Origin: Paenibacillus pabuli
GTDB taxonomy: Bacteria > Bacillota > Bacilli > Paenibacillales > Paenibacillaceae
Assembly (NCBI RefSeq): GCF_039831995.1
Contig: NZ_JBDOIO010000003.1
Location: forward strand, 2,852,001-2,916,000
Direction: 5' to 3'
DNA: 64,000 nt
Shown: one piece after another, positions 1 through 64,000 of the stretch
Numbering within the stretch: position 1 is the stretch's first letter
Layout: each line of letters opens with the position of its first letter
Translations under genes and position numbers: made by a program
Notes under the pieces: generated by a model
What the model saw: only the letters and a program-made list of their open reading frames with translations
What the model was told of the DNA's origin: nothing
The model's database searches: none

Positions 1-3000
1 AAACCGAGTTCAGCCATAATTTCACGTACATCTTCAGCAACGAAACGCATGAAGTTCACCACGTGAGCCGGATCACCCATATAATTTTTGCGGAGTTCCG
101 GATTTTGGGTTGCTACACCGACTGGACATGTATCCATCTGACAAACACGCATCATGATACATCCCAGTGCCACGAGTGGTGCGGTGGAGAAACCATACTC
201 CTCGGCTCCAAGCAATGCAGCAATCGCAAGGTCGCGGCCATTCAGCATTTTACCGTCTGTTTCCAGAACCACGCGGTCACGCAGATTGTTCAGCATCAGT
301 GTTTGATGCGTCTCGGCAAGACCCAGCTCCCACGGCATACCCGCGTGACGGATTGAACCTTGTGGAGATGCCCCCGTACCTCCGTCGTATCCACTTACGA
401 GGATAATATCGGCACGTCCTTTGGCTACACCTGCAGCAATGGTACCTACGCCGACTTCGGAAACCAGCTTCACGTTGATATCTGCACGTGGATTCGCGTT
501 CTTCAGGTCATAGATCAACTCAGCCAGATCTTCGATAGAGTAAATGTCGTGATGCGGTGGCGGCGAGATCAGACCCACACCTGGGGTTGAGCCACGAACC
601 TCAGCAACCCACGGATATACTTTACGTCCTGGCAGCTGTCCACCTTCACCCGGTTTCGCACCTTGTGCCATTTTGATCTGGATTTCGTCAGCATTCACGA
701 GATAGTTCGAAGTAACACCGAAACGTCCGGACGCAACCTGTTTAATGGCACTGCGCCGTGAATCACCGTTGCTATCTTTAATGAAGCGAGCTGGATCTTC
801 CCCGCCTTCACCCGTGTTCGATTTACCGCCGACACGGTTCATGGCAATCGCCAAATCTTCGTGTGCTTCCTTACTGATGGAACCGAAGGACATCGCACCT
901 GTTTTGAAGCGGCGCATGATATTTTCCACGGATTCCACTTCTTCCAGAGGAACTGCCGGTCCTACCGGTTTCAGTTTCAGCATGGAACGAATGGTCAGCA
1001 ACTGATCATTCTCACCCTGTACCAGTTTGGCATATTTTTTGTACAGGTTGTAATCGCCGGTACGAACGGCGTGCTGCAGCGTGTGAATCGTTTGCGGGTT
1101 GAATAGATGTTCTTCCCCATCATTACGCCACTGATATTCACCGCCGGAATCCAGTACTTTGTCATTGCCGTCTTTGTCCGTAAAGGCACGGTTATGGTGA
1201 GTCAGCACCTCTGCTGCCACTTCCTCCAGACCAATACCGCCGATCCGGGATGGCGTCCAGGTAAAGTAACGATCAACAAAATCAGACTTCAGACCAACCG
1301 CTTCGAAAATTTGAGCGCCGCGATAGGATTGAATGGTCGAGATTCCCATTTTGGACAATATTTTAATAACGCCTTTGGTTGCGGCTTTAATATAATTTTT
1401 GACAGCTTTCTCATGCGAGATGCCGCGCAGCAGCCCTTGCTGAATCATGTCATCCAGCGTTTCAAACGCCAGATAAGGGTTCACAGCACTTACGCCGTAG
1501 CCCAGCAGCAATGCGTAGTGATGAATATCACGTGGCTCTGCCGATTCCAGCAAAATGCTGACTTTGGTTCTTGTACCCTGACGGATCAGGTGGTGATGCA
1601 AACCTGCCACTGCAAGCAGTGCCGGAATAGCCGCGTTCTCCGCATCCACGCCGCGGTCGGACAAGATCAGGATGTTATGCCCTTTGTCGATGACACGGTC
1701 AGCTGCTTCGAAGAGCAGATCCATCGCTTTGCGAAGTCCTTCCGCTCCTTCTTTGGCCGTGAAGAAGATCGGGATGGTCATCGAGCGGAAGCCTGGACGG
1801 CGTACGTGACGAATCTTCGCAAAATCTTCATTCGACAAGACCGGTGTATCCAGACGAATCTGACGACAGCTTTCCGGTTCAGGATTGAGCAAGTTGCGCT
1901 CTGGACCAATCGTTGTTGCCGTAGACGTGACGATCTCTTCACGGATGGCATCGATCGGCGGATTGGTTACCTGTGCAAACATTTGTTTGAAGTAGTTATA
2001 CAACCGCTGCGGACGATCCGACAGGACTGCCAGCGGTGCATCATAACCCATGGAACCCGTAGCTTCCATACCTGTGGATGCCATTGGCTCCAGCACTTTG
2101 CGCAGTTCTTCAAATGTATATCCATAGGCCAGCTGAAGCTGGGTTACGTTATCATGTTTTGGATCTGGAAGTTCCGGCGCTTCCGGCAATTCATTCAGAT
2201 CCATCAAGTGCTCATCGAGCCACTCCTGATACGGATTCTCGGCTGCAATTAGAGCCTTCACTTCCTCATCCGAGATGATGCGGCCTTCTTGTGTATCCAC
2301 GAGAAGCATGCGACCCGGACGCAGACGATCCTTATACAGAATTTCTTCCGGAGCAATATCAAGTACCCCAACCTCGGAGGACAAAATGATGCGGTCGTCC
2401 TTCGTTACATAATAACGTGCCGGACGCAGACCGTTACGGTCGAGTGTTGCACCAATCTGCAGACCATCCGTAAAGGCCATGGCTGCCGGCCCGTCCCAAG
2501 GCTCCATCATTGTGCTGTGATATTCATAAAATGCTTTTTTGGCCGGATCCATTCCCTCATCCGTGCTCCACGGTTCAGGAACCATCATCATCGCCACGTG
2601 TGGCAATGAACGTCCGCTCAAATACAAGAACTCCAGTGTGTTATCAAACATTGCCGTATCCGAACCGTCCGGATTGATGATCGGTTTCACTTTGGAGATG
2701 TCGTTGCCGAACACTTCGCTCTCAAACAGCGATTGACGCGCATGCATCCAGTTCACGTTACCACGCATCGTATTGATCTCACCGTTGTGGATCATGAAGC
2801 GATACGGGTGGGCACGTTCCCAGCTTGGGAATGTATTGGTACTGAAACGGGAGTGTACTAATGCAATCGCCGATTCAACCAGATCTTCCTGCAAATCCAG
2901 ATAGAACTGTCCAACCTGCTCGGTAGTCAGCATGCCTTTGTAGACGATTTTACGACAAGACAAGCTTGGCAGGTAGAACGAACCGCCTTCTTTCTCATCT

Positions 3001-3554
3001 GCCGAATACCGGATCGCCAGCTCAGCACGTCTGCGAATCACATACAGCCTGCGCTCGAACGCGAGCTCATCGTTGATATCCGCAGATCTGCCGATGAACA
3101 CCTGACGCACATAAGGCTTCGCAGCCAGTGCAGAACGACCCAGCATCTCATCAAAGGTAGGCACATCCCGGAAACCGAGGAATGTCTGTCCTTCTTCTTC
3201 AATGATCTTCTTCAGGCTCTCTTGGTGAGCGTTACGAATCTCAGGATCCTGAGAAAGAAACAGCATACCCACGCCGTACGCTCCTTGCTCTGGCAACGCA
3301 AAGCCGAGACGCTCTGCTTCCTGTGCAAAGTAACGGTGTGGAATCTGAATCAAAATACCGGCTCCGTCACCGGAATTCGGCTCACTGCCCTGTCCCCCGC
3401 GGTGCTCCATATTACCGAGCATGGTCAGTGCCTGACTAACGATATCGTGTGATGGTACTCCTTTGATGTTGGCAACAAAACCCATACCGCATGCATCTTT
3501 TTCGAACTGTGGGTCATACAAACCCTGTTTAGGAGGTAATCCGATGTGTCTCAT
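1..3554 (-). CDS. gltB: Glutamate synthase large subunit (partial, C-terminus off window)
   Basis: This is the large subunit of glutamate synthase, which makes two glutamates from glutamine and 2-oxoglutarate in the cytoplasm. About 1184 of the usual ~1530 codons are visible. The start is ATG at 3554 behind AGAAAGG. The mature Ntn nucleophile should be Cys22 in DACGMGFVA, after a short propeptide. An amidotransferase domain comes first, then the central domain, then the FMN/2-oxoglutarate domain ([21 protein letters not shown]). Near the window edge the cysteines of the 3Fe-4S cluster appear as [15 protein letters not shown]. The C-terminal beta-helix domain lies outside. A partner gltD cannot be seen. 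Assignment is secure from the motifs and colinearity. Confidence 0.97.
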
Positions 3555-3830
3555 GGAACGCAACCTTTCTATAATGAAGTATTTCGGAAAGATCAAGAAC
3601 ATAGGCAACAAGCAACAATGAAACGGGAGGAGCGGGCCTAAAGGTTGAGAACCCTGCTGAATAATCGGGGTGACCGCAACAATCGGGTCATTAGACTTAG
3701 AGTGCTTCTGCTGCTGGAGAAGAAGTCATTCTTCAGAAGTGCTTCCGGATGAGCCGGTAAAGAGCACAAATATAATTACTCGCAGTCGCTGGCACGACCA
3801 CTGATATGGAGCGACGTTTTTTGATATAGT
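3555..3830 (-). promoter_or_regulatory. Long structured gltB leader, no recognised riboswitch class
   Basis: The stretch between the candidate promoter and gltB has no convincing reading frame but several inverted repeats on the minus strand. These are GTCGCT..AGCGAC, a GAAGAA-TGAC-TTCTTC hairpin and TGACC..GGTCA. GAAGCACT also occurs twice as a direct repeat. There is no T-box consensus and no riboswitch core that I recognise. It may be an attenuator or simply an untranslated leader. Confidence 0.35.
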
Positions 3831-3836
3831 TCTATT

Positions 3837-3865
3837 ATTTTAACACCGAGCTAACATCAGCGCAA
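3837..3865 (-). promoter_or_regulatory. Candidate sigma-A promoter of gltB
   Basis: On the minus strand TTGCGC (3860-3865) and TAAAAT (3837-3842) are separated by exactly 17 bases. If used, transcription would begin near 3830 and give gltB a 5' leader of about 275 nt. Confidence 0.5.
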
Positions 3866-4100
3866 TTTAAACTTTTTAATACCTGTGATAAGAAATGTTT
3901 TGCAGCACAGCTTTAGTGTAATGACGTTTAAACTCATCTCTTTTTCGAATAATTATACACATTTTAAGTCAGAGTACAACTGATTTTATCTGCTGGCAAA
4001 AGAAAATCATTCCATATGCAGCCTGCATTTCTGCTTAATATCACCAAATTCCCATTCCTTTTTTGAGCAAAGCGCAGCCCGCACATGCATTTGTATACAA

Positions 4101-4138
4101 AAAGAGCCTGCGGCCCATTTTAGGGCCACAAGCTCTTT
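4101..4138 (-). terminator. Terminator downstream of the YhgE-like gene
   Basis: An AAAGAGC..GGCCC stem pairs with GGGCC..GCTCTTT around a short loop and runs into TTTTTG on the minus strand. It ends the 4229-7318 unit and has T-rich flanks in both directions. Confidence 0.8.
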
Positions 4139-4228
4139 GCACTTTTTGACTACTATATTGCATAATTTTGATACTGGTTAACAAACTTTATTTTTCGATC
4201 CAGGTCATTGCCCTGCATTCATTCAGAC

Positions 4229-6520
4229 TTATGCTGTCACAACTTGACCCGATTCGGCCGCTTCAGTCATTTCAGCTTCTTTTTTCGGGCGTCTGCCATT
4301 CCAGAGGAAGAACGCCAGCGTCAACAGAATGGATACCCCTGCATAGATGGCCAGGATCCCAGCCTGATGCCACATTACATCGAAATTCCCACTGGATACG
4401 ACTGCCTTGAAGCCCATAATGCTGTGCGTCATTGGTAACCATGGGCTAAAGGCCTGAAGCCAGGACGGAATCAGTTCTACCGGGAAGGTTCCTGCACTTG
4501 CCGCCAGCTGGAATACCAGGAGCAGAATAACCACATAACGGCCAGGCAGATCAAGCCAGGTGACAAGCGCCTGAACAATCAGCATAAACGTTAGTCCCGT
4601 AATAATTGTGAACAGATAGAACAGCGGTACGCTGTGCGTTTCCAGACCAAGGCCATACAGCATGAAGCTTGCTACGATCACCGATTGGAAAATGCTCATG
4701 GAACCAAATACGAGCGTACGGCTTACAAAACGGCTCCAACCGGATGCACCAGGTACGGATGTATCACGCATTTTCAAAATGATGGTTGAGATGAGGGATC
4801 CAACAAACAATCCAATGGACAGGAAGAACGGTGTCAATCCTGTACCGTAGTTGGACACGGCTTCCGCTTCGTTCTCAGCCGAATTAATTGGTTCAGCAAA
4901 CATGTTGACCACGTCATCGGTTTTCTTCACTTCAGACGTTTTCTGAGCGGCATCATTCAGCTTGGTCGCCAGTTCACTGGAGCCGTCTTTAAGCTCAGTC
5001 AAACCATTAGCCAGCTCGCCGGCTCCATCGCCAAGCTGTTGGGAACCGTCTGTCAGCGAGCTCACACCGCTGCTCAGCTTGCCTACGCCTGTTTGCAGGG
5101 CACTTGTTCCTGTGCCGAGTTGTTTGGCTCCATTGACCAGCTGAGTACCGCCGCTAGCAGCTTCGCCCAGCTTGCCGCTAAACTGCTTCAGGCCGTCGGA
5201 GAGCTTCGCTCCGCCTTCACTAAGCTGATTGGCTCCAGCCAGCAGCTGCTGCTGTCCATCAACCAGCTGGTCTGCACCAGCCAGCAGCTGCTCTTGCCCG
5301 CCGTGCAGCTCTGTCGCACCTGCTGCAAGCTGCTGATTGCCCTGGTGAAGCTGATCCGCACCCTGCGCCAGCTTCTGTTCGCTCTCGTGCAGCTGCGCAC
5401 TGCCTTCTGCCACAGCCTCACTTGCTGCGAGCAGCTTCTGAACATCCTCGCTCGCAGCCAGCTCCGGATTGGAGGCGGCCAGCTGTTTCAAACCGTCCGC
5501 CACACCTTGGGCTCCGTCCGCAACTTTACTGCTTCCATCAACGGCAGACTGCAAGCCTGCTGCCAGAGTTCCACTACCCTGTACTGCGCTTTGCAGGCCT
5601 TCAGACAGTTTCTCACTGCCTTGTTCGGATGATTGCAGCCCGGTCTGCAGCTTGCTTGTGCCATCAAGAGATGATTGAAGGCCTGCCTGCAGCTTTTCAC
5701 TGCCATCCTTTAATTGGTCTGCCCCACTTTGAAGCTGATCCGCTGCTGCTGCCTGAAGCTGCTGAAGACCGGATACAAGGCTGCTTGTTCCGCTTTCCAG
5801 CTTGGTGGCCCCGGTATGCAGTGCATTAACACCATCACTCAATGGGGACAATCCATCCTGAAGCTCCAGCGTTCCGGATGCCAGTTTGGCCAAATTGTCT
5901 TTCAGCTTGACGGCACCATCATCCAGTTTGCCTGCCCCCGTATTCAGCTCGCCCGCGCCATCTCCGGCTTCCGCCAGTCCATCAGACACTTCGGAGAACT
6001 TGTCGAGCAGCGTTTCGGCATACGCCTCTGTCACCTTGGCAGATACTTTCGCCTTGAGATCCTTGATCGCCGTCTTGCCGATCTGTGCACCTACGAAGCT
6101 GTAATTGCCGTTCGGTTCGTAGATCAATTCAGCTGGCTGTGGTTTATCATCCAGCAGCGTGGTGGCCTGGGAAGAGAAATTCTCAGGAATCGTAATTTGC
6201 ATATAATACTTGTCGTTCTGCATACCCTCTTTAGCCTGAGAAGCATTGACAAATTCCCATTCAAAATCTCCATTTTTCTTCAGCTCATCCACCAGATCGT
6301 CGCCCACCTGCAAGGATTTGCCTTCGAGCTCCGCTCCCTTGTCGAGGTTGACCACAGCCACCGGCATCTGATCTACATGGCCATATGGGTCCCAATAAGC
6401 AGCCAGGTAGATACCGCTATACAGGATCGGAATAAACATAACTGCAATGACGGGGATCAACACCTTCGGGTTTCTCACGGCTGATCCCACATCCTTGAAA
6501 AACACGGATAAAGATTTCAT
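4229..6520 (-). CDS. YhgE/Pip-family membrane protein
   Basis: This is a large membrane protein of the YhgE / phage infection protein (Pip) family, 763 aa, close to the ~775 aa of B. subtilis YhgE. The start is ATG at 6520 (MKSLSVFFKD) behind GGGGAG; an upstream in-frame ATG lacks a ribosome site. One N-terminal membrane helix (IPVIAVMFIPILYSGIYLA) precedes a very long extracytoplasmic helical region. That region is built of degenerate repeats (G-x-x-x-L, LQSGL, LxDG) from about residue 180 to 540. A C-terminal ABC2-like block of five or so membrane helices follows. Family members are linked to phage adsorption and type VII/export-like functions; the substrate is unknown. It lies directly downstream of a TetR regulator, as yhgD-yhgE do in B. 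subtilis. Confidence 0.88.
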   Translation of the reverse strand: MKSLSVFFKDVGSAVRNPKVLIPVIAVMFIPILYSGIYLAAYWDPYGHVDQMPVAVVNLDKGAELEGKSLQVGDDLVDELKKNGDFEWEFVNASQAKEGMQNDKYYMQITIPENFSSQATTLLDDKPQPAELIYEPNGNYSFVGAQIGKTAIKDLKAKVSAKVTEAYAETLLDKFSEVSDGLAEAGDGAGELNTGAGKLDDGAVKLKDNLAKLASGTLELQDGLSPLSDGVNALHTGATKLESGTSSLVSGLQQLQAAAADQLQSGADQLKDGSEKLQAGLQSSLDGTSKLQTGLQSSEQGSEKLSEGLQSAVQGSGTLAAGLQSAVDGSSKVADGAQGVADGLKQLAASNPELAASEDVQKLLAASEAVAEGSAQLHESEQKLAQGADQLHQGNQQLAAGATELHGGQEQLLAGADQLVDGQQQLLAGANQLSEGGAKLSDGLKQFSGKLGEAASGGTQLVNGAKQLGTGTSALQTGVGKLSSGVSSLTDGSQQLGDGAGELANGLTELKDGSSELATKLNDAAQKTSEVKKTDDVVNMFAEPINSAENEAEAVSNYGTGLTPFFLSIGLFVGSLISTIILKMRDTSVPGASGWSRFVSRTLVFGSMSIFQSVIVASFMLYGLGLETHSVPLFYLFTIITGLTFMLIVQALVTWLDLPGRYVVILLLVFQLAASAGTFPVELIPSWLQAFSPWLPMTHSIMGFKAVVSSGNFDVMWHQAGILAIYAGVSILLTLAFFLWNGRRPKKEAEMTEAAESGQVVTA

Positions 6521-6611
6521 GTCATTATCTCCCCTAACTCTCTGCTTCATGAGCAGGAACTAACTTGATGTAAACATATGAATCGATTCAGCAACTTGCT
6601 GAAATACGAAC

Positions 6612-6634
6612 TGACCATTTTCCCCAAACGGTCA
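6612..6634 (-). promoter_or_regulatory. Operator-like inverted repeat upstream of the YhgE-like gene
   Basis: TGACC-N13-GGTCA, a 23-bp site between the TetR gene and the YhgE-like gene. The same half-sites and spacing occur upstream of the TetR gene itself (7351-7373). On the minus strand it begins TTGACC, which could double as a -35 box. Confidence 0.55.
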
Positions 6635-6736
6635 ATTTAGAACAAAAAAACAAACCTGCCTCTCGGCAAGCCTCACTGCCTTCACGCAAAATGACTCTCC
6701 ATCTTCTCCCTATATTATAGTAGAGAAATTCGGAAA

Positions 6737-7318
6737 CTACATGACGGCAGCAATTCCTTCCATTAAGAAAAGACGAAAGTAATTTTTGATTTCCTCTTTG
6801 CTGAGCGGTTCGTGCTGTTTGTTCCAATCCGAGGTGAGCGCGATGTACAGACGGATCATCATAAAGGCCACCACTTGCGGATCACAATCCCGAATCTCAC
6901 CGCTGTCTCTGGCTTTCTCCAGCTCTTTGGACAGGAAATCGGAAATGACCTTCTCCACCTTGTCCAGACCCTCTTTGGCCTGAAGCGTTCCAAAATCCTT
7001 GAGTTCCTGGGATAGCTTCACCAATAAATCATGATCACGACGGAATTCCAGCAATGAATCCAGCACACGAAACAGGTTATCAAAAAAAGCACTTTCCTGA
7101 TGCACTTCACGATGGGCAATATTTTTCATCTCCTGGATTACTTCCACCAGAATCTGATCAAACAGCTGCTCCTTATTCGTAAAGAAAGTGTAAATTGTCC
7201 CTTTGCCGACATTCGCAATCTTGGCCACCTGATCCATCGTGGTAGCTTTGTATCCAAACATGGCGAACGACTGAGCTGCTGCTTGAATGACCTGCTGCCT
7301 CCGGTCAATCGGAGCCAT
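6737..7318 (-). CDS. TetR/AcrR-family transcriptional regulator (YhgD-like)
   Basis: A 193-aa TetR-type regulator. The N-terminal helix-turn-helix is clear at residues 8-55 (AAAQSFAMFGYKATTMDQV, then NVGKGTIYTFFTNKEQL). The rest is an all-helical ligand/dimer domain. The start ATG at 7318 follows GAAGGAGGGGATATA. Position next to a YhgE/Pip gene matches B. subtilis yhgD-yhgE, and the shared TGACC-N13-GGTCA site suggests that it represses both itself and the membrane protein. The inducer is unknown. Confidence 0.9.
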   Translation of the reverse strand: MAPIDRRQQVIQAAAQSFAMFGYKATTMDQVAKIANVGKGTIYTFFTNKEQLFDQILVEVIQEMKNIAHREVHQESAFFDNLFRVLDSLLEFRRDHDLLVKLSQELKDFGTLQAKEGLDKVEKVISDFLSKELEKARDSGEIRDCDPQVVAFMMIRLYIALTSDWNKQHEPLSKEEIKNYFRLFLMEGIAAVM

Positions 7319-7350
7319 TATATCCCCTCCTTCATTGTTTTCTTATAAAG

Positions 7351-7373
7351 TGACCAAAAATACAATTCGGTCA
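7351..7373 (-). promoter_or_regulatory. Operator-like inverted repeat upstream of the TetR gene
   Basis: TGACC-N13-GGTCA lies 33 bp upstream of the TetR start, with a further overlapping half-site TTGGTCA to its right. It matches the site at 6612-6634 in half-site sequence and spacing. Confidence 0.55.
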
Positions 7374-7667
7374 CTTGGTCAAAACTTACATTAACACCTT
7401 CGACAACAGATTGCAACCCTAACATTACAAATTTGTGTTAATTTATTTTAACCGAAATGCAGTGGAAAGTGATTCATTCGTCGTCTATAGTGTATGATGG
7501 TTCCAATAATACGGATAGAACGAAGATGAACTGTCTAAGTCCATCAACTTTCGTGTAAATATTTATGGAATGAACATGATTTTCCGTTTCGCTGTATATC
7601 CATGTATTGAAGGGTACGGCATAACGGTGAACTTATCAAATTTAAACTTATGAATAAAGGTGAACTC

Positions 7668-8888
7668 ATGCGAAAACCAAGAGTGCTCTTATTATCCGAA
7701 GGTTTCGGCACCGGTCACACCCAGGCCGCCCATGCGCTGGCAAGCGGCATCAAAAAAGTCAGTCCACACGTCCATAGCCGTGTCATCGAACTCGGCAAAT
7801 TTTTGAATCCGACAGTGGCTCCGCTTATTTTTTCCGCCTATCGAAAAACATTATCCGTCCAGCCCAAACTGGTCAGCATGCTGTATCGGACACAATACAA
7901 TAAATCGTTGAACGGATTTACCAAACTCGCCTTGCATCGGATTTTCTATACTCAGACGGCACAGGTTGTATCCCAGTTGAAGCCGGATGCTGTTATCTGC
8001 ACTCATCCGTTTCCAAATGCGGTCATTTCCAGGCTGAAACGACAAGGGCTGAACATACCGCTGTACACGGTCATTACGGATTATGATGTACACGGCACAT
8101 GGATCAATCCTGAAGTAAACCAGTATCTTGTCTCTACCCCACAGGTCAAAGCATTACTCGAGATCAGGGGGGTCGATCCCTCTCGAATCCAGGTTACGGG
8201 AATTCCCGTACACCCTGATTTCTGGGAAGCAGGTGACAAAGTGCGGCTGCGTCAGGAAATGGGGCTTCAGAATATGCCTACGGCACTGCTTATGGGCGGT
8301 GGATGGGGGCTTTCCTTTGATGAAGAGCATATGAAACTATTAACCTCCTGGGCCGATCGGGTGCAGCTCGTATTCTGTCTCGGAAGCAACGAGAAGATGA
8401 TCTCCAAAATGAAAGAGATGGCTTGCTTCCAACATCCAAACATCCGCATTCTCGGTTACACAAAGGAAGTCAGCAAGCTGATGGACGTATCGGACGTCCT
8501 TATTACGAAACCGGGCGGCATGACTTGCACAGAGGCTCTGGCGAAAGGACTGCCAATGTTGTTCATTCCACCACTTCCAGGCCAGGAAGAAGAGAATTGT
8601 GAGTATTTTGTACAAGCCGGATATGGCCAGGTTATTCATTCAGCAGACGTCATTACCACACGGTTCAGAGAGCTATGCGAGCCGACCAAGGCACCGAATG
8701 AAGCTGAAAGCCAGCTGAAGGTTGTACGCAAGCCTTGGAACCGGCAGTCCTATGATCCAACGTCTTGTGCACAGGCTGTTCACGAATTGTTGTTTCCGGC
8801 TACAGCCGAGCTCTCCTCCACGACGAAGGAACGCTTCAAGGCCGGAATTCCTGCCGCGACGCTGTCAGGTACCAGAATTCCATTCTAA
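7668..8888 (+). CDS. MGDG-synthase-type glycosyltransferase (UgtP-like, GT28)
   Basis: A 406-aa glycosyltransferase of the monogalactosyl-diacylglycerol synthase / UgtP type, expected at the inner membrane face adding sugars from UDP-sugar to diacylglycerol. The N-terminal Rossmann half starts with LLLSEGFGTGHTQAAHAL, the family's GHxxAA acceptor motif. The C-terminal half has the GT28 nucleotide-sugar motif KPGGMTCTEALAKGLP and PLPGQEEEN. ATG at 7668 is preferred over 7650 because AAAGGTGA sits at the right distance. Whether it makes glucolipids or glycosylates another lipid cannot be told from sequence. Confidence 0.82.
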   Translation: MRKPRVLLLSEGFGTGHTQAAHALASGIKKVSPHVHSRVIELGKFLNPTVAPLIFSAYRKTLSVQPKLVSMLYRTQYNKSLNGFTKLALHRIFYTQTAQVVSQLKPDAVICTHPFPNAVISRLKRQGLNIPLYTVITDYDVHGTWINPEVNQYLVSTPQVKALLEIRGVDPSRIQVTGIPVHPDFWEAGDKVRLRQEMGLQNMPTALLMGGGWGLSFDEEHMKLLTSWADRVQLVFCLGSNEKMISKMKEMACFQHPNIRILGYTKEVSKLMDVSDVLITKPGGMTCTEALAKGLPMLFIPPLPGQEEENCEYFVQAGYGQVIHSADVITTRFRELCEPTKAPNEAESQLKVVRKPWNRQSYDPTSCAQAVHELLFPATAELSSTTKERFKAGIPAATLSGTRIPF

Positions 8889-8989
8889 GGCCTCTACGGC
8901 CCCCTGGAGCGCTTCTAGGAGGGTGTTGATTATGGATGAGCATCGCCTATGATTAAGATCAACTTATTTGAGACGAAAAGCATACAGAA

Positions 8990-9026
8990 AAGGTTCCCTT
9001 CTCATTTTGGAAGGGAACCTTCTTTA
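8990..9026 (+). terminator. Terminator after the glycosyltransferase
   Basis: A perfect 12-bp stem (AAGGTTCCCTTC / GAAGGGAACCTT) is followed by CTTTAATTT. It lies 100 bp past the glycosyltransferase stop; nothing else is seen in 8889-9188. Confidence 0.85.
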
Positions 9027-9188
9027 ATTTCATTTAAAATCACGTATGTTTTACCAGAAAAAAGGGTAACTTATATTATACAGATCCATAATAAATACCG
9101 AAATAAAACTCTGTTTCAGGTGTTTTTAAAGGTTCGTGTAATGTAAACACATTAACTACCCTGCCTGTTTGCAGAATTTTCAGGTCAA

Positions 9189-10049
9189 TTACTTGTAAAA
9201 CGTATGATGACCGATCGTTTTCACTTTTTTCTTCGAACGGGCAACCGTCAGATCATCGGCAAGCGTTAATGACAAGAAATAATACGTATCATCAGCGACT
9301 TCCTTCTGTCCATTCAGTGCAGCATTAACTGCCTTCACGCTGTCCTCATTGGGAACTACACGCTTCAGACGTCCGTTGGCTACCGGGCTGAATTGAGACT
9401 TCTGATAGATTACCTTATAAATAGTATCGGGAAAATTGGCTGACCGCAGCCGGTTTAAGACAACATTGGCAACTGCCACTTTGCCTTCGTACGGTTCACC
9501 TTCCGCCTCTGCCATGACAATTTTTTGCAGCAGAAGCAGCTCTTTATCGGACACACTGTATGACCAGGTTGCAAGTTTTGAGTCCTCCTGGTTCAAAAGT
9601 TCGGTCCGCGTAAAGTAAAGTTTTTGGGGGGGAGTTGTAATTGCAGCAGCCGCTTTGGCCTTCTCTATTTTGGCCAATTTCAAGGCAGCGTCTTTTTTGG
9701 CTTGGGCCGCCGCAGCAGCTCTGGCTTTATGCTTGGCCTTGGCTTCCTTCAATTCCTGTTCTTCCTGAGCAGCCGTAAGCCAGTCCTTGGCTGGCAATGA
9801 AGCCGTCCAGTTTGCCGTATGAATCGATGAATCAGCAGACAGACTTGTCCCGTCCGCCATCATTCGCCTGTCCCCAGCAGAAGAAGTTGATGCGCTATTT
9901 TGCACAGAAGCCGCCAGATCGGTCATCTGTTTACTATCACTTGCCTCGTTCCACTTCCCAGTTGCCTGAACTACATTAACCCCCACTATACATACAAGCA
10001 GCACAGATAACATCGGTGCTACCCAACGATTCTTGCTTATAATATCCAT
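9189..10049 (-). CDS. SleB/CwlJ-type cell wall hydrolase
   Basis: A 286-aa secreted or membrane-anchored wall hydrolase. The start ATG at 10049 (MDIISKNRW) follows AGGAGGAATCTTTCGA. Residues 11-30 form a membrane segment or signal anchor (VAPMLSVLLVCIVGVNVVQA). An Ala/Lys-rich helical linker (about 110-140) precedes a C-terminal Hydrolase_2 domain: KIVMAEAEGEPYEGKVAVA, NVVLNRLRS, the catalytic Glu in AEAEGEP. The family cleaves peptidoglycan, in spores or in vegetative wall turnover. A good sigma-A promoter upstream argues for vegetative expression. Expected length for the family is 200-300 aa. Confidence 0.85.
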   Translation of the reverse strand: MDIISKNRWVAPMLSVLLVCIVGVNVVQATGKWNEASDSKQMTDLAASVQNSASTSSAGDRRMMADGTSLSADSSIHTANWTASLPAKDWLTAAQEEQELKEAKAKHKARAAAAAQAKKDAALKLAKIEKAKAAAAITTPPQKLYFTRTELLNQEDSKLATWSYSVSDKELLLLQKIVMAEAEGEPYEGKVAVANVVLNRLRSANFPDTIYKVIYQKSQFSPVANGRLKRVVPNEDSVKAVNAALNGQKEVADDTYYFLSLTLADDLTVARSKKKVKTIGHHTFYK

Positions 10050-10124
10050 TCGAAAGATTCCTCCTGTCGCAACAATTCCCTTAACTAAGTAACCCAAAAA
10101 AAAGAATTTGAATAACGATGGCTA

Positions 10125-10153
10125 ATATTACATAGGGATAAACGTAATGTCAA
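10125..10153 (-). promoter_or_regulatory. Sigma-A promoter of the SleB-like gene
   Basis: TTGACA (10148-10153) and TAATAT (10125-10130) are 17 bases apart on the minus strand, 75 bp upstream of the start codon. Confidence 0.7.
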
Positions 10154-10180
10154 TGTGATTTTATGTCATAAAAACGAGTT

Positions 10181-10786
10181 TTAGGAAAATGAAAACGTAT
10201 CCACAACCTCATACATTGGCGATTGCCCCAGCCTCGTCACATAAAGTACAAAGTCCTCCACAATCCATGATTTAGCACCCAAGGAATGTTCCGGAAGCAT
10301 CCCATAAATCCCTTTATCTTCATTTCCTGGGGCTACACCCAGAAATTTGCGTGCAATTGTAATGTGCGGAGAATAGGGTCTCAACTCTGCTTCATATCCA
10401 AGTGCGGATGTGGCCTCCACAATCCGTTTGTGAAGAAGATTCAATGACTCCATTTCACCGTCCACACCCTTCCATAACACCTTCGGAGCATCTTTTAGTC
10501 CAAATGTTCCCCATCCGGAAATATGCAGTTCAAACGGCTTCAATCCATTGATCGCCATGCGCAGTGCTTTCCGCAGATGCCCAATATCACTCACCAGTGT
10601 ATCTCCCAGAAATTGCAGCGTTATATGATAGTCCCGATGGTCTGTCCATTTGCGAAAATCCAGCCTGTTCTTTACCATTCCTGCTTCGAGTCGAAGGGAC
10701 TCCTGAATAGCTGCCGGAAGACGTATCGCCGTAAATAATCTTTCCCGCCGTGATGGTTGATCCGTATATGAATAGTTATTCATCAT
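10181..10786 (-). CDS. thpR: RNA 2',3'-cyclic phosphodiesterase (2'-5' RNA ligase family)
   Basis: A 201-aa member of the 2H phosphoesterase superfamily that opens 2',3'-cyclic phosphate RNA ends. Both signature motifs are present: HITL at residues 54-57 and HITI at 141-144, in a body of the usual ThpR size (~180-200). The start is ATG at 10786 (MMNNYSYTDQ) behind GAGAGG; the GTG nine bases upstream lies inside the ribosome site. It stands alone on the minus strand, with a divergent dehydrogenase gene upstream. Confidence 0.88.
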   Translation of the reverse strand: MMNNYSYTDQPSRRERLFTAIRLPAAIQESLRLEAGMVKNRLDFRKWTDHRDYHITLQFLGDTLVSDIGHLRKALRMAINGLKPFELHISGWGTFGLKDAPKVLWKGVDGEMESLNLLHKRIVEATSALGYEAELRPYSPHITIARKFLGVAPGNEDKGIYGMLPEHSLGAKSWIVEDFVLYVTRLGQSPMYEVVDTFSFS

Positions 10787-10973
10787 CGTATACACCTCTC
10801 TAAAGTTCGTTCTATTATTTCATAATCATATGTATCGTTTCAAGTTGGGTAATTATAGATTGACACAAGTTTCGGCACTTGCACATGAGGCTGCACTCCT
10901 GCCTTTCTGCAGCATCTTCTCAAATCTGCTACACTTATCTCACAACTCAATTGAATTCAGGAGGTTACACACT

Positions 10974-11930
10974 ATGGGTAAAATTGTATGTTTTCCATCT
11001 TTATCTGCGGAACAACAGCAGCGCATTTTAGACGCCGCTCCAGGCTATACGCTAACCGTTAGCAAAGCCAAGGAGATTGACCCTGCAGAGTTAACAGGAG
11101 CTGAAATCATAGTTGGCTGGTCTCCTCTCGTCACAGAACATGCCCTGAAGAACGACAGCCTCCTGAAGTGGGTACAGGTCTGGTCCGCAGGTGTGGATAA
11201 CCTTCCATTTTCGGATTTGGAACAAAAAAATATTCAGGTGACCAGTGCAAATGGCGTGCATGCCATCCCGATCACCGAAATTATTGTAGGCATGATGTTA
11301 TCGCACAGCCGCTGGCTGAGACAAGCCATGCTCCATCAACAGCAAGCCGAGTGGAAAAATCCCGGCAAACCACTACCGGAACTGCATGGCAAAACGGCTG
11401 TTATTGTTGGTGTGGGGGAAATTGGCACCGAAGCTGCCCGTATACTCAAGGCGTTTGGCATGAATGTCCTCGGGGTTCGTCGGTCCGGCAAAGACGTCCC
11501 GAATGTCGATCACATGTACGATATGTCCGGACTGCATGAAGCTTTGGGCAAGGGAGACTATATCATTAACATTTTGCCCCTCACAGACGAAACCCATCAT
11601 TTATATGATCAGACCGCATTCGAACATTTCAAACCAGGCTCCTGCTTCGTAAATGTAGGACGAGGTCCAAGTGTAGATACAGAAGCGCTGATTCGTGCGC
11701 TGGATAGCGGACAGGTCGCCTATGCTGCACTGGATGTTTTTGAAGAAGAACCCCTTCCTGCAGAGCACCCGTTATGGAAAAAGGATAATGTGTTAATCAC
11801 TCCCCATATCGCGGGAAGTACGGAGCAATACACGGATCGTGCACTTGATATTTTTGTGGAAAATTTGGAAGCCTACCTGGCGGGTAAAACGCTGCCGCTC
11901 AATCTGGTCGACTATAGTCATAAATACTAA
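10974..11930 (+). CDS. D-2-hydroxyacid dehydrogenase
   Basis: A 318-aa NAD(P)-dependent dehydrogenase of the D-isomer-specific 2-hydroxyacid family, cytoplasmic. The substrate-binding half contains VWSAGVDNLPF, the Rossmann motif is GVGEIG at 146-151, and the catalytic Arg, Glu and His sit in NVGRGPSVD, DVFEEEPLP and TPHIAGSTEQ. ATG at 10974 follows GGAGGTTACACACT; an upstream in-frame extension from 10830 has no ribosome site. The substrate is not predictable; members act on glyoxylate, hydroxypyruvate, phosphoglycerate and branched 2-oxoacids. Confidence 0.92.
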   Translation: MGKIVCFPSLSAEQQQRILDAAPGYTLTVSKAKEIDPAELTGAEIIVGWSPLVTEHALKNDSLLKWVQVWSAGVDNLPFSDLEQKNIQVTSANGVHAIPITEIIVGMMLSHSRWLRQAMLHQQQAEWKNPGKPLPELHGKTAVIVGVGEIGTEAARILKAFGMNVLGVRRSGKDVPNVDHMYDMSGLHEALGKGDYIINILPLTDETHHLYDQTAFEHFKPGSCFVNVGRGPSVDTEALIRALDSGQVAYAALDVFEEEPLPAEHPLWKKDNVLITPHIAGSTEQYTDRALDIFVENLEAYLAGKTLPLNLVDYSHKY

Positions 11931-11994
11931 TTCACCCTCTATTTTCCATGCACAATTGTACAAATGCCTTACCATTATTTCTAAAAATGGATAT

Positions 11995-12042
11995 AAAAAA
12001 CCTCCATACCCGGAAATTTTTCTTCCGTGATGGAGGTTTTCT
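11995..12042. terminator. Bidirectional terminator between convergent genes
   Basis: AAAACCTCCAT..GGAA pairs with TTCC..ATGGAGGTTTT. A-rich and T-rich flanks allow it to end both the dehydrogenase (plus) and the methylase (minus). Confidence 0.85.
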
Positions 12043-12054
12043 TCTACTATATAA

Positions 12055-13041
12055 CTATGCACATAACCAAATGTGACGTATAAACGTTCCTTTACGTACA
12101 GTGCAATATTGATTCACTTCCCACCCTGCTGCAAGCAAATGCTCTTCCACCCATTCCGTGGATACGACTACAGCCCGTCCCGCCAACCTGCGCAGACTTG
12201 TCAGCATGACGCGCTGTTCTTCATCCGGGAGGACGGAACACAGATTGTAGGGCATGTCCAAAATCGCTGCGTCGTAATAAACGTTCAATTCATTCATATC
12301 TCCCAGCGTAAGGCAAGCCGGATCATAACCAAAGTGTGGAAGATTAATCCGCGCTCCTTGAATGGCCAGGGGATTCAAGTCATTCCCTCTTGTGTCGATC
12401 CCCATGGATAGTGCTTCAATGACCACCGTACCCATGCCGCAGCATGGATCGAGCAGCCGATGATTCGGGATGTCCGGTACGGCAATGTTGACGAGTGATC
12501 TGGCTAGCGCAACTCCGAAACCGGTTGAGTAATTTTGCGGCTTCTGCTGATGACTTTGCCACGATCGATCTGCTTCTGTCCACCGCCCCAAGATCCATTT
12601 CTTACCTGTTTGTATTAGTCCAAAGGTCACTTTTGGGTGCTTCATCTGCGCCTTGCCATTGATGCACATCCCCACTTCTCTCTCCAGTTGACGGGAATGT
12701 TCATAATCAGGCATATGATCTCCTTCTTTCAGACATACCACCTTAAACGTTTCTTCCGGAAGCAAATCGATCTTCGCTGCAGCTGGCAGCAAATCATTCA
12801 CGGTATCAGCTTCCGATAACACGTCCAGCCTTCCATGAATAAAAGGGCTTCTGCCTGGTGGAATGCATATGCCGGACCGTACATAGGAGCGTAAACTCGA
12901 ATTCATCTCCAGTCTTGAACCGAGCAGCGTACTGAGCTCAAGTGAGCATAGTTCACGCTCATTCTCATGACAGGCAAAAGTATAGACGTAATCTTTGGTC
13001 GTTGAGCCACCTGTTAATTCAGTCGAATTGATTTCAGTCAA
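12055..13041 (-). CDS. TRM11-family SAM-dependent RNA methylase
   Basis: A 328-aa putative RNA methyltransferase of the UPF0020/TRM11 type. The N-terminal ~150 residues begin YVYTFACHENERELC and should form the RNA-recognition part. The SAM-binding motif is LDPCCGMGTVVIEA, followed by GNDLNPLAIQGA; the catalytic loop is DMPYN in place of the usual DPPY. Translation starts at TTG 13041 with AAGGACGG eight bases upstream; no in-frame ATG is better placed. The target nucleotide is unknown; homologues modify tRNA guanosine. Confidence 0.82.
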   Translation of the reverse strand: MTEINSTELTGGSTTKDYVYTFACHENERELCSLELSTLLGSRLEMNSSLRSYVRSGICIPPGRSPFIHGRLDVLSEADTVNDLLPAAAKIDLLPEETFKVVCLKEGDHMPDYEHSRQLEREVGMCINGKAQMKHPKVTFGLIQTGKKWILGRWTEADRSWQSHQQKPQNYSTGFGVALARSLVNIAVPDIPNHRLLDPCCGMGTVVIEALSMGIDTRGNDLNPLAIQGARINLPHFGYDPACLTLGDMNELNVYYDAAILDMPYNLCSVLPDEEQRVMLTSLRRLAGRAVVVSTEWVEEHLLAAGWEVNQYCTVRKGTFIRHIWLCA

Positions 13042-13085
13042 AATCGCAGCCGTCCTTCATGTTTCTTCTATTATAAGAAGAAGGT

Positions 13086-14798
13086 TTATATTTTTAACTT
13101 TTCGATGGAAGTAAGCAGGTCATCCGACAGTTCCTTCAGTGTTTGAATGCTGCCGCTGATCGTTTCCATGGAGCTTACCTGTTCTTCAGCTGAAGCCGAA
13201 ACTTCTTCCACACTTGCTGCAGATTGCTCCGATACCGCTGAGATCTGTTGGCTGAAATCATTCATGCGTCCACTTGCATCCTGCATGCCTTCCAAACCAG
13301 CTGTCATCGTGCCAATCACATGAACCATTTCCTCTACGGATTCATTGATATTTTGGAACAGACTGCCCGAAGTACGCACATGCTCTTGTCCCAATTCAGT
13401 CTCCCGGACGCCTGTACGCAATTCAGCAACCACCCCTTGGGAATCCTGCTGGATATCTTCCGTAATGATTGTAATTTCCTCCACAGAGGTCTGCACCGCT
13501 TCCGATAACTTTCGGACCTCGGCTGCTACAACAGCGAACCCACGCCCACTCTCTCCAGCGCGAGCTGCTTCAATGGAAGCATTCAATGCCAGCAGGTTGG
13601 TCTGACGGGCAATGTCTCTAATCACCTGGACCAGCTTGGAGATATCCTCATTTTTACGATTCAGCTGCTCCATCCGGTCCATCGAAGCCGAGACAGCACC
13701 GGAGATTTGCTGCATTTGCTGCACTGATTGCTCCATGGCCTTGCGTCCATTCAATCCCTGCTCCAGCACACGTTCTGACATCAGACTAAGCTGGCTCCCT
13801 TGAGTTGCATGTTTCTGGATGTGTTCGTTCAACCCCTCAACCGTACGTGCTGATTCAACTGCCGTAACCGCCTGACTCTCAGCAGCCTTGGCCGACTCCT
13901 CCATCGTTATGGCAATCTGGCGGCTTCCAATCTTAACTTCTTCCGTTGATATGGCCAGCTCGTTGCTTTGACGATTCACCGCTTCGGCAACACGTCTGAC
14001 ATTCAACACCATGGAAGTCAGATTACCTTTCATCGTGTTTACCGCTTCGGCCAATAGCCCTACTTCATCTTCGTGCTTGGTATGTACATCCTGCACATTC
14101 AGCTGGCCTTCTGCAATCAGCTTCACTGCACTGATGACCCGGAGCAGCGGTTTCACGACCTGGGAACGGATAATCGGGATCGTGATGGCCGTAATCGCAA
14201 TCATGATCAGCACCCCAGCAATAATAATCATTCGGCCATTCTGCACGGACCTGATCGTCTGTGCAGCCGAGAGATCCGACTGATTCTGATTGTACTCCAC
14301 CAGATAATCCAGATCGACCTGCATGGCGTCAAAGGAATCAGCCCCTTTTTCCGATACTTCCTTGGCCAGTTGGGATTGTCCTTGATCACTCAAATTGATC
14401 GCTTGGGTATTCAGCTTAAGGTAAGCTGCCCACTTCGTCTTGAATGCATCCCAGTGTTCCTGTTCGTCTGCCGCCTTTTCCTGCTGATCATATATTTTAA
14501 TGGTCTGAACCGTTTCGCGAATGTAATTGGTACGCTCTTCAGCGAGATCAGCCTTGTCCTCATCCTGGGCATCAAAGTGGCGGTAACTCAATGACAAAAT
14601 ATGTTCTGTGGTATAGTTCAACCTGTTAATTTGCTGTATCGAAGGCATCCAGTTCCCCGTAATCTCATTCGTACTCGCTTCCATTGAGTTTAACCGGGTA
14701 ATAATGGTGACGCTAAGGAGAATTAAACAGAGGATTAACAAATAGAACGCGATGCTGATACGCAGACCGATACTCCTGACCTTGAATCTGCTGAACAT
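13086..14798 (-). CDS. Methyl-accepting chemotaxis protein
   Basis: A 570-aa transmembrane chemoreceptor. TM1 is at about residues 12-34, followed by a four-helix-bundle sensor (35-188, no PAS or Cache signature), TM2 at about 190-212, a HAMP domain ([19 protein letters not shown]) and a signalling coiled coil. The hairpin tip is [20 protein letters not shown] with [16 protein letters not shown]. There is no C-terminal CheR pentapeptide. The start ATG follows AAGGGGGAAGTCAC. It is monocistronic; the ligand is unknown. Confidence 0.95.
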
Positions 14799-15131
14799 GT
14801 GACTTCCCCCTTATACCGGATTCGGCCTACCTCCGAATTTTCGGTTCTTTGGTCTTGGTTTTACCCTTCTTTTGGCATCTTGCAAAATACTCTTTTATCA
14901 TATCTTTATAGGTAAACTGACGTAAAGTATTATAACATTATTTTGTTTAAGACATGCTTCGTTTTGTAAAATCTTGTGCCTCGTACACACGAGGAGGTGA
15001 TAGGAATACATCAGGGAGCATGCAACGAGATAAAATGGAAAAGAGCTGCAGCATTCGGAGAATTCCGATCTGCAACCCTTCAGACGTGTTAGATTGTGCA
15101 GGTAATCCTATGCAAACTGGAGAAGCGTCAC
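14799..15131. other. Intergenic region, no supported gene
   Basis: This stretch holds the A+T-rich upstream region of the chemoreceptor and then 130 bases before the convergent oxidoreductase end. A strong ribosome-site-like AGGAGGTGAT at about 14992 has no start codon at a workable distance. Confidence 0.5.
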
Positions 15132-16190
15132 TTACTCCACCATGGTTTTACCAAACTCGGCAAGTAACCGATATGACGCCAGTCTTCGCTCATAATCAGG
15201 ACCGGCCGTAACCACCAGAAATTGATTCGTCTCCAGTTGTTTGCTCACCTGGCCGAATTGTTCCCAGATTTGAGGCGCTGTTCCCGCAAAGTGCTTGCGT
15301 GCTTCACTTTGATCCTTGTCCTCTTCAATACTGATCTGACCACCCGTACCTGTAGTGGAGTTAGATTCCTTCTCGGCAGCGTGCAGGGCTGGTGTATCTT
15401 GTCCACTCTGCCTGCGCCGATCTGCCATTTCGCGGCTCCAGTCCCGAGCCTCCTCCTCTGTCTCTGCACACATTGCACTGACCGCAACCATCACTTGCGG
15501 TTCGTTCAACGTTTTACTGGGGGTAAACCCATCCCGATAACGCTTCACCGCTTCGGTACCATCGGCGTCACTCATAAACTGACCAAATACATACCCCATG
15601 CCAAACCGTGCAGCAAACTCGGCACTCTTGACGTTGGTACCCAGCATCCACAGGGATACGGGAAGTTCAGGGATCGGACGTGCCGTTACGCGATGCTCCT
15701 CATAGCTGTACCGATCCTCGAGCAATTCAGTGAGTGCCGCGAGTGATTCAGGCAATTTGGACACATGCTGCAAATAATTTCCGCTTAGCGCCATGGTGGC
15801 ATGCGGTCCACCTCCAGGAGCCCGTCCCAGACCCAACTCAATTCGTCCCGGATAAAGTGCAGCCAGCAGCCGGAACGACTCGGCCACCTTGAGCGGACTA
15901 TAGTGTGGCAGCAGCACCGCACCCGAACCAAGCTGAATGGTTGCTGTTCTAGCTCCGATATGCGAGAGCAACACTTCAGGTGAAGCTGATGCGAGTTCAT
16001 CCATATCATGATGCTCGGACGTCCAATATCGGGTATAACCCCAGGCTTCAGCATTTTGAGCCAAGGATACGGACTGCTGCAAAGCCTCTTCCGCTGTAGC
16101 TCTATTCAACCTTGGCACAAGGTCAAGCACGCCAAGACTGAACGCTTGGCTTACGATGTTGTTTGTGCCTTCGCCTGTGTTTGTATCCAA
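15132..16190 (-). CDS. Luciferase-like (LLM class) flavin-dependent oxidoreductase
   Basis: A 352-aa TIM-barrel flavin-dependent monooxygenase of the bacterial-luciferase superfamily. Typical motifs are WTSEHHDM, GSGAVLLPHYSPLKVAE, RIELGLGRAPGG and LWMLGTNVKSAEFAARFG. The start is proposed at TTG 16190, placed eight bases after AAGGGG; a GTG at 16199 overlaps that site. A poorly conserved, polar insertion (QDTPALHAAEKESNSTTGT) interrupts the barrel near residue 265. Only 18 bases separate it from dgt, so the two are probably cotranscribed. The substrate is unknown. Confidence 0.85.
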   Translation of the reverse strand: MDTNTGEGTNNIVSQAFSLGVLDLVPRLNRATAEEALQQSVSLAQNAEAWGYTRYWTSEHHDMDELASASPEVLLSHIGARTATIQLGSGAVLLPHYSPLKVAESFRLLAALYPGRIELGLGRAPGGGPHATMALSGNYLQHVSKLPESLAALTELLEDRYSYEEHRVTARPIPELPVSLWMLGTNVKSAEFAARFGMGYVFGQFMSDADGTEAVKRYRDGFTPSKTLNEPQVMVAVSAMCAETEEEARDWSREMADRRRQSGQDTPALHAAEKESNSTTGTGGQISIEEDKDQSEARKHFAGTAPQIWEQFGQVSKQLETNQFLVVTAGPDYERRLASYRLLAEFGKTMVE

Positions 16191-16208
16191 GCATCTCACC
16201 CCTTATCC

Positions 16209-17624
16209 CTAGTCCAGATCGTAGATAGAACCTACCTTCAGACCATACAATTCATTGTATATTTTCTCGGCAAACGCATCGGTCATGCCTGCAATATAAT
16301 CAATCACCATGTGCTCCCATGTCCAAATCGGATGAGCCTTCGCCTGGTCTTTCTCATATCGCTGCAGCCAGTCGGATGGAATAATAGATTTGGACGTTTC
16401 GGGGTCAAGGAATGCATCCCACAGACGCTTGATCATCCATTCGCTGCGTTTTTGCAGGCGCTGCACGCGCAGGTCACGAATCATGGTTACCCAGGCAAAG
16501 CTCTTCAGCACACTTACCGTGCGCAGCATGTCGAGATCCTCGGCACCTTCGCGGACAAAAGTCACCTTCTTCCAATCCCCGTCGTCAATCACGCCCAGGC
16601 TGCCGACAAACAGACTGACCCAGTAGGCTTTGACTTCGCGGCGGGTACGGGAATAGTCATGCTCACAGAACGGCATCTTTTCATTCCAGACGCGCAGGAA
16701 CGAAGCGAGCACTTCTTCTACCTTTTGCCCAATCGCCTCTCTGGTCCATCCGTTCCAGAACAGATCCTCAAGCGTGGTAATCTTATCCACAATCAGTCGA
16801 TGGATATGCGGGTCCTGCAGAAAATGCTCATGCACTTCAATCTTGCCTGCCTTAATCCCATCCTCCAGATCGTGTGCGGAATACGCGATATCGTCACAGA
16901 GGTCCATGAGCTGTGCTTCAAGTGTCTTTTTGCCTGCCGGCATATTCCACCGATTACGAATCTCGTGGATATATTGCCACTCATGATGATACATGCCCTT
17001 CTTGCTCTCCGTTCCCGGATAAGGGTACTTGTTGATTCCGAGCAGCACGGCATCGGACAGGTTCAGCCCATCGATATCTTCCCGCTTTTCCAGGAACATG
17101 ATGAGACGGAAGTTATGCGCATTACCTTCAAAATGCTCATATTTCCGTTTCAGCTCTGCACGAATTTCCGGCTCCTGCTGGGGTGATTTCGCCCCACGGC
17201 TCTTCTTCATGATTTTCTTAACCTCGGTATTGATCAAGTCATCCAAAATGCCGTCCAGCACTTCTTCCCCTTTATGTCCAAAAGGCGGGTGTCCGAAATC
17301 ATGTGCGATCGCGGCACATTCCACCACTTCCGAATCAATAATAAGCCCCGGGCTGTCCGCCTGGCTCCAGTCCACTTGGGGATAACGACGAAGCAGGCTT
17401 CTCGCCGCCTCTCGCGCAATCTGCGCCACCTCAAGCGAGTGGGTTAACCGGGTGCGATAATAGTCGCCTGTTCCGGCGCCAAACACCTGGGATTTGCCCT
17501 GCAACCGACGGAAGGTCGGTGAATGAATCAGTCTGGAGTAGTCCCGCTCATATGCTGCGCGAGCTCCATCCAGTTTGGTAAGTTCAGGATATTGTCTATG
17601 TTCTCTCAAATCGTTCCATTGCAT
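16209..17624 (-). CDS. dgt: Deoxyguanosinetriphosphate triphosphohydrolase-like dNTPase
   Basis: A 471-aa HD-domain dNTP triphosphohydrolase that converts dGTP (or other dNTPs) to the nucleoside and tripolyphosphate. The metal ligands are visible: H62 in THSLEV, H108-D109 in AHDFGHPPFGH and the later D in CDDIAYSAHDLEDG. RRLQGKSQVFG near residue 40 is also family-typical. ATG at 17624 has GGAGTGATCACATGC upstream. It is followed by the flavin oxidoreductase after 18 bases. A structured repeat (17896-18031) lies 270 bp upstream in the same orientation. Confidence 0.93.
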   Translation of the reverse strand: MQWNDLREHRQYPELTKLDGARAAYERDYSRLIHSPTFRRLQGKSQVFGAGTGDYYRTRLTHSLEVAQIAREAARSLLRRYPQVDWSQADSPGLIIDSEVVECAAIAHDFGHPPFGHKGEEVLDGILDDLINTEVKKIMKKSRGAKSPQQEPEIRAELKRKYEHFEGNAHNFRLIMFLEKREDIDGLNLSDAVLLGINKYPYPGTESKKGMYHHEWQYIHEIRNRWNMPAGKKTLEAQLMDLCDDIAYSAHDLEDGIKAGKIEVHEHFLQDPHIHRLIVDKITTLEDLFWNGWTREAIGQKVEEVLASFLRVWNEKMPFCEHDYSRTRREVKAYWVSLFVGSLGVIDDGDWKKVTFVREGAEDLDMLRTVSVLKSFAWVTMIRDLRVQRLQKRSEWMIKRLWDAFLDPETSKSIIPSDWLQRYEKDQAKAHPIWTWEHMVIDYIAGMTDAFAEKIYNELYGLKVGSIYDLD

Positions 17625-17895
17625 GTGATCACTCCTAGCCGACTGTCTCTATTTTGAGTGATTATACACAACATCCGTCGTTTCGAAAAGCAAAACCTGT
17701 CTGCGATTGTCATCTCTTCTCACATCAACTTGTGATGTACAGTCTTCTTCTTTTATTATACCCCGACAGACTATCATCCGTGCACCTAAATGAATATTGA
17801 TATACTGAAAATATGAAAGCATTTAGAGAATGTAGAGATACATTCCGATAACGCAAAAAGATAGGATAAAAGTGCTAATGAGCATTGGTGGCCGT

Positions 17896-18031
17896 GGCCG
17901 TTCCGGTTACGGATCGTTCTTCCGATCGCTGTTGTCTCCAGGTTTTCTGAATTTCCCTTGGCAAGGGAAAAACCCGGAGACAAACGCGACCGCTCCGCTT
18001 CTCCAGAATCGATTCCGTCCCCTCCACTACC
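17896..18031 (-). repeat. Structured intergenic repeat, copy 1
   Basis: Read on the minus strand it has CGGAATCGATTCT, GAGAAGCGGAGCGGTCGC, a long hairpin TTGTCTCC..GGTTTT..CCC/GGG..AAAACC..GGAGACAA, then CAGCGATCGGAAGAACGATC. The two outer blocks also pair. It lies upstream of dgt, in the orientation of dgt; 17625-18316 holds no gene. Confidence 0.85.
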
Positions 18032-18182
18032 TCACTGCTGAGTGTTATAGATTTAATGTGATCAGTACATTGGTTGAGGACCATAACATTTAATAAATTG
18101 TAAAAGACAGACACATTCAAAATTCCTATGCAGCACTTTCATGATCCTCTGTCTCCTATTTTGTTTCCTTGGAGGGAGAGAA

Positions 18183-18217
18183 AATAAAAAACCGACAGGG
18201 ACGGAATGCCCTGTCGG
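18183..18217 (-). terminator. Terminator of htpG
   Basis: A perfect 9-bp stem CCGACAGGG / CCCTGTCGG is followed by TTTTTTATTTT on the minus strand, 100 bp past the htpG stop. Confidence 0.92.
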
Positions 18218-18316
18218 GTGCAGATGGTCAGCGATGATCTTGCTGGCCTATTACTTATTGAGAGTGCTGATAGCGTGAAATTGCACGCTACTTAAAAACT
18301 CAGCTCGGTGAAGCTA

Positions 18317-20197
18317 TTACACCATCACTTTGCAGATATCGTTGGTGAACTCTACTGGATCTTGGATTGGCAGACCCTCGATCAGCAATGCCTGATGATA
18401 CAGCAGGCTTGTGTAGAGGTTCAGTTTTTCCTTATCCTGTGCGTAAGCGTCCTTCAGAGACTTGAAGACATCGTGATTCACGTTGATCTCCAGCACCTTA
18501 TCCGCTTGTACATTCTCGCTGTTCGGCATGGCTTTCAGTATTTTCTCCATCTCGATGGTCAACTCACCTTCGGTGGACAAACATACCGGATGGCTTCTGA
18601 GGCGTTTAGAAGCTTTCACGGCTTTTACTTTTCCTGCCAGCTGTGCTTGCATTGCTTCAAACAACTCTTTGTTGTCGTTGTCGTCTGCTTCATTTTTCTC
18701 TTTGTCTTCGCTGTCTTCGATACCCAGGTCACCGCTAGAGATGGATTTGAACTCTTTCTCCTTGTAGTTCATGATCATTTTGATCGCGAATTCATCGATG
18801 TCCTCGGTGAAGTACAACACTTCATACCCTTTATCAAGCACACCCTCAATCTGAGGCAGCTTCTCGATCCGCTCAATGGATTCACCGGAAGCGTAGTAGA
18901 TATACTTCTGATCTTCAGGCATTCTGGAGACGTATTCGTCCAGGCTGACCAGCTTCTTCTCTTTGGAAGAAGAGAACAGCAGCAGATCCTGCAGTGTATC
19001 CTTGTTTACACCATAGTCGCTGTATACGCCATATTTCAACTGACGTCCAAACGCTTGATAGAACTTCTCGTAGCTCTCACGATCGTCCTTCAGCAGGCTT
19101 TGCAGTTGGCTCTTGATTTTGTTTTTGATATTTTTCGCGATCAGGCTGAGCTGACGGTCATGCTGCAGCATTTCACGGGAGATGTTCAGGGACAGGTCTT
19201 CCGAATCAACCATACCTTTGACAAATCCGAAGTAGTCCGGCAGCAAATCGCCGCATTTGTCCATGATCAGGACACCGTTGGAGTACAATTCCAGACCTTT
19301 TTCGTACTCTTTTGTATAATAATCAAACGGTGTGTTCTCCGGGATAAACAGGATTGCGTTGTAGACCACTGCGCCATCTGCGCTGATGTGCAGGTGTTTA
19401 AGCGGTTTGTCAAAACCGTACCGCTTTTCCATATAGAAGTTGTTGTAATCTTCTTCGGTCAGCTCGCTTTTGTTTTTGCGCCAGATTGGCACCATGCTGT
19501 TCACGGTTTGCTCTTCTTTGTACTCCTCAAACTCGTTCTCCGTACCTTCCTTCGGACGCTGACTTGTCACATCCATCTTGATCGGGTAACGAATGAAGTC
19601 GGAATATTTCTTAATGATGGATCTCAGGCGATACTCTTCCAAAAACTCATCGTATGAATCCTCTTCGGTGTTCTGTTTGATCGTCAGGACGATTTCCGTA
19701 CCTACGGAATCCTTCTCAGCTGGAGTAATCGTGTAGCCGTCCGCACCTTCGGACTCCCATTTCCACGCTTCGTCACTGCCCAGCGTTTTACTTGTTACAG
19801 TCAGCTTGTCCGCCACCATGAATGCAGAGTAGAAACCTACCCCGAATTGTCCGATGATGTTGTGGCCATCTTTGGCTTCATTCTCCTTCTTAAATGCCAG
19901 CGAGCCGCTCTTCGCGATTACTCCGAGATTGTTCTCCAGCTCTTCCTGGCTCATCCCGATACCGGTATCGGTCAGCGTGAGCGTACGGTTCTCTTTGTCG
20001 ATGTTCAGCTTGATGTAGTAATCCTCTTTGTTGAAGACGAGCGTATCGTCGGTAAGGGCTTTGTAATATATTTTGTCAATGGCGTCACTGGAGTTGGAGA
20101 TCAATTCTCTCAAAAAGATTTCTCTTTGGGTATAGATGGAGTTGATCATCATATCCAGCAAACGTTTGGATTCTGCCTGGAACTGTTTCTTGGCCAT
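18317..20197 (-). CDS. htpG: Molecular chaperone HtpG (Hsp90 family)
   Basis: A 626-aa cytosolic Hsp90 chaperone of the expected length. The N-terminal GHKL ATPase has [12 protein letters not shown] (31-42), DTGIGM (77-82) and [13 protein letters not shown] (114-126); the middle domain has [16 protein letters not shown] at 20197 ([10 protein letters not shown]) follows AAAGGAG; the open frame reaches 49 codons further up without a start signal. A perfect CIRCE with its own promoter lies about 490 bp upstream on the same strand, so HrcA control is likely. A structured repeat sits in the leader between them. Confidence 0.97.
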
Positions 20198-20370
20198 GAA
20201 TGGGTGTTCTCCTTTCAATTTGGGATATAGAATGATTGAATTGAATATAGTTAGAAGCTGAACATTCACGATACCGCTAAGTGGATAGAACTCTTTGATC
20301 GCTATGATCCTTTTCTGAAACTCTTGTATCTTGTATAAGCTCAATTAAAAACATGACGTTGCGCGGTGTA

Positions 20371-20516
20371 GCCGTTCCGGTTACGAATCGTTCTTCCGAT
20401 CACTGTTATCCCCTAATTTTTTTGATCCCCTTTTTAAAAGGAAGAAATTAGGTGATAAAGGCGACCGCTTCGCTTCTTCAGAATCGATTTCGTCCCCTGC
20501 ACTACTTTCGCGGTTA
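20371..20516 (-). repeat. Structured intergenic repeat, copy 2 (htpG leader)
   Basis: Same layout as copy 1: ACGAAATCGATTCTGAAGAA, GCGAAGCGGTCGC, hairpin TTATC.CCTAATTT..AAATTAGGGGATAA, then CAGTGATCGGAAGAACGAT. It lies between the CIRCE promoter and htpG and has the orientation of htpG. Confidence 0.85.
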
Positions 20517-20683
20517 ATCAGAGCCAATTTTAAGTTGAGACAAGTACAAGTTCTGTTGATCAATTACGCTCTTTATCAAAGTATTTTCCGTCCACAATGT
20601 GGCCTCGCGCTCTTTCAGTTGACTTCTACATTCAAAAACACAATCATTCCATATGTAGTCGCTGTAGTATAAAGCATCATTTG

Positions 20684-20710
20684 TTAGCACTCAGATGAGC
20701 GGAGTGCTAA
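20684..20710 (-). promoter_or_regulatory. Perfect CIRCE element (HrcA operator)
   Basis: TTAGCACTC-N9-GAGTGCTAA, with no mismatch to the CIRCE consensus. It lies just downstream of a sigma-A promoter pointing to htpG, the usual place for HrcA repression. Confidence 0.96.
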
Positions 20711-20721
20711 ACCCTTTCTTT

Positions 20722-20751
20722 TATATAACATATGGCAAAATTGGGTGTCAA
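20722..20751 (-). promoter_or_regulatory. Sigma-A promoter ahead of CIRCE and htpG
   Basis: TTGACA at 20746-20751 and TATATA at 20722-20727 (spacing 18; TTATAT gives 17) on the minus strand. The CIRCE starts about where transcription should begin. Confidence 0.85.
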
Positions 20752-20839
20752 TACGCCGTGCGTTATTTTAACAAAATGGTAGATTAACACGTCGTTTATA
20801 CACGCATATTTGATTTTAACGTAATCCATCAGACAATAC

Positions 20840-20877
20840 AAAAAGCCAGCTCGAATCAACGTTCGAACCAGCTTTTT
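20840..20877 (-). terminator. Terminator of the ABC importer operon
   Basis: AAAAAGCTGGTTCGAA pairs with TTCGAGCTGGCTTTTT around a short loop on the minus strand, 85 bp past the last permease gene. Confidence 0.85.
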
Positions 20878-20964
20878 ACGGCTTAATGCAGCTTAATGGT
20901 AAGTCTGTTTAATAATGTGGTTAAAAAGAGCAGATCGTTGGAGGGCTGAAGTGCACCTCAAAAT

Positions 20965-21861
20965 TTACTTCACCATCTTCGGATCAAGGGTATCACGCAA
21001 GCCATCCCCGAGCAGGTTGAAACCAAGCACGGTCAGCATGATCGAAAGTCCCGGAAAGATAAGTGTCCACGGGGCCTTTTGCAGAAACTGACGGGAATCC
21101 GAGAGCATTTTGCCCCATTCCGGGTCAGGCGGTTGTGCACCCATGCCCAGGAATCCAAGAGCAGCAGCTTCAATAATGGCCGTCCCGATGCCCAGCGTCC
21201 CCTGAACGATCAGCGGGGTAAGGCTGTTTGGCAGGATATGGCGAAACAGAATTCGCATATTATTTGCGCCCAGTGTGCGGGCAGATGTAATGAATTCCTC
21301 CTGTCTCAAGCTAAGTACACGCGAACGCACCAACCGTCCGTAGGTCGGAATGTTCACGATGGCTATGGCGAGTAATGCATTTTGCAGGGAGGGACCGAGG
21401 ATTGCCACTATGGCAATCGCGAGTAGGATGCCTGGAAAGGCCAGCAGGATATCGAATAGACGCGAGATGAGCATGTCTGCCCATTTTCCATAAAAACCCG
21501 CCACCAGACCAAGCAATGCTCCTGCAATAATGGAACCGATCACCGAAAAGAACCCCACCCACAATGAGATACGCGCTCCGTGAAGCACTCGGGAAAACAC
21601 GTCACGCCCCAGATCATCGGTACCAAACCAATGCTCTGCCGAAGGGGCCTGAAGCCGATCTGTCAGCACTTGTTCCTTGTAATCGTAGGGGGCAATGTAC
21701 GGGGCAAGGAAAGCCAGCAGGATGAAAAACACAATAATGATCAGTCCGGCGAGCGCCAGCCGATTGCGGCGAAATGTTCTCCAGGCTTCCCGCCATGGAC
21801 CGGACGTACGTGCCGATGCTGCTTCTATGGATTGTCCGGTATTGGGTGATAATTTGGCCAT
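20965..21861 (-). CDS. Peptide/nickel-type ABC transporter permease (DppC/OppC family)
   Basis: A 298-aa inner-membrane permease. An N-terminal cytoplasmic segment and first helix (LALAGLIIIVFFILLAFLAP) precede the OppC-type extracytoplasmic signature HWFGTDDLGRDVFSRVLHG. Five further helices follow, with the ATPase-contacting EAA loop in ITSARTLGANNMRILFRHILP. ATG at 21861 follows AAGAAGGGAGACGCCGC. It is the last gene of an SBP-DppB-DppC series. A structured repeat (copy 3) fills the gap to the DppB-like gene. No ATPase gene is adjacent. Confidence 0.92.
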   Translation of the reverse strand: MAKLSPNTGQSIEAASARTSGPWREAWRTFRRNRLALAGLIIIVFFILLAFLAPYIAPYDYKEQVLTDRLQAPSAEHWFGTDDLGRDVFSRVLHGARISLWVGFFSVIGSIIAGALLGLVAGFYGKWADMLISRLFDILLAFPGILLAIAIVAILGPSLQNALLAIAIVNIPTYGRLVRSRVLSLRQEEFITSARTLGANNMRILFRHILPNSLTPLIVQGTLGIGTAIIEAAALGFLGMGAQPPDPEWGKMLSDSRQFLQKAPWTLIFPGLSIMLTVLGFNLLGDGLRDTLDPKMVK

Positions 21862-21924
21862 GCGGCGTCTCCCTTCTTTAGCTATGAATGAAAGATAAGA
21901 AAAATGAGTCCAATAACACTTCGG

Positions 21925-22047
21925 ACTACGATTGCTGAACCATCTTCCGATCGCTGTTATCCCCAGATTTGTTGATCCACCTTTTTTAATGGTAAAAATC
22001 TGCTGATAAATGTAAACGCTCCGCTTCTACAGATTGGTTCTGCACTC
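21925..22047 (-). repeat. Structured intergenic repeat, copy 3
   Basis: The most diverged copy on the minus strand: GCAGAACCAATCTGTAGAAG, hairpin TTATCAGCAGATTT..AAATCTGGGGATAA, then CAGCGATCGGAAGATGGTTC. Its outer stem has changed on both sides (GAACC..ATCT with AGAT..GGTTC). It lies between two permease genes of one operon, in their orientation. Confidence 0.8.
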
Positions 22048-22116
22048 TTCGTATCGTGTAATTTGTGATAACTATCTTATTTAAATGTTCATTCAACAAA
22101 ACAAATGATGGAGTTC

Positions 22117-23121
22117 CTACTTATAGCTAATTCGTGGATCAAACACAGCGTAAAGCAAGTCGACAATCAGGTTGATCAATACGAAAAAGAAGGCAACGAT
22201 CAGAATGCCACTCTGTATGACCGGATAATCCCGCGAACTAATTGCTTCATATATATAGCGTCCCACACCAGGCCAAGCGAAGATTGTTTCGGTCAATACT
22301 GCGCCACCGAGCAAAGAGCCGGTTTGGATGCCAATAACGGTCAGGACGGGAATAAAGGCATTTTTGAGCGCGTGCCCATATACGACAAAAAACGGCCCGA
22401 GCCCCTTCGCCTTCGCGGTACGGATATAATCCGAGCTCATCACCTCAAGCATGCTGGAGCGAGTCATCCGTGCAATAACAGCCATCGGAATAGTTCCCAG
22501 CGCAACACTTGGCAGGATGAGATGTTTGGTTACGGTCCAGAGCTGGTCCCAACGCCCGGCAATCATCGTATCAAGTACATAGAGACCGGTGATGGCTTCA
22601 ACGGGATCACGTGCATTCATTCGTCCAATGGACGGCAGCCAGTGCAGCTTGTTGGCAAACAGCCATTGTTCCATCAGACCGAGCCAGAAGATTGGCATCG
22701 ACACACCAACGAGCGCAATGACCATACAGCAGTAGTCGAACCAGGAGTTATGTTTCCATGCACTGACGATTCCCGCGTTAACGCCGATAATAACGGCAAA
22801 TAACATACTCGCCATCGTTAGTTCGAGCGTAGCCGTCAGGTACGGCACGATTTCCTGGGCAATAGGCACCTTGGTGCGGATGGATGTGCCCAAGTCCCCC
22901 TGTAGCAAATCGCCAAGATAAGCGAAGTACTGGTGGAACCACGGTTTATCAAGTCCGAGCTGGTCCCGCAGGGCTTGCTTGGATTGTTCGGTTGCCTTTT
23001 GCCCAAGTATTGTCTCCGCCGGGTCACCAGGGATGGCATGAATGATGGAAAAGACGATCAGGGTCATGCCGAGCAGTACGGGCAGCAGCACGAGTATGCG
23101 TTTGACAATATAACTGTTCAA
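22117..23121 (-). CDS. Peptide/nickel-type ABC transporter permease (DppB/OppB family)
   Basis: A 334-aa inner-membrane permease. The first helix is in KRILVLLPVLLGMTLIVFSI, then the OppB signature HAIPGDPAETILGQKAT, further helices, and the EAA loop YIRTAKAKGLGPFFVVYGHALKN (shown here only to locate it at about residues 215-240). The start is TTG 23121 with AGGTGA seven bases upstream. It pairs with the DppC-like permease downstream and the lipoprotein upstream as one importer; substrate specificity (peptide, nickel, oligosaccharide) is open. Confidence 0.92.
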   Translation of the reverse strand: MNSYIVKRILVLLPVLLGMTLIVFSIIHAIPGDPAETILGQKATEQSKQALRDQLGLDKPWFHQYFAYLGDLLQGDLGTSIRTKVPIAQEIVPYLTATLELTMASMLFAVIIGVNAGIVSAWKHNSWFDYCCMVIALVGVSMPIFWLGLMEQWLFANKLHWLPSIGRMNARDPVEAITGLYVLDTMIAGRWDQLWTVTKHLILPSVALGTIPMAVIARMTRSSMLEVMSSDYIRTAKAKGLGPFFVVYGHALKNAFIPVLTVIGIQTGSLLGGAVLTETIFAWPGVGRYIYEAISSRDYPVIQSGILIVAFFFVLINLIVDLLYAVFDPRISYK

Positions 23122-23170
23122 TCCTTATTCACCTGCCTTTGACGTATCATCCAACATACAATTATAAAAA

Positions 23171-23246
23171 GCGCTGGCAGACAAGAATGCTTTAGATTGT
23201 TACGACCAGATGTGGATTCTGCCAAGCATTGCGTGTTCACCAGCGC
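23171..23246 (-). other. Long intercistronic hairpin between binding protein and permease
   Basis: GCGCTGG at 23171-23177 pairs with CCAGCGC at 23240-23246, continued by AATGC with GCATT inside. There is no T run. Such hairpins after binding-protein genes usually let the abundant binding-protein mRNA outlast the permease part. Confidence 0.55.
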
Positions 23247-23293
23247 CTTGAAAGGTTTAACGTAGAAAAATGATTTCAGCTCACATCTATCCG

Positions 23294-24946
23294 TTATTCA
23301 AAATAAGCATTTGCATAGGATTCACTGCCAAGTGGGGAAGGCACAAAACCTTTCAGGTTTGCTTTGCCTGCCAGAATAGGTGTCGTGTGCACAAGTGGAA
23401 TCCACGGTGCATCTTCCTTGATAATGACTTGAGCCTGTTTGTACAGCTCGGCGCGTTTGTCCTGATCGGTCTCTTTCTGCGCATCGGTCAGCAGCACATG
23501 CAGCTCTTCGTTTACATAGAAGCTGCGGTTGTTCCCCGGAATCGCGTCTTTATCCAGCAGTGTGTACAGGAAGTTATCCGGGTCGCCGTTGTCTCCGGTC
23601 CAGCCGAGCATGTAGAGGTCGTCCTTCTCTCCGGCTTTTGCATCATCAAGATATGTCGCCCACTCCGGCGATTCGATGTTGACGGTCACTCCAATTTTCT
23701 CAAAATCAGCTTGGATCGCTTCGGCAACCTTCTTGCCATCAGGCATGTAAGGGCGGGACACCGGCATTGCATAGAACGTCACCGGGTCTGGCAATCCGTC
23801 CGGGAAGCCAGCTTCGGCCAGTAATGCTTTTGCTTTTTCCAGATCATACGGGTAATCCTCAATGGCATCGTTGTAACCCCACAGGGTTGGCGGCATCGGG
23901 TTTACCGCAGGCTGAGCCTGTCCGGCAAAGAAAGCATCGATAATGCCCTGCTTGTTTACCGCATGATTGAGGGCCTGTCTCACTTTTACATCGTCAAAAG
24001 GTTTCTTCTTAAAGTTAAAGCCGATATACGCCACGTTGAACGGTGGACGCTCGATCTTTTGCAGCTCGCTGTTGCCCTCAAGGATGGACAGATCATCCGG
24101 GTTCAAGTCTTCCATGACATCAATCTCGCCATTTTGCAAGGCATTGAAACGTGCCGTGTTGTCCGGAATCGAACGAACAATGACTTTGTTCAGCTTCGGT
24201 AATCCTTCTTTCCAGTAATTCGGATTTTTCTCCAGGGTGATGGAGTCGTTCCGCTTCCACTCTACGAATACAAATGGGCCTGTGCCCACGGGCTCGCTTT
24301 TGAAATTCTCTTTTTTCTCCTGAATCGCTGTTGGGCTGGCAATTCCGAACGGTGTCATCGCGATGTTTTGCAGGAAAGGCGCCTGCGGCTGGTTCAGCGT
24401 GAACTCGACGGTCGTCTCGTCAATCGCCTTCACTTCCTTGATGACACGGCCATCCTCTGGTCCAAACATGGAATCGTAATAGTCGAAGGAATCCCCTTCA
24501 AATTTATATTCACTCGCCGGATCACTCCAACGATTGAAGTTAAAGACAACAGCCTCGGCGTTGAAATCCGTTCCATCATGGAACTTCACGCCGGACTTCA
24601 GCTTAAACGTGTACTTCAGGCCATCCGCCGAAATCTCCCAGCTCTCTGCCAGACCAGGAACAACCTCAGTCTCGCCTTCCTTGTAATCCAGCAATGAGTC
24701 GAACACCTGGTGCCCAATCTTCAGCGACTCCCCGTCTGTTACAATTGCAGGGTCCAAAGCCACTGAATCCCCGCCGCGACCCATGATCATTGTATCCTGA
24801 GCTGCCGTTTCCGTTGGGGGATCTGTACCTTCTGCCGGAGCAGGTGAATTACCTGCTTCTTCATTGCTGGAGCAGCCTGACAATACCAAGACGGTGCTCA
24901 AAGCCAGAGTCAAAAAACTGGACATCCATTTCTTTCTCATTCGCAT
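23294..24946 (-). CDS. Peptide/nickel-type ABC substrate-binding lipoprotein (SBP_bac_5)
   Basis: A 550-aa extracytoplasmic binding protein. The start is ATG 24946 (MRMRKKWMSS) behind AAGGGTG. The signal peptide ends in the lipobox LSGC with the lipidated Cys at residue 25. A Ser/Glu/Thr/Pro-rich linker follows, then family 5 motifs: AESWEISADGLKYTFKLKSG, VKFHDGTDF and KVRQALNHAVNK. It should capture substrate outside the membrane for the two permeases downstream. Confidence 0.94.
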   Translation of the reverse strand: MRMRKKWMSSFLTLALSTVLVLSGCSSNEEAGNSPAPAEGTDPPTETAAQDTMIMGRGGDSVALDPAIVTDGESLKIGHQVFDSLLDYKEGETEVVPGLAESWEISADGLKYTFKLKSGVKFHDGTDFNAEAVVFNFNRWSDPASEYKFEGDSFDYYDSMFGPEDGRVIKEVKAIDETTVEFTLNQPQAPFLQNIAMTPFGIASPTAIQEKKENFKSEPVGTGPFVFVEWKRNDSITLEKNPNYWKEGLPKLNKVIVRSIPDNTARFNALQNGEIDVMEDLNPDDLSILEGNSELQKIERPPFNVAYIGFNFKKKPFDDVKVRQALNHAVNKQGIIDAFFAGQAQPAVNPMPPTLWGYNDAIEDYPYDLEKAKALLAEAGFPDGLPDPVTFYAMPVSRPYMPDGKKVAEAIQADFEKIGVTVNIESPEWATYLDDAKAGEKDDLYMLGWTGDNGDPDNFLYTLLDKDAIPGNNRSFYVNEELHVLLTDAQKETDQDKRAELYKQAQVIIKEDAPWIPLVHTTPILAGKANLKGFVPSPLGSESYANAYFE

Positions 24947-25683
24947 ACGTACAACACCCTTCCCTGTCTCATAATGTGTGTAATGCTGGCGTGAAAAAAC
25001 TTCAATGATAGCCATTGGTTCGGTGCTTGCTTGTATCAATGAAAGGCTTTAGGTGCCTGTGATACCTGTATTTGTGATCGTATTAGGATAAGATGGATTA
25101 CTATTCGTTTTTTACGGTTTTGCGGACCGAGCACAGATTATAAGATTATGTGAATTCAATAGATTACCTTTTAGAAAAAAGGTTAGTTCGGCCCAGTTGC
25201 GCAATAATTGAACTTAGGTCAATTAGCAACAGCATTCTACTATTTGGATGGAAGTTAAATCGAGTTAGAAGACAAAAAAACAAGAGAATTGCATTACGAC
25301 ATGGTAGTAGAACATCGCTCGTTTTAGATACATATTGTTTGTTTGCTCATGAAGTTTGGCATTGACCATTGGAAGGGTTGGGCAGCATCTAACATCCGTT
25401 AAATTCTGTAATGGATGAAACACTTCAGTGTTTCACATAAAGGTAGTTGTTTTGAGTTGCATGAATGATGTGTGTTCGAAGATGCAGAATTGGACAGCAG
25501 GGAGACATTACAATAACTTGTTATGTTATGGTTTTGTCATGGTGAGGAGGTTTATGTAAATAAACAGTGGTTGAAAACAATTTGGTGTAACTTACTTTAC
25601 ATCACATTCATGATTTAGACAAGAGTTTTGCGGACATAAGTCTTCAACTTTATTCACGCGTTAATTTTAGTTACATAAAACAC
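24947..25683. other. Long A+T-rich intergenic region upstream of the importer
   Basis: No open frame with a ribosome site is seen on either strand. Two abutting hairpins stand out at 25393-25417 (CATCC..GGATG) and 25416-25435 (TGAAACACT-TC-AGTGTTTCA, a near-perfect palindrome). The importer promoter must lie at the left end, but I see no clear -35/-10 pair. Confidence 0.45.
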
Positions 25684-25725
25684 AAAAAAGGAACACCATT
25701 CGACAAGAAAATGCCGATGTGTCCC
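25684..25725 (-). terminator. Terminator of the tail/lysis cluster
   Basis: GGGACAC (25719-25725) pairs with GTGTTCC (25690-25696) on the minus strand, one G-T pair, followed by TTTTTTG. It lies 55 bp past the lysozyme gene and marks the end of the tail cluster. Confidence 0.75.
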
Positions 25726-25779
25726 CTCTTGATCCTGTTCTGTAAATGTCTATCGTATCTCTATCAGATCTGTTTTAAC

Positions 25780-26718
25780 TTACTTCTTGAACAAACCTCT
25801 GCGATACATGACCGTAAGAAAACGGTAGAAATCATAACTTGCCCCATTATCGATACTGAACAGCGGATTTTTGGTGTCATACGCCAGGGCCGCATCTACG
25901 GCTGCTTTGGCCCAAACCGGAACTTCCATCTGCTGGCGTGCCTGCAGTTTGTCTACCTGTGCTTTCAGCGCATCAAACGCTGCTTTCTCTTCGGCTGTCA
26001 TCGGTTCGCCCCCTTTCGGTGGTTCAGTCGGTTTTGTTGGCTTCGTTGGCTGGGATGGTTCAGGCGGCTTCGGTGCTGCTGCTGCATATCTGGCCCGCAG
26101 CTCGGCTGCCGATCCCTCGAACTCATTCATGTCCACATTGCCGCCAATTCCATCCACCTTGCCTGAGTCCGTGTACTGCCAGAACGTCCAACGTTTCCAA
26201 GCAGGCTGATCATCCGGCACACGTGTGCTGCTGTAACGCGCAATCCACAGATCATACGTGCCAAGGGAGGTATCGAAATTGCCGGCAAATGAATTGCCCG
26301 TATATATGATTGGTTTTACACCCGTAAGACGCTGCAGTTCAGTTAAAAAGGCTTTGGCTACCGTGTTGATCTGTGCTTTGCTCAGATTGCCCGGGTTGTT
26401 CTCGTAGTCCATAACCGGTGGCAGCTGCAGTGCCTTGGCGCCTCCGACTTTTTTCAGTGTATTGGCATAATGCGCCGCTTCCGCCTTGGCACCATCCGTG
26501 GACGTTGCGCGGAAGAAGTGGTACGTTCCGACCAGCATGCCTGCCGCCAGTGCGCCGCTTACATTTTTCTGAAAGTTCGGATCGGTATACGTCTGTCCCT
26601 CGGTTGCCTTAATGAACACAAACGTCATGCCGCTTGCCTTCACTTTGGTCCAGTCGATATTGCCCTGGTAGCGGGAGACGTCAATGCCCTGCGTGTTGCC
26701 TGAGCTTCTGGTTTGCAT
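25780..26718 (-). CDS. GH25 lysozyme (endolysin of the tail cluster)
   Basis: A 312-aa muramidase. The GH25 domain covers residues 1-210: GIDVSRYQGNIDW with the first catalytic Asp, FVFIKATEGQTYTDPNF, the DYEN motif in LPPVMDYENN, and FWQYTDSGKVDGIGG. A Pro/Thr/Lys linker (about 218-240) leads to a C-terminal ~75-aa region with a short coiled coil (FDALKAQVDKLQARQQ) and a Phe/Tyr-rich end, probably for wall binding or dimerisation. ATG 26718 follows AAGGG. It has no signal peptide, as expected for a holin-dependent endolysin. It is the last gene of the tail cluster. Confidence 0.93.
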   Translation of the reverse strand: MQTRSSGNTQGIDVSRYQGNIDWTKVKASGMTFVFIKATEGQTYTDPNFQKNVSGALAAGMLVGTYHFFRATSTDGAKAEAAHYANTLKKVGGAKALQLPPVMDYENNPGNLSKAQINTVAKAFLTELQRLTGVKPIIYTGNSFAGNFDTSLGTYDLWIARYSSTRVPDDQPAWKRWTFWQYTDSGKVDGIGGNVDMNEFEGSAAELRARYAAAAPKPPEPSQPTKPTKPTEPPKGGEPMTAEEKAAFDALKAQVDKLQARQQMEVPVWAKAAVDAALAYDTKNPLFSIDNGASYDFYRFLTVMYRRGLFKK

Positions 26719-26880
26719 GTTTCTCACACCCTTTATACGGCAATTGCCTTTTGTATATAGTTAATGCCAGGAGGTTTGGGATTGCTTGTGTGCGTGTCCC
26801 TTGTTGATAGTAAAAGGTACAGTACAGCAAGTTGGTTATCTATTAACTCACCAAGGGAAACATACCCAGTCGGCACCTGA

Positions 26881-27016
26881 CCGTTCCAGATCCGGATCGT
26901 TCTTCCGATCGCTGTTGTCTCCAAATTTTTTTTGATTCATTATTTAAAAGGGTAAAATTCAGAGACAAAGGCGACCGCTTCGCTTCTTCAGAATCGATTC
27001 CGTCTCTTTCACTACT
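26881..27016 (-). repeat. Structured intergenic repeat, copy 4 (upstream of lysozyme)
   Basis: GACGGAATCGATTCTGAAGA, GCGAAGCGGTCGC, hairpin TTGTCTC..AATTTT..AAAATT..GGAGACAA, then CAGCGATCGGAAGAACGATC on the minus strand. It sits between holin and lysozyme genes in their orientation and fills most of the 26719-27101 gap. Confidence 0.85.
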
Positions 27017-27101
27017 TGTAGCTAATGGCACATACAAATACCTTTGACTCAGTAGCGCTCTGTCTGTTGTCACAGGGCACATTGGAATGAATGCTGCGTC
27101 A

Positions 27102-27599
27102 TTACTTCGTGTCATCCCTGATCTGTTGATCCACATCCTTAGGATCTGATGGTGCAATAGATTCTCTGGCATGAGGAATGTAGTTGCCGGGAATCCCCCC
27201 GTCCCCTCCCTTGCCCTTGAGCACTTCAATGGCCTGCCGGATCGCAGGTGGTATCGGTGCTCCCAGTTTGCCCCCATTTTCAATAATAGATAACAGCTCA
27301 TTCGCGATATAAAAAAAGGCGACCGCATCCCTGAACAAATGTCCGTCTCCCAGAACACCGTCCACCAGATGAGCCACCGATACCATTGCAAAAATAAATA
27401 CCTTTCGCGCGATGCCAAACATACCGACATTGCTTTCGAGCTTGCCGCTCGCCCCCGCGGCTGCGATACCCGTTAGGTAGTCCAGGATGACGAATACGAG
27501 CAGTACACCGAGCACGCCTGACCAGCCACCGAAGAAGTAGGTTGCTGAGCTGCTTAGCAGGGCGATAAAAGACTTCCATATGGTGTCCCATTTTTCCAT
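27102..27599 (-). CDS. Phage holin family protein
   Basis: A 165-aa holin of the toxin-secretion/phage-lysis type (Phage_holin_4). Hydrophobic helices lie at about residues 8-40 (LLSSSATYFFGG, VLGVLLVFVILDYLTGIAAA) and 65-100 (KVFIFAMVSVAHLVDGVLG, AVAFFYIANELLSIIENGG). The DYLTGI motif is typical. The C-terminus is polar and unusually long, with a Gly-rich part. ATG 27599 follows TTAAGGAGGTGAAACC. It would open the membrane for the GH25 lysozyme encoded next. Confidence 0.9.
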   Translation of the reverse strand: MEKWDTIWKSFIALLSSSATYFFGGWSGVLGVLLVFVILDYLTGIAAAGASGKLESNVGMFGIARKVFIFAMVSVAHLVDGVLGDGHLFRDAVAFFYIANELLSIIENGGKLGAPIPPAIRQAIEVLKGKGGDGGIPGNYIPHARESIAPSDPKDVDQQIRDDTK

Positions 27600-27692
27600 G
27601 GTTTCACCTCCTTAAGCAAGGTTTACGAGCTTTCTTTCACTTCATGACAACAAGTCCACTTCCGAACATGTTACGTCTTTCATATTCTATTG

Positions 27693-27704
27693 TGTGATAT
27701 CACA
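27693..27704. promoter_or_regulatory. Palindrome upstream of the holin gene
   Basis: TGTGATATCACA, a perfect 12-bp palindrome in the 186-bp gap between fibre and holin genes. It could be an operator for a separate lysis promoter; no promoter is clear beside it. Confidence 0.3.
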
Positions 27705-27785
27705 AGATGCTCATTATTTCATAGGTTAATCCTCGTAGTATGAAGCACTTACTTCACTGCACCCGTCAATCTTTCCTATAGTCTT

Positions 27786-29192
27786 TCATGTATAGATGAT
27801 CTTAGCTCCCGCGGTGAAGTACCCATAAAAATCCGAATAATTAGGACCCTTTGTGTGTTTATATTTAAAGAATATTTGCCCGTTAACATTAAACCCATTC
27901 GGCATATTGGTAATTTGATCACCCACGGCAATGGCTTCTAAATAACTAGCGGTTCCCCTTTGTAAGTCAATAGTTATGTGAATGAATGACTTTCCACTAC
28001 CAACTCCGCTAGTGGAAATAACCCATTCCATACCATTAGAGTCATGAAGGACAACACTTGCTGTTGTTCCACTATAACTACTTCCTAATCGGATTGCGTT
28101 TGTCCCTGTGTTCACTCTATTGATTTGAATAAACCTTGTTGCTGCTGGGAAGGTTGCGATATCCAAATAGAACAGCCTCGTTGCGTCTGTGAATTCTTGT
28201 GGTCCGAAAGCGATATTGGGTGTTATTTCTTGAACTGGCCTTCGTAAACCACTTACTTTATTGGATAAGGTTACCCATGGGTCTGAAGTGGATGCACTGC
28301 CACCATTGGCGTTAATGGCATCCACGATACCTTTTTTTGCATCAACGCCAGATTGAAAAAGCGCAAGGTCATCAGCTTCAGCGGTGTACGGTACATCCAT
28401 CGCACCCGCTGAAAACTTAATCCTTGAAATAGCTTTAACACTCCCGGGAGCCCCGGATGCTCCACCCGCAACAACTAGACGAAGTTTTACCGATGTTACA
28501 CCGGAAGGAATAGTTACTGTTTTCGACTTCCGATGCCAATTGGAATTAGCGTCGGCAACAAGCGAATTGATTGTTATATCATCACTGGCATTTTTAACTT
28601 CAATAAGCAAAACTCCCGTTGTCATTCCTAATGTATAAAACATTGCTTGTAAGTTGTATGTCCCAGCGATGACATTGGTTGGATTAGAATCAAGAACTGC
28701 ATAAGCGTTAGCCGCCACAGCTCCTGTCACTTGAAAATACTTCAGCGTTCTATAGTTAGTACCTGCGGTCACAGACCATGGAGCTGACCCATAGTCACTC
28801 CATCCGTAAAGCCCTAAGTTTGCGGCCGAATTCTGAACAAGGTTGGACGAATCCAAGCTGATAACGGGCGCTACCGCCGCAATAGCTTTTGTTGTCGCAT
28901 CTGTAGACGCTGCATTGATCGCCGCCACCCTCGCATCCCTAACTGCCTTCTCCGTCGCCGCCACCGTTTCAGACGTGCCATCCGTCTTACTAGACAACTG
29001 CACCTTCCCTTTCTGCGTTAAAGACGCATCGGGGATATCCATCTTGCTCACCGCTTCACGAAGCGTATTCAAATCGGTCTGTGTCGCCACACCTGCATCA
29101 ATCTTTTCAAAAATCCCATTAATACTCTCCCGGGTTACGTTCTCGTTGCCCAAGGGAAGAGGCAATTTCAGTCGATCCGTTTCTTGTGGCAT
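27786..29192 (-). CDS. Tail fibre / receptor-binding protein
   Basis: A 468-aa putative tail fibre. The N-terminus (MPQETDRLKLPLPLGNENV) is typical of fibres that follow XkdU. Residues ~50-90 hold a phage-fibre repeat (SLTQKGKVQLSSKTDGTSET). A beta-rich central part resembles a carbohydrate-binding fold (AGTYNLQAMFYTLG, NWHRKSKTVTIPSGVTSVKL), followed by a third, variable-looking beta domain. ATG 29192 overlaps the XkdU stop (TAATG), implying translational coupling. As the only fibre gene it should set the target range of the particle. No fibre chaperone gene is seen. Confidence 0.8.
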   Translation of the reverse strand: MPQETDRLKLPLPLGNENVTRESINGIFEKIDAGVATQTDLNTLREAVSKMDIPDASLTQKGKVQLSSKTDGTSETVAATEKAVRDARVAAINAASTDATTKAIAAVAPVISLDSSNLVQNSAANLGLYGWSDYGSAPWSVTAGTNYRTLKYFQVTGAVAANAYAVLDSNPTNVIAGTYNLQAMFYTLGMTTGVLLIEVKNASDDITINSLVADANSNWHRKSKTVTIPSGVTSVKLRLVVAGGASGAPGSVKAISRIKFSAGAMDVPYTAEADDLALFQSGVDAKKGIVDAINANGGSASTSDPWVTLSNKVSGLRRPVQEITPNIAFGPQEFTDATRLFYLDIATFPAATRFIQINRVNTGTNAIRLGSSYSGTTASVVLHDSNGMEWVISTSGVGSGKSFIHITIDLQRGTASYLEAIAVGDQITNMPNGFNVNGQIFFKYKHTKGPNYSDFYGYFTAGAKIIYT

Positions 29193-29791
29193 TACGCCCA
29201 CACCTCCAGTTCATTCCACGTCAGGGACGCGGCATCCAGTTCATCCCAAGTTACCTGCTTTCTATCCAAATCGTCCCACACCAGATAGCGATACTCAAAC
29301 TCTACGGCCATGTGGGCCGGTTTTAGTTCATCAATCGCACGTTTGAGATCATCGATATTGGGCGGAATGCCCATCGTATCCACAAAGCTCACCGTAAAAC
29401 TCCACGCCTCCGGTTGAAACGTCACATCTACCTTGCCTCCGGCATATGCTTCAGCCACATTCGCAATCAGCCTTCCGGAAAATGTCCCGGCACCGCGCAG
29501 CTTCGATTCCACCACGGCACGTCGCTGGTCCACGGGTTTGAGTCGGTCTGTCTCAAGGCCAAGCTCCTGCTCCCAGAAGTCCAATCCCCACGTCGCCGTA
29601 CGGACAAAAAACTGATCCAATGTCTCATCCAGCGCCTGATACAGCAGATCCATCTCGGTTCCTTTGGCTTGCATATCGGCCTGCATAACGCGCGAAGTCT
29701 CATAATAACTTGGCAAATACGAGAACAGCTCTTTTCCCTTCGGGCTTGTGATTGTAGAAGCCATAGCTCCCGGCAGACTACTCATGCACAT
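29192..29791 (-). CDS. XkdU/YmfQ-like baseplate protein (DUF2313)
   Basis: A 199-aa wedge or tail-tip protein of the DUF2313 family. Family features are SYLPSYYETSRVMQADMQAKG near the start, WGLDFWEQELGLETD, and a C-terminal WDDLDRKQVTWDELDAASL Trp-repeat tail. It overlaps the XkdT gene by 14 bases and the fibre gene by one. The start may be ATG 29791 or 29785. In contractile tails this position corresponds to the protein joining baseplate and fibre. Confidence 0.9.
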   Translation of the reverse strand: MCMSSLPGAMASTITSPKGKELFSYLPSYYETSRVMQADMQAKGTEMDLLYQALDETLDQFFVRTATWGLDFWEQELGLETDRLKPVDQRRAVVESKLRGAGTFSGRLIANVAEAYAGGKVDVTFQPEAWSFTVSFVDTMGIPPNIDDLKRAIDELKPAHMAVEFEYRYLVWDDLDRKQVTWDELDAASLTWNELEVWA

Positions 29792-30917
29792 CCACCGTCC
29801 CCAGCACCGCCACCTGACTCGCGGTCATCTCGATATTCTGGTCGCTCACACCATTTACGGTAAGCTCCGAATAGTCGATAATCGGCGGAATGTCGAGCAA
29901 AATTGCAGCAATACGGGTGTAACGTACTAGTGGATCGGCAAAAGCAAGCTGCTTCAAATACGCGGTCACCCCGCGTTCGATTAATGCCTTTACATCTCCC
30001 AAGGTTGCATCACTCGCCAGCGTCAGCTTCACCTCAATGTTCATCGGCACTTCCTCGGCTGGCATGACCGACACCACCGGACCTGCCGGGGCAACGCCTT
30101 CACCTTGACCATCCTGCGTCGGGTCCACGTACTTCTGCACAGCAGCCACCAGATCGCTGCCTGCCGCACGTTTGTCCGTATCCAGCAGATACAATCCTAC
30201 CGTGCCCGGCCCCTGCCATAACGGAATTACACGCGTTGCTCCAACGCCTGGCACTTCACTGGCCCATTGCACATACTGTGCCTTGTTGCCGCTTGTCCCC
30301 TGATTGCGGACTTTGGCATAAAAGCGTTCCAGCAGCGCCGTATCCGCCTCAATATCCGCACCGCCTTTGATAACGTCCGTGTTCACCACAGACGTCACGC
30401 CACTTACCGGTGTAGACAGCACGGTTAACGTGCCTGCCGGCACATTGCTTTCTTTTCCAGCAACGAGCGCCCGCACACCAACCACACCGAATCCATCTTC
30501 TCCAAGCTCTACGCTCCCAACGGTCTCGTATTCCAGCGAAGCTTCACCAGATACTTCATCCGCGAGCGTAGCCACAACTGTACCTGCCGGCACCACTTTC
30601 CCCGGTGTACCCGTGAACATAACCGTGCCTTGTGCCGCTACTGCGGCCCGCCGCGTAATACCATGCTCTCCCGCCCGCAGATCCAGCTCTTCCGAACGAA
30701 AATTCGGATCACTGCTCGCAGCCGTACTGGCAAACCCTCGCCGAAGCAGTTCCTGCGCCCATAGCGCCGCTTCAGACAGCATAAACGCAACCGGAGCCTC
30801 CGCATCCCACAGAAACGATCCCTCCGACTTATCCAGATCCGCGGGCAGACGATCCAGCATGCGCTGCATAATCTGTTCCTCCGTCTGGTCCTCCAAATAA
30901 CGCGGAATCTCAGCCAT
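29778..30917 (-). CDS. XkdT-like baseplate J protein
   Basis: A 379-aa baseplate wedge protein of the gpJ / XkdT family. Typical parts are MLDRLPADLDKSEGSFLWDA near the N-terminus, AGEHGITRRAAVAAQGTV and the Ser/Gly-rich FYAKVRNQGTSGNKAQY. ATG 30917 follows GAGGTGATC. It ends inside the XkdU start, so the genes are coupled. Homologue of T4 gp6-type wedge parts by family knowledge. Confidence 0.93.
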   Translation of the reverse strand: MAEIPRYLEDQTEEQIMQRMLDRLPADLDKSEGSFLWDAEAPVAFMLSEAALWAQELLRRGFASTAASSDPNFRSEELDLRAGEHGITRRAAVAAQGTVMFTGTPGKVVPAGTVVATLADEVSGEASLEYETVGSVELGEDGFGVVGVRALVAGKESNVPAGTLTVLSTPVSGVTSVVNTDVIKGGADIEADTALLERFYAKVRNQGTSGNKAQYVQWASEVPGVGATRVIPLWQGPGTVGLYLLDTDKRAAGSDLVAAVQKYVDPTQDGQGEGVAPAGPVVSVMPAEEVPMNIEVKLTLASDATLGDVKALIERGVTAYLKQLAFADPLVRYTRIAAILLDIPPIIDYSELTVNGVSDQNIEMTASQVAVLGTVDVHE

Positions 30918-30921
30918 CCCG

Positions 30922-31377
30922 TCAGATCACCTCACTTTCCAGAATAAACATCTCTTCCTGTACACTCGCCACCCGGCACGAGAACATGCACTGCTCTAGG
31001 TTCCAATCGAACGTGAACTGGTCTACCGAATCTGTGCGCGGATCAGCCAGCAGCGTCTCCGTTACCATCCGGGTAATCTCACTTTCCATCACACCCCGGC
31101 TGTCACCCTGACCCACTAACTCTTCCAGCTCCGAGCCATAGTTTCGGGAGTAAATCACATGTCTGTACCGCGGCGTCTTCACCGCCTTGATGCACCATTG
31201 CACCCAGGCTTCCTGCGGACCTGCCGCAGCCACTTTGCCACTTGGGGTCAGCACAAAATCCCCCGCATCATAATCGAATCGCCAGCTCCGTCCAAAGCGC
31301 ACCTCTTCCGAAGCCGTACCCGACAGGTCCTCTTCATCTCCCCAGACCACACCCGTTTCCGGGAACAAATTAGGCAT
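30922..31377 (-). CDS. XkdS-like baseplate protein (DUF2634, gp25-like)
   Basis: A 151-aa protein of the DUF2634 family. MPNLFPE at the start and RHVIYSRNYGSELEELVGQ in the middle are typical of this gp25-like sheath-initiator group. ATG 31377 is favoured over the GTG two codons earlier because GGTGG is then nine bases away. It overlaps the end of the XkdR-like gene by eight bases. Confidence 0.88.
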   Translation of the reverse strand: MPNLFPETGVVWGDEEDLSGTASEEVRFGRSWRFDYDAGDFVLTPSGKVAAAGPQEAWVQWCIKAVKTPRYRHVIYSRNYGSELEELVGQGDSRGVMESEITRMVTETLLADPRTDSVDQFTFDWNLEQCMFSCRVASVQEEMFILESEVI

Positions 31378-31780
31378 TCCCACTCACCACCTTACACAGC
31401 ACCACAATGTCGTTACCGCCATTTACCCGCATCGCCAGCACACGGTCCCCAGCCTTCAAGCCTTTACCCAGAGACCACACCGCTTCTTCCACTTCCTCTT
31501 CTTGCAAAAGAAACCTTCCCGTGCCCGTCGTTCCGCCATTCGCCACGTCAGGTATCCCGGAGATCGCACCAACAGCCCCGCGCTCCGGCAACCCAAGCGT
31601 GCCCGGCAGCTCGGCCACGAGATAGTCCTGCACTTCGTGCTTGAAATCATCCAGCTTCACGCCGGACGATGTCATTGTCCCCAGCACCGCGCCCATGCCG
31701 CTCACGGCCTGACGGGTATGCGTACTCATCGCACCCCGCATGACCTCGGCAAAATGCCCATACGGATCTTCCTTATTCAA
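31370..31780 (-). CDS. XkdR-like tail protein (DUF2577)
   Basis: A 136-aa protein of the DUF2577 family. It has a helical N-terminus (DPYGHFAEVMRGAMS) and a beta-rich C-terminus with LKAGDRVLAMRVNGGNDIVV, an OB-like barrel pattern. The start is TTG 31780 with a strong GGAGG seven bases upstream. It overlaps XkdQ by eight bases. The exact role is unknown; by order it is part of the hub or spike complex. Confidence 0.87.
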   Translation of the reverse strand: MNKEDPYGHFAEVMRGAMSTHTRQAVSGMGAVLGTMTSSGVKLDDFKHEVQDYLVAELPGTLGLPERGAVGAISGIPDVANGGTTGTGRFLLQEEEVEEAVWSLGKGLKAGDRVLAMRVNGGNDIVVLCKVVSGNA

Positions 31781-32759
31781 GGTAATACCTCCTTTTCACC
31801 AGCTCCGCCGTGCCCAGCTCCAGGGTCATCGTTCCAGGCCCGGCCGATAGGTCTCGACTGACTGACATGACGATTAACTTCAAACCTTTGAGCAGCACCG
31901 CATCTCCAGCGCGAATCGTATTGATATCCGGTGCGGAAACGGTAAATGTCTCCTGAATGCCTGTCAGACGGCTTTTCGCCAGCTTCTTAGCAGCTGCTGC
32001 CGTTTTGACCTGATCGTCCTCGATCAGCTTTTGCAATGTGCCCAATTCTTCCACACCAGCCTGCTCAATCGCCAGCACTTTCGATGGCACTTCCTTGCCA
32101 CTACTCGATTCCGATGCGGCCATAACCTTAACCTTGGTGACTGCACCTTCAAGCGTACGCATCTGGGTCACATCGATCAGCCGATCCAGCTCGTACACCT
32201 TCGCATTACTGCCTATCTTGAAGAGCTGCAGCCCTCCCGGAGTCATCCGGGGATGATACATGTCTCCGCCAGACTTCGCCGTTTCCTTCAGATCGGCAAA
32301 CATCATCGAAAAGATCGTCTGCGACCGATATACCGCTTTGCCCAGCTTTGTTTTGGTATCTGGCAGTGTTCCGTATGGAATCATCCACTCTTTGGCGTAC
32401 GTTTTGAGCCGCTGCGTGGCGGTTTGATCTTTGGGCAGAAGAAACTCATCTTCCGATTTTTCCAGATAGATCATCCGGTCGTACACCGTGAGAGAAAGCC
32501 GCTTGGTGCCGCTGTTGGAGCTTTCCACCTCCCAGATGACCGCAGGATGCAGTAGATGAACCATGGATTTTCCGCCAAAAGGAACCCCACTGATTCGTAC
32601 CGCCATCCCCGGTGATATCGCAGGCAACCCGGAAGAGGCAGACACCGCCAGCCGCATGTTCGCCTGATAGGCAATCTGGTCCAGCGAATCCTTCAGCGTA
32701 ATCGTCTCCACCAGCTTGGTAAGGTCATATTTGTCATCCACAATAACCTTGTAGGTCAT
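31773..32759 (-). CDS. XkdQ-like tail hub protein
   Basis: A 328-aa hub protein of the XkdQ/YqbQ family (gp27/gpD-like fold). Family-like features are the N-terminal beta domain (LTKLVETITLKDSLDQIAYQ), LSLTVYDRMIYLEKSED, and a C-terminal barrel (INTIRAGDAVLLKGLKLIVM). It overlaps the LysM protein gene by four bases and the XkdR-like gene by eight. Confidence 0.92.
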   Translation of the reverse strand: MTYKVIVDDKYDLTKLVETITLKDSLDQIAYQANMRLAVSASSGLPAISPGMAVRISGVPFGGKSMVHLLHPAVIWEVESSNSGTKRLSLTVYDRMIYLEKSEDEFLLPKDQTATQRLKTYAKEWMIPYGTLPDTKTKLGKAVYRSQTIFSMMFADLKETAKSGGDMYHPRMTPGGLQLFKIGSNAKVYELDRLIDVTQMRTLEGAVTKVKVMAASESSSGKEVPSKVLAIEQAGVEELGTLQKLIEDDQVKTAAAAKKLAKSRLTGIQETFTVSAPDINTIRAGDAVLLKGLKLIVMSVSRDLSAGPGTMTLELGTAELVKRRYYLE

Positions 32760-33421
32760 GGCATCACCAGCTTTTGTCCAGGCTTGATCCGGTTCGGATC
32801 ACTGCCGATGGTTTTCACATTGAGCTTATAGATCTCGTTCCATTTGGAACTACTGCCCAGCTCAAGCTTTGCAATTTTGGACAGAGAATCGCCAGATTTG
32901 ACGGTGTAGGTTTTGCTGCTCTTTTTCAGATCAGTACGAGAACCCGACTTGCTCACAGATGTTGCCGCGCCGACCTTCTCCACTTTGGAATCCCGCCAGG
33001 TACGCAGCGTAATGTCAAAATAAATATCCCCACTCTCACCGCCCCGGAAGGTCGTATTGTGCGAGATCAGATACACTGGCACGTTCACCCCTGTGTTGGA
33101 AATGATGAAACGAAGTGGTTTTTTCGATACCAGAAACGTATTCAGGATATTCATCGCCACCCGCGGATCGGGTACAGGCTCGTACATGCAATAGGACGCG
33201 TCGTATTCTTTTGGAAAAAAAGAAGAGAAGGTAATCTCCTTCACCTTCTCTCCCTGTGCAAAATCAAATTCGCCATACTCGAGCATATTTATCGTTTCGT
33301 ATCCTTTGGACCTTGATATGGTCAGCTCTTCCGGCTTCACCGGGAACTTGAACGATGTCGTCCCGTCCTTCAGGGTGAACTCCATTTGGATTCCTTCCAC
33401 ATTGTCTTTAATTACACTCAT
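32756..33421 (-). CDS. XkdP-like LysM tail protein
   Basis: A 221-aa protein with an XkdP/gp53-like N-terminal domain (FKFPVKPEELTISRSKGYET, EITFSSFFPKEYD) and a C-terminal LysM domain at about 168-220 (KTYTVKSGDSLSKIAKLELG). In contractile tails the LysM part holds the baseplate hub rather than cell wall. ATG 33421 follows AAAGGAGGCCTGTT. Confidence 0.93.
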   Translation of the reverse strand: MSVIKDNVEGIQMEFTLKDGTTSFKFPVKPEELTISRSKGYETINMLEYGEFDFAQGEKVKEITFSSFFPKEYDASYCMYEPVPDPRVAMNILNTFLVSKKPLRFIISNTGVNVPVYLISHNTTFRGGESGDIYFDITLRTWRDSKVEKVGAATSVSKSGSRTDLKKSSKTYTVKSGDSLSKIAKLELGSSSKWNEIYKLNVKTIGSDPNRIKPGQKLVMP

Positions 33422-33439
33422 AACAGGCCTCCTTTCTGC

Positions 33440-35152
33440 TTAGGCCATAATGGTTTTACGGTTTTCCATCGCCCGGCGGAACTCTCCCGAAATTCGCTGT
33501 CCAACTTGATGTGAGATTGCATCGTAGTCGATGGCATTTTCACGGACAGTCAGCTGCACAGCCCCTTGAGGCACGTTGATGGCGATCTGGTTGGTCGTTT
33601 CAGTTTTAAAATCCTTAAGGTAACCGGCCAGACTGCTCATCTGGTCTTCTGAAATTTGTACCGTCATCGTAGACGATTTGCCATTCGTCTGTGCACCGTT
33701 ACCGAGCGCCATCGCTTGGGACTGCATCACGCTTGTTCCCATAAGAGCAGCAGTCGTGGATTGACCGCCCATGCTGTTCGCATAAGCCATAGGCCCAGTT
33801 ATGGTGAGCGCAGATGGAATATAAGCCGGGGGCATCGAGGGACCAGTGGGTACTGGAGTTCGGTTAGCAACCGTTGTTGCTGAGACGGTCTTTTCTTCTT
33901 TTTTGGAACCAAAGCCGAAGAAATTGGAGATGCCACTCACCATGTTCTTCGTTTTTTCAGAAACAAAATCCGCAGCAGTCGACAACGCTTTGCCTGCACC
34001 TTCCGTGGCGTTGGACATAAAGTTTCCAATATCCTTGGCCTTATCGCCAATCCAGCCACCCGCTGCACTACCAGCCCATCCGCCGACTGCACCACCAACC
34101 CATGTCCCTATTCCAGGTAAAAGAACACTACCGATGGCCGTGCCAATGGCAGTTCCTGCGGTGCCACCGATCATGGAGCCAACAGCTCGGCCCCGTTGTT
34201 CGGGAGGTGCGGTCGCTATGTTCGCCACATCAGCCAGCATGCTTATTGGACGAAGCAGTTTCCCCGCTCCTTTGGCAAGTCCCCCGCCCAATTTGCCGAG
34301 CATTCCGTCACCTGAAAATAGGTTAGACATTGCCATCGGCGAACCGGACATTAGACCTGAGACTAAATTGGACCTCTTACCGCTGCCGATCCTTCTGTTT
34401 CTTGCAACAGTTTTGGATTCATTGAAAGCACGATCAGAGGTATCTGTAGTGATTGGACTAGGCGTTGGGGCAGGTGTTGGGGTTGATGCCCTAGAGGAAA
34501 ATCTTCCCCCACGTCTTCCCCCGGAAACTCTCCGGGCAGGCGGTTTGCTTGGAGAGTCGCTTCCCGCTCTCGAACTGGTTCGTGTCTGGTTCTTACCTTT
34601 TGATTTCTTATCCTTTTTAAAAATTTTATCCCAAGCGTCTTTACCTTTTCCTACTAAGTCAGTTGCATTATTCACAAAGTCCGTAATGTCGTAAAGGTGT
34701 TCATACCACTTTTTATCTTCTTCTTTAGCCACATTATTAATCGTTGTATTATGACTCCCGATCACAACTGACATGGAAGGCCCGCTCGCCGGACTCATTT
34801 TCCCCATCGCTACTTCAACCTTCTGCTTTACCTCCACCGACACCGTTCCCGAAGCCTTCACCATCTGGTTTCGGAAACGGTTCAGTTTCGCGAGTGCACG
34901 GTCCAATGCCGGGCTTAATTGATCATCCAGTCCGATCTTCGGCATGATTCGCAGCCTGCTCAATCGAACAGCGGTACTATAGATGCTTTCCAGCCTGCGC
35001 CCGGTTGTTCTCAGTTCATTGTTCACCTTGATTAAACTCTGATATCGAACCCTGCCCAGACGTTCGGTCGAACGCTGAATCTGATCCAGATAACGGATCG
35101 TGGTACGCATTTCCGCGTTGGATTTGGATAAACCCACAATCATTTCTGCCAT
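33440..35152 (-). CDS. Tape measure protein (XkdO-like, short)
   Basis: A 570-aa tape measure protein. The N-terminus is coiled coil (AEMRTTIRYLDQIQRSTERL). A basic, Ser/Pro/Arg-rich low-complexity segment covers about 185-250 (SSRAGSDSPSKPPARRVSGG). A Gly/Ala-rich membrane-active stretch follows at about 325-385 (GGTAGTAIGTAIGSVLLPGI). The start is ATG 35152 behind GGAGG; a GTG nine bases upstream lies in that site. PBSX XkdO is more than twice as long, so a clearly shorter tail is expected. Confidence 0.82.
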   Translation of the reverse strand: MAEMIVGLSKSNAEMRTTIRYLDQIQRSTERLGRVRYQSLIKVNNELRTTGRRLESIYSTAVRLSRLRIMPKIGLDDQLSPALDRALAKLNRFRNQMVKASGTVSVEVKQKVEVAMGKMSPASGPSMSVVIGSHNTTINNVAKEEDKKWYEHLYDITDFVNNATDLVGKGKDAWDKIFKKDKKSKGKNQTRTSSRAGSDSPSKPPARRVSGGRRGGRFSSRASTPTPAPTPSPITTDTSDRAFNESKTVARNRRIGSGKRSNLVSGLMSGSPMAMSNLFSGDGMLGKLGGGLAKGAGKLLRPISMLADVANIATAPPEQRGRAVGSMIGGTAGTAIGTAIGSVLLPGIGTWVGGAVGGWAGSAAGGWIGDKAKDIGNFMSNATEGAGKALSTAADFVSEKTKNMVSGISNFFGFGSKKEEKTVSATTVANRTPVPTGPSMPPAYIPSALTITGPMAYANSMGGQSTTAALMGTSVMQSQAMALGNGAQTNGKSSTMTVQISEDQMSSLAGYLKDFKTETTNQIAINVPQGAVQLTVRENAIDYDAISHQVGQRISGEFRRAMENRKTIMA

Positions 35153-35177
35153 TTCTTTCACCTCCTGTCCAAGCTAA

Positions 35178-35345
35178 TTATCGATTCATTTGCGAAGTCA
35201 GCGCTGCCATCTCCTCTTCCGAGAACGCAATCAACAGTGAGCGTTCGCCTCGCGGCAAAGACCAAAACTCTCCGGGACGAAGATGGTGACGAACCCACAT
35301 ATGATACAGGAACGTGGTCATCCCGCCGGAGTGAATCAGTTTTTT
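35178..35345 (-). CDS. -1 frameshift extension of the tail chaperone (GT-type)
   Basis: This reading frame lacks a ribosome site, starts at the end of the chaperone gene and continues for about 53 codons (LIHSGGMTTFLYHMWVRHHL..., ending ALTSQMNR). It is entered by a -1 slip at 35345-35339, where the zero-frame codons CTA AAA AAC precede the TGA stop. The sequence ends just before the tape measure gene, as in lambda G/GT and in many tailed phages. The fused protein would be about 197 aa. Confidence 0.78.
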   Translation of the reverse strand, partial: KKLIHSGGMTTFLYHMWVRHHLRPGEFWSLPRGERSLLIAFSEEEMAALTSQMNR

Positions 35346-35770
35346 AGGTCTTCAATCTCCACACCGAAGCCGGATAGCTCCAGCACCTTGTCACCTACGG
35401 CATCCAGTTCACCCGCCAGCAGCATGCGGCGAACCGCCTGTTCCCCACCGGACAGCTTCATGCGACCCGTGATACGGTTATCTCCCCAACCGGACAGTTC
35501 CAGGCCGCGGACATTCATTTTCACCGTGGCTTCGGAAATTAGCAGCGCGTTAAAGGTTTCGGTATCCACCTTTTCCTCGGTGCGGCCTTTCGTCGTTTTA
35601 CGAATCGTGCAGCGTTCGCGGATCTGATCCACTTTGGAGGACGTCAGTCCACGCAAGGTCAGCAGCAGATCCAGACGCTGAATGCGTACATTCTCTTCCG
35701 GCAAACGTTCCGCTGCTTCAAACAGCTGATCCAGAATCTGCTCTTCGGACATGTTTTCATTCATACTCAT
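35336..35770 (-). CDS. XkdN-like tail assembly chaperone
   Basis: A 144-aa tail assembly chaperone of the XkdN type, followed by the tape measure gene as usual. It begins MSMNENMSEEQILDQLFEAA and has LLTLRGLTSSKVDQIRERCT and a C-terminus at ELSGFGVEIEDLKN. ATG 35770 follows AAGGAG; ATG 35764 is also possible. The last sense codons form the slippery site, so a minor product should be extended by a -1 frameshift. Confidence 0.9.
   Translation of the reverse strand: MSMNENMSEEQILDQLFEAAERLPEENVRIQRLDLLLTLRGLTSSKVDQIRERCTIRKTTKGRTEEKVDTETFNALLISEATVKMNVRGLELSGWGDNRITGRMKLSGGEQAVRRMLLAGELDAVGDKVLELSGFGVEIEDLKN
35339..35345 (-). promoter_or_regulatory. Slippery heptamer A AAA AAC
   Basis: In the chaperone frame the heptamer reads CT-A AAA AAC-TGA, the canonical X XXY YYZ -1 slippage pattern, directly before the stop codon. 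Confidence 0.85.
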
Positions 35771-35920
35771 AGGGCGCAATCTCCTTCTCATTTCACAATT
35801 GGGTTACTCTACTCAACAATTAGGGACAACAAATAGACCGAGATACTCTCAGCCTTCATGTGTGTCCCTATCTTGTTTACTCAACTGGCTCAATTAGCCT
35901 TTTGTTACTCTTGTTTATAA

Positions 35921-37162
35921 TTAGGAAATGCCTAATACGTGGTTCCGTTCGTTGATAATGTTGACTATGTCCAGAACACCACCTTGACTTGCTACCAACT
36001 CAACGCCACGAACAGTTTGTTTTGTGGTATCACGAATAATGTTATCTACAACAATGATTCCTGTAGCAATTGTTCCAGCACCATGAGCTTGGACAAGTAC
36101 ACCAGAGATTCCTGAATCAATAATCAAGTTTCCTTGCACGATAACATCAACGCGATTACCGAAAAGCTTTACGCCTTCTTTCTTAGCAGAAATAATTTTA
36201 TTGTTTGCGATGATCGCTCTGGAGTGTGGGTACAATCCTTCTTTCGATGGAGTCTCGAGGGAATCGTACCACCCAGAGAACTTAAACGTATTGAATTGAG
36301 CATCAAATGTTCCTTCAATGAAATTCTCTCCACAGTATTCGACCAAGGTATGCGTGATTCTTACATCCTCAGGTCTACCTTTGGGATTACGGATAAAGAT
36401 TCCGTTTGTTGCCAATCCATTGCCTGTCTGATTGAGTTCACCTGTACGACGGATCGTACATCTGAAGATAATAATGTTGTTGATGACATCTGTTACATCT
36501 GTGGAACTAGTTCCTGCAAATGTTTGGATTCCACGATATTTGGTGTCCTCAATCAACGTGTGTTCAACTGCAACGGTATTAGCTTTTTGAATCATGATAC
36601 CTGATTGGCCATATGTGCGAGAAATAACACTGTTGGTGATCAGAACGTTCTTGGCATGTTGTATATAAATACCCATGCCCTCTGTCTGAATATTTGTTGT
36701 ATTGATACCAATGTTATTGATTTTACAAGAATCAATTTTGATGTTTGAAGAGTAATTCACTTGGTTACTGAACTGAATGGCATTTTGATTGATATCTTGG
36801 AGATTACAGCGAATGATCTCAATGTCATTTACCCCAAGCAACGTAATACCATGACCTTCACTCAGTTGAACACCATTTGTTGTTTTACCTGCAATGGTCA
36901 AACCAATGATACGAATACCGTGGGCTTCAAGATTAAGTGCACCTCTGGAGTACAACGTTGCACCATCACCATTGATGGTTTTAAGTTTTGTAATTGCTTT
37001 AGGGAATCTTACACGGTAAGCTCCTGGGGGTAGAAACACTTGTACTGCTGGATCATTCATCAGGGCATCAAAAGCTTCAGTCCAATCCCATTCGGATCTT
37101 GGATCTGTACGGTTAGACACCAAATCGATATATTTCTCGATAGACACATGCACGTTTTCCAT
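35921..37162 (-). CDS. Right-handed parallel beta-helix protein inserted in the tail operon
   Basis: A 413-aa protein with an N-terminal pectate-lyase-like entry (DWTEAFDALMNDPAVQVFLP, then PPGAYRV) and many beta-helix coils (INGDGATLYSRG, IEIIRCNLQDINQNAIQF, VLITNSVISRTYGQSGIMI). There is no signal peptide. ATG 37162 follows GGAGG. The fold is shared with phage tailspike depolymerases and other polysaccharide-acting proteins; catalytic residues cannot be assigned by eye. It lies between tube and chaperone genes, where PBSX-like clusters normally have none. It is clearly richer in A+T than its neighbours, so it looks like a late insertion (moron). Confidence 0.85.
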   Translation of the reverse strand: MENVHVSIEKYIDLVSNRTDPRSEWDWTEAFDALMNDPAVQVFLPPGAYRVRFPKAITKLKTINGDGATLYSRGALNLEAHGIRIIGLTIAGKTTNGVQLSEGHGITLLGVNDIEIIRCNLQDINQNAIQFSNQVNYSSNIKIDSCKINNIGINTTNIQTEGMGIYIQHAKNVLITNSVISRTYGQSGIMIQKANTVAVEHTLIEDTKYRGIQTFAGTSSTDVTDVINNIIIFRCTIRRTGELNQTGNGLATNGIFIRNPKGRPEDVRITHTLVEYCGENFIEGTFDAQFNTFKFSGWYDSLETPSKEGLYPHSRAIIANNKIISAKKEGVKLFGNRVDVIVQGNLIIDSGISGVLVQAHGAGTIATGIIVVDNIIRDTTKQTVRGVELVASQGGVLDIVNIINERNHVLGIS

Positions 37163-37379
37163 ATTAAAAACCTCCATTTTTTGTTTGTTTTTCTATGCAA
37201 ATTCTGCTGGTCTGACCTTGATGTCCTTGATTCGGAATGTATTGAAGCATAACCCTTTACAGTTATTTTGTTTCCCCATCCCTGATTTTCCCCAAAACAT
37301 TAATATTAACGATACCTTTGATACCTGGTATATCTTTGAATTATTGATAAAACTCTCATTTATGCCATCACCTACTGTG

Positions 37380-37787
37380 TCACAACGCAACAATCGGATT
37401 CAACAGTTCAAATCCTTCAAACGTAAAGCCCGTTTCCTCCGGCACTTCCTCACCCGCTGTCCAGTTTGCGAGCTGGATTTTGTCCACCATGCAACCCTTC
37501 AGTAGAACGCTCTCATGTCCATATGACTCTGGATCGTCCAGCTTCGAGATGATTTGAAACTTGGTAAACCCGCGCTGGATCATGTCCGACGTGACCTTGT
37601 AACCTGTCATCGTACCTGTCCCTTTTTTTGCGCCATTTTTGTGCACTTTCCAGTCGTTGCCGACTAGATTCAACTCACGTTTTTCAATTTCCACACTGGC
37701 TTCCAGCTTGTTAATGTTCGTCTGCCACACCCCATCAATATGCAGCTGACCATGGGTACCTAGAATAACTCTTGATGCATCCAACAT
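37380..37787 (-). CDS. XkdM-like tail tube protein
   Basis: A 135-aa inner tube protein (Phage_tail_tube_2 family). Typical parts are ILGTHGQLHIDGVWQTNINK, MTGYKVTSDMIQRGFTKFQI and LEASVEIEKRELNLVGNDWK. ATG 37787 has AAGGAGG eight bases upstream. It follows the sheath gene after 90 bases and should form the rigid inner tube that is driven through the envelope. The 217 bases after it hold only a weak 66-codon TTG frame that I do not call. Confidence 0.93.
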   Translation of the reverse strand: MLDASRVILGTHGQLHIDGVWQTNINKLEASVEIEKRELNLVGNDWKVHKNGAKKGTGTMTGYKVTSDMIQRGFTKFQIISKLDDPESYGHESVLLKGCMVDKIQLANWTAGEEVPEETGFTFEGFELLNPIVAL

Positions 37788-37877
37788 GTACAATTCCTCC
37801 TTGGGATCTTTTTAAATGTAAAACCCAAATTCATCTTATATCCAAGCAAAGGCTCTCGCCTCGCTCTTCTACACTAC

Positions 37878-39341
37878 TTATTGCACGTAAAATGTACCAA
37901 ACAACTGCTCCATCACATCAGTCAGCTTCACATTCCACTGCAGGAATACCTGATCTGCCTCCGGTTTCAAGATCGGTGCTGCGCCATAATAGGCTGGGTC
38001 TAGAATGACATCGTATCCCTCAGCCTCAATCACATTGCTCTGTGCGAGCAGCGCAAGGTAGGCCTTCATCGCACCGATCAGTGCCTGGCGCCCCTCTTCG
38101 GTATTGTTTACTTTGCCGATATACGAATCTTCCGCAGAGCGCTGCAAATCCATGTTAATCGCATCCATAACTCGAATGGAACGAATTTTTTTCCATGCAT
38201 TATTTTGTCCCGCAGCAGGAGTCACCAGCGTATTCACACCGCGAAGCGCCTTCACCTGACGGCCATCATGGAAGAAAATAAATACGCCATTCTGCACGGC
38301 CTGCTCCTGTTCCGCACGCGTCCAGCGACGCGTCACGTCATCGAATGGAGTCGGTGCGTACGTTGTCGATTCGTTCAGACGTTGTCCGGCGATCAGACTG
38401 GCAACATATGCAGACGTTTCCGCTGAACTGTAGTACGCATCCCCCAAACGCACACCGGTACCCACATTGATCACGCCTTCGTGATTCAATGTTAGTGAAC
38501 GTGCGGCAGCCTTCTGTGCAGCTCCTGCAGACGTATCGTCTGCTGTAGTCCCGCCAAATACAGCCATCACCGGTTTACCCTCGCTGCGTACACGTTTCAC
38601 CCAAGCCGCAAAGCTTGCCAACAAAGGCGCATCCGCCGCCTGATCCAGTGCCAATACATCGAATTGCTCGCCTTCCAGCGCACCCTGTACTGCAATATAT
38701 TCCGCGTTCGTCAGATCATCGTTGCCACTGACACCGCCTTTGAATGCCGCACCCGAAACGGTTGCAACCACACCCGTACCATCGCCAATCGCTTGAGCCG
38801 TTACCCACTCATTGCGCTCATCCTCATTGATCTGTTTGGCTAGAGATGCTGCCGATATATCCGCGGTCAGGAGTGCATACAGCATCCGATTTCCTTCAAA
38901 CAGGCGCACTTCATGCTTCGTGTTATCAATTACACCCGGCTGAATGGTGACATAGAATCCGTTCGCACGATCTCCCGGATACTTGGCAGCCAGCTGTAAT
39001 ACGTCCGCATCGCTGCTGTCCTTCAACGTTAGACTGGCTGCTTTTGCCGTGGCGCCTGCTACCCGATAGGCCAGCAACTTTTTCGGGCCGCCCAGCAGGG
39101 CTAGCTTCAAGGATGTATAGGCTGTCCCATTATCCAGTGCATGTGCGGAGAAAATACGTTCAATCGCCGCTTCGCTGCCAACCTCCACAAAGGTTCCCAC
39201 TGGACCCCAGTTTGCCTTGATTGGAACGACAACCGTTCCCCGATTGCCTGCCTGAATGGCTGAAGATGCTGCCGCTTGAAAATTCATATATAAGCCCGGA
39301 AGGACCGGACGATTCGTTTGCTCCCATGTTCCACCTGCCAT
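37878..39341 (-). CDS. XkdK-like contractile tail sheath protein
   Basis: A 487-aa tail sheath protein. The N-terminus (NRPVLPGLYMNFQAAASSAI) and GNRGTVVVPIKANWGP are typical, as are the late motifs QAVQNGVFIFFHDGRQVKA, KKIRSIRVMDAINMDLQRSA and EAEGYDVILDP. Its presence makes the particle contractile. ATG 39341 overlaps the stop of the small upstream gene. Confidence 0.95.
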   Translation of the reverse strand: MAGGTWEQTNRPVLPGLYMNFQAAASSAIQAGNRGTVVVPIKANWGPVGTFVEVGSEAAIERIFSAHALDNGTAYTSLKLALLGGPKKLLAYRVAGATAKAASLTLKDSSDADVLQLAAKYPGDRANGFYVTIQPGVIDNTKHEVRLFEGNRMLYALLTADISAASLAKQINEDERNEWVTAQAIGDGTGVVATVSGAAFKGGVSGNDDLTNAEYIAVQGALEGEQFDVLALDQAADAPLLASFAAWVKRVRSEGKPVMAVFGGTTADDTSAGAAQKAAARSLTLNHEGVINVGTGVRLGDAYYSSAETSAYVASLIAGQRLNESTTYAPTPFDDVTRRWTRAEQEQAVQNGVFIFFHDGRQVKALRGVNTLVTPAAGQNNAWKKIRSIRVMDAINMDLQRSAEDSYIGKVNNTEEGRQALIGAMKAYLALLAQSNVIEAEGYDVILDPAYYGAAPILKPEADQVFLQWNVKLTDVMEQLFGTFYVQ

Positions 39342-39541
39342 TATCCCTTCACCTTCGCTTTCATAAATTGGTTGATTCGTTCTTGCGTTTCCTCAATGGA
39401 AAACGTCTGCTGCGCTGCTTCGTACAGCGCACCATGCAGCACCTCTGCCTTAACGGCAAAGAGGGCTTCCGCATGATTCATCAGCTCAGCCCGCGTATAC
39501 TGCGGGGCAGCCGGTTTGCCTTTTTTAACGGAGCTTGCCAT
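39341..39541 (-). CDS. Small conserved-position protein upstream of the sheath gene
   Basis: A 66-aa helical protein (MASSVKKGKPAAPQYTRAEL, then FAVKAEVLHGALYEAAQQTF). ATG 39541 follows GAGGTGA at nine bases. Short proteins of this kind precede the sheath gene in PBSX-like clusters; the function is unknown. It is coupled to the sheath gene by a TAATG overlap. Confidence 0.75.
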   Translation of the reverse strand: MASSVKKGKPAAPQYTRAELMNHAEALFAVKAEVLHGALYEAAQQTFSIEETQERINQFMKAKVKG

Positions 39542-39609
39542 CGCCATTCACCTCATCTTTGAATTACGGATACTTTTCCTCCCTAGGGATGGTTTCTTGC
39601 CATTCTTGA

Positions 39610-40527
39610 CTATTCGATTCCCTTACTGTGATGAATCTCGCGGATCAACGGTACATCCGTCCCCGGACGGCGAATTCGCTGCTGCAGCGTCAGGCGAATC
39701 TGCCCGTTCAGGTAGGCATCTGCCTGCAAATCAGCTGAAACTTCGTCCACTGTCAGGTACCGGGTATCATCTGTATTCGCCATAGCAATACGGGTCTGCA
39801 CAGCCAGTTGTTCAACCAGACGTGTAACTGTATGACGAATGACCCCCGCATTGGAAGCTACTACATGTCCAGTCCACTGCTTTCGTATCTCCAGCGCCGA
39901 GGTGCCCGCCGCAGCTGAATTGTATCCCGTCAACCGCCACAGTACAGACTGTGTCTCGTAACCTCCTGGCCAGATATCCCCATGAACGGCCCAGTCGGAG
40001 CCAAGCTCTGCCTTGGTCCAGTCCTGGAGCGCAGCCATCCAAGAATCCTGCGTATCCACAGATACACTCTCCTCAGTGGATTCAGGAACATACACCCCGA
40101 ATCGCAGACTTCGCGTCATCATTCCCGATTCGGCGTCCACCCGGTCACAGTCGGATGAGCCAAAATAGATGCAGGTAAATGCTGCACCCTCCTCATCCTC
40201 CAGCCGCACCTGATGAAGTCCTTTTACCAGCTCCGCGGACCACATTTCCAGCCGTTCTGCTCCACCATCATCCGGGCGAACGTACGGAGAGATTTTAATA
40301 ATTCGTCGGTACCCTGCCCAAGCAGACTTTGGTACTTCTTCAGCAAAAGCAACGACCGCACAAGGCCCTGTCAGAACCTCACCCTGTGCAGGCACATCCA
40401 GCACCCGGCCATCCCATGCCGGAACGAGTGCTGCAAGCTTTTGCTTCAGTGTCTGTCTCACAGCCACACTCATTTGGTTTGTCCCTGTAGCTATAATGTT
40501 TGTTTCACTTTGGATAGACACATTCAT
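39610..40527 (-). CDS. Tail terminator/completion-like protein with an internal duplication (tentative)
   Basis: A 305-aa protein heading the tail operon. I do not recognise a named family with certainty. Two halves (about 1-155 and 155-305) each show an N-terminal helix, a beta pair, a long amphipathic helix (EMWSAELVKGLHQVRL; HTVTRLVEQLAVQTRI) and a final beta strand (RSLRFGVYVPE; QIRLTLQQRIRRPG). This is the pattern of small tail-terminator proteins (gpU/SPP1 gp17 type), so a tandem fusion is possible. ATG 40527 is preceded by AAGGGGG at short spacing; an ATG 13 codons earlier has no ribosome site. Confidence 0.55.
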   Translation of the reverse strand: MNVSIQSETNIIATGTNQMSVAVRQTLKQKLAALVPAWDGRVLDVPAQGEVLTGPCAVVAFAEEVPKSAWAGYRRIIKISPYVRPDDGGAERLEMWSAELVKGLHQVRLEDEEGAAFTCIYFGSSDCDRVDAESGMMTRSLRFGVYVPESTEESVSVDTQDSWMAALQDWTKAELGSDWAVHGDIWPGGYETQSVLWRLTGYNSAAAGTSALEIRKQWTGHVVASNAGVIRHTVTRLVEQLAVQTRIAMANTDDTRYLTVDEVSADLQADAYLNGQIRLTLQQRIRRPGTDVPLIREIHHSKGIE

Positions 40528-40655
40528 CTCGCCCCCTTCAGCTGCACGTTTGTCATCTGCTCGCATGATGCAGCGGCCATGCGGCAGCCCATGACTCCCC
40601 CTTGATCTCAGTGACTGAGTAAATGATAAATACCGAGATCAATGCCGGACACGAA

Positions 40656-40783
40656 TCACCGCATCAAAAAGACCGGCCTCTTGGCCGGTCTGTACATAAG
40701 CGTATGAGCTTTCGGTGTGTGTCCGTTTGCGATTGATCCGATAATACAATCTTACACCCTTTTCTCCCTAGCGCGGACGGTGA
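40656..40783 (-). repeat. Leader/terminator module, left copy (upstream of tail operon)
   Basis: On the minus strand this 128-bp unit is closed by TCACCG..CGGTGA. It contains AAAAGGGTGTAAGATTGT followed by ATTATCGGAT (28 bases identical to the right copy), CATACGCTTATGTACAG, and an intrinsic terminator GACCGGCC..GGCCGGTC-TTTTT. It lies between DUF4127 and the first tail gene. Confidence 0.8.
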
Positions 40784-40861
40784 ATCGGATGACTTCAGTA
40801 TGGTTTGAGGCGTATCTTCGGCGGAAAAAAGACGAGTCCGTTCATGTCAATCCGCCCAACA

Positions 40862-42655
40862 TTATTTAAGATTAACATGCGGACTCAATGTAATTTCAAA
40901 TGCACGTCCCCAGATGAAATCCGGATTGGCATAGTCGAGTGCAGCACTGCAATATTTCGCATACAACACATCGCAGTCGCGGATCTGGTTGATCGCCACA
41001 TTACCCGGAGCAAAAGCTGTTTTGCTCGCCAGTCCCGCGGTGTACGTCTGCATCAGATCCCGAAGCAGGGTTTGCAGGTGAGCGTAATCTTCCTCGGAGT
41101 TGAACAGCACCATATTCTGGTCCGCAAGGGTAGCCACATTGGTATAGAGCGCATGAGCTCTGGAGTACGTGCGGATATCCGCGATTGCTACCGCTTTATA
41201 GTAGTAATCTTTCAGGAACCGTTTGAACAGCAATGATCCATGCGCATCAACAGCTTCGTGAAGAGCAGAAGCGCGCTTTTCTGTGGTAACAAAAGCATAT
41301 CGGGATTGTCCCATGCCTACGGCAAGGCCCATCTTGTTCCCCGGTGTATTCCAGGCGCTATAACCCAGAACCCGGCCGGTATACGGACTGTTCAGCAGGG
41401 CTTCCGCTACATCCACATTCGCTGGTCCTTTTCCGACAAAATCAATCAGCACCGCCGGCAATCCTTGCTCACTAATGCTCGTCAGGCGTTCAACCGCGGC
41501 TTGGACCTGATCCAGCGCCGTAATCGCAATAATCTCGATATCCACACCTGGCTTTGGTCCCGGCTTTCCTGAAGGCCCGTTTGTCAGGCGATCCAGTTCC
41601 GAGGACATGTCAAGCGAAGTAGCTTCCTCAGCATCTCCTGGATAAGCCGCATCTGCCACAAGCACCCCACCTACAATATCAATGTGACGAGCTACATTCT
41701 CGTGAACATCCATATATTCATAGGTATTAATAATCGTGGAACCGTGAGGACCGTAATAATTCACAGCGTAACGTGTTTTCGTACCGCCCCGCAGCAGCTG
41801 ATTTGCCATCCGTGCGACTAGCGCGTGACCGAGGCCGTCCGCATCCGGAAGGATGATGGCCCGTTCTGGATTTTGTCCGTCATTTCCCCCCAGCCATTCG
41901 TTAATCCGTGCTTCTACATAGTTAATCTCGTTAATCTGAACTCCCTGTGTATTCGCATCGTCGACACCTACTGCGAGGAAATCAATGTACCCTTTGCGGG
42001 CCAGCTGATCCAGAATGTACAGGTTTGTTTTGAACTTGTGCTGTCTGGTGTTGTAATACTGCTCTTTGTTGAAAAAAGTCGTTTCACCATACTCCACACC
42101 ATCTGGCGACAGGTTGTAGCCGTTAATAATGTCCTCAAACTCGGTATAGGCCTGACGCGGCTGCTGCATGAGCGCACGGGACTCGTTGTAGGCATCAAGT
42201 GCAAGACCGTCTGCAAATGACGTGGTCGCCAGTCGCATTACCGTATCCATCACATACACCGGTTTACGCGGGTATTTTTCCTTGATCACTTGAATCACAT
42301 TGAGCAAACGCGTCGTTTCTTCATCATACTCCGGATAAGTGCCTCCTCCGTCTTCCCGAAGCTGACGACTGCCAATGAGGCCCCCATAGGCCAGCATATC
42401 GGATGAAATAATGAAACCATCGACTTGGGCAGCATGCTTCAGAATAAACGTATAAATGTTGGTTGGAATGCCATACGTAGGTGCAGACGTGCCGAGCAGC
42501 GTTGTGCCTTCTGTCGTCTTTTCCGAATCGAGGCGGTTTTGAATGTCACCCGGGTTTGGCGTTACGATATGGATGCCTGCTGCCTTCCCTTGAACAATGA
42601 CGTCATCCAGGTTAGCCGGCCGATCATCCAGTGGAACATACAATACGGTTTTCAT
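40862..42655 (-). CDS. DUF4127 family protein
   Basis: A 597-aa cytoplasmic protein of the DUF4127 family, recognised by YVPLDDRPAN at the N-terminus, DGFIISSDMLAYGGLIGSR, VYVMDTVMRLA and LPDADGLGHALVARMANQL. The family has no settled function; the paired Asp/His-rich motifs suggest a hydrolase-like enzyme. ATG 42655 follows GGAGGTTACATGAT. It is monocistronic and enclosed by two direct copies of a leader/terminator module. Confidence 0.9.
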   Translation of the reverse strand: MKTVLYVPLDDRPANLDDVIVQGKAAGIHIVTPNPGDIQNRLDSEKTTEGTTLLGTSAPTYGIPTNIYTFILKHAAQVDGFIISSDMLAYGGLIGSRQLREDGGGTYPEYDEETTRLLNVIQVIKEKYPRKPVYVMDTVMRLATTSFADGLALDAYNESRALMQQPRQAYTEFEDIINGYNLSPDGVEYGETTFFNKEQYYNTRQHKFKTNLYILDQLARKGYIDFLAVGVDDANTQGVQINEINYVEARINEWLGGNDGQNPERAIILPDADGLGHALVARMANQLLRGGTKTRYAVNYYGPHGSTIINTYEYMDVHENVARHIDIVGGVLVADAAYPGDAEEATSLDMSSELDRLTNGPSGKPGPKPGVDIEIIAITALDQVQAAVERLTSISEQGLPAVLIDFVGKGPANVDVAEALLNSPYTGRVLGYSAWNTPGNKMGLAVGMGQSRYAFVTTEKRASALHEAVDAHGSLLFKRFLKDYYYKAVAIADIRTYSRAHALYTNVATLADQNMVLFNSEEDYAHLQTLLRDLMQTYTAGLASKTAFAPGNVAINQIRDCDVLYAKYCSAALDYANPDFIWGRAFEITLSPHVNLK

Positions 42656-42720
42656 ATCATGTAACCTCCTGTTTATTAAATTCAGTCTTATATAAGTACC
42701 CGATTAGAGCAGGCTCACCA

Positions 42721-42845
42721 TCACCGCATCAAAAAACCGGCCCCCCAGGCCGGCTGTACATTAGCGTATGTGCTATCGACTGTGTCCCCTGCTGCTAATC
42801 CGATAATACAATCTTACACCCTTTTTCCGGCTCTGCTGACGGTGA
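42721..42845 (-). repeat. Leader/terminator module, right copy (upstream of DUF4127)
   Basis: The 125-bp counterpart of 40656-40783: TCACCG..CGGTGA ends, the same 28-base block, CATACGCTAATGTACAG, and a terminator GCCGGCC..GGCCGG-TTTTTT on the minus strand. It stands 66 bp before the DUF4127 start, and no minus-strand gene lies just upstream for it to terminate, so it reads as an attenuating leader. Confidence 0.8.
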
Positions 42846-42987
42846 AAGGTACGGTTTCCGTCTGATTGTCGTCGCCCTCCCGGAGGTAAAAAGTCGGTTC
42901 CAAATGATCTCTGTTACGATCGTCAAACTTTACGCTTATATTGTACGTTTAGTACATATAAACAAGACCGTGTAAAGGGTGGATATC

Positions 42988-43461
42988 ATGAAAGCATCGG
43001 ATTGGTTCTATTTGTGGATAGCCATACCCTGTTATATGGCAGGGCCCGTTATGTACGCCATGACAATGTATATTCTCTACCAGGAAACGAACGTATTGAC
43101 TGTCCCCCTTCTTGGATGGACTGCTGCAACATTTTCGTCCGTTGTTATACTGTTTTATCTGCTTACGGTCATCCTCTTGCGTGTGCTAAAGATCTATTTC
43201 TTTTGGCTGCAAACACTGCTCTATATGCTCCTTTCCCTCATACCCGTGTATATGACTGCTGTTCTTATGGGTTCAGGAACTTCCCGACTGCCAGGACTTT
43301 CTTTTCCGTTCACACCTGATGGCATCCCATTATTAGTGTTCTGGGAGAGTATCGCAGTTATGAGTTCCTGGGGTGTCTGGGCTGCTCACAATCCTTCCAT
43401 TAAACGTCTCTTCTTACTCTTCTCCGGTGTCATTCTTATCCTGTTTATCCTTGAGTTCTAA
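42988..43461 (+). CDS. Integral membrane protein, unknown function
   Basis: A 157-aa protein with about five hydrophobic helices (YLWIAIPCYMAGPVMYAMTM, LFYLLTVILLRVLKIYFFWL, LYMLLSLIPVYMTAVLMG, LFLLFSGVILILFILEF). ATG 42988 follows AAGGG. No family motif is recognised. It is isolated between minus-strand genes. Confidence 0.72.
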   Translation: MKASDWFYLWIAIPCYMAGPVMYAMTMYILYQETNVLTVPLLGWTAATFSSVVILFYLLTVILLRVLKIYFFWLQTLLYMLLSLIPVYMTAVLMGSGTSRLPGLSFPFTPDGIPLLVFWESIAVMSSWGVWAAHNPSIKRLFLLFSGVILILFILEF

Positions 43462-43478
43462 CCTCGTTAAAACCAAAA

Positions 43479-43509
43479 AAGAGCACCAGCCATTTCAGGC
43501 AGTGCTCTT
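43479..43509. terminator. Bidirectional terminator
   Basis: AAGAGCACxGCC..GGCxGGTGCTCTT with TTTTTTGG on the minus strand. It lies between the convergent membrane protein and the unknown gene at 43583. Confidence 0.8.
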
Positions 43510-43582
43510 CATCATTTATATGTTTGCTATCGTTCACTATGCATCCTTTAATGCCATGAGCGAGCGCCTTAACATTTTATAC

Positions 43583-44533
43583 TTAAGCAATAATATATCG
43601 AAAATTCTCCCAGCTCTCCGGGAACGAATTCCCGTTTCTTGTATGATGATAGAAGCTGAACGGAAATTTGAACACATGGCCTGTGTTCCAATCGCGAGAT
43701 CTTCGGTCGGTGAGCCAGTATTCCAGCTCGTGCGGCAGAGCCGTCGAACGTTCGGCAGGAACCAGCGGCAGCACGTCAACCGGAGATTGCAATGTCCACT
43801 GTCCATCTTCACTTACCGCTTCCCGGCTCAATCGGAGGGCCTTTATCATCGTCAGGAACGGTGGGATTCCTTTGTGGAACAGTGCCGGATAACCCAGCTC
43901 ATGTAATATATTGAGCGCATGTCCGTAGGTCAGCATATGACCGATCAGATCATGATGAGCTTCTGCCTGATAGATGGCAGGGAAGGCCCCAAGCTCATCC
44001 AGAATCAACCGGGATAGCTGCTCCGGTCCTTCGATATGAGGGAATTCATCCTTGTCATCAATCTGCAGACTGCGGATTTCCTTAACCGTTGTGTTCAGCC
44101 ACGATCTTCCCGGGATGGTCTTCTCAAACGAATCGATCAGCTCCACCATCTGTTCGATATCCTGCGCTGTGCCCCAGCCATCCAGCTCGCGGATGGCCTT
44201 CAGCGTAAGGGCCCCATAGATTGCTTGGTGTCCAACCCAGTGAAGTTCCCCGATCGTACGGTCCAGTGCTTCCGTGATCCGTGCCTCTGCTTCTTCCCGT
44301 TCGAGCATTTCACCACGGGTAGATTGTGGCTCCTGATCTATTCCGTGTTTGCGAAGCATCGCTTTCGCCTCTGCGGTAACGCTGCCCGCCGCAAGAGCGG
44401 ACAGACGATTCTCCCGAACCCAGAAATAAGCGGCTATAGCTCCTGCTCCATAATGGGCATGCCACAGGTCACCCGTACGCTCTCGACTTGAAACGATGAC
44501 CCTCAGACCCTCTTCCAACAAACGTCGATCCAT
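43583..44533 (-). CDS. Unknown, mostly helical protein
   Basis: A 316-aa cytoplasmic protein that I do not recognise. It looks wholly alpha-helical, with His-rich segments HWVGHQAIYGALTLKAIRE, YQAEAHHDLIGHMLTYGHAL and a Phe/His-rich end (FKFPFSFYHHTRNGN). The His pairs could bind a metal, but this is a guess. ATG 44533 follows GGAG. It is 121 bases downstream of the first VOC gene on the same strand and may be read through with it. Confidence 0.7.
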   Translation of the reverse strand: MDRRLLEEGLRVIVSSRERTGDLWHAHYGAGAIAAYFWVRENRLSALAAGSVTAEAKAMLRKHGIDQEPQSTRGEMLEREEAEARITEALDRTIGELHWVGHQAIYGALTLKAIRELDGWGTAQDIEQMVELIDSFEKTIPGRSWLNTTVKEIRSLQIDDKDEFPHIEGPEQLSRLILDELGAFPAIYQAEAHHDLIGHMLTYGHALNILHELGYPALFHKGIPPFLTMIKALRLSREAVSEDGQWTLQSPVDVLPLVPAERSTALPHELEYWLTDRRSRDWNTGHVFKFPFSFYHHTRNGNSFPESWENFRYIIA

Positions 44534-44654
44534 AACGTCATCACTCCTTCACCGTAATAATATACTTCATAACACCATGTTTACATTGTGTTTACTTCTA
44601 TAAAATGAATCAAATCGTGCATATATGCCCGTTTCGCTTCCCAGATTCAATCAT

Positions 44655-45290
44655 TTACCCAAACTGTAATCTGCTGACACCTTGTATGACAACTTCGAGC
44701 GGGAATCGTTGTGCCTTTTGCTCCGAAAAGAACCAGATCCGTTCCTTTTTCACCACGATAAACAGACCGCTTACGTCTCCGATCGGGGCAAAGGTTTCAC
44801 TTATCGCTCCCCATTGGTTTAAACCCACTTGCTCCAATTCCCCCACCGTAGACAGTACATCTTCGGATACAAGCCCCACCTCGCACACTTGCAGCAGATC
44901 CTCCGCCGAGAAAGGACGGTTACTCTCATGATGGGTATTGTGATGAGCAATCAGCTCCAAAATGTTGCCAGCAGGATCCTCGAAATAGAGGGAATGGGAA
45001 TTCCAGTTCTCTGAATAAGTCTCATCCTCTCCATCCTGCGTACGAAGCTCTACACGTGCTGCTGCCCAGGCTTTGGCCTCCTGAAAACGATTTTTTGGAA
45101 TCATCCAGGCAAAGTGGTAGAAGGGCTCGTGCTCCATTTCACTGTGGACAAATATCATGTTTGAGTATCCGATCTGCAGGGTGAAGGAAGAATCACAGTC
45201 AGCAACCACCTTCAGTCCGAGAGTATCCCTATAGAAATGTTTAATCTCTGCCAAACGAGCGGTGTACAGCTTCACTTCTTCAAATATCAT
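44655..45290 (-). CDS. VOC superfamily protein (glyoxalase/dioxygenase fold), long form
   Basis: A 211-aa protein with a VOC module in the N-terminal half: EVKLYTARLAEIKHFYRDTL, FYHFAWMIP and SLYFEDPAGNILELIAHHN, where the His and Glu suit a metal site. The remaining ~90 residues (VGLVSEDVLSTVGELEQVGL..) look like a second, degenerate half. ATG 45290 follows GAGAGGAGG. Substrate unknown. It lies 18 bases from the next VOC gene, an obvious operon pair. Confidence 0.85.
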   Translation of the reverse strand: MIFEEVKLYTARLAEIKHFYRDTLGLKVVADCDSSFTLQIGYSNMIFVHSEMEHEPFYHFAWMIPKNRFQEAKAWAAARVELRTQDGEDETYSENWNSHSLYFEDPAGNILELIAHHNTHHESNRPFSAEDLLQVCEVGLVSEDVLSTVGELEQVGLNQWGAISETFAPIGDVSGLFIVVKKERIWFFSEQKAQRFPLEVVIQGVSRLQFG

Positions 45291-45308
45291 CTGATTGCCT
45301 CCTCTCGA

Positions 45309-45764
45309 TCACACCCTTCCGTGCATCTTCTCCCATGCACTCCAAGGCACCATACCTAGCTCCGGCTTCGCTTCATCCGGAAGCATGGATATGAATTCAA
45401 GAGAATGACCATCTGGGTCCGTGAAATATACCGATACAGCCGGCATCCAGCCGAATACATACAGCTCACCGATATCATCATCAAGGAAGTTGTGCGTTGT
45501 AATCCCTTTATCCTCCAAATAAGTGACCGCATGCTTCATGTCCTCCAGCGATACGTGGAAGGCAAAATGCTGCCGCTGCACCTGCTCTGGCTCCTTTTCC
45601 CAAAGTCCCAGCATGGCATTCCCCTCACCACCAATCCAGTAAAACGAGTTACCGCGTTCCTTCTGCCCGTAAGCATGTGGCAAACCAACAATTTGTTCAT
45701 AAAAATGATGTGATCTCTCCAGATTCGTTACGTTCAAATGGGTTTCAAATATACCTCTGATCAT
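45309..45764 (-). CDS. VOC superfamily protein (glyoxalase/bleomycin-resistance fold)
   Basis: A 151-aa protein with the paired beta-alpha-beta pattern of VOC enzymes: FETHLNVTNLERSHHFYEQI, NSFYWIGGEGNAMLGLW, QHFAFHVSLEDM and SVYFTDPDGHSLEFISML. The metal-ligand positions (H, H, E) are present. The start is ATG 45764 with AGAGG eight bases upstream. Function may be dioxygenase, isomerase or drug binding. Confidence 0.85.
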   Translation of the reverse strand: MIRGIFETHLNVTNLERSHHFYEQIVGLPHAYGQKERGNSFYWIGGEGNAMLGLWEKEPEQVQRQHFAFHVSLEDMKHAVTYLEDKGITTHNFLDDDIGELYVFGWMPAVSVYFTDPDGHSLEFISMLPDEAKPELGMVPWSAWEKMHGRV

Positions 45765-45838
45765 GTACATTACCTCTTTCTCTGTCTACTTCTCTTTCTT
45801 ATCTCATTTCAATTCTCTACATTGCCATAAGGAGACCC

Positions 45839-46414
45839 TCAGCTTCCGGATGATTCCCGAGCAGACGTTAATATTTGGGCCAGGTTCAGGAACGAACCAA
45901 TCACCCGCTGAATCCGATCCTCAATGTCCTGGCTGCCTTCATATTCCTCATATCCGTCAAAGGTTGCTTCAAAACGCCTACGCTGCGCACCGCCGATAGA
46001 GATCCACTCCTGCGCATTAATCCCATGCAGATTGCGAACGATAGCCTGCAGCTGTAAAAGAGAGCTAACCCCCACCGCTCCTCCCGCTGAGCTGATCGAC
46101 AAGACCGGTTTGCCACTAAAGTGAGCCTGGCTTAGGTGATCCAGTGCATTTTTGAGCACCCCGCTGATGCTGCCGTGATACTCTGGTGTCGATAAAATAA
46201 TGGCGTCTGCCGCGAGCATGCGCGAGTTCAGTTCTGCCAGGTTAGGATCATCTGCCTGCTTCTCATCCGGTGCGTAGAATGGAACTGGTGTCTGATACAG
46301 ATCAAACAGGCTCGCCTCATGTCCCTGGCTGCGGATGACTTCGACCGCATATTCCCCTAAACGTGTACTGGTTGCATTCTTTCGGTTGCTTCCTGCCAAT
46401 ACGATGATCTTCAT
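45839..46414 (-). CDS. NADPH-dependent FMN reductase
   Basis: A 191-aa flavodoxin-like reductase. The FMN phosphate loop is GSNRKNATSTRLGEYA (8-23), followed by STPEYHGSISGVLKNALDHL and SAGGAVGVSS. Members reduce FMN, quinones, azo dyes or chromate with NAD(P)H. ATG 46414 follows AAGAAGGAG. It precedes the two VOC genes on the same strand with a 74-base gap. Confidence 0.9.
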   Translation of the reverse strand: MKIIVLAGSNRKNATSTRLGEYAVEVIRSQGHEASLFDLYQTPVPFYAPDEKQADDPNLAELNSRMLAADAIILSTPEYHGSISGVLKNALDHLSQAHFSGKPVLSISSAGGAVGVSSLLQLQAIVRNLHGINAQEWISIGGAQRRRFEATFDGYEEYEGSQDIEDRIQRVIGSFLNLAQILTSARESSGS

Positions 46415-46534
46415 CTATGTCACACTCCTTCTTGTTTTTGTATGTTCTTCCACAACCAACCTTCAACTCTTCTGTACCTATCTTACCTTGCTTCTTCTTC
46501 CAAATCGTCAGCAGATAGACTTAACTTGCAGCAC

Positions 46535-46563
46535 AAAAAAACTCAACCTTTCGGTTGAGTTTC
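46535..46563 (-). terminator. Terminator of the two-component operon
   Basis: AAACTCAACC-GAAA-GGTTGAGTTT followed by a T run on the minus strand, 38 bp past the response regulator stop; a fine GNRA-looped hairpin. Confidence 0.9.
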
Positions 46564-46600
46564 TACGACTTTAGGCTGAGAATGAATGGATCGGAATCGG

Positions 46601-47332
46601 TCAAACCCAGCCGTTTTTCACGGCATGAATCGCTGCTTGAGTACGATCGGCCAGTCCCAATTTGTCGAGCAGATGACTGACATGTGTCTTTACAGTTTTC
46701 TCCGTAATTACAAGCTGGACGGCAATCTCCTTGTTGCTCATTCCGCGTGCAATCAAACCCAATACCTCTTGTTCGCGGCGGGTCAGCGCATCCAGACTCG
46801 GCGATGGTTCTTTCATTTGTACGGATTGTTTAAGCTTCTCATGATCCTGAACTTTCCCGTATGCTGTTGAATCTGTGCTTATAGTATCCTGCTCTTCTAA
46901 TTGGTTGTCAGATGAAGCCATCACATGCATCAACTGCCCCGCCGCCGCAGGATGAAGCTGGGCCTGTCCTGCGTGCACGTTCCTGATCGCAACGGCAAGA
47001 TCCTCCGGTTCAATATCTTTCATCAGGTACCCTTTTACCCCAGCGCGTACAGCAGGAATAACATGATCCTGATCGGAAAACGACGTGAGTACAATAACGC
47101 GGATTCCAGGCAATAGCGTGCGCAGCCGTCTGGCGGTTTCAATCCCGTCCAGCACAGGCATATGCAAATCCATGAGCACTACATCAGGCTGCAATTTCTC
47201 CGCCTGTTCGATTGTCTCCTGCCCATTGGAGGCTTCGCCAACCACCTTCATATCCGTCTGCGTGGATAAAAATACGTGCAGTCCGCGTCTCACCATCGCA
47301 TGATCATCTGCTAATAAAATCGTAATCGGCAT
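46601..47332 (-). CDS. NarL/LuxR-type response regulator (YhcZ/AirR-like)
   Basis: A 243-aa response regulator. Receiver residues are D9-D10, phosphoacceptor D55 in VVLMDLHMP, T83 and K105. A polar linker of about 50 residues, longer than usual, leads to a LuxR-type helix-turn-helix (LTRREQEVLGLIARGMSNKE, TVKTHVSHLLDKLGLADRTQ). It lies 18 bases behind the kinase gene and is surely its partner. Confidence 0.93.
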   Translation of the reverse strand: MPITILLADDHAMVRRGLHVFLSTQTDMKVVGEASNGQETIEQAEKLQPDVVLMDLHMPVLDGIETARRLRTLLPGIRVIVLTSFSDQDHVIPAVRAGVKGYLMKDIEPEDLAVAIRNVHAGQAQLHPAAAGQLMHVMASSDNQLEEQDTISTDSTAYGKVQDHEKLKQSVQMKEPSPSLDALTRREQEVLGLIARGMSNKEIAVQLVITEKTVKTHVSHLLDKLGLADRTQAAIHAVKNGWV

Positions 47333-47350
47333 GTGTTTCTCCCCCTGACA

Positions 47351-49021
47351 TTAACCCTGTTCGGACGGGAGTGGAATAACTACCGTCACCGATGTTCCCT
47401 TTCGGGATGAACTTATAAGTTCGAGCTTGCCTCCCAGCGACTGCGCCCGTTCTCTCATAATGGACAGACCGAGCGAACGTGCAGGCAGGGGCTGCTTTCT
47501 TTTCGCTCCACCCTTTCCCCGATCCTTAACAATGAACACGGCTTCGGTCTGCCTTAACTGAAGAGTGATATCTGCCGCTGTTACATCCGCATGTTTACGT
47601 ACATTATTCAGGGCTTCCTGTCCAATTCGCCATAACCCTTCTTCAATACTGCGAGGCAGGCTGCGCATGCCGGTTCGGTTTACGACGACCTGTAAACCTT
47701 GGCTTGAACCATACTCCTGCAGCGCACTTAGCAGACCCGATTCCAGCCCGGCGGGACGAAGCTGCATGATCAGTGCGCGCATTTCCTTCAGAGCCTCCTG
47801 GGACAACGAACGAATATCTCTCATGGCTTCAGCCGCCGGATGCAGATCCGCTGTACCGGACAACATGCTCTCTGCTCCCTTGGCGGTCAACGAGAGAGAG
47901 AACAATATTTGGTTTACTGAATCATGCAGATCCCGGGCCAGTCGGTTTCGCTCCTCCAGCCGGGTCAACTCACGACGTTTATCTACAAGTCTTAGGCTTT
48001 CCCAAGACGCTGTAATATGTTCTGCCAGCGCATCCACAACCTCCCGGTCTGCCTGAAGAGAATCACTCTCCGAGTCAAGCTGGGCGATCAGCACGGCCGT
48101 TTCACCGGGAGGACTCAAAGGTATGGCAGCAGCCAGACCCGGCGACCTAATGGAATCGCGAGGCATTGTGCCGCACACTTGAGACAATTCTACAATCTCC
48201 TCTGCCGATAGTATACCAGCGCGATGTGATTGAATCACACGGCGCAACCAGCGATCTGTCTCTGCAGGAATCTCGTTAAATGTCTGCAGCTCTTCCGAAT
48301 CACTGGCATGGGCAGCTTGTACAGTGAAAATCCCATTCTTTTGGACTAACAAAGCAACAAAAGGCCATTCGTAGTGCTGTTCAAGCAGCTTGACCACCGT
48401 CCTGGCCATATCGTCAGCATTGCTGCACTCGTTCAGTTCCAGACCCAGCGATCTGCTGAACTCCCCCAGTCTGGCATACTGATCCGCTCTTCTCTGCTCG
48501 GCACGGTATAATCGCATACGTTCCATGGCACTGCCGATTTGGTAGGCAACTGCCTGCAAAAGTGCGAGCTCCCCGTCACTGAAATGCTCCTTACCGGGTG
48601 CGGCAACATTGAGCAGTCCCATCATTTTGTCACCGGATCGCAGGGGAACCGTTGCGTGATGGGTGATGCCTTGCGTGTCTCCCCACTGATGCTCGGTGGC
48701 ATCCTCAAGCCGTTTGCAGTTAATTATGTTAACGGCATTATTGAGTTTCCCATCGCGGAACCGGTTAACGCACCAGCATGTTCCACAGCGCATCGGTTCC
48801 TTGTCTTGATGGACCAGAGCCGGCGGCAGGTTATAGTCCGATATGCACGAATACTCTCCACTCTCACGAATGAGAAACACCCAGCCTGCCGTAAGTCCGG
48901 TCAATTCCAGCAGCTTGCCTACTACCGTATCCAGCATCGGACTCAGGTCATTGGACGTGTTCAGCGTCTCCGCAATGGTCTTCAGCGTGTACAATTCCTG
49001 CATTCCGGAATCTTGCGACAT
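47351..49021 (-). CDS. GAF-domain sensor histidine kinase (YhcY/AirS-like)
   Basis: A 556-aa soluble histidine kinase with no membrane helix. The first GAF domain (about 15-170) contains C79, C82, C84 and C102 (CGTCWC and NCKR). A second GAF-like region follows, then HisKA_3 with the phospho-His in RNRLARDLHDSVNQILFSL, and a HATPase (RIGQEALNNVRKHADV, DRGKGG). ATG 49021 follows GGAG; the open frame upstream lacks a start signal. The Cys set resembles that of AirS, which holds a redox-sensing 2Fe-2S cluster, so oxygen or redox sensing is likely. Confidence 0.9.
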   Translation of the reverse strand: MSQDSGMQELYTLKTIAETLNTSNDLSPMLDTVVGKLLELTGLTAGWVFLIRESGEYSCISDYNLPPALVHQDKEPMRCGTCWCVNRFRDGKLNNAVNIINCKRLEDATEHQWGDTQGITHHATVPLRSGDKMMGLLNVAAPGKEHFSDGELALLQAVAYQIGSAMERMRLYRAEQRRADQYARLGEFSRSLGLELNECSNADDMARTVVKLLEQHYEWPFVALLVQKNGIFTVQAAHASDSEELQTFNEIPAETDRWLRRVIQSHRAGILSAEEIVELSQVCGTMPRDSIRSPGLAAAIPLSPPGETAVLIAQLDSESDSLQADREVVDALAEHITASWESLRLVDKRRELTRLEERNRLARDLHDSVNQILFSLSLTAKGAESMLSGTADLHPAAEAMRDIRSLSQEALKEMRALIMQLRPAGLESGLLSALQEYGSSQGLQVVVNRTGMRSLPRSIEEGLWRIGQEALNNVRKHADVTAADITLQLRQTEAVFIVKDRGKGGAKRKQPLPARSLGLSIMRERAQSLGGKLELISSSRKGTSVTVVIPLPSEQG

Positions 49022-49114
49022 ACGGATTTCTCTCCTTTTCTTCTCTCGAAGTGTTGTTGTTTCATTATTGTATACAATCATTTCGGGAGTTTAAAGGATG
49101 AACTTCTTTTCGTG

Positions 49115-49597
49115 TTAACCAAGCTTTTGACGGCTCTTTCGGGATACGGATAGTGGCTCCACGTTGATCAGTCCCCGGTCGGATAAGGCAAGGGCCATTT
49201 TATAGAAGGCACGGGTTCTGATTTTCGTATACGTATCCTTGCTCACAGGCGGATCAAATACATGGTTGTACACTTTGTAATCAAACACGTCATCATCCTT
49301 CAGATACCGTTCGCAAACCAGTACCCGCTCCTTCTCACTTAGACGAGACACGATAAAATCTATCGTATCGCAATACGCCTGACGTGCACGCTGTACATCG
49401 ACATTATAGATCGCCGTTCTGGCGGTTGAATCCCCGGTAATGTTGGTTGGACCATGGAAACGTTCCGTATAACTGGCCGTGACCATGACCTCACGTTCTT
49501 CAAAGGCAATCGTTTTATAAATCCGATATTTCTCCAGCGCGGCTTCCACGGCTGTTTGTGTTTTACGTCGGTCCAGTTCAGGCAGTAATAATTCCAT
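49115..49597 (-). CDS. ArpU-family phage transcriptional regulator
   Basis: A 160-aa regulator of the ArpU family, which controls late genes of phages and phage-like elements. Typical sequence is LLLPELDRRKTQTAVEAALE and LVCERYLKDDDVFDYKVYNH, with a sigma-4-like C-terminal helix-turn-helix (PVSKDTYTKIRTRAFYKMAL). ATG 49597 is nine bases from GGAGG; ATG 49603 is nearer. It is divergent from the Xre/ImmA pair across 640 bp and 9 kb from the tail operon, so it is the best candidate activator of the tail cluster. Confidence 0.87.
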   Translation of the reverse strand: MELLLPELDRRKTQTAVEAALEKYRIYKTIAFEEREVMVTASYTERFHGPTNITGDSTARTAIYNVDVQRARQAYCDTIDFIVSRLSEKERVLVCERYLKDDDVFDYKVYNHVFDPPVSKDTYTKIRTRAFYKMALALSDRGLINVEPLSVSRKSRQKLG

Positions 49598-49797
49598 ATT
49601 CATTCTCCTCCTTAAGGGTTAGATATAAAGTGAAACCCGCTAAGCTTCACTTCCTTTATAAGGGTTATTCAGTTTGTTCAGATAGTAACGGCCATTATCC
49701 AGGTCTCTTGCGTTGCCTTTTGGAATCAGTTCCGCAGGGCAGCACACCTTGAAGCTTCCGATTTCCAGTACATACAAATCGTTCGAATTTAATGTTA

Positions 49798-49817
49798 TGT
49801 TCGTATCTTGTTCGTAT
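49798..49817. promoter_or_regulatory. Tandem TGTTCGTAT direct repeats
   Basis: TGTTCGTAT occurs at 49798-49806 and 49809-49817, one helical turn apart, with a related GTTCGAAT at 49781. They lie about 200 bp upstream of the ArpU gene in the region divergent to xre and could be binding sites for Xre or ArpU. Confidence 0.4.
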
Positions 49818-49939
49818 TTCTATTTGAGGATACCACTTATTGGAGATTAGAGTAAACCTTCATTTTAGGTCATTTTGACGATAAAATAAAACCCTCGCTC
49901 TTATTTTCTATACCTTTTGGCATAATTGTTTCAATTCCC

Positions 49940-49968
49940 TTTACCTAATGGTATATATACGTTATAGT
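49940..49968 (+). promoter_or_regulatory. Candidate promoter of the xre-immA unit
   Basis: TTTACC (49940-49945) and TATAGT (49963-49968) are separated by 17 bases. The transcript would run through repeat copy 5 into the Xre gene. Confidence 0.55.
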
Positions 49969-50040
49969 ACAGATAATTACAGATCCCTCGTATAAGGATG
50001 AATTTTTGTAGTTTAAGATTGTTACCAAATCACCGTTAAC

Positions 50041-50170
50041 GGAGAGGGCAGAAATAACCTGAAGAAGCGTTAGCGGTCGCGTTTATCACCGGATTTCTCC
50101 CTTTCGAAAGGGGATAAGGAAATCCGGGGATAACAGCGATCGGAAGGTTGTTCTGCCAGCGGAGTGCCCC
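50041..50170 (+). repeat. Structured intergenic repeat, copy 5 (xre leader)
   Basis: The only plus-strand copy: GGCAGAAATAACCT, GAAGAAGCGTTAGCGGTCGC, hairpin TTATCACCGGATTTC..CCCTTTCGAAAGGG..GAAATCCGGGGATAA, then CAGCGATCGGAAGGTTGTTC and TGCC. The outer GGCAGAA pairs with TTCTGCC. It lies between the candidate promoter and the Xre start, in the orientation of xre. Confidence 0.88.
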
Positions 50171-50237
50171 GGTGTAACTGGGATTTCTTGAACTATCATT
50201 CAGTTGCTTATACGAATTGAAGGAGTTGGCATGAATT

Positions 50238-50681
50238 GTGGAGCACGCTTTTGGTCCTTATCTGAAACAACTGCGGGAACAGCAGTGCTATAGCATCAAT
50301 CAGCTCGCCGAAGCAGCAGGAATCAGCAACTCGCAAATTTCACGCATCGAAAATGGAGTCCGCGGTGTTCCAAAGCCCGCCACGATCCGCAAATTGGCAG
50401 ATGCCCTCTCCGTTCCCTATGCCGATATGATGAAACAGGCAGGGTACATCGAAGCAGCAAACGCAGCAGGCGACACTCAGGACATCCCCGAATGGGCAAC
50501 GTATAAAGACCGGCGTGATTTCAAGAAAATGCTGGAGGACGAAGATGATCTGATGTTTGACGGGATCCCACTGGATGATGAGGACAAAAAACGCATCAAG
50601 GATGTGCTGACGGGTCTGTTCTGGGAAGCCAAGCAAATGAACAAACGCAAGAAAAACGATGAACCAGACCATCGCCAATGA
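50238..50681 (+). CDS. Xre-family transcriptional repressor
   Basis: A 147-aa regulator with an N-terminal Xre helix-turn-helix at 7-62 (YLKQLREQQCYSINQLAEAA, GISNSQISRIENG) and an acidic helical C-terminus. The start is GTG 50238; AAGGAG is 12 bases away, rather far. It pairs with the ImmA-type protease gene 42 bases downstream. Such pairs control phage-like and conjugative elements: DNA damage or another signal triggers ImmA to cut the repressor. In PBSX the Xre/XkdA pair has this role. Confidence 0.88.
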   Translation: MEHAFGPYLKQLREQQCYSINQLAEAAGISNSQISRIENGVRGVPKPATIRKLADALSVPYADMMKQAGYIEAANAAGDTQDIPEWATYKDRRDFKKMLEDEDDLMFDGIPLDDEDKKRIKDVLTGLFWEAKQMNKRKKNDEPDHRQ

Positions 50682-50723
50682 GGCATAGAAAGCTGATTAC
50701 AATGAAGCAGCAGGTGAGATGAT

Positions 50724-51140
50724 ATGGATGACATGGTAACAAAGCTGATTCGAAAACACCGGACAAACTGCCCCTTCAGCATTGCCAGAGCCATTGGAAT
50801 ACAGATCCGTTTCACCAATTTGGGCAAATCGACCAAAGGGCTGTATTTCCGCAAGCTCCGCCGCAGATTTATTGTCATTCACAGTGAACTGCCGCCGGAA
50901 TGGCAGCGGTTTGTATGTGCTCATGAACTTGGACATGACCGGTTGCACAAAGGCATCAATCGTTTCTTTTTGGAGGAGCACTCCTATTTTGCTCCCGGCA
51001 AGCTGGAAAGACAGGCCAACCGTTTCGCCATTCAATTACTGACTTCAGGAGTCATGCCGGAACCTGATGAATCCCTGGAGAAATTCTGTTTGCGTACCGG
51101 ACTGCCGCGCGAAGCGCAGCATTTTTTTTACTCTATATAA
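50724..51140 (+). CDS. ImmA/IrrE-family metallopeptidase
   Basis: A 138-aa zinc protease. The HExxH motif is HELGH at 67-71 (FVCAHELGHDRLH) and the third ligand lies in LERQANRFAIQLL. ATG 50724 follows AGGTGA. With the upstream Xre protein it forms a repressor/anti-repressor protease switch, probably for the tail cluster at 25.8-40.5 kb. Confidence 0.92.
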   Translation: MDDMVTKLIRKHRTNCPFSIARAIGIQIRFTNLGKSTKGLYFRKLRRRFIVIHSELPPEWQRFVCAHELGHDRLHKGINRFFLEEHSYFAPGKLERQANRFAIQLLTSGVMPEPDESLEKFCLRTGLPREAQHFFYSI

Positions 51141-51321
51141 GAACATATGTTTCTTTCCGATGGATGTTAAACTTTAATTCCCAGCCAGTCGATTAGATGT
51201 CACTTTCAGGTTACCTATTTTTACGTAAATCACGAGATTTCCTAATCATTGTCTGCTAAAATACAATTTGAGCTGTGCGAGAGCTCAGGCAGATCATATT
51301 TTTGGGAGGGTACAGATTCAT

Positions 51322-53136
51322 ATGAAAATCTGGAAAACTTACGTTTCACTTCTGCTAACGGTATGTTTACTGTTTGGCAGTGTAGGAATTGCGGCCGCTG
51401 CAACGGATACAACTCCGGGCACAGGTACACACATTACGATTCTACATACGAATGACACACATGCACGTGCAGTTGAAGCTTCACCTGCAATGGGCTATGC
51501 CAAAGTGGCAGGGATTGCTGACAAATACCGCAGCGAGAATCCCAATACCCTTTTGCTTGATGCAGGAGATGCTGTGCATGGTACAACCTTTGCAACACTC
51601 GTGAACGGCGAGAGTATAGTCAAAGTCATGAATGAAATGGGCTACCAGGCCATCGTTCCGGGTAATCACGAATTCAACTACGGCTCCGAGCACCTTGTCG
51701 AACTTGCGGACATGATGAACTTCCCAATGCTCAGTGCCAATGTGAAGAAAAAAGACGGAACCCGTCTCTTCGATCCGTATCTCATCAAAGAAGTTGACGG
51801 TGTCAAAATCGGAATCATCGCACTGACTACACCTGAAACAATGTACAAAACAAATCCAAAGAACGTTGAAGGTCTTGATATTACAGATCCAGCTGCGGAA
51901 GCCAAAATTCTGGTGAACGAAATCCGCAGCAAAGTAGATGTGGTTGTTGTTCTGGGACACCTTGGACAAGATGCTTCCAGTACAGACACTAGCTTCAAAG
52001 TAGTAAAAGAAGTTCCGGGTATCGATGTATTCATCGACGGACACAGCCACACCATCCTGCAGGACGGTCTCGTCTCCGATAACGGAACATTGATCGCGAG
52101 TGCCGGAGAGTACACCAACTTCGTAGGTGTCATCGATCTGTGGGTAGACGGTGGCAAGGTAACGAAGAAACAAGCTACGCTGATTGATGAAACGGAAGCC
52201 AAAGATATTAAACCGAATGAGAAAGTAGCAGCACTCGTGAACTCCATTCAAAAGGAACAAGAACCTATTCTTGAAGAAGAAGTAGCCAATACAGCGATCT
52301 TGCTTGATGGTCAACGTGAACAAGTTCGTGCTGGTGAGACCAACCTGGGTGACCTGCTCGCAGATGCCCTTCGTGACGTCAGCAATGCAGATATCGCGCT
52401 CACAAACGGCGGCGGTATCCGTGCTTCCATTGAAAAAGGTATCGTAACCAAAGGTGACATCATCACTGTTCTTCCTTTTGGTAATCAGGTTGTAACGCTT
52501 GAAGTAAAAGGATCGGACGTTCTGGCAGCCCTTGAAAACGGCGTAGCCTCTTACCCGGAACCAAGCGGTGGCTTCCCGCAAGTGTCCGGCATGACGTTCA
52601 GTATTGATGCTTCAGCTGCTGAAGGCAGCCGCGTCCATTCCGTGATGATCGGCGGCAAAGCCCTTGATCCGGAAGCCACTTATACACTGGCTACGAACGA
52701 TTTCACAGCCGTTGGCGGTGACGAGTACACCATGTTTAACAAATACACCATCTCCGGCATGTACGGTGCAATGGACGAAGCACTGATTGAATACATGCAG
52801 AAGCTTGGCGCGGTGGACATCAAAACAGATGGCCGAATCAAGGAAGCAAAAACACCTGCAGTTGAACCGGAAGCTCCAGAGACAGAGACACCGGCTCCAA
52901 CTACACCGAAGCCAGAAACGCCTAAACCGGAAACACCAAAACCAGAAAAACCGTCAAAACCGACACCAAACAAACCAGCTCCTGCCAAAGTATATGTTGT
53001 AAAATCCGGAGACTCCCTGTACTCCATCTCCAAAAAATACAACACAACCTGGCAAGCGCTGCAAAAATTGAACAACATCAAAAATCCTCACTGGATCTAT
53101 CCAGGTCAACAACTGAAACTGCCTGCCGCTTCTTAA
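51322..53136 (+). CDS. Secreted 5'-nucleotidase / UDP-sugar hydrolase with C-terminal LysM
   Basis: A 604-aa extracellular enzyme that removes phosphate from nucleotides. A signal peptide (1-27, [18 protein letters not shown]) precedes a metallophosphatase domain with NDTH at 44-47, [23 protein letters not shown] and GHSH. The 5'-nucleotidase C-terminal domain has [14 protein letters not shown] and [15 protein letters not shown] Pro/Thr/Glu/Lys repeat linker (KPETP units) leads to one LysM domain at about 556-600 that should tether it to peptidoglycan. ATG 51322 follows GGGAGGG. Many relatives use an LPXTG anchor instead. Confidence 0.94.
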
Positions 53137-53207
53137 ACCGAGCATTGATCGAGTAGTGTGATCCGCTCCAGCAATCGATTGGACCAGAAGTATTAAAGCA
53201 GTAACGG

Positions 53208-53254
53208 AAAAAGGGTGTTCCTCAAGCCAACCTGGCTAAAGGAGCACCTTTTTT
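53208..53254 (+). terminator. Terminator of the 5'-nucleotidase gene
   Basis: AAAGGGTGTTCCT..AGCCA pairs with TGGCT..AGGAGCACCTTTTTT, 75 bp past the stop. Confidence 0.85.
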
Positions 53255-53748
53255 CTCATTTGAAAGAAACGATACATCTTTCCTATGGGTTTTACAGGCA
53301 TAAATGATTGGAAATACCTTTACGGCAAAAATAAATCCACAAATCCACTCTGCTGCACACACGCTCCCTCAGTCCCGAATCATGAACTATAGAAAATATG
53401 TGCATAATTGCCACTATTACGCGTTTTTTCCGTATTCGAGCCGAGCAAAATGAACAATTGGAATTTGCATATTTGCACTTATTTGCACGTTTTAATCAAT
53501 TTCGCGACACGTGTACATTTCAAAAAGGATAATATACAAAATACACTGTAGTAAAGAATAGTCATTTTGTACGATATTATGCAGACGGATCTGTTGATTC
53601 ATATGTCTATAGGCCTTGTTTCGATATTTTAATCTAAAATAAACGACCAAAATGGAGTATCGCATAATATGCGGACCTATATAATATGCCACTTTATGAC
53701 ACGAATTCACCGTGTGATGACCCTTCAACGAATGAGATCCTTTCCGAG
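53255..53748. other. A+T-rich intergenic region, no gene seen
   Basis: No frame has a ribosome site. Three ATTTGCA units at 53463, 53471 and 53481 form a short direct-repeat run. The rest shows no clear structure. Confidence 0.5.
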
Positions 53749-55482
53749 CTAGAGCACTTCCTTGGCATGATTCAATGCCTCTTCCACACTCATGCTAATC
53801 CGCTTGGTTTCCCCTTTACTGGCAAGAGCGTGGGACCCTATTTCAACATTCCGTTCTGCAGCGCCCCTGCCAACCACAATCTGTACAGGCAGACCAATTA
53901 ATTCAGCGTCCTTGAATTTTACTCCAGGACGTTCATCCCGATCATCCGTCAGCACCGTGTATCCCGCATCGCCCAGCTGCTGTTCAAGTTCCATGACAAG
54001 CTGACGCTGCTGCTCATCTTTCCAGCTTACCGGAATCAAGTGAATCTGATATGGCGCAATGGCCGCCGGCCACCTTATTCCTTCCTCTCCGGCATATTGC
54101 TCGGCAATCGCCGCCATTAGACGAGAAACCCCAATACCGTAACAGCCCATCACCGGGGCACACTGGCGACCATTTCGGTCCAAAAATGAAGCATTCATAG
54201 CATCACTATATTTGGTGCCCAGTTTAAAAATGTGACCTACTTCAATGCCTTTGGTGAATACAAGCTTTGCTCCACATGAAGGACAATTATCCCCATCAGC
54301 CGCGAAGCGAATTCGCTCGACTTTGTTCAAGACAAAATCTATACCTGGACGAACACCCGAAAAGTGCATATCCACTTCGTTGGCGCCTGTAATGGCACTT
54401 TCCATCACAGCCACATCCGCGTCCACGACGACTGGCAGATCCAGACCGACAGGTCCCAGGAAACCGACCTTCAAATCCGATCGTCCTGCAAGTGCCGCTT
54501 CGTCAGCCAAAGTGAGTTCTTCTGCACCCAATACCTGCTTCAGGGCAATGTCATTGACTTCGTGATCCCCACGAACAAGCACAGCAATCAGCTGTCCATC
54601 TGCTTGATAGAGCAGTGTTTTGATGATGTGCTCCGGTCCCTCACCGACAAAGGAACTGAGTTCGGAAATGGTACGAATTGCAGGCGTATGAATTCGAACG
54701 AGCGATGAGTCTGCGGTATTGGACTGGGATTCATCCGTATCCTGTGTTACAACTCCAGATGTCTGGTATCCGGCCTTCTCCAGGTTCGCAGCATAACCAC
54801 ATTGCTTACAGGATACAATCGTATCTTCGCCGACATCAGCCAGCGCCATAAATTCATGCGTCTCCCCCTGACCGCCGATGGTGCCCGCGTCCGCCTCTAC
54901 ACGAATATATTCCAGACCGCAGCGCTCCAAAATGCGTGAATATGCCTTATTCATCGCCTGATACGTACGATCCAGCTCTTCCCAGTCGGAAGCAAAAGAG
55001 TACGCATCCTTCATGATAAACTCGCGTCCCCGCAGCAAGCCAAACCTTGGACGCCGTTCATCCCTGAATTTGGTTCCGATCTGATACAACGTAAAAGGCA
55101 GCTTCCTGTAGCTATTCACTTCATCACGTGCAAGAGCGGTCACCACTTCCTCATGGGTTGGTCCAAGGGTGAACTCCCGATCGTGTCGATCCTGCAAACG
55201 CATCAGCTCAGGGCCGTACTGGCTGTATCTTCCCGATTCTTCCCACAGCTCTGCCGGCTGCATAATAGGCAGCAGCACTTCCTGACAACCGGCACGGTCC
55301 ATCTCTTCGCGAACGATCCGTTCAACGTTGAGCAGTATACGCCGCCCCAGCGGCAAATAACTGTATATCCCTGCTGCCAGCTGACGAATCATGCCTGAAC
55401 GAAGTAGCCAGCGATGTCCGGCTGCATCTGCTTCAGCCGGTGCTTCACGTAATGTTGGAACAAGCATTTCACTTTGATGCAT
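53749..55482 (-). CDS. proS: Prolyl-tRNA synthetase
   Basis: A 577-aa bacterial-type class II ProRS that charges tRNA-Pro. Class II motifs are MIRQLAAGIYSYLPLGRRIL, LGPTHEEVVT (106-115) and FRDERRPRFGLLRGREF. The YbaK-like editing insertion lies at about 240-395 (RTISELSSFVGEGPEHIIKT), and the anticodon-binding domain is C-terminal. ATG 55482 (MHQSEMLVPT) follows AAGGGGTG. The open frame continues upstream through the T-box leader and has no meaning there. Regulation is by uncharged tRNA-Pro. Confidence 0.97.
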   Translation of the reverse strand: MHQSEMLVPTLREAPAEADAAGHRWLLRSGMIRQLAAGIYSYLPLGRRILLNVERIVREEMDRAGCQEVLLPIMQPAELWEESGRYSQYGPELMRLQDRHDREFTLGPTHEEVVTALARDEVNSYRKLPFTLYQIGTKFRDERRPRFGLLRGREFIMKDAYSFASDWEELDRTYQAMNKAYSRILERCGLEYIRVEADAGTIGGQGETHEFMALADVGEDTIVSCKQCGYAANLEKAGYQTSGVVTQDTDESQSNTADSSLVRIHTPAIRTISELSSFVGEGPEHIIKTLLYQADGQLIAVLVRGDHEVNDIALKQVLGAEELTLADEAALAGRSDLKVGFLGPVGLDLPVVVDADVAVMESAITGANEVDMHFSGVRPGIDFVLNKVERIRFAADGDNCPSCGAKLVFTKGIEVGHIFKLGTKYSDAMNASFLDRNGRQCAPVMGCYGIGVSRLMAAIAEQYAGEEGIRWPAAIAPYQIHLIPVSWKDEQQRQLVMELEQQLGDAGYTVLTDDRDERPGVKFKDAELIGLPVQIVVGRGAAERNVEIGSHALASKGETKRISMSVEEALNHAKEVL

Positions 55483-55537
55483 CAATTCCACACCCCTTAT
55501 CTTCCTGATCATTTTTGAAAATGAGTGGATAAACAGC

Positions 55538-55861
55538 AAAAAGACACATCCGTCAAGGGACGAATGTGTCGTGGTACCACCCTTATTTAACTGCATGGTT
55601 TCGTTCGCTGACATGTCTCGGGTTCCCCGGCCATGCTGAACAAACGTCCCGTTCACCAATGTGCGATACGGGATCATGCAGTCCTCTGAGGCGTAACGGG
55701 CCCATCCGGCGGAGGTTGCAGCCTGCTGGCATTCTCCTCCGCAGCTCGCGAGGTGGGAATTACGAAGCAGCAACAGAAACCTCTCACCAAACGGTTTCCT
55801 CTCTGCTTGAAGCTGGCTGACGTAATTATGTCCTCACTAATCGCTGTTATCATTTTTGATC
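55538..55861 (-). promoter_or_regulatory. T-box leader of proS
   Basis: On the minus strand the leader starts ATAACAGCGATTAGTGAGGA (Stem I), carries the T-box bulge AAGGGTGGTACCACG at 55569-55583, and ends in a terminator GACACATTCGTC..GACGGATGTGTC-TTTTT (55538-55570). Uncharged tRNA-Pro should favour the antiterminator. Proline CCN triplets lie in the Stem I region (CGTAATTCCCACC), but I cannot place the specifier loop with certainty. Confidence 0.95.
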
Positions 55862-55890
55862 ACATTAGTGTATTTGCAAGCAATTGTCAA
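55862..55890 (-). promoter_or_regulatory. Sigma-A promoter of proS
   Basis: TTGACA (55885-55890) and TAATGT (55862-55867) with a 17-base spacer on the minus strand, just ahead of T-box Stem I. Confidence 0.8.
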
Positions 55891-56010
55891 CTGCTGCGTG
55901 ACATGCAGATAACGGGCAGGAAGAATTCCGCTATGATGCTGACATCCCGCTGGCTTCCCTGTAATATAGAGAGATAGAGAACATGTATTATTAATAAAGG
56001 AGCTTGTCCT

Positions 56011-56682
56011 ATGCCATATATTATCTATGATCTTGAATTTACGGTTAGCCGTAACGCTCGCTACTCTTCTGAAATCATCGATATCGGTGCGGTAAAAGTT
56101 ACGGAAGGACCTGGCGGCTTATATGTATCCGACACGTTTCATACTTATGTTCGTCCCTCCAACAAGTCGGTGCTGTCCACCGACACCATTCAATTTACAG
56201 GAATTACGCAAAAAGATATTGATGCCGCTCCTCTTTTTCCTGAAGCACTGCAAAAGTTTATCGCCTGGATGGGAAGCGAAGTATATTACATGTGTTCCTG
56301 GGGACCCGATGACCGCAGCAAGCTGATTTCCCATTGTCGTACACACCAACTTGACGTTGCCTGGATCACGAACCACAATGACCTGCAACAGCAGTGGTCG
56401 CGAACCGTTCGCAAGGAAGGCAAATTCCGTCAGCTTGGACTAGCTCAAGCGCTTGAACTATGCGGAATCGAGTTCGACGGCACCCAGCATCGTGCACTGG
56501 ATGACGCCATTAATACCGCCAAAGTATTTATGCATCAATTTGACCGCTTCAGTCTGGAAACAAACTGTGCCGCTGATGATGAAGGCGTTGCTTCCAAAGT
56601 CGTCTATTCCAGCAGTACAGAAGACGATGTGAAAGATTCACCCTTTGGCAATCTGGCACATCTGTTCAAAACCAATGAATAG
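56011..56682 (+). CDS. DEDDh 3'-5' exonuclease (KapD/ERI-1-like)
   Basis: A 223-aa exonuclease of the DnaQ/ERI-1 type. The first acidic pair is D7 and E9 (IIYDLEFTV); the second is in MCSWGPDDRSKL and the final His/Asp in HRALDDAINTAKVF. The C-terminal 40 residues are acidic and poorly conserved. ATG 56011 follows AAAGGAG. It acts on RNA or DNA 3' ends; KapD of B. subtilis blocks sporulation signalling, but this orthology is only suggested by similarity. Confidence 0.88.
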   Translation: MPYIIYDLEFTVSRNARYSSEIIDIGAVKVTEGPGGLYVSDTFHTYVRPSNKSVLSTDTIQFTGITQKDIDAAPLFPEALQKFIAWMGSEVYYMCSWGPDDRSKLISHCRTHQLDVAWITNHNDLQQQWSRTVRKEGKFRQLGLAQALELCGIEFDGTQHRALDDAINTAKVFMHQFDRFSLETNCAADDEGVASKVVYSSSTEDDVKDSPFGNLAHLFKTNE

Positions 56683-56709
56683 CCTGTTTCATCTTTCCGC
56701 CTAATTATG

Positions 56710-56771
56710 AAAAAGAACGCCTGTCCACGCTGGCATTAGCTATATAACTGCTGCCAGCGTTTCAGGCGTTC
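56710..56771 (-). terminator. Terminator overlapping the 3' end of the WYL gene
   Basis: GAACGCCTG (minus strand from 56771) pairs with CAGGCGTTC and, inside, CGCTGGCA with TGCCAGCG; TTTTTC follows. The left arm lies inside the last codons of the WYL regulator. Confidence 0.8.
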
Positions 56772-57698
56772 CTTCATGATGCTTCGGTATCCCTCCGGTT
56801 CAAGGATCTCTGCCTCTGGTCCATATTGGCCAAGCCATCTCATAAATTCCTGATCATCACCCAAAATGGTTTCCAGCAGCAATGTTCCCTCTGGTTCCAT
56901 GGTAAGAATGGGACGCACCAAAAATTTTTGCTGCATCACGTGTTCAACTGCATCGCGGGAAAAACGGATCTTGAACGCAGTCCATTCTTGTCCTTGGCTG
57001 GCTCCCAGCTTACGGAAATGGGATTGCAAAAGGAAGTCATCTTTGCGAAATGTACGAGGCAAGATCTTTACTTTTTGCAGGTTCTCCACTTCATAAATCC
57101 GCAGCATCTCCGAAAGGTGACAGTATGCCAGCAGATCAAAACGGTACTCACGCGGGATCAGGCAGTAGGGATCAAGTCGTACCCCCATCTTCATGTTTTG
57201 AGTGAGATATTCTGCCTCGATAGTGTTCTGTGACATACCGGCCTGGAGCAGGGTTACCAGGGAATTATTTTTCCATTCATCGGTGTCATTTTGCCACGCG
57301 GGAAGCCCTGTTTTGAATAAACCGCTAATCTGCTCTGACCACTCCACACGTTCCGTTTTGTTCTTCTGATTCGAAGCAACCACTTTCTCATACGCGCTCT
57401 CGAAGGCCGGCTTCAGAAAAGGACGAATATCATCCATAACCTCACCCAAATGGACGAAAGCTTGGGCCTCCTCGTCTGACCAATTGAGCGGATACATGGC
57501 GAAGTTGCTGATAAACATGTAACCTCTCCCGTGTCCCATATTGGCGATCGGAATGTGCATTGCGCTGAGGGCCTCCATGTCGCGATATATCGTCCTTTCC
57601 GTTGTCTCGCATCGCTCGGCCAGCTCCCGGGCAAGGATCCCCGGCTTCGCCTGCACGAGAGTTATAATGCGCATTAATCGGATCAGTCGGTCTGTCAT
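56736..57698 (-). CDS. YafY-type helix-turn-helix/WYL transcriptional regulator
   Basis: A 320-aa regulator. The N-terminal winged helix (residues 2-62) reads LIRLMRIITLVQAKPGILAR, then TERTIYRDMEALSAMHIPI. A middle WYL-type domain contains YCLIPREYRFDLLAYCHLSE, where the WYL tripeptide is not kept, and a C-terminal WCX region follows. ATG 57698 begins MTDRLIRLMR; ribosome site is GGAGGGTCCGGCAAA. WYL regulators bind nucleic acids or nucleotides as effectors. The target is unknown. Confidence 0.9.
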   Translation of the reverse strand: MTDRLIRLMRIITLVQAKPGILARELAERCETTERTIYRDMEALSAMHIPIANMGHGRGYMFISNFAMYPLNWSDEEAQAFVHLGEVMDDIRPFLKPAFESAYEKVVASNQKNKTERVEWSEQISGLFKTGLPAWQNDTDEWKNNSLVTLLQAGMSQNTIEAEYLTQNMKMGVRLDPYCLIPREYRFDLLAYCHLSEMLRIYEVENLQKVKILPRTFRKDDFLLQSHFRKLGASQGQEWTAFKIRFSRDAVEHVMQQKFLVRPILTMEPEGTLLLETILGDDQEFMRWLGQYGPEAEILEPEGYRSIMKERLKRWQQLYS

Positions 57699-57855
57699 TT
57701 TGCCGGACCCTCCACTATCTTGTCAAAAAATTCGATACAACCCCATCCAATTGTTGATCATGATTTATAGTACATTCGACTTACTCTTTATTTTCACCTT
57801 TAAAATCTATGTAGAAACGTCCCATTTTCATATCGTCATCAGTAGTTCTTTGTCC

Positions 57856-58560
57856 CTATTCACATAACATGGTTTTTTCGTGGCTGTTGTACGCTCCACC
57901 ATACGTAATTCCGTAGTGGTAACGCAGCTTCTCCACAATCTCAGCTTCTTGGTAATAATCCAGATCCTGCTTGCGTGCCGCCTCGATCAACAAGGCATCT
58001 GCATGCCTGCGAAGCAGATTGCTTCCTTCTTGTGCACGGCCTCTTTCATAGGCCCGCAGGGCTTGTTTAATCAGCGGCACGGTCTCACTTAATTTAATCG
58101 TCTTCTCCACCTTCGGATCCTCAGGCTGCCTTAACATCCCCAGGTGGCTGGTATATTGAATATACAATTGCTCACGGCGCAGCAGCACTCTCTGACTCTG
58201 CTTCACTTTGCGTGTGCTCCAGTAGGCAGAGCATATGGCTGCTTTTCCCGACGCACGAGGGCCCATGGCAAATTCGAGGAGAATCTGCTTGCTCTCCCCC
58301 TTGTATACATCGCCGAGCCGCAGAATAAAGCCGATATCAGTCTCTTTAGATCGGCAACCATATATCCCTTTGAGTTCAATTCCAAATTCCGGTTTGAGCA
58401 AAAGCTCCATGTCTCTTGACACAATTTTAGGTGCTACTTTCCTAAGTCTTTTGGCAGGGGCCCCGTAACGCCATTCCACCATCATATATACGGGGTCGGC
58501 CCCCCCTGTCGGTATGGCCTCTCTGTTCCACGAATAACATACTTCAAAGACTGAGTTCAC
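57856..58560 (-). CDS. Unknown protein resembling the post-VWA part of VWA-domain proteins
   Basis: A 234-aa protein. The beta-rich first half (FGIELKGIYGCRSKETDIGF, ILRLGDVYKGESKQILLEFA) looks like the all-beta domain that follows a VWA domain in VWA-containing proteins; the second half is helical (VPLIKQALRAYERGRAQEGS). No VWA domain and no MIDAS motif are present, so it may be a stand-alone or truncated derivative. The start is GTG 58560 with GGGGGAGA upstream. Function unknown. Confidence 0.6.
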   Translation of the reverse strand: MNSVFEVCYSWNREAIPTGGADPVYMMVEWRYGAPAKRLRKVAPKIVSRDMELLLKPEFGIELKGIYGCRSKETDIGFILRLGDVYKGESKQILLEFAMGPRASGKAAICSAYWSTRKVKQSQRVLLRREQLYIQYTSHLGMLRQPEDPKVEKTIKLSETVPLIKQALRAYERGRAQEGSNLLRRHADALLIEAARKQDLDYYQEAEIVEKLRYHYGITYGGAYNSHEKTMLCE

Positions 58561-58711
58561 TGGTAGTCTCTCCCCCGATTTATGTGTATTATCTTATAAG
58601 TTATCAGGGTGAATGGACACTATATTGTCACGGAACATATGTTCGCATAATATTTTTACATTTAAATGTTTTCTCATCCCTAAATCCGTCTAAATCCGAC
58701 ATAAAACGACG

Positions 58712-58738
58712 AAAAAGCCTGGCATTATACCAAGCTTT
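58712..58738 (-). terminator. Terminator after the 55-codon gene
   Basis: AAAGCTTGG-TATAATG-CCAGGCTTT with TTTCGTCG on the minus strand, 30 bp past the small gene. Confidence 0.75.
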
Positions 58739-58767
58739 CCCTCTCCATATTTATGACAAGTCCCAAC

Positions 58768-58935
58768 TTATACAGTAGGCTGATTGATTCCCATTTCGGT
58801 AATGGATGCTGCCCATTCCGGTTCTGTCACAGGTGCATAGGTCACGCTATCAATGATTAATTTACGCCCGATTGGCTCGCCATTTACGGTAATCATAATC
58901 GTTTTGGTTGGTGTCGTTTGCTCTGTCGTATACAT
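58768..58935 (-). CDS. Small protein, 55 aa
   Basis: A 55-aa reading frame (MYTTEQTTPTKTIMITVNGE, then PIGRKLIIDSVTYAP) ends at 58768. ATG 58935 has AAGGAG at ideal distance and a terminator follows, so it is a real unit. The ITVNGEPIG..LIIDSVTYAP pattern resembles one strand pair of copper-amine-oxidase-like/stalk domains (VNG..DG-VTYVPL) found in Paenibacillus surface proteins. No signal peptide is present. Function unknown. Confidence 0.72.
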   Translation of the reverse strand: MYTTEQTTPTKTIMITVNGEPIGRKLIIDSVTYAPVTEPEWAASITEMGINQPTV

Positions 58936-59237
58936 AAATTTCTTCTCCTTCGTTCACGATCTTCTTCTAAAATCGGATATATTGTTATTTTTTATTATTT
59001 TCGTCATTGTGAATGGCAAGCACCCGGAACCGGGGTAATAATATGTGTTCATACTGTCCGCGCGCTGCCTTGAACGTATATTACCCTGCTTATCTCTGAA
59101 TTAAACAAGTTATCCATCTTGAAAATTTGCAATGTCCTGAACCCAACGCGCCCCTTTTGGCGTATAATGTAAGAGCCGTATTTCAACAAATGACGACGAA
59201 TTCGGCAGACGATAAACCTCACCGAAAGAAGGTGCCC
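58936..59237. other. Divergent intergenic region
   Basis: It separates the small minus-strand gene from the plus-strand coiled-coil gene. A TATAAT at 59164-59169 may be the -10 of the latter; no matching -35 is clear. Confidence 0.4.
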
Positions 59238-59696
59238 ATGATGCCAAAACCCATGAAGGGTCATTTTATTCGGGTGTTATTCACCACATGCATTTTATTT
59301 ACCGTTACGCTGTCCTCTACAGTAAGTGCAGCTAGTGCCAATATATTTTCTGATATATACAGCGGGTGGGAACGTGTTTCCGAGCTCCCCGGTGAAGTGA
59401 ACGCCCTGCAGGAAAGCTACCAGCAGACACTGAACCAACTGAATGAAACTTCTGCTCAATTGGGACAAGCCCAGGCCAATGTTGAAGCATTCAAGGCCCA
59501 GAACGAGCAATTAATAGAACAAAACCAGAAGCTGACGGATATGGTCACGAAACTGCAGGAAGATCAAGATGCCAAAAATGCCACGACCAAACGAATTCAA
59601 ACGATGATTATCACCGTGATTGTCCTCATATTAGGCTATTTTGTTCTGATTCGCGTGATGCGCTGGGGAATGCGTCGTCGTTCGGGCCGAGCATAA
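59238..59696 (+). CDS. Exported coiled-coil membrane protein
   Basis: A 152-aa protein. Residues 1-33 form a signal peptide or anchor (FIRVLFTTCILFTVTLSSTV, SAASA). A coiled coil covers about 50-110 (NALQESYQQTLNQLNETSAQ, NEQLIEQNQKLTDMVTKLQE), followed by a C-terminal membrane helix (MIITVIVLILGYFVLIRVMR) and a basic tail. ATG 59238 (or 59241) follows AAGG. It lies 18 bases before the AIM24 gene, so the two form an operon. No family is recognised. Confidence 0.78.
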   Translation: MMPKPMKGHFIRVLFTTCILFTVTLSSTVSAASANIFSDIYSGWERVSELPGEVNALQESYQQTLNQLNETSAQLGQAQANVEAFKAQNEQLIEQNQKLTDMVTKLQEDQDAKNATTKRIQTMIITVIVLILGYFVLIRVMRWGMRRRSGRA

Positions 59697-59714
59697 AAGA
59701 ACAGGAGCAAGCAC

Positions 59715-60419
59715 ATGCACATACACCTGAACACTGCTGAAGCCGGAGGAGCTGGACAAGTGGTTACCTTCTCGCTGATCCAGGATGACCTGCTTCATAT
59801 TCTGCATCCACAGCAAATCGTTGCCTTTCGCGGATCAAGCGGCAGCCGCAATGACAAGTTCATGAACATCTCAGGCATGGTCCGTAAAAAAAAGCTGATC
59901 AAGTCTGAAATCACGGGACCTTGCCAGTTTGTGGCTGCACTCCCTCCCGGATTTACCATGAAAGAAGTGGAGCTTACCGAGGAAAGCGATTTGCTTTACG
60001 ATTTTCGGCATCTCTTCTTTTACTCAGACGGCGTGACCATGCATACCAAGATCCAGAAGATCAAGAACATGCTGATCACTCAAGATGCTGTCAAATTGAA
60101 ATTTTCAGGCAAAGGCAAGATTGGACTGTTAACCCAAGGCCAGGTCTGCCAGCAGGAACTACATCCGACCGCCCCGCTTTACGTAGATGCAGGCAGCATC
60201 ATAGCCTATCCCGAGAATGCCAAGCTGGAACTTACCGTGTATGGAAATAATCTCGCCAGCCAGCATATGAACTACCACTGGAAAATGACGGGACAGGGCT
60301 CGGTGCTCTTTCAGGCAGGACGGGAGAATAGCAGACTGGAACGGGATTTGAATGATGAAGGACTATTCAAACGCATCCTCAAGGAAGTCATTCCCTTCGG
60401 CAATGTAATCATTAAATGA
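59715..60419 (+). CDS. AIM24 family protein
   Basis: A 234-aa all-beta protein of the AIM24/TRAP-like fold (MHIHLNTAEAGGAGQVVTFS, KSEITGPCQFVAALPPGFT, SIIAYPENAKLELTVYGNN). Bacterial members have no settled function; the yeast member affects mitochondrial inner-membrane organisation. ATG 59715 follows AGGAGCAAGCAC. Its partner upstream is an exported coiled-coil protein. Confidence 0.85.
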   Translation: MHIHLNTAEAGGAGQVVTFSLIQDDLLHILHPQQIVAFRGSSGSRNDKFMNISGMVRKKKLIKSEITGPCQFVAALPPGFTMKEVELTEESDLLYDFRHLFFYSDGVTMHTKIQKIKNMLITQDAVKLKFSGKGKIGLLTQGQVCQQELHPTAPLYVDAGSIIAYPENAKLELTVYGNNLASQHMNYHWKMTGQGSVLFQAGRENSRLERDLNDEGLFKRILKEVIPFGNVIIK

Positions 60420-60472
60420 ACCGCTCGGTGATCCGCATTTATTACACATGCGGGGTAGTCACCGGGCGGTTT
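60419..60472 (+). terminator. Terminator after AIM24
   Basis: AACCGC..CGGTGA..CCGCAT pairs with ATGCGG..TCACCG..GCGGTTT and runs into TTTCGTGTT, starting at the stop codon. Confidence 0.75.
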
Positions 60473-60508
60473 CGTGTTATAATGGTTCAGACAATTGAAG
60501 AAGAAAAT

Positions 60509-60671
60509 CCATGCCTCCTGGCATGGGAGAGGTTCGCGAACTCCCTCTATAAGACTTGACCTTCTGCAGGTCATTACAAGTCTTGCGTACACCGTGCATG
60601 ACGTACGTAAAAAACTAAGGACACTTTTACCGTGCTGTTTTTTTGGCAGCTTAAGGAAAGGTGTGTTTTTT
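60509..60671 (+). promoter_or_regulatory. preQ1-I riboswitch, expanded form, with terminator
   Basis: P1 is AGAGG (60528-60532) / CCTCT (60544-60548) followed by ATAA. The A-rich tail AAAAAACTAAGG is at 60609-60620. In the usual short preQ1-I form these parts are nearly adjacent; here about 60 bases with two hairpins lie between. A 7-bp hairpin (CCATGCC-TCCT-GGCATGG) precedes P1. The tail overlaps a terminator stem (ACACTTTT / AAAGGTGT) followed by TTTTTT. It lies ahead of queC, so preQ1 should shut the operon off. Confidence 0.8.
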
Positions 60672-60761
60672 GATGGATGCCAGTTCATGAACTTCTCTGT
60701 TCTTCCGACACTCTGTGCCTAGATGCATGGATTGATCTTAAGAAGATGGAGAGGTTTTTTT

Positions 60762-61445
60762 ATGTTAAACGAAGAAAAAGCGGTCGTCGTATTTAGCGGC
60801 GGTCAGGATAGTACCACATGTCTGTTCTGGGCCAAACAGCAATTTGCTGAAGTTGAGGTGGTAACCTTCGATTATGGACAGCGTCATAAGCTGGAGATCG
60901 AATGTGCTGCTGCAATTGCACGCGATCTGAATGTACAGCAAACCGTGCTGGACATGAGTCTGCTTAACCAGCTCGCACCTAATGCATTGACCCGTACGGA
61001 TGTGGAAATTACGCATGAAGAAGGTGAGCTGCCCAGTACCTTTGTGGATGGACGCAACCTGCTTTTCCTCAGTTTTGCCGCCATTCTGGCAAAGCAAAAA
61101 GGAGCGCGTCATCTGGTCACCGGCGTATGTGAGACAGATTTCAGCGGATATCCGGATTGCCGGGATTCGTTTGTTAAATCCATGAATGTAACGCTAAACC
61201 TGTCGATGGACTACCCGTTTGTCATTCATACTCCGCTCATGTGGCTGGATAAGGCTCAAACGTGGAAAATGGCAGATGATCTCGGTGCCTTCGATTATGT
61301 ACGCGAGCGGACACTGACCTGCTATAACGGGGTTATTGGAGATGGATGCGGTGAATGTCCTGCATGCAAACTACGCAAAGCCGGATTGGATCGCTACGTG
61401 GAGCAGCGCTCTGCTGGTGCATCTGTAGGAGCAGATGTACGATGA
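60762..61445 (+). CDS. queC: 7-cyano-7-deazaguanine (preQ0) synthase
   Basis: A 227-aa ATP-dependent enzyme that turns 7-carboxy-7-deazaguanine into preQ0. The PP-loop is SGGQDS at 12-17, FDYGQRH follows, and the zinc site is [19 protein letters not shown] near the C-terminus. ATG 60762 follows GGAGAGG. It is first in queCDEF and its stop overlaps the queD start (ATGA). Confidence 0.96.
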
Positions 61446-61933
61446 GAGAGCCAGGAACGTTCCGCATTGTTGAGCATTTGCAGCGGATTGGGGAGGATAT
61501 CCTGCCTTCACAGCTGCGTTATCACCGCAAACGTGTACTTGTCAGCAAAGAGTTCACCTTCGATGCTGCGCACCACCTGCATTGTTATGAAGGCAAGTGC
61601 AAGAACTTGCACGGCCATACGTATAAAGTCGTTTTTGGTATCAGCGGTTATCCGGGCGAGACCGGACTGACAGTTGATTTTGGACACATCAAGGATATAT
61701 GGAAAACACAAATTGAAGGATATCTGGATCATCAGTACCTGAACGAGACCCTTCCCCTTATGAATACCACGGCTGAAAACATGGTCGTCTGGTTGTTCGA
61801 ACAAATGGAACAGGCACTGCAGACTGAGCCGTATGCAGGACTTACTGAGGGTGGCCGAACCGAATTTGTACGCCTCTACGAGACACCCACCAGCTATGCC
61901 GAGGCTAGACGGGAGTGGATGATCGATGAGTAG
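61442..61933 (+). CDS. queD: 6-carboxy-tetrahydropterin synthase
   Basis: A 163-aa enzyme making 6-carboxy-5,6,7,8-tetrahydropterin from dihydroneopterin triphosphate. Zinc histidines and the catalytic Cys are in [20 protein letters not shown] (39-58), followed by TY; DFGHIK and HQYLNE are also typical. About 30 N-terminal residues precede the usual start of the fold. ATG 61442 is coupled to the queC stop. Confidence 0.95.
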
Positions 61934-62705
61934 CGTGCAAGAAAACGCGGCTTCCGCTTCCAACGTACGAAGTAAAGAAGCACGCATCCCTGTCATGGAG
62001 ATTTTCGGTCCGACCGTTCAAGGCGAAGGCATGGTCATCGGGCAGAAAACGATGTTTGTTCGCACCGCAGGCTGCGATTATCGCTGCTCCTGGTGTGACT
62101 CTGCCTTTACCTGGGACGGCAGTGGCAAGGACCAGATCCGGATGATTACACCGGAGGGCGTATGGGCTGAATTGCGCCGCGTTGGCGGTTCGCGATTCTC
62201 CCATGTCACCATCTCGGGCGGGAATCCCGCCCTGCTGGCTTCGCTAGGTGGGTTGGTTTCTTTACTTCGGGAGAACGGCATTCGCACTGCGGTGGAGACG
62301 CAGGGCTCCCGCTGGCAGCCTTGGCTGGCGGACATTGACGAAGTCACCGTCTCCCCCAAACCGCCGAGCTCCGGCATGGACACCAATTGGGACGTGCTGG
62401 ATGATCTCATTCAGCGATTGTCCACAGGCCCTGCAGGACGCAGCCACAGCCTGAAAATTGTCATCTTCGATGAAGTAGACTTGGATTATGCCCGCCGCGT
62501 GCATGCACGGTATCCGGCTACCGATTTGTTTTTGCAGACCGGAAATCCGGATGTCACTTCTGAAGAGACGCCAGATCTGGCTTCGTCGCTGCTCGCCCGT
62601 TATGAGTGGCTGATTGATCAAGTCAGTGCATCAGATGACCTGAACGATGTCCGTGTGCTTCCACAGCTGCACACCTTGGTGTGGGGAAACAAACGCGGCG
62701 TCTGA
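61926..62705 (+). CDS. queE: 7-carboxy-7-deazaguanine synthase (radical SAM)
   Basis: A 259-aa radical-SAM enzyme that contracts 6-carboxy-tetrahydropterin to CDG. The cluster motif is C50-x3-C54-x2-C57 ([12 protein letters not shown]), with [11 protein letters not shown] before it and [10 protein letters not shown] after. [11 protein letters not shown] and [10 protein letters not shown] are also QueE-typical. It overlaps queD by eight bases. Confidence 0.96.
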
Positions 62706-62860
62706 TCGGCTGCATGGGCAGCTTGGGTGGAATGGGCGGCATGATGTCATTTTTCCCGAAACAACCAGAGGCTTTGAATATATTTGAATATAAGAGTTGG
62801 AATTCCTATCATATACACCGGAGAGCTTCGCGCTTGAACGGAACGAGGAGAGTTAACACA

Positions 62861-63355
62861 TTGACGAGACAACCTGATGAAATGAAAGATGTAACGCTGC
62901 TGGGTAACCAGGGTGTGAAATATACGTTTGAGTATGATCCCGGTATTTTGGAGAGCTTTGATAACAAGCATCCATACCGCGATTATTTTGTAAAATTCAA
63001 TTGCCCGGAATTCACGAGCCTGTGCCCGATCACGGGTCAGCCTGATTTTGCCACCATTTATATCAGCTACATTCCCGATGTGAAAATGGTAGAGAGCAAA
63101 TCGCTTAAACTGTACCTGTTCAGCTTCCGCAACCATGGGGATTTCCACGAGGATTGTGTGAACATTATCATGAACGACCTGATCAAGCTGATGGACCCGC
63201 GTTTCATTGAGGTTTGGGGCAAATTCACGCCGCGCGGCGGCATTTCCATTGATCCGTATACCAACTACGGCAAGCCGGGAACCAAGTATGAACAGATGGC
63301 TGAGCACCGCATGATGAATCATGATATGTATCCGGAAACGATCGATAACCGTTAA
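62861..63355 (+). CDS. queF: NADPH-dependent preQ0 reductase
   Basis: A 164-aa type I QueF that reduces the nitrile of preQ0 to preQ1. The nucleophile C55 and D62 are in [10 protein letters not shown], at the same numbers as in B. subtilis Que[11 protein letters not shown] precedes and [13 protein letters not shown] follows. The start is TTG 62861 with AGGAGAG eight bases upstream; the open frame reaches back to 62681, but the extra residues have no counterpart in QueF. The 155-base gap to queE may hold a weak internal promoter. Confidence 0.95.
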
Positions 63356-63407
63356 TTCTCAGGCAATTCTGTTCGCTGTGCAGCATAGATAAAATCATAG
63401 AACACAT

Positions 63408-63443
63408 AAAGCCGAACTCTTCACTCAGAAGACGTTCGGCTTT
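63408..63443 (+). terminator. Terminator of the que operon
   Basis: AAAGCCGAAC..GTTCGGCTTT with a T-rich tail, 52 bp past queF. The rest of 63356-63639 shows nothing further. Confidence 0.88.
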
Positions 63444-63639
63444 TATTTATGTAAACCTGAATCGCTCAATCTATAGATCGAACTTATAAAGAACGGTTAA
63501 TATGATATATGTAATTTCTTTATTTCACCTGTTCCCCTTGTCGCCTCCAACAATCTATCCTATTATGTAACAATATGCTTAGGCACAATACACGATCAGG
63601 CGCTGATCCCTCGTGACCGCGACCAAAGGAGAAAAGTAC

Positions 63640-64000
63640 ATGTCCATGCAAACTTCATTATCCAAGGACGCTGCCATGCGTTCGAAAAACCAACCCGGAT
63701 TGGATGCCCAGAGCACCGTTTACCGGATCTTGATTGCCATCAGTCTGGTTCATTTGTTTAACGATTCGATCCAGTCTGTCATTCCGGCCATTTTTCCAAT
63801 CCTGAAAGACTCCATGCATCTTACATATACACAGATCGGATGGATATCCTTCGCCATCAACTTCACCGCATCCATTATGCAGCCGGTCGTTGGCTGGTTT
63901 GCAGATAAAAAGCCGACACCTTCAATTCTGCCGATTGGTATGGGCTTCACGTTCACCGGTATGCTATTGCTGGCTTTTGCTGACAGTTATATGGCTGTCC
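63640..64000 (+). CDS. MFS transporter, fosmidomycin-resistance (Fsr) type, partial
   Basis: The first 120 codons of an inner-membrane exporter. A polar N-terminus (MSMQTSLSKDAAMRSKNQPG) leads to TM1 with the Fsr-type signature LIAISLVHLFNDSIQSVIPA, then YTQIGWISFAINFTASIMQP and the MFS loop GWFADKKPTP. ATG 63640 follows AAAGGAGAAAAGTAC. The C-terminal two thirds lie outside the window. Substrate unknown; relatives export fosmidomycin. Confidence 0.88.
   Translation, partial: MSMQTSLSKDAAMRSKNQPGLDAQSTVYRILIAISLVHLFNDSIQSVIPAIFPILKDSMHLTYTQIGWISFAINFTASIMQPVVGWFADKKPTPSILPIGMGFTFTGMLLLAFADSYMAV

Follow-up and report, generated by a model that had tools for sequence, protein, structure and literature searches.

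The closest described counterparts of the element analysed here are the bcr repeats of the Bacillus cereus group and ERIC. In the portions of the literature on which we draw, bcr1–bcr3 are MITE-like intergenic repeats, with bcr1 averaging 39 and reaching up to 130 copies per genome, that often lie in UTRs and in the gaps of polycistronic operons, bcr3 being linked to housekeeping genes (PMC3446304, PMC6542083); B. cereus transcripts with bcr3 have longer half-lives, on the cause of which the authors are cautious (PMC3446304). ERIC, found in enterobacteria, Vibrio and Yersinia, is in the cited excerpt an intergenic family of about 127 bp with a predicted single long stem-loop, reported to alter the expression of its neighbours in Yersinia via RNA folding (PMC2267715).

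Five copies of the Paenibacillus element lie in the window, the 64,000-nucleotide stretch of Paenibacillus pabuli DNA that was analysed. Like bcr1–bcr3 it is a multicopy intergenic repeat of a Firmicute and apparently occupies operon gaps, but no TTTAT motif was recognised at its ends in a comparison made with bcr by description, and it has copy-specific arms, a strong sense bias and a typical spacing from the start codon. It resembles ERIC in its intergenic location, similar length and supported long-hairpin fold, and is presumably transcribed; it differs from ERIC in its junction, nested module and variable arms and in being confined to one order among the genomes matched, copy 1 having no blastn match at 1e-5 among 20,395 E. 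coli genome records. With the BIME/REP sequences and RAYT the likeness is that of intergenic palindromes in many copies, although REPs measure 20–40 bp in the cited excerpt (PMC3733652) and the Paenibacillus element about 150 nt. REP/RAYT membership was rejected because Y1_Tnp (PF01797) has zero matches in the element's own genome, in the relative G003 and in the copy-rich relative G008 (at least 150 covariance-model matches); of 12 genomes of the genus, 7 have the domain and 5 lack it. We lean slightly towards reading the element as a new, dispersed family of the ERIC/bcr-like kind, whose copies are retained as RNA hairpins in leaders or between cistrons.

Copies in the window and beyond

The five repeats listed in the initial annotation are real, as cmsearch recovers all of them (E 1.6e-31 to 4.7e-39) with a model built from these five (Table 1). 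Shared cores had been proposed and are present, with the right core AGCGATCGGAAG exact in four of five copies and carrying one mismatch in the fifth; it has 13 matches at ≤2 mismatches, a level reached by none of 100 shuffles. Three of the five copies have an exact left core; in copy 3 it has three mismatches, and in copy 5 a single base is added. The long central hairpin is borne out by sense-strand folding z-scores of –2.0 to –4.7. The proposed unit length of ~125–145 bp proved too short, since the outer stem and the copy-specific complementary arms extend the unit to about 150 nt, and to 467 nt in the htpG leader. The claim that no copy overlaps a gene stands in a codon-trained gene call, which places zero copies within genes, and fails for a mechanical ORF (26843–27430) that overlaps copy 4. 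Seen from htpG, copy 1 lies beyond a terminator-like hairpin (18192–18217) and so probably belongs to the HD gene's leader, not to an htpG trailer. New relative to the initial annotation are the bias towards sense, the placement ahead of start codons, the arms that differ from copy to copy, the nested module and the replacement of elements at orthologous sites.

Table 1. Coordinates of the five copies and of neighbouring features in the window
Feature	Position	Strand	Remarks
Copy 1, type A	17899–18025	–	gap between htpG and HD-domain gene (16212–17624)
htpG (HSP90)	18320–20197	–	downstream of copy 2
htpG leader spacer, whole	20217–20683	–	presumed CIRCE to Shine-Dalgarno, 467 nt; copy 2 at tip; L074:3398–3864
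Copy 2, type A	20373–20500	–	htpG 5′ leader, sense to htpG
Presumed CIRCE operator of htpG	20684–20710	–	TTAGCACTC-N9-GAGTGCTAA
OppC/DppC-type permease gene	20968–21861	–	downstream of copy 3
Copy 3, type B	21924–22050	–	between two permease genes
DppB-type permease gene	22120–23121	–	upstream of copy 3
Copy 4, type A	26882–27010	–	between holin-family gene and glycosyl hydrolase 25 gene
Holin-family gene	27102–27599		adjoins copy 4 without overlap; Pfam-supported
Gene on other side of copy 5	49115–49603		divergent
Copy 5, type B	50041–50166	+	upstream of HTH gene
HTH_3 (XRE-type) regulator gene	50238–50681	+	downstream of copy 5

The element had been called unnamed, and no Rfam 15 family matches it. 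At gathering thresholds the window has zero matches, and a relaxed search of 17600–27300 gave a best match on the element of 23.6 bits against a 76-bit threshold; we regard the relaxed-threshold matches as chance. Over 20 further loci Rfam found a ZTP riboswitch alone, outside the element. Titles and abstract openings among the matches listed in full-text literature searches contained no description of the element, and the family has apparently not been described before. The analogy drawn initially with bcr1 is reasonable as to kind; bcr membership was weakly probed, two copies matching Paenibacillus plasmid records alone. A plasmid origin was rejected on those same matches, and a phage origin because two copies have no phage match. 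An exact 21-mer of the element occurs in 13 stretches of 12 viral contigs, which may be host flanks.

A covariance-model search of this and other Paenibacillus genomes, as suggested at the outset, gave many matches, and further copies are abundant enough to uphold the idea of a large genomic family. The own genome holds at least 72 places (81 matches genome-wide minus 9 weak reverse-strand shadows), a lower bound, as 150 of 1071 candidates were scored, that includes three short and weak places. Every one of the 11 relatives sampled from the same genus also has model matches, as do 144 of the 198 genomes from the order holding Paenibacillus. A class-wide sample yielded matches in 27 of 299 genomes, all 27 from the host's own family, and every matched genome across the searches belongs to one bacterial order.

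Position relative to genes

Most copies lie in gaps between co-directional genes and are sense to the next gene. In three sets of copies the ratio of sense to antisense in such gaps is 41:6, 43:3 and 59:13 with the codon-trained gene call (p = 2e-7, 5e-10 and 4e-8, values that treat copies as independent, which orthologous copies are not), so that 22 of 165 co-directional cases are antisense. That call is itself crude and superseded a cruder one (++33, –+8, ––5, +–5, 5 incomplete). The distance from the right end of the element to the sense start codon has medians of 59.5, 56 and 60 nt in the three sets, with some start codons misplaced by the gene caller, for example those of the genes after copies 1 and 3. 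Because the copies are mostly sense to the following gene, the element probably acts within messenger RNA and is not idle repeat DNA.

Direct computation supplied the conserved fold, the sense bias and the placement ahead of start codons, together with the age, orthology and turnover of the copies. Each copy can encode an RNA hairpin and is presumably transcribed. Its spread would lie in the distant past and would have been that of a non-autonomous mobile element. Retention mostly in sense would mean that the hairpin brings a benefit, or at least does no damage, in leaders and polycistronic messages, where it may compact the spacer and help to stabilise or process the flanking cistrons. What exactly it does for the host, be it spacer compaction, processing or mRNA stability, is the weakest step of this reading, and we put it forward tentatively, as a conjecture from sequence. 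Somewhat less likely still is a genome-wide post-transcriptional layer, in which the hairpins would span from stop codon to Shine-Dalgarno sequence, fold away the spacer and maintain or determine the coupling, stability or processing of neighbouring cistrons, the spacer being an exchangeable cassette whose whole elements are replaced while a hairpin is kept. If the element is kept for RNA function, it represents an undescribed family through a bacterial order, adjoining genes of purine synthesis, glycolysis and DNA repair and lying in an HSP90 leader.

Age, turnover and competing explanations

An orthologue in the sister species was found for 46 of 65 copies. In 21 well-kept orthologue pairs the paired bases changed least (1.9%), followed by the unpaired core (3.6%), the apical loop (5.8%) and the flanks (6.8%), a contrast partly biased because the pairs were chosen at an element identity of ≥0.9 and detected via paired motifs. 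With this many orthologues and with paired bases evolving most slowly, we conclude that the copies are old. At some orthologous gaps the element is replaced, mosaic or partly deleted: at the copy 3 site G003 has an element and the relatives G001 and G002 a mere right-end remnant, and at the copy 4 site G002 carries a type B element where the own genome has type A. At single sites the element is lost in several relatives, and it is thus dispensable there. One precise empty site has TGTAA on both sides, a candidate target-site duplication and equally a deletion scar; as other relatives keep remnants, it is better read as loss. Among related species the element is full, half, replaced or absent at orthologous gaps, which amounts to a natural experiment on intercistronic RNA structure, and since such variants exist, effects on mRNA and protein ratios are directly testable.

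If the element were purely selfish MITE-like DNA of no host function, its hairpin would be needed for transposition alone, perhaps as single-stranded DNA, and the sense bias would arise from damage that antisense copies do to the mRNA, or from a coupling of insertion to the direction of transcription or replication. The high copy number, the dispersal and the partial deletion or absence at some sites agree with such DNA, as do the terminal inverted repeats TTACAC/GTGTAA, outermost in type B copies (type A ends differ but partly pair), and a nested hairpin module inside the element that likewise comes and goes. The 72 own places are also uneven in strand along the contigs (28 minus and 8 plus on contig C3), which gene direction or replication could explain. 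Current movement, however, is not seen: among the best 25 pairs of different copies in each genome, identity peaks at 83.7% in the own genome and does not exceed 87.7% in G003, so that we rejected recent transposition for want of near-identical pairs (the sole 100% row, L123, was excluded as the same DNA taken twice from overlapping neighbouring extraction windows). Stems that evolve more slowly than loops and flanks at fixed sites, the ambiguity of the TGTAA candidate as the one possible target-site duplication and the lack of the Y1_Tnp transposase from several same-genus genomes, the own one included, also speak against purely selfish DNA, which we consider possible though unlikely.

The conserved fold comprises a core with an outer GRA/GGA internal loop, a P1 stem that varies in sequence but keeps its pairing (GGCAGAA..AACCT/AGGTTGTTCTGCC in copy 5), a junction and the long central stem; a small GNA-loop hairpin at the junction is possible, a suggestion from reading A4, a regex count of this hairpin being noisy. 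Across 56 copies 31 pairs have 93.8% of cells paired, a figure favoured by deriving the structure from the same alignment, and 24 pairs show double changes, with none of 500 shuffles reaching this; six slid controls were all far lower than the real alignment. G-U cells exceed A-C cells (83 vs 27, or 52 vs 26 minus one column), which favours the sense strand as the folding strand. Template switching in quasi-palindromes is a known mutational process in bacteria, and copying of one arm onto the other could produce paired changes by mutation, free of selection and function. The arms agree with this, being copy-specific and strongly divergent between species at one locus, yet complementary. Double changes in orthologues number 32 against 5.1 expected, with pairing kept in 23, and 28 of the 32 come from 12 low-identity pairs whose elements look replaced; the 21 well-kept pairs hold one, with pairing broken, and eight pairs at 0.85–0.9 identity hold three, all with pairing kept. 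With so few events, in-place compensation within conserved orthologues was rejected. The element is a clear case in which covariation has to be separated from template-switch mutation. As a full explanation template switching is nonetheless quite improbable, for it leaves unexplained why the stems evolve slowly, why the asymmetric loops are conserved and why copies are mostly sense and lie before start codons.

We hold it to be very improbable that the element is a riboswitch-like or protein-binding cis-regulator of one regulon. The 5′-proximal sense position and the strongly conserved internal loops would suit a regulator, but copies occur in leaders and also in the gaps between co-directional genes, Rfam has no match, and the scanned genes downstream of own copies (40 of 44, 37 with a Pfam match) are functionally heterogeneous and unrelated, including, with names interpreted from Pfam matches, htpG, eno, purC, purM, purH, carA, argB/argD-like, uvrC, pcrA-like, ligA and efp. 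Intrinsic terminators or attenuators are barely credible. The strong hairpins between genes would fit them, as would weak terminator-like sites (5–7 pairs) that copies 3, 4 and 5 have at their right edges in sense, but these sites are short, their counts in the scanned regions are near those of shuffles (13 vs 9.1 ± 3.0; 2 vs 0.9 ± 1.0), and the copies precede core genes, in some cases within apparent operons whose distal genes termination would silence.

Copy-specific arms and the htpG leader

The arms lengthen the hairpin towards the preceding gene and towards the ribosome-binding site of the following gene. Own arms fold better than the swapped-arm mean in 55 of 66 gaps, 29 of the 66 have a single-branch fold, and the fraction of the gap taken up by one hairpin (0.81/0.83) only slightly exceeds the swapped-arm control (0.77). 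Over the first 40 nt complementarity is above the 95% cross level in 26 of 63 in the own genome and 25 of 65 in G003. Far-reaching complementarity as a general rule was rejected, since at 40–100 nt it holds in merely 4 of 63 and 3 of 65, and at 100–160 nt hardly (6 of 63 and 8 of 65). The htpG leader, behind an operator that we take from its consensus to be CIRCE, is predicted to form a giant imperfect hairpin over its whole spacer (–131.8 kcal/mol, z –5.8 with 20 shuffles), and at this one locus foreign right arms of <0.7 identity fold worse by 11–24 kcal/mol on average. Palindromes of such length are a peculiarity of the htpG leader and of a few other loci.

Extent of the repeat family

The initial annotation described five copies of an unnamed, structured intergenic repeat with two shared cores. 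All five are present, their coordinates off by a few bases at most; copy 5 is on the plus strand and the other four are on the minus strand. An alignment of the five copies shows both cores and, outside them, stems with differing letters and preserved pairing. The P1 stem comes in two kinds, which we call type A (copy 1, ACGGA.TCG.TTCT/AGAACGATCCGT) and type B (copy 5, GGCAGAA..AACCT/AGGTTGTTCTGCC). The sense strands of all five copies fold better than the shuffle mean (z = –4.5, –2.8, –2.0, –3.5 and –4.7 for copies 1–5, copy 3 being the weakest), and the opposite strands fold less well (–2.4, –2.6, –1.7, –1.8 and –3.5).

Coordinates of repeat copies and associated features (window positions unless a locus, L, or contig, C, is named; G003, sister species)
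Feature	Position	Strand
Copy 1	17899–18025	–
Copy 2 (in htpG leader)	20373–20500	–
Copy 3	21924–22050	–
Copy 4	26882–27010	–
Copy 5	50041–50166	+
htpG (HSP90)	18320–20197	–
CIRCE operator	20684–20710	–
Long folded htpG leader (predicted; loci L074–L092)	20217–20683	
Hairpin-module variation	L084:958–1481	
Hairpin-module variation	L082, L087; L055 vs L115; L319, L320 vs L022	
Copy cluster, this genome	C3:3494446–3503233	
ZTP riboswitch	L034:1903–1984	
Adjacent copies	L123 (G003:C4 ~122781–123130)	
Adjacent copies	L076:3643–4057	

The proposal that these belong to a large genomic family is borne out. A covariance model built from the five copies (R1) gave 81 matches in the 6.95 Mb genome at E ≤ 0.001, of which 9 are reverse-strand shadows. 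This leaves at least 72 places, including three short, weak ones, a lower bound since scoring covered 150 of the 1071 initial candidates. Many further copies were found in other Paenibacillus genomes, the 11 same-genus relatives sampled having between 6 and at least 150 matches each, shadows counted. At the same threshold 5 of 9 genera, including Paenibacillus, have at least one match, two of them by a single weak one. Across the order, sampled more widely, 144 of 198 genomes, mainly from two families, match at E ≤ 1e-6 (17 candidates scored per genome). Of 299 genomes sampled from the class, 27 match, all 27 from the family of P. pabuli, with 11 candidates scored per genome and weak cases possibly missed. 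The exact core 21-mer occurs in at least 120 stretches of named genomes, all Paenibacillus among the matches listed (80 titles). It also occurs in 13 stretches of 12 predicted viral contigs (L294–L306), which may represent prophages or flanking host DNA. Searches with single copies gave no match in phage or E. coli records, and among plasmid records matched only those of Paenibacillus.

No Rfam family matches the element, and no paper describing it was found among those listed by literature searches that covered few subscription papers; an earlier description is possible. The element is of a known kind, the intergenic palindromic repeats, which are often transcribed, with features that do not appear in the accounts of such repeats consulted here (bcr, ERIC).

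Pairing across copies and at fixed sites

When 56 copies from this genome were aligned without structure (all rows kept, including a few poorly aligning long-form or divergent copies), the 31 consensus pairs were formed in 93.8% of cells and 24 of them had changes on both sides. None of 500 shuffles reached any of five measures, and sliding the partners by 1–3 columns reduced pairing to 32–51%, a control over which the consensus has an advantage as it was predicted from the same alignment. The pairs that close a symmetric internal loop, GRA/GGA, are A-U and C-G in type B, and G-C and U-A in type A, with 15 and 11 double changes at these closing pairs. G-U cells outnumber A-C cells by 83:27 (52:26 minus one column), which suggests that the sense strand is the one that folds. 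A 38–39 nt hairpin module (AAAAGCTTTCTGAAAGAAAGCTGCTTCGGAAGCATACGC-like) also comes and goes among otherwise orthologous elements, at two distinct sites inside them; 11 copies here and 12 in the sister species G003 carry it, and its behaviour resembles that of a nested mobile hairpin.

G003 is ∼92% identical to this genome in the window region and has a same-gap orthologue for 46 of 65 copies recognised by motif, with element identities from 0.67 to 1.0. Of the 41 pairs that could be mapped on the alignment, 21 are at least 0.9 identical (mean element 0.965, flanks 0.931), eight lie at 0.85–0.9 (0.883 and 0.917) and 12 fall below 0.85 (0.778 and 0.853). In the 21 well-kept pairs, which were selected as highly identical and detected with motifs partly made of stem bases, differences rise from 1.9% at paired bases (25/1285 sites) to 3.6% in the unpaired core (34/932), 5.8% in the apical loop (25/434) and 6.8% in the flanks (320/4687). 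As change is slowest at paired bases, this sequence comparison favours constraint on the element at fixed sites, with the contrast partly biased by that selection. Direct compensation is not seen in these pairs, whose one double change is unpaired; the eight intermediate pairs have three, all paired. Over all 41 pairs there are 32 double changes against 5.1 expected, 23 of which kept pairing; most of this excess is due to the 12 pairs of low identity (28 doubles, 20 kept), whose elements look replaced.

Among 12 orthologue alignments inspected, chosen mainly for low identity, six have nearly the entire spacer different, with another family member inside and the flanking coding DNA alike. In others the difference is limited to a part, and one of these (L010/L156) is a mosaic whose left and right P1 strands match poorly. 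The htpG leader is type A in this genome and G003 and type B in the close relatives G043, G020 and G036. Ten relatives were compared at the telA gap: the copy is complete in four (G036, G043, G008, G002), reduced to its right half in G003 and to a right-end remnant in G001, G034 and G046; the state of G021 is unclear, and in G020 the stop codon is joined to the Shine-Dalgarno sequence across a TGTAA repeat. At the site of copy 3, G001 and G002 each show a right-end remnant, and at that of copy 4 G002 has a type B element.

Placement and possible role

With a codon-trained gene call, the overlap of any copy with a gene never exceeds 40 nt in this genome, G003 or 120 named loci. In co-directional gaps the sense to antisense ratios are 41:6, 43:3 and 59:13, respectively, the first two sets being mostly orthologous and therefore not independent, and with locus-edge cases (8, 7 and 25) and divergent or convergent gaps (4, 2 and 9) set aside. 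The median distance from the right end of the element to the sense start codon is 59.5, 56 and 60 nt (n = 44, 44 and 64), by crude start-codon calls, which set those of the genes following copies 1 and 3 too far downstream. ORF and Pfam evidence gives all five window copies the orientation of the gene that follows them. A terminator-like hairpin after htpG separates that gene from copy 1, which is thus more likely part of the leader of the next gene; copies 3, 4 and 5 have weak terminator-like sites at their right edges in sense, at a frequency close to that in shuffles. A Pfam scan of 40 of the 44 genes downstream of copies in this genome (three without a match) returned functions that are unrelated to one another and mostly of the housekeeping kind: HSP90, enolase, three purine-synthesis enzymes, carbamoyl-phosphate synthase, UvrC, a UvrD-type helicase, DNA ligase, EF-P, transport proteins and others.

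Past the shared ends, the left arm of a copy is complementary to its right arm for ∼40 nt. Over these first ∼40 nt complementarity is above the 95% cross-copy level in 26 of 63 copies here and 25 of 65 in G003, and at 40–100 nt in only 4 and 3. In 66 co-directional gaps picked by arm length, each given 12 swapped arms, the own arms out-fold the swapped mean in 55 and all 12 swaps in 26 (p = 7e-10). Single-branch folds occur in 29 of the 66, and the share of the gap within one hairpin is slightly in excess of the control (0.81 and 0.83 versus 0.77, p = 0.006).

An RNA-level mode of action fits the anatomy, strand bias and placement of the element; both its transcription and its role are inferred. 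By analogy, mRNA stability or processing would be the likeliest function, because co-transcribed bcr3 in B. cereus correlates with longer mRNA half-life and housekeeping genes, the cause being left open by the authors (PMC3446304), and in Yersinia ERIC reportedly changes its neighbours through RNA folding (PMC2267715). Like bcr3, our element adjoins largely housekeeping genes. That it is purely selfish, or that template-switch mutation accounts for it, are real rivals to a role in mRNA stability or processing; a bolder alternative, suggested by arms that span the gap, is spacer compaction between cistrons.

The htpG leader and local arrangements

The htpG leader is the extreme case of long complementary arms. 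In a survey of 40 genomes of the genus, 30 of which yielded the htpG locus, the CIRCE-to-Shine-Dalgarno gap is 273–527 nt in 19 (z from –3.1 to –10.4, 20 shuffles each) and 13–103 nt in the other 11. The four folds displayed are predicted to be essentially a single hairpin with the element at its tip. When arms were exchanged between species round one core in 16 of the 19 long leaders, foreign right arms folded worse in 96% of 94 cases at 50–60% identity, 84% of 108 at 60–70%, 2 of 4 at 70–85% and 71% of 28 above 85%, the last with a mean difference of just 1.2 kcal/mol. Such a long folded leader might affect heat-shock control.

Two adjacent copies, possibly tandem duplicates, share one gap at L076, there downstream of htpG, and at L123. 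Five copies, one oppositely oriented, lie within ∼9 kb near purine-synthesis genes in this genome, and at L034 a ZTP riboswitch (Rfam RF01750, 56 bits) is close to a copy without overlapping it.
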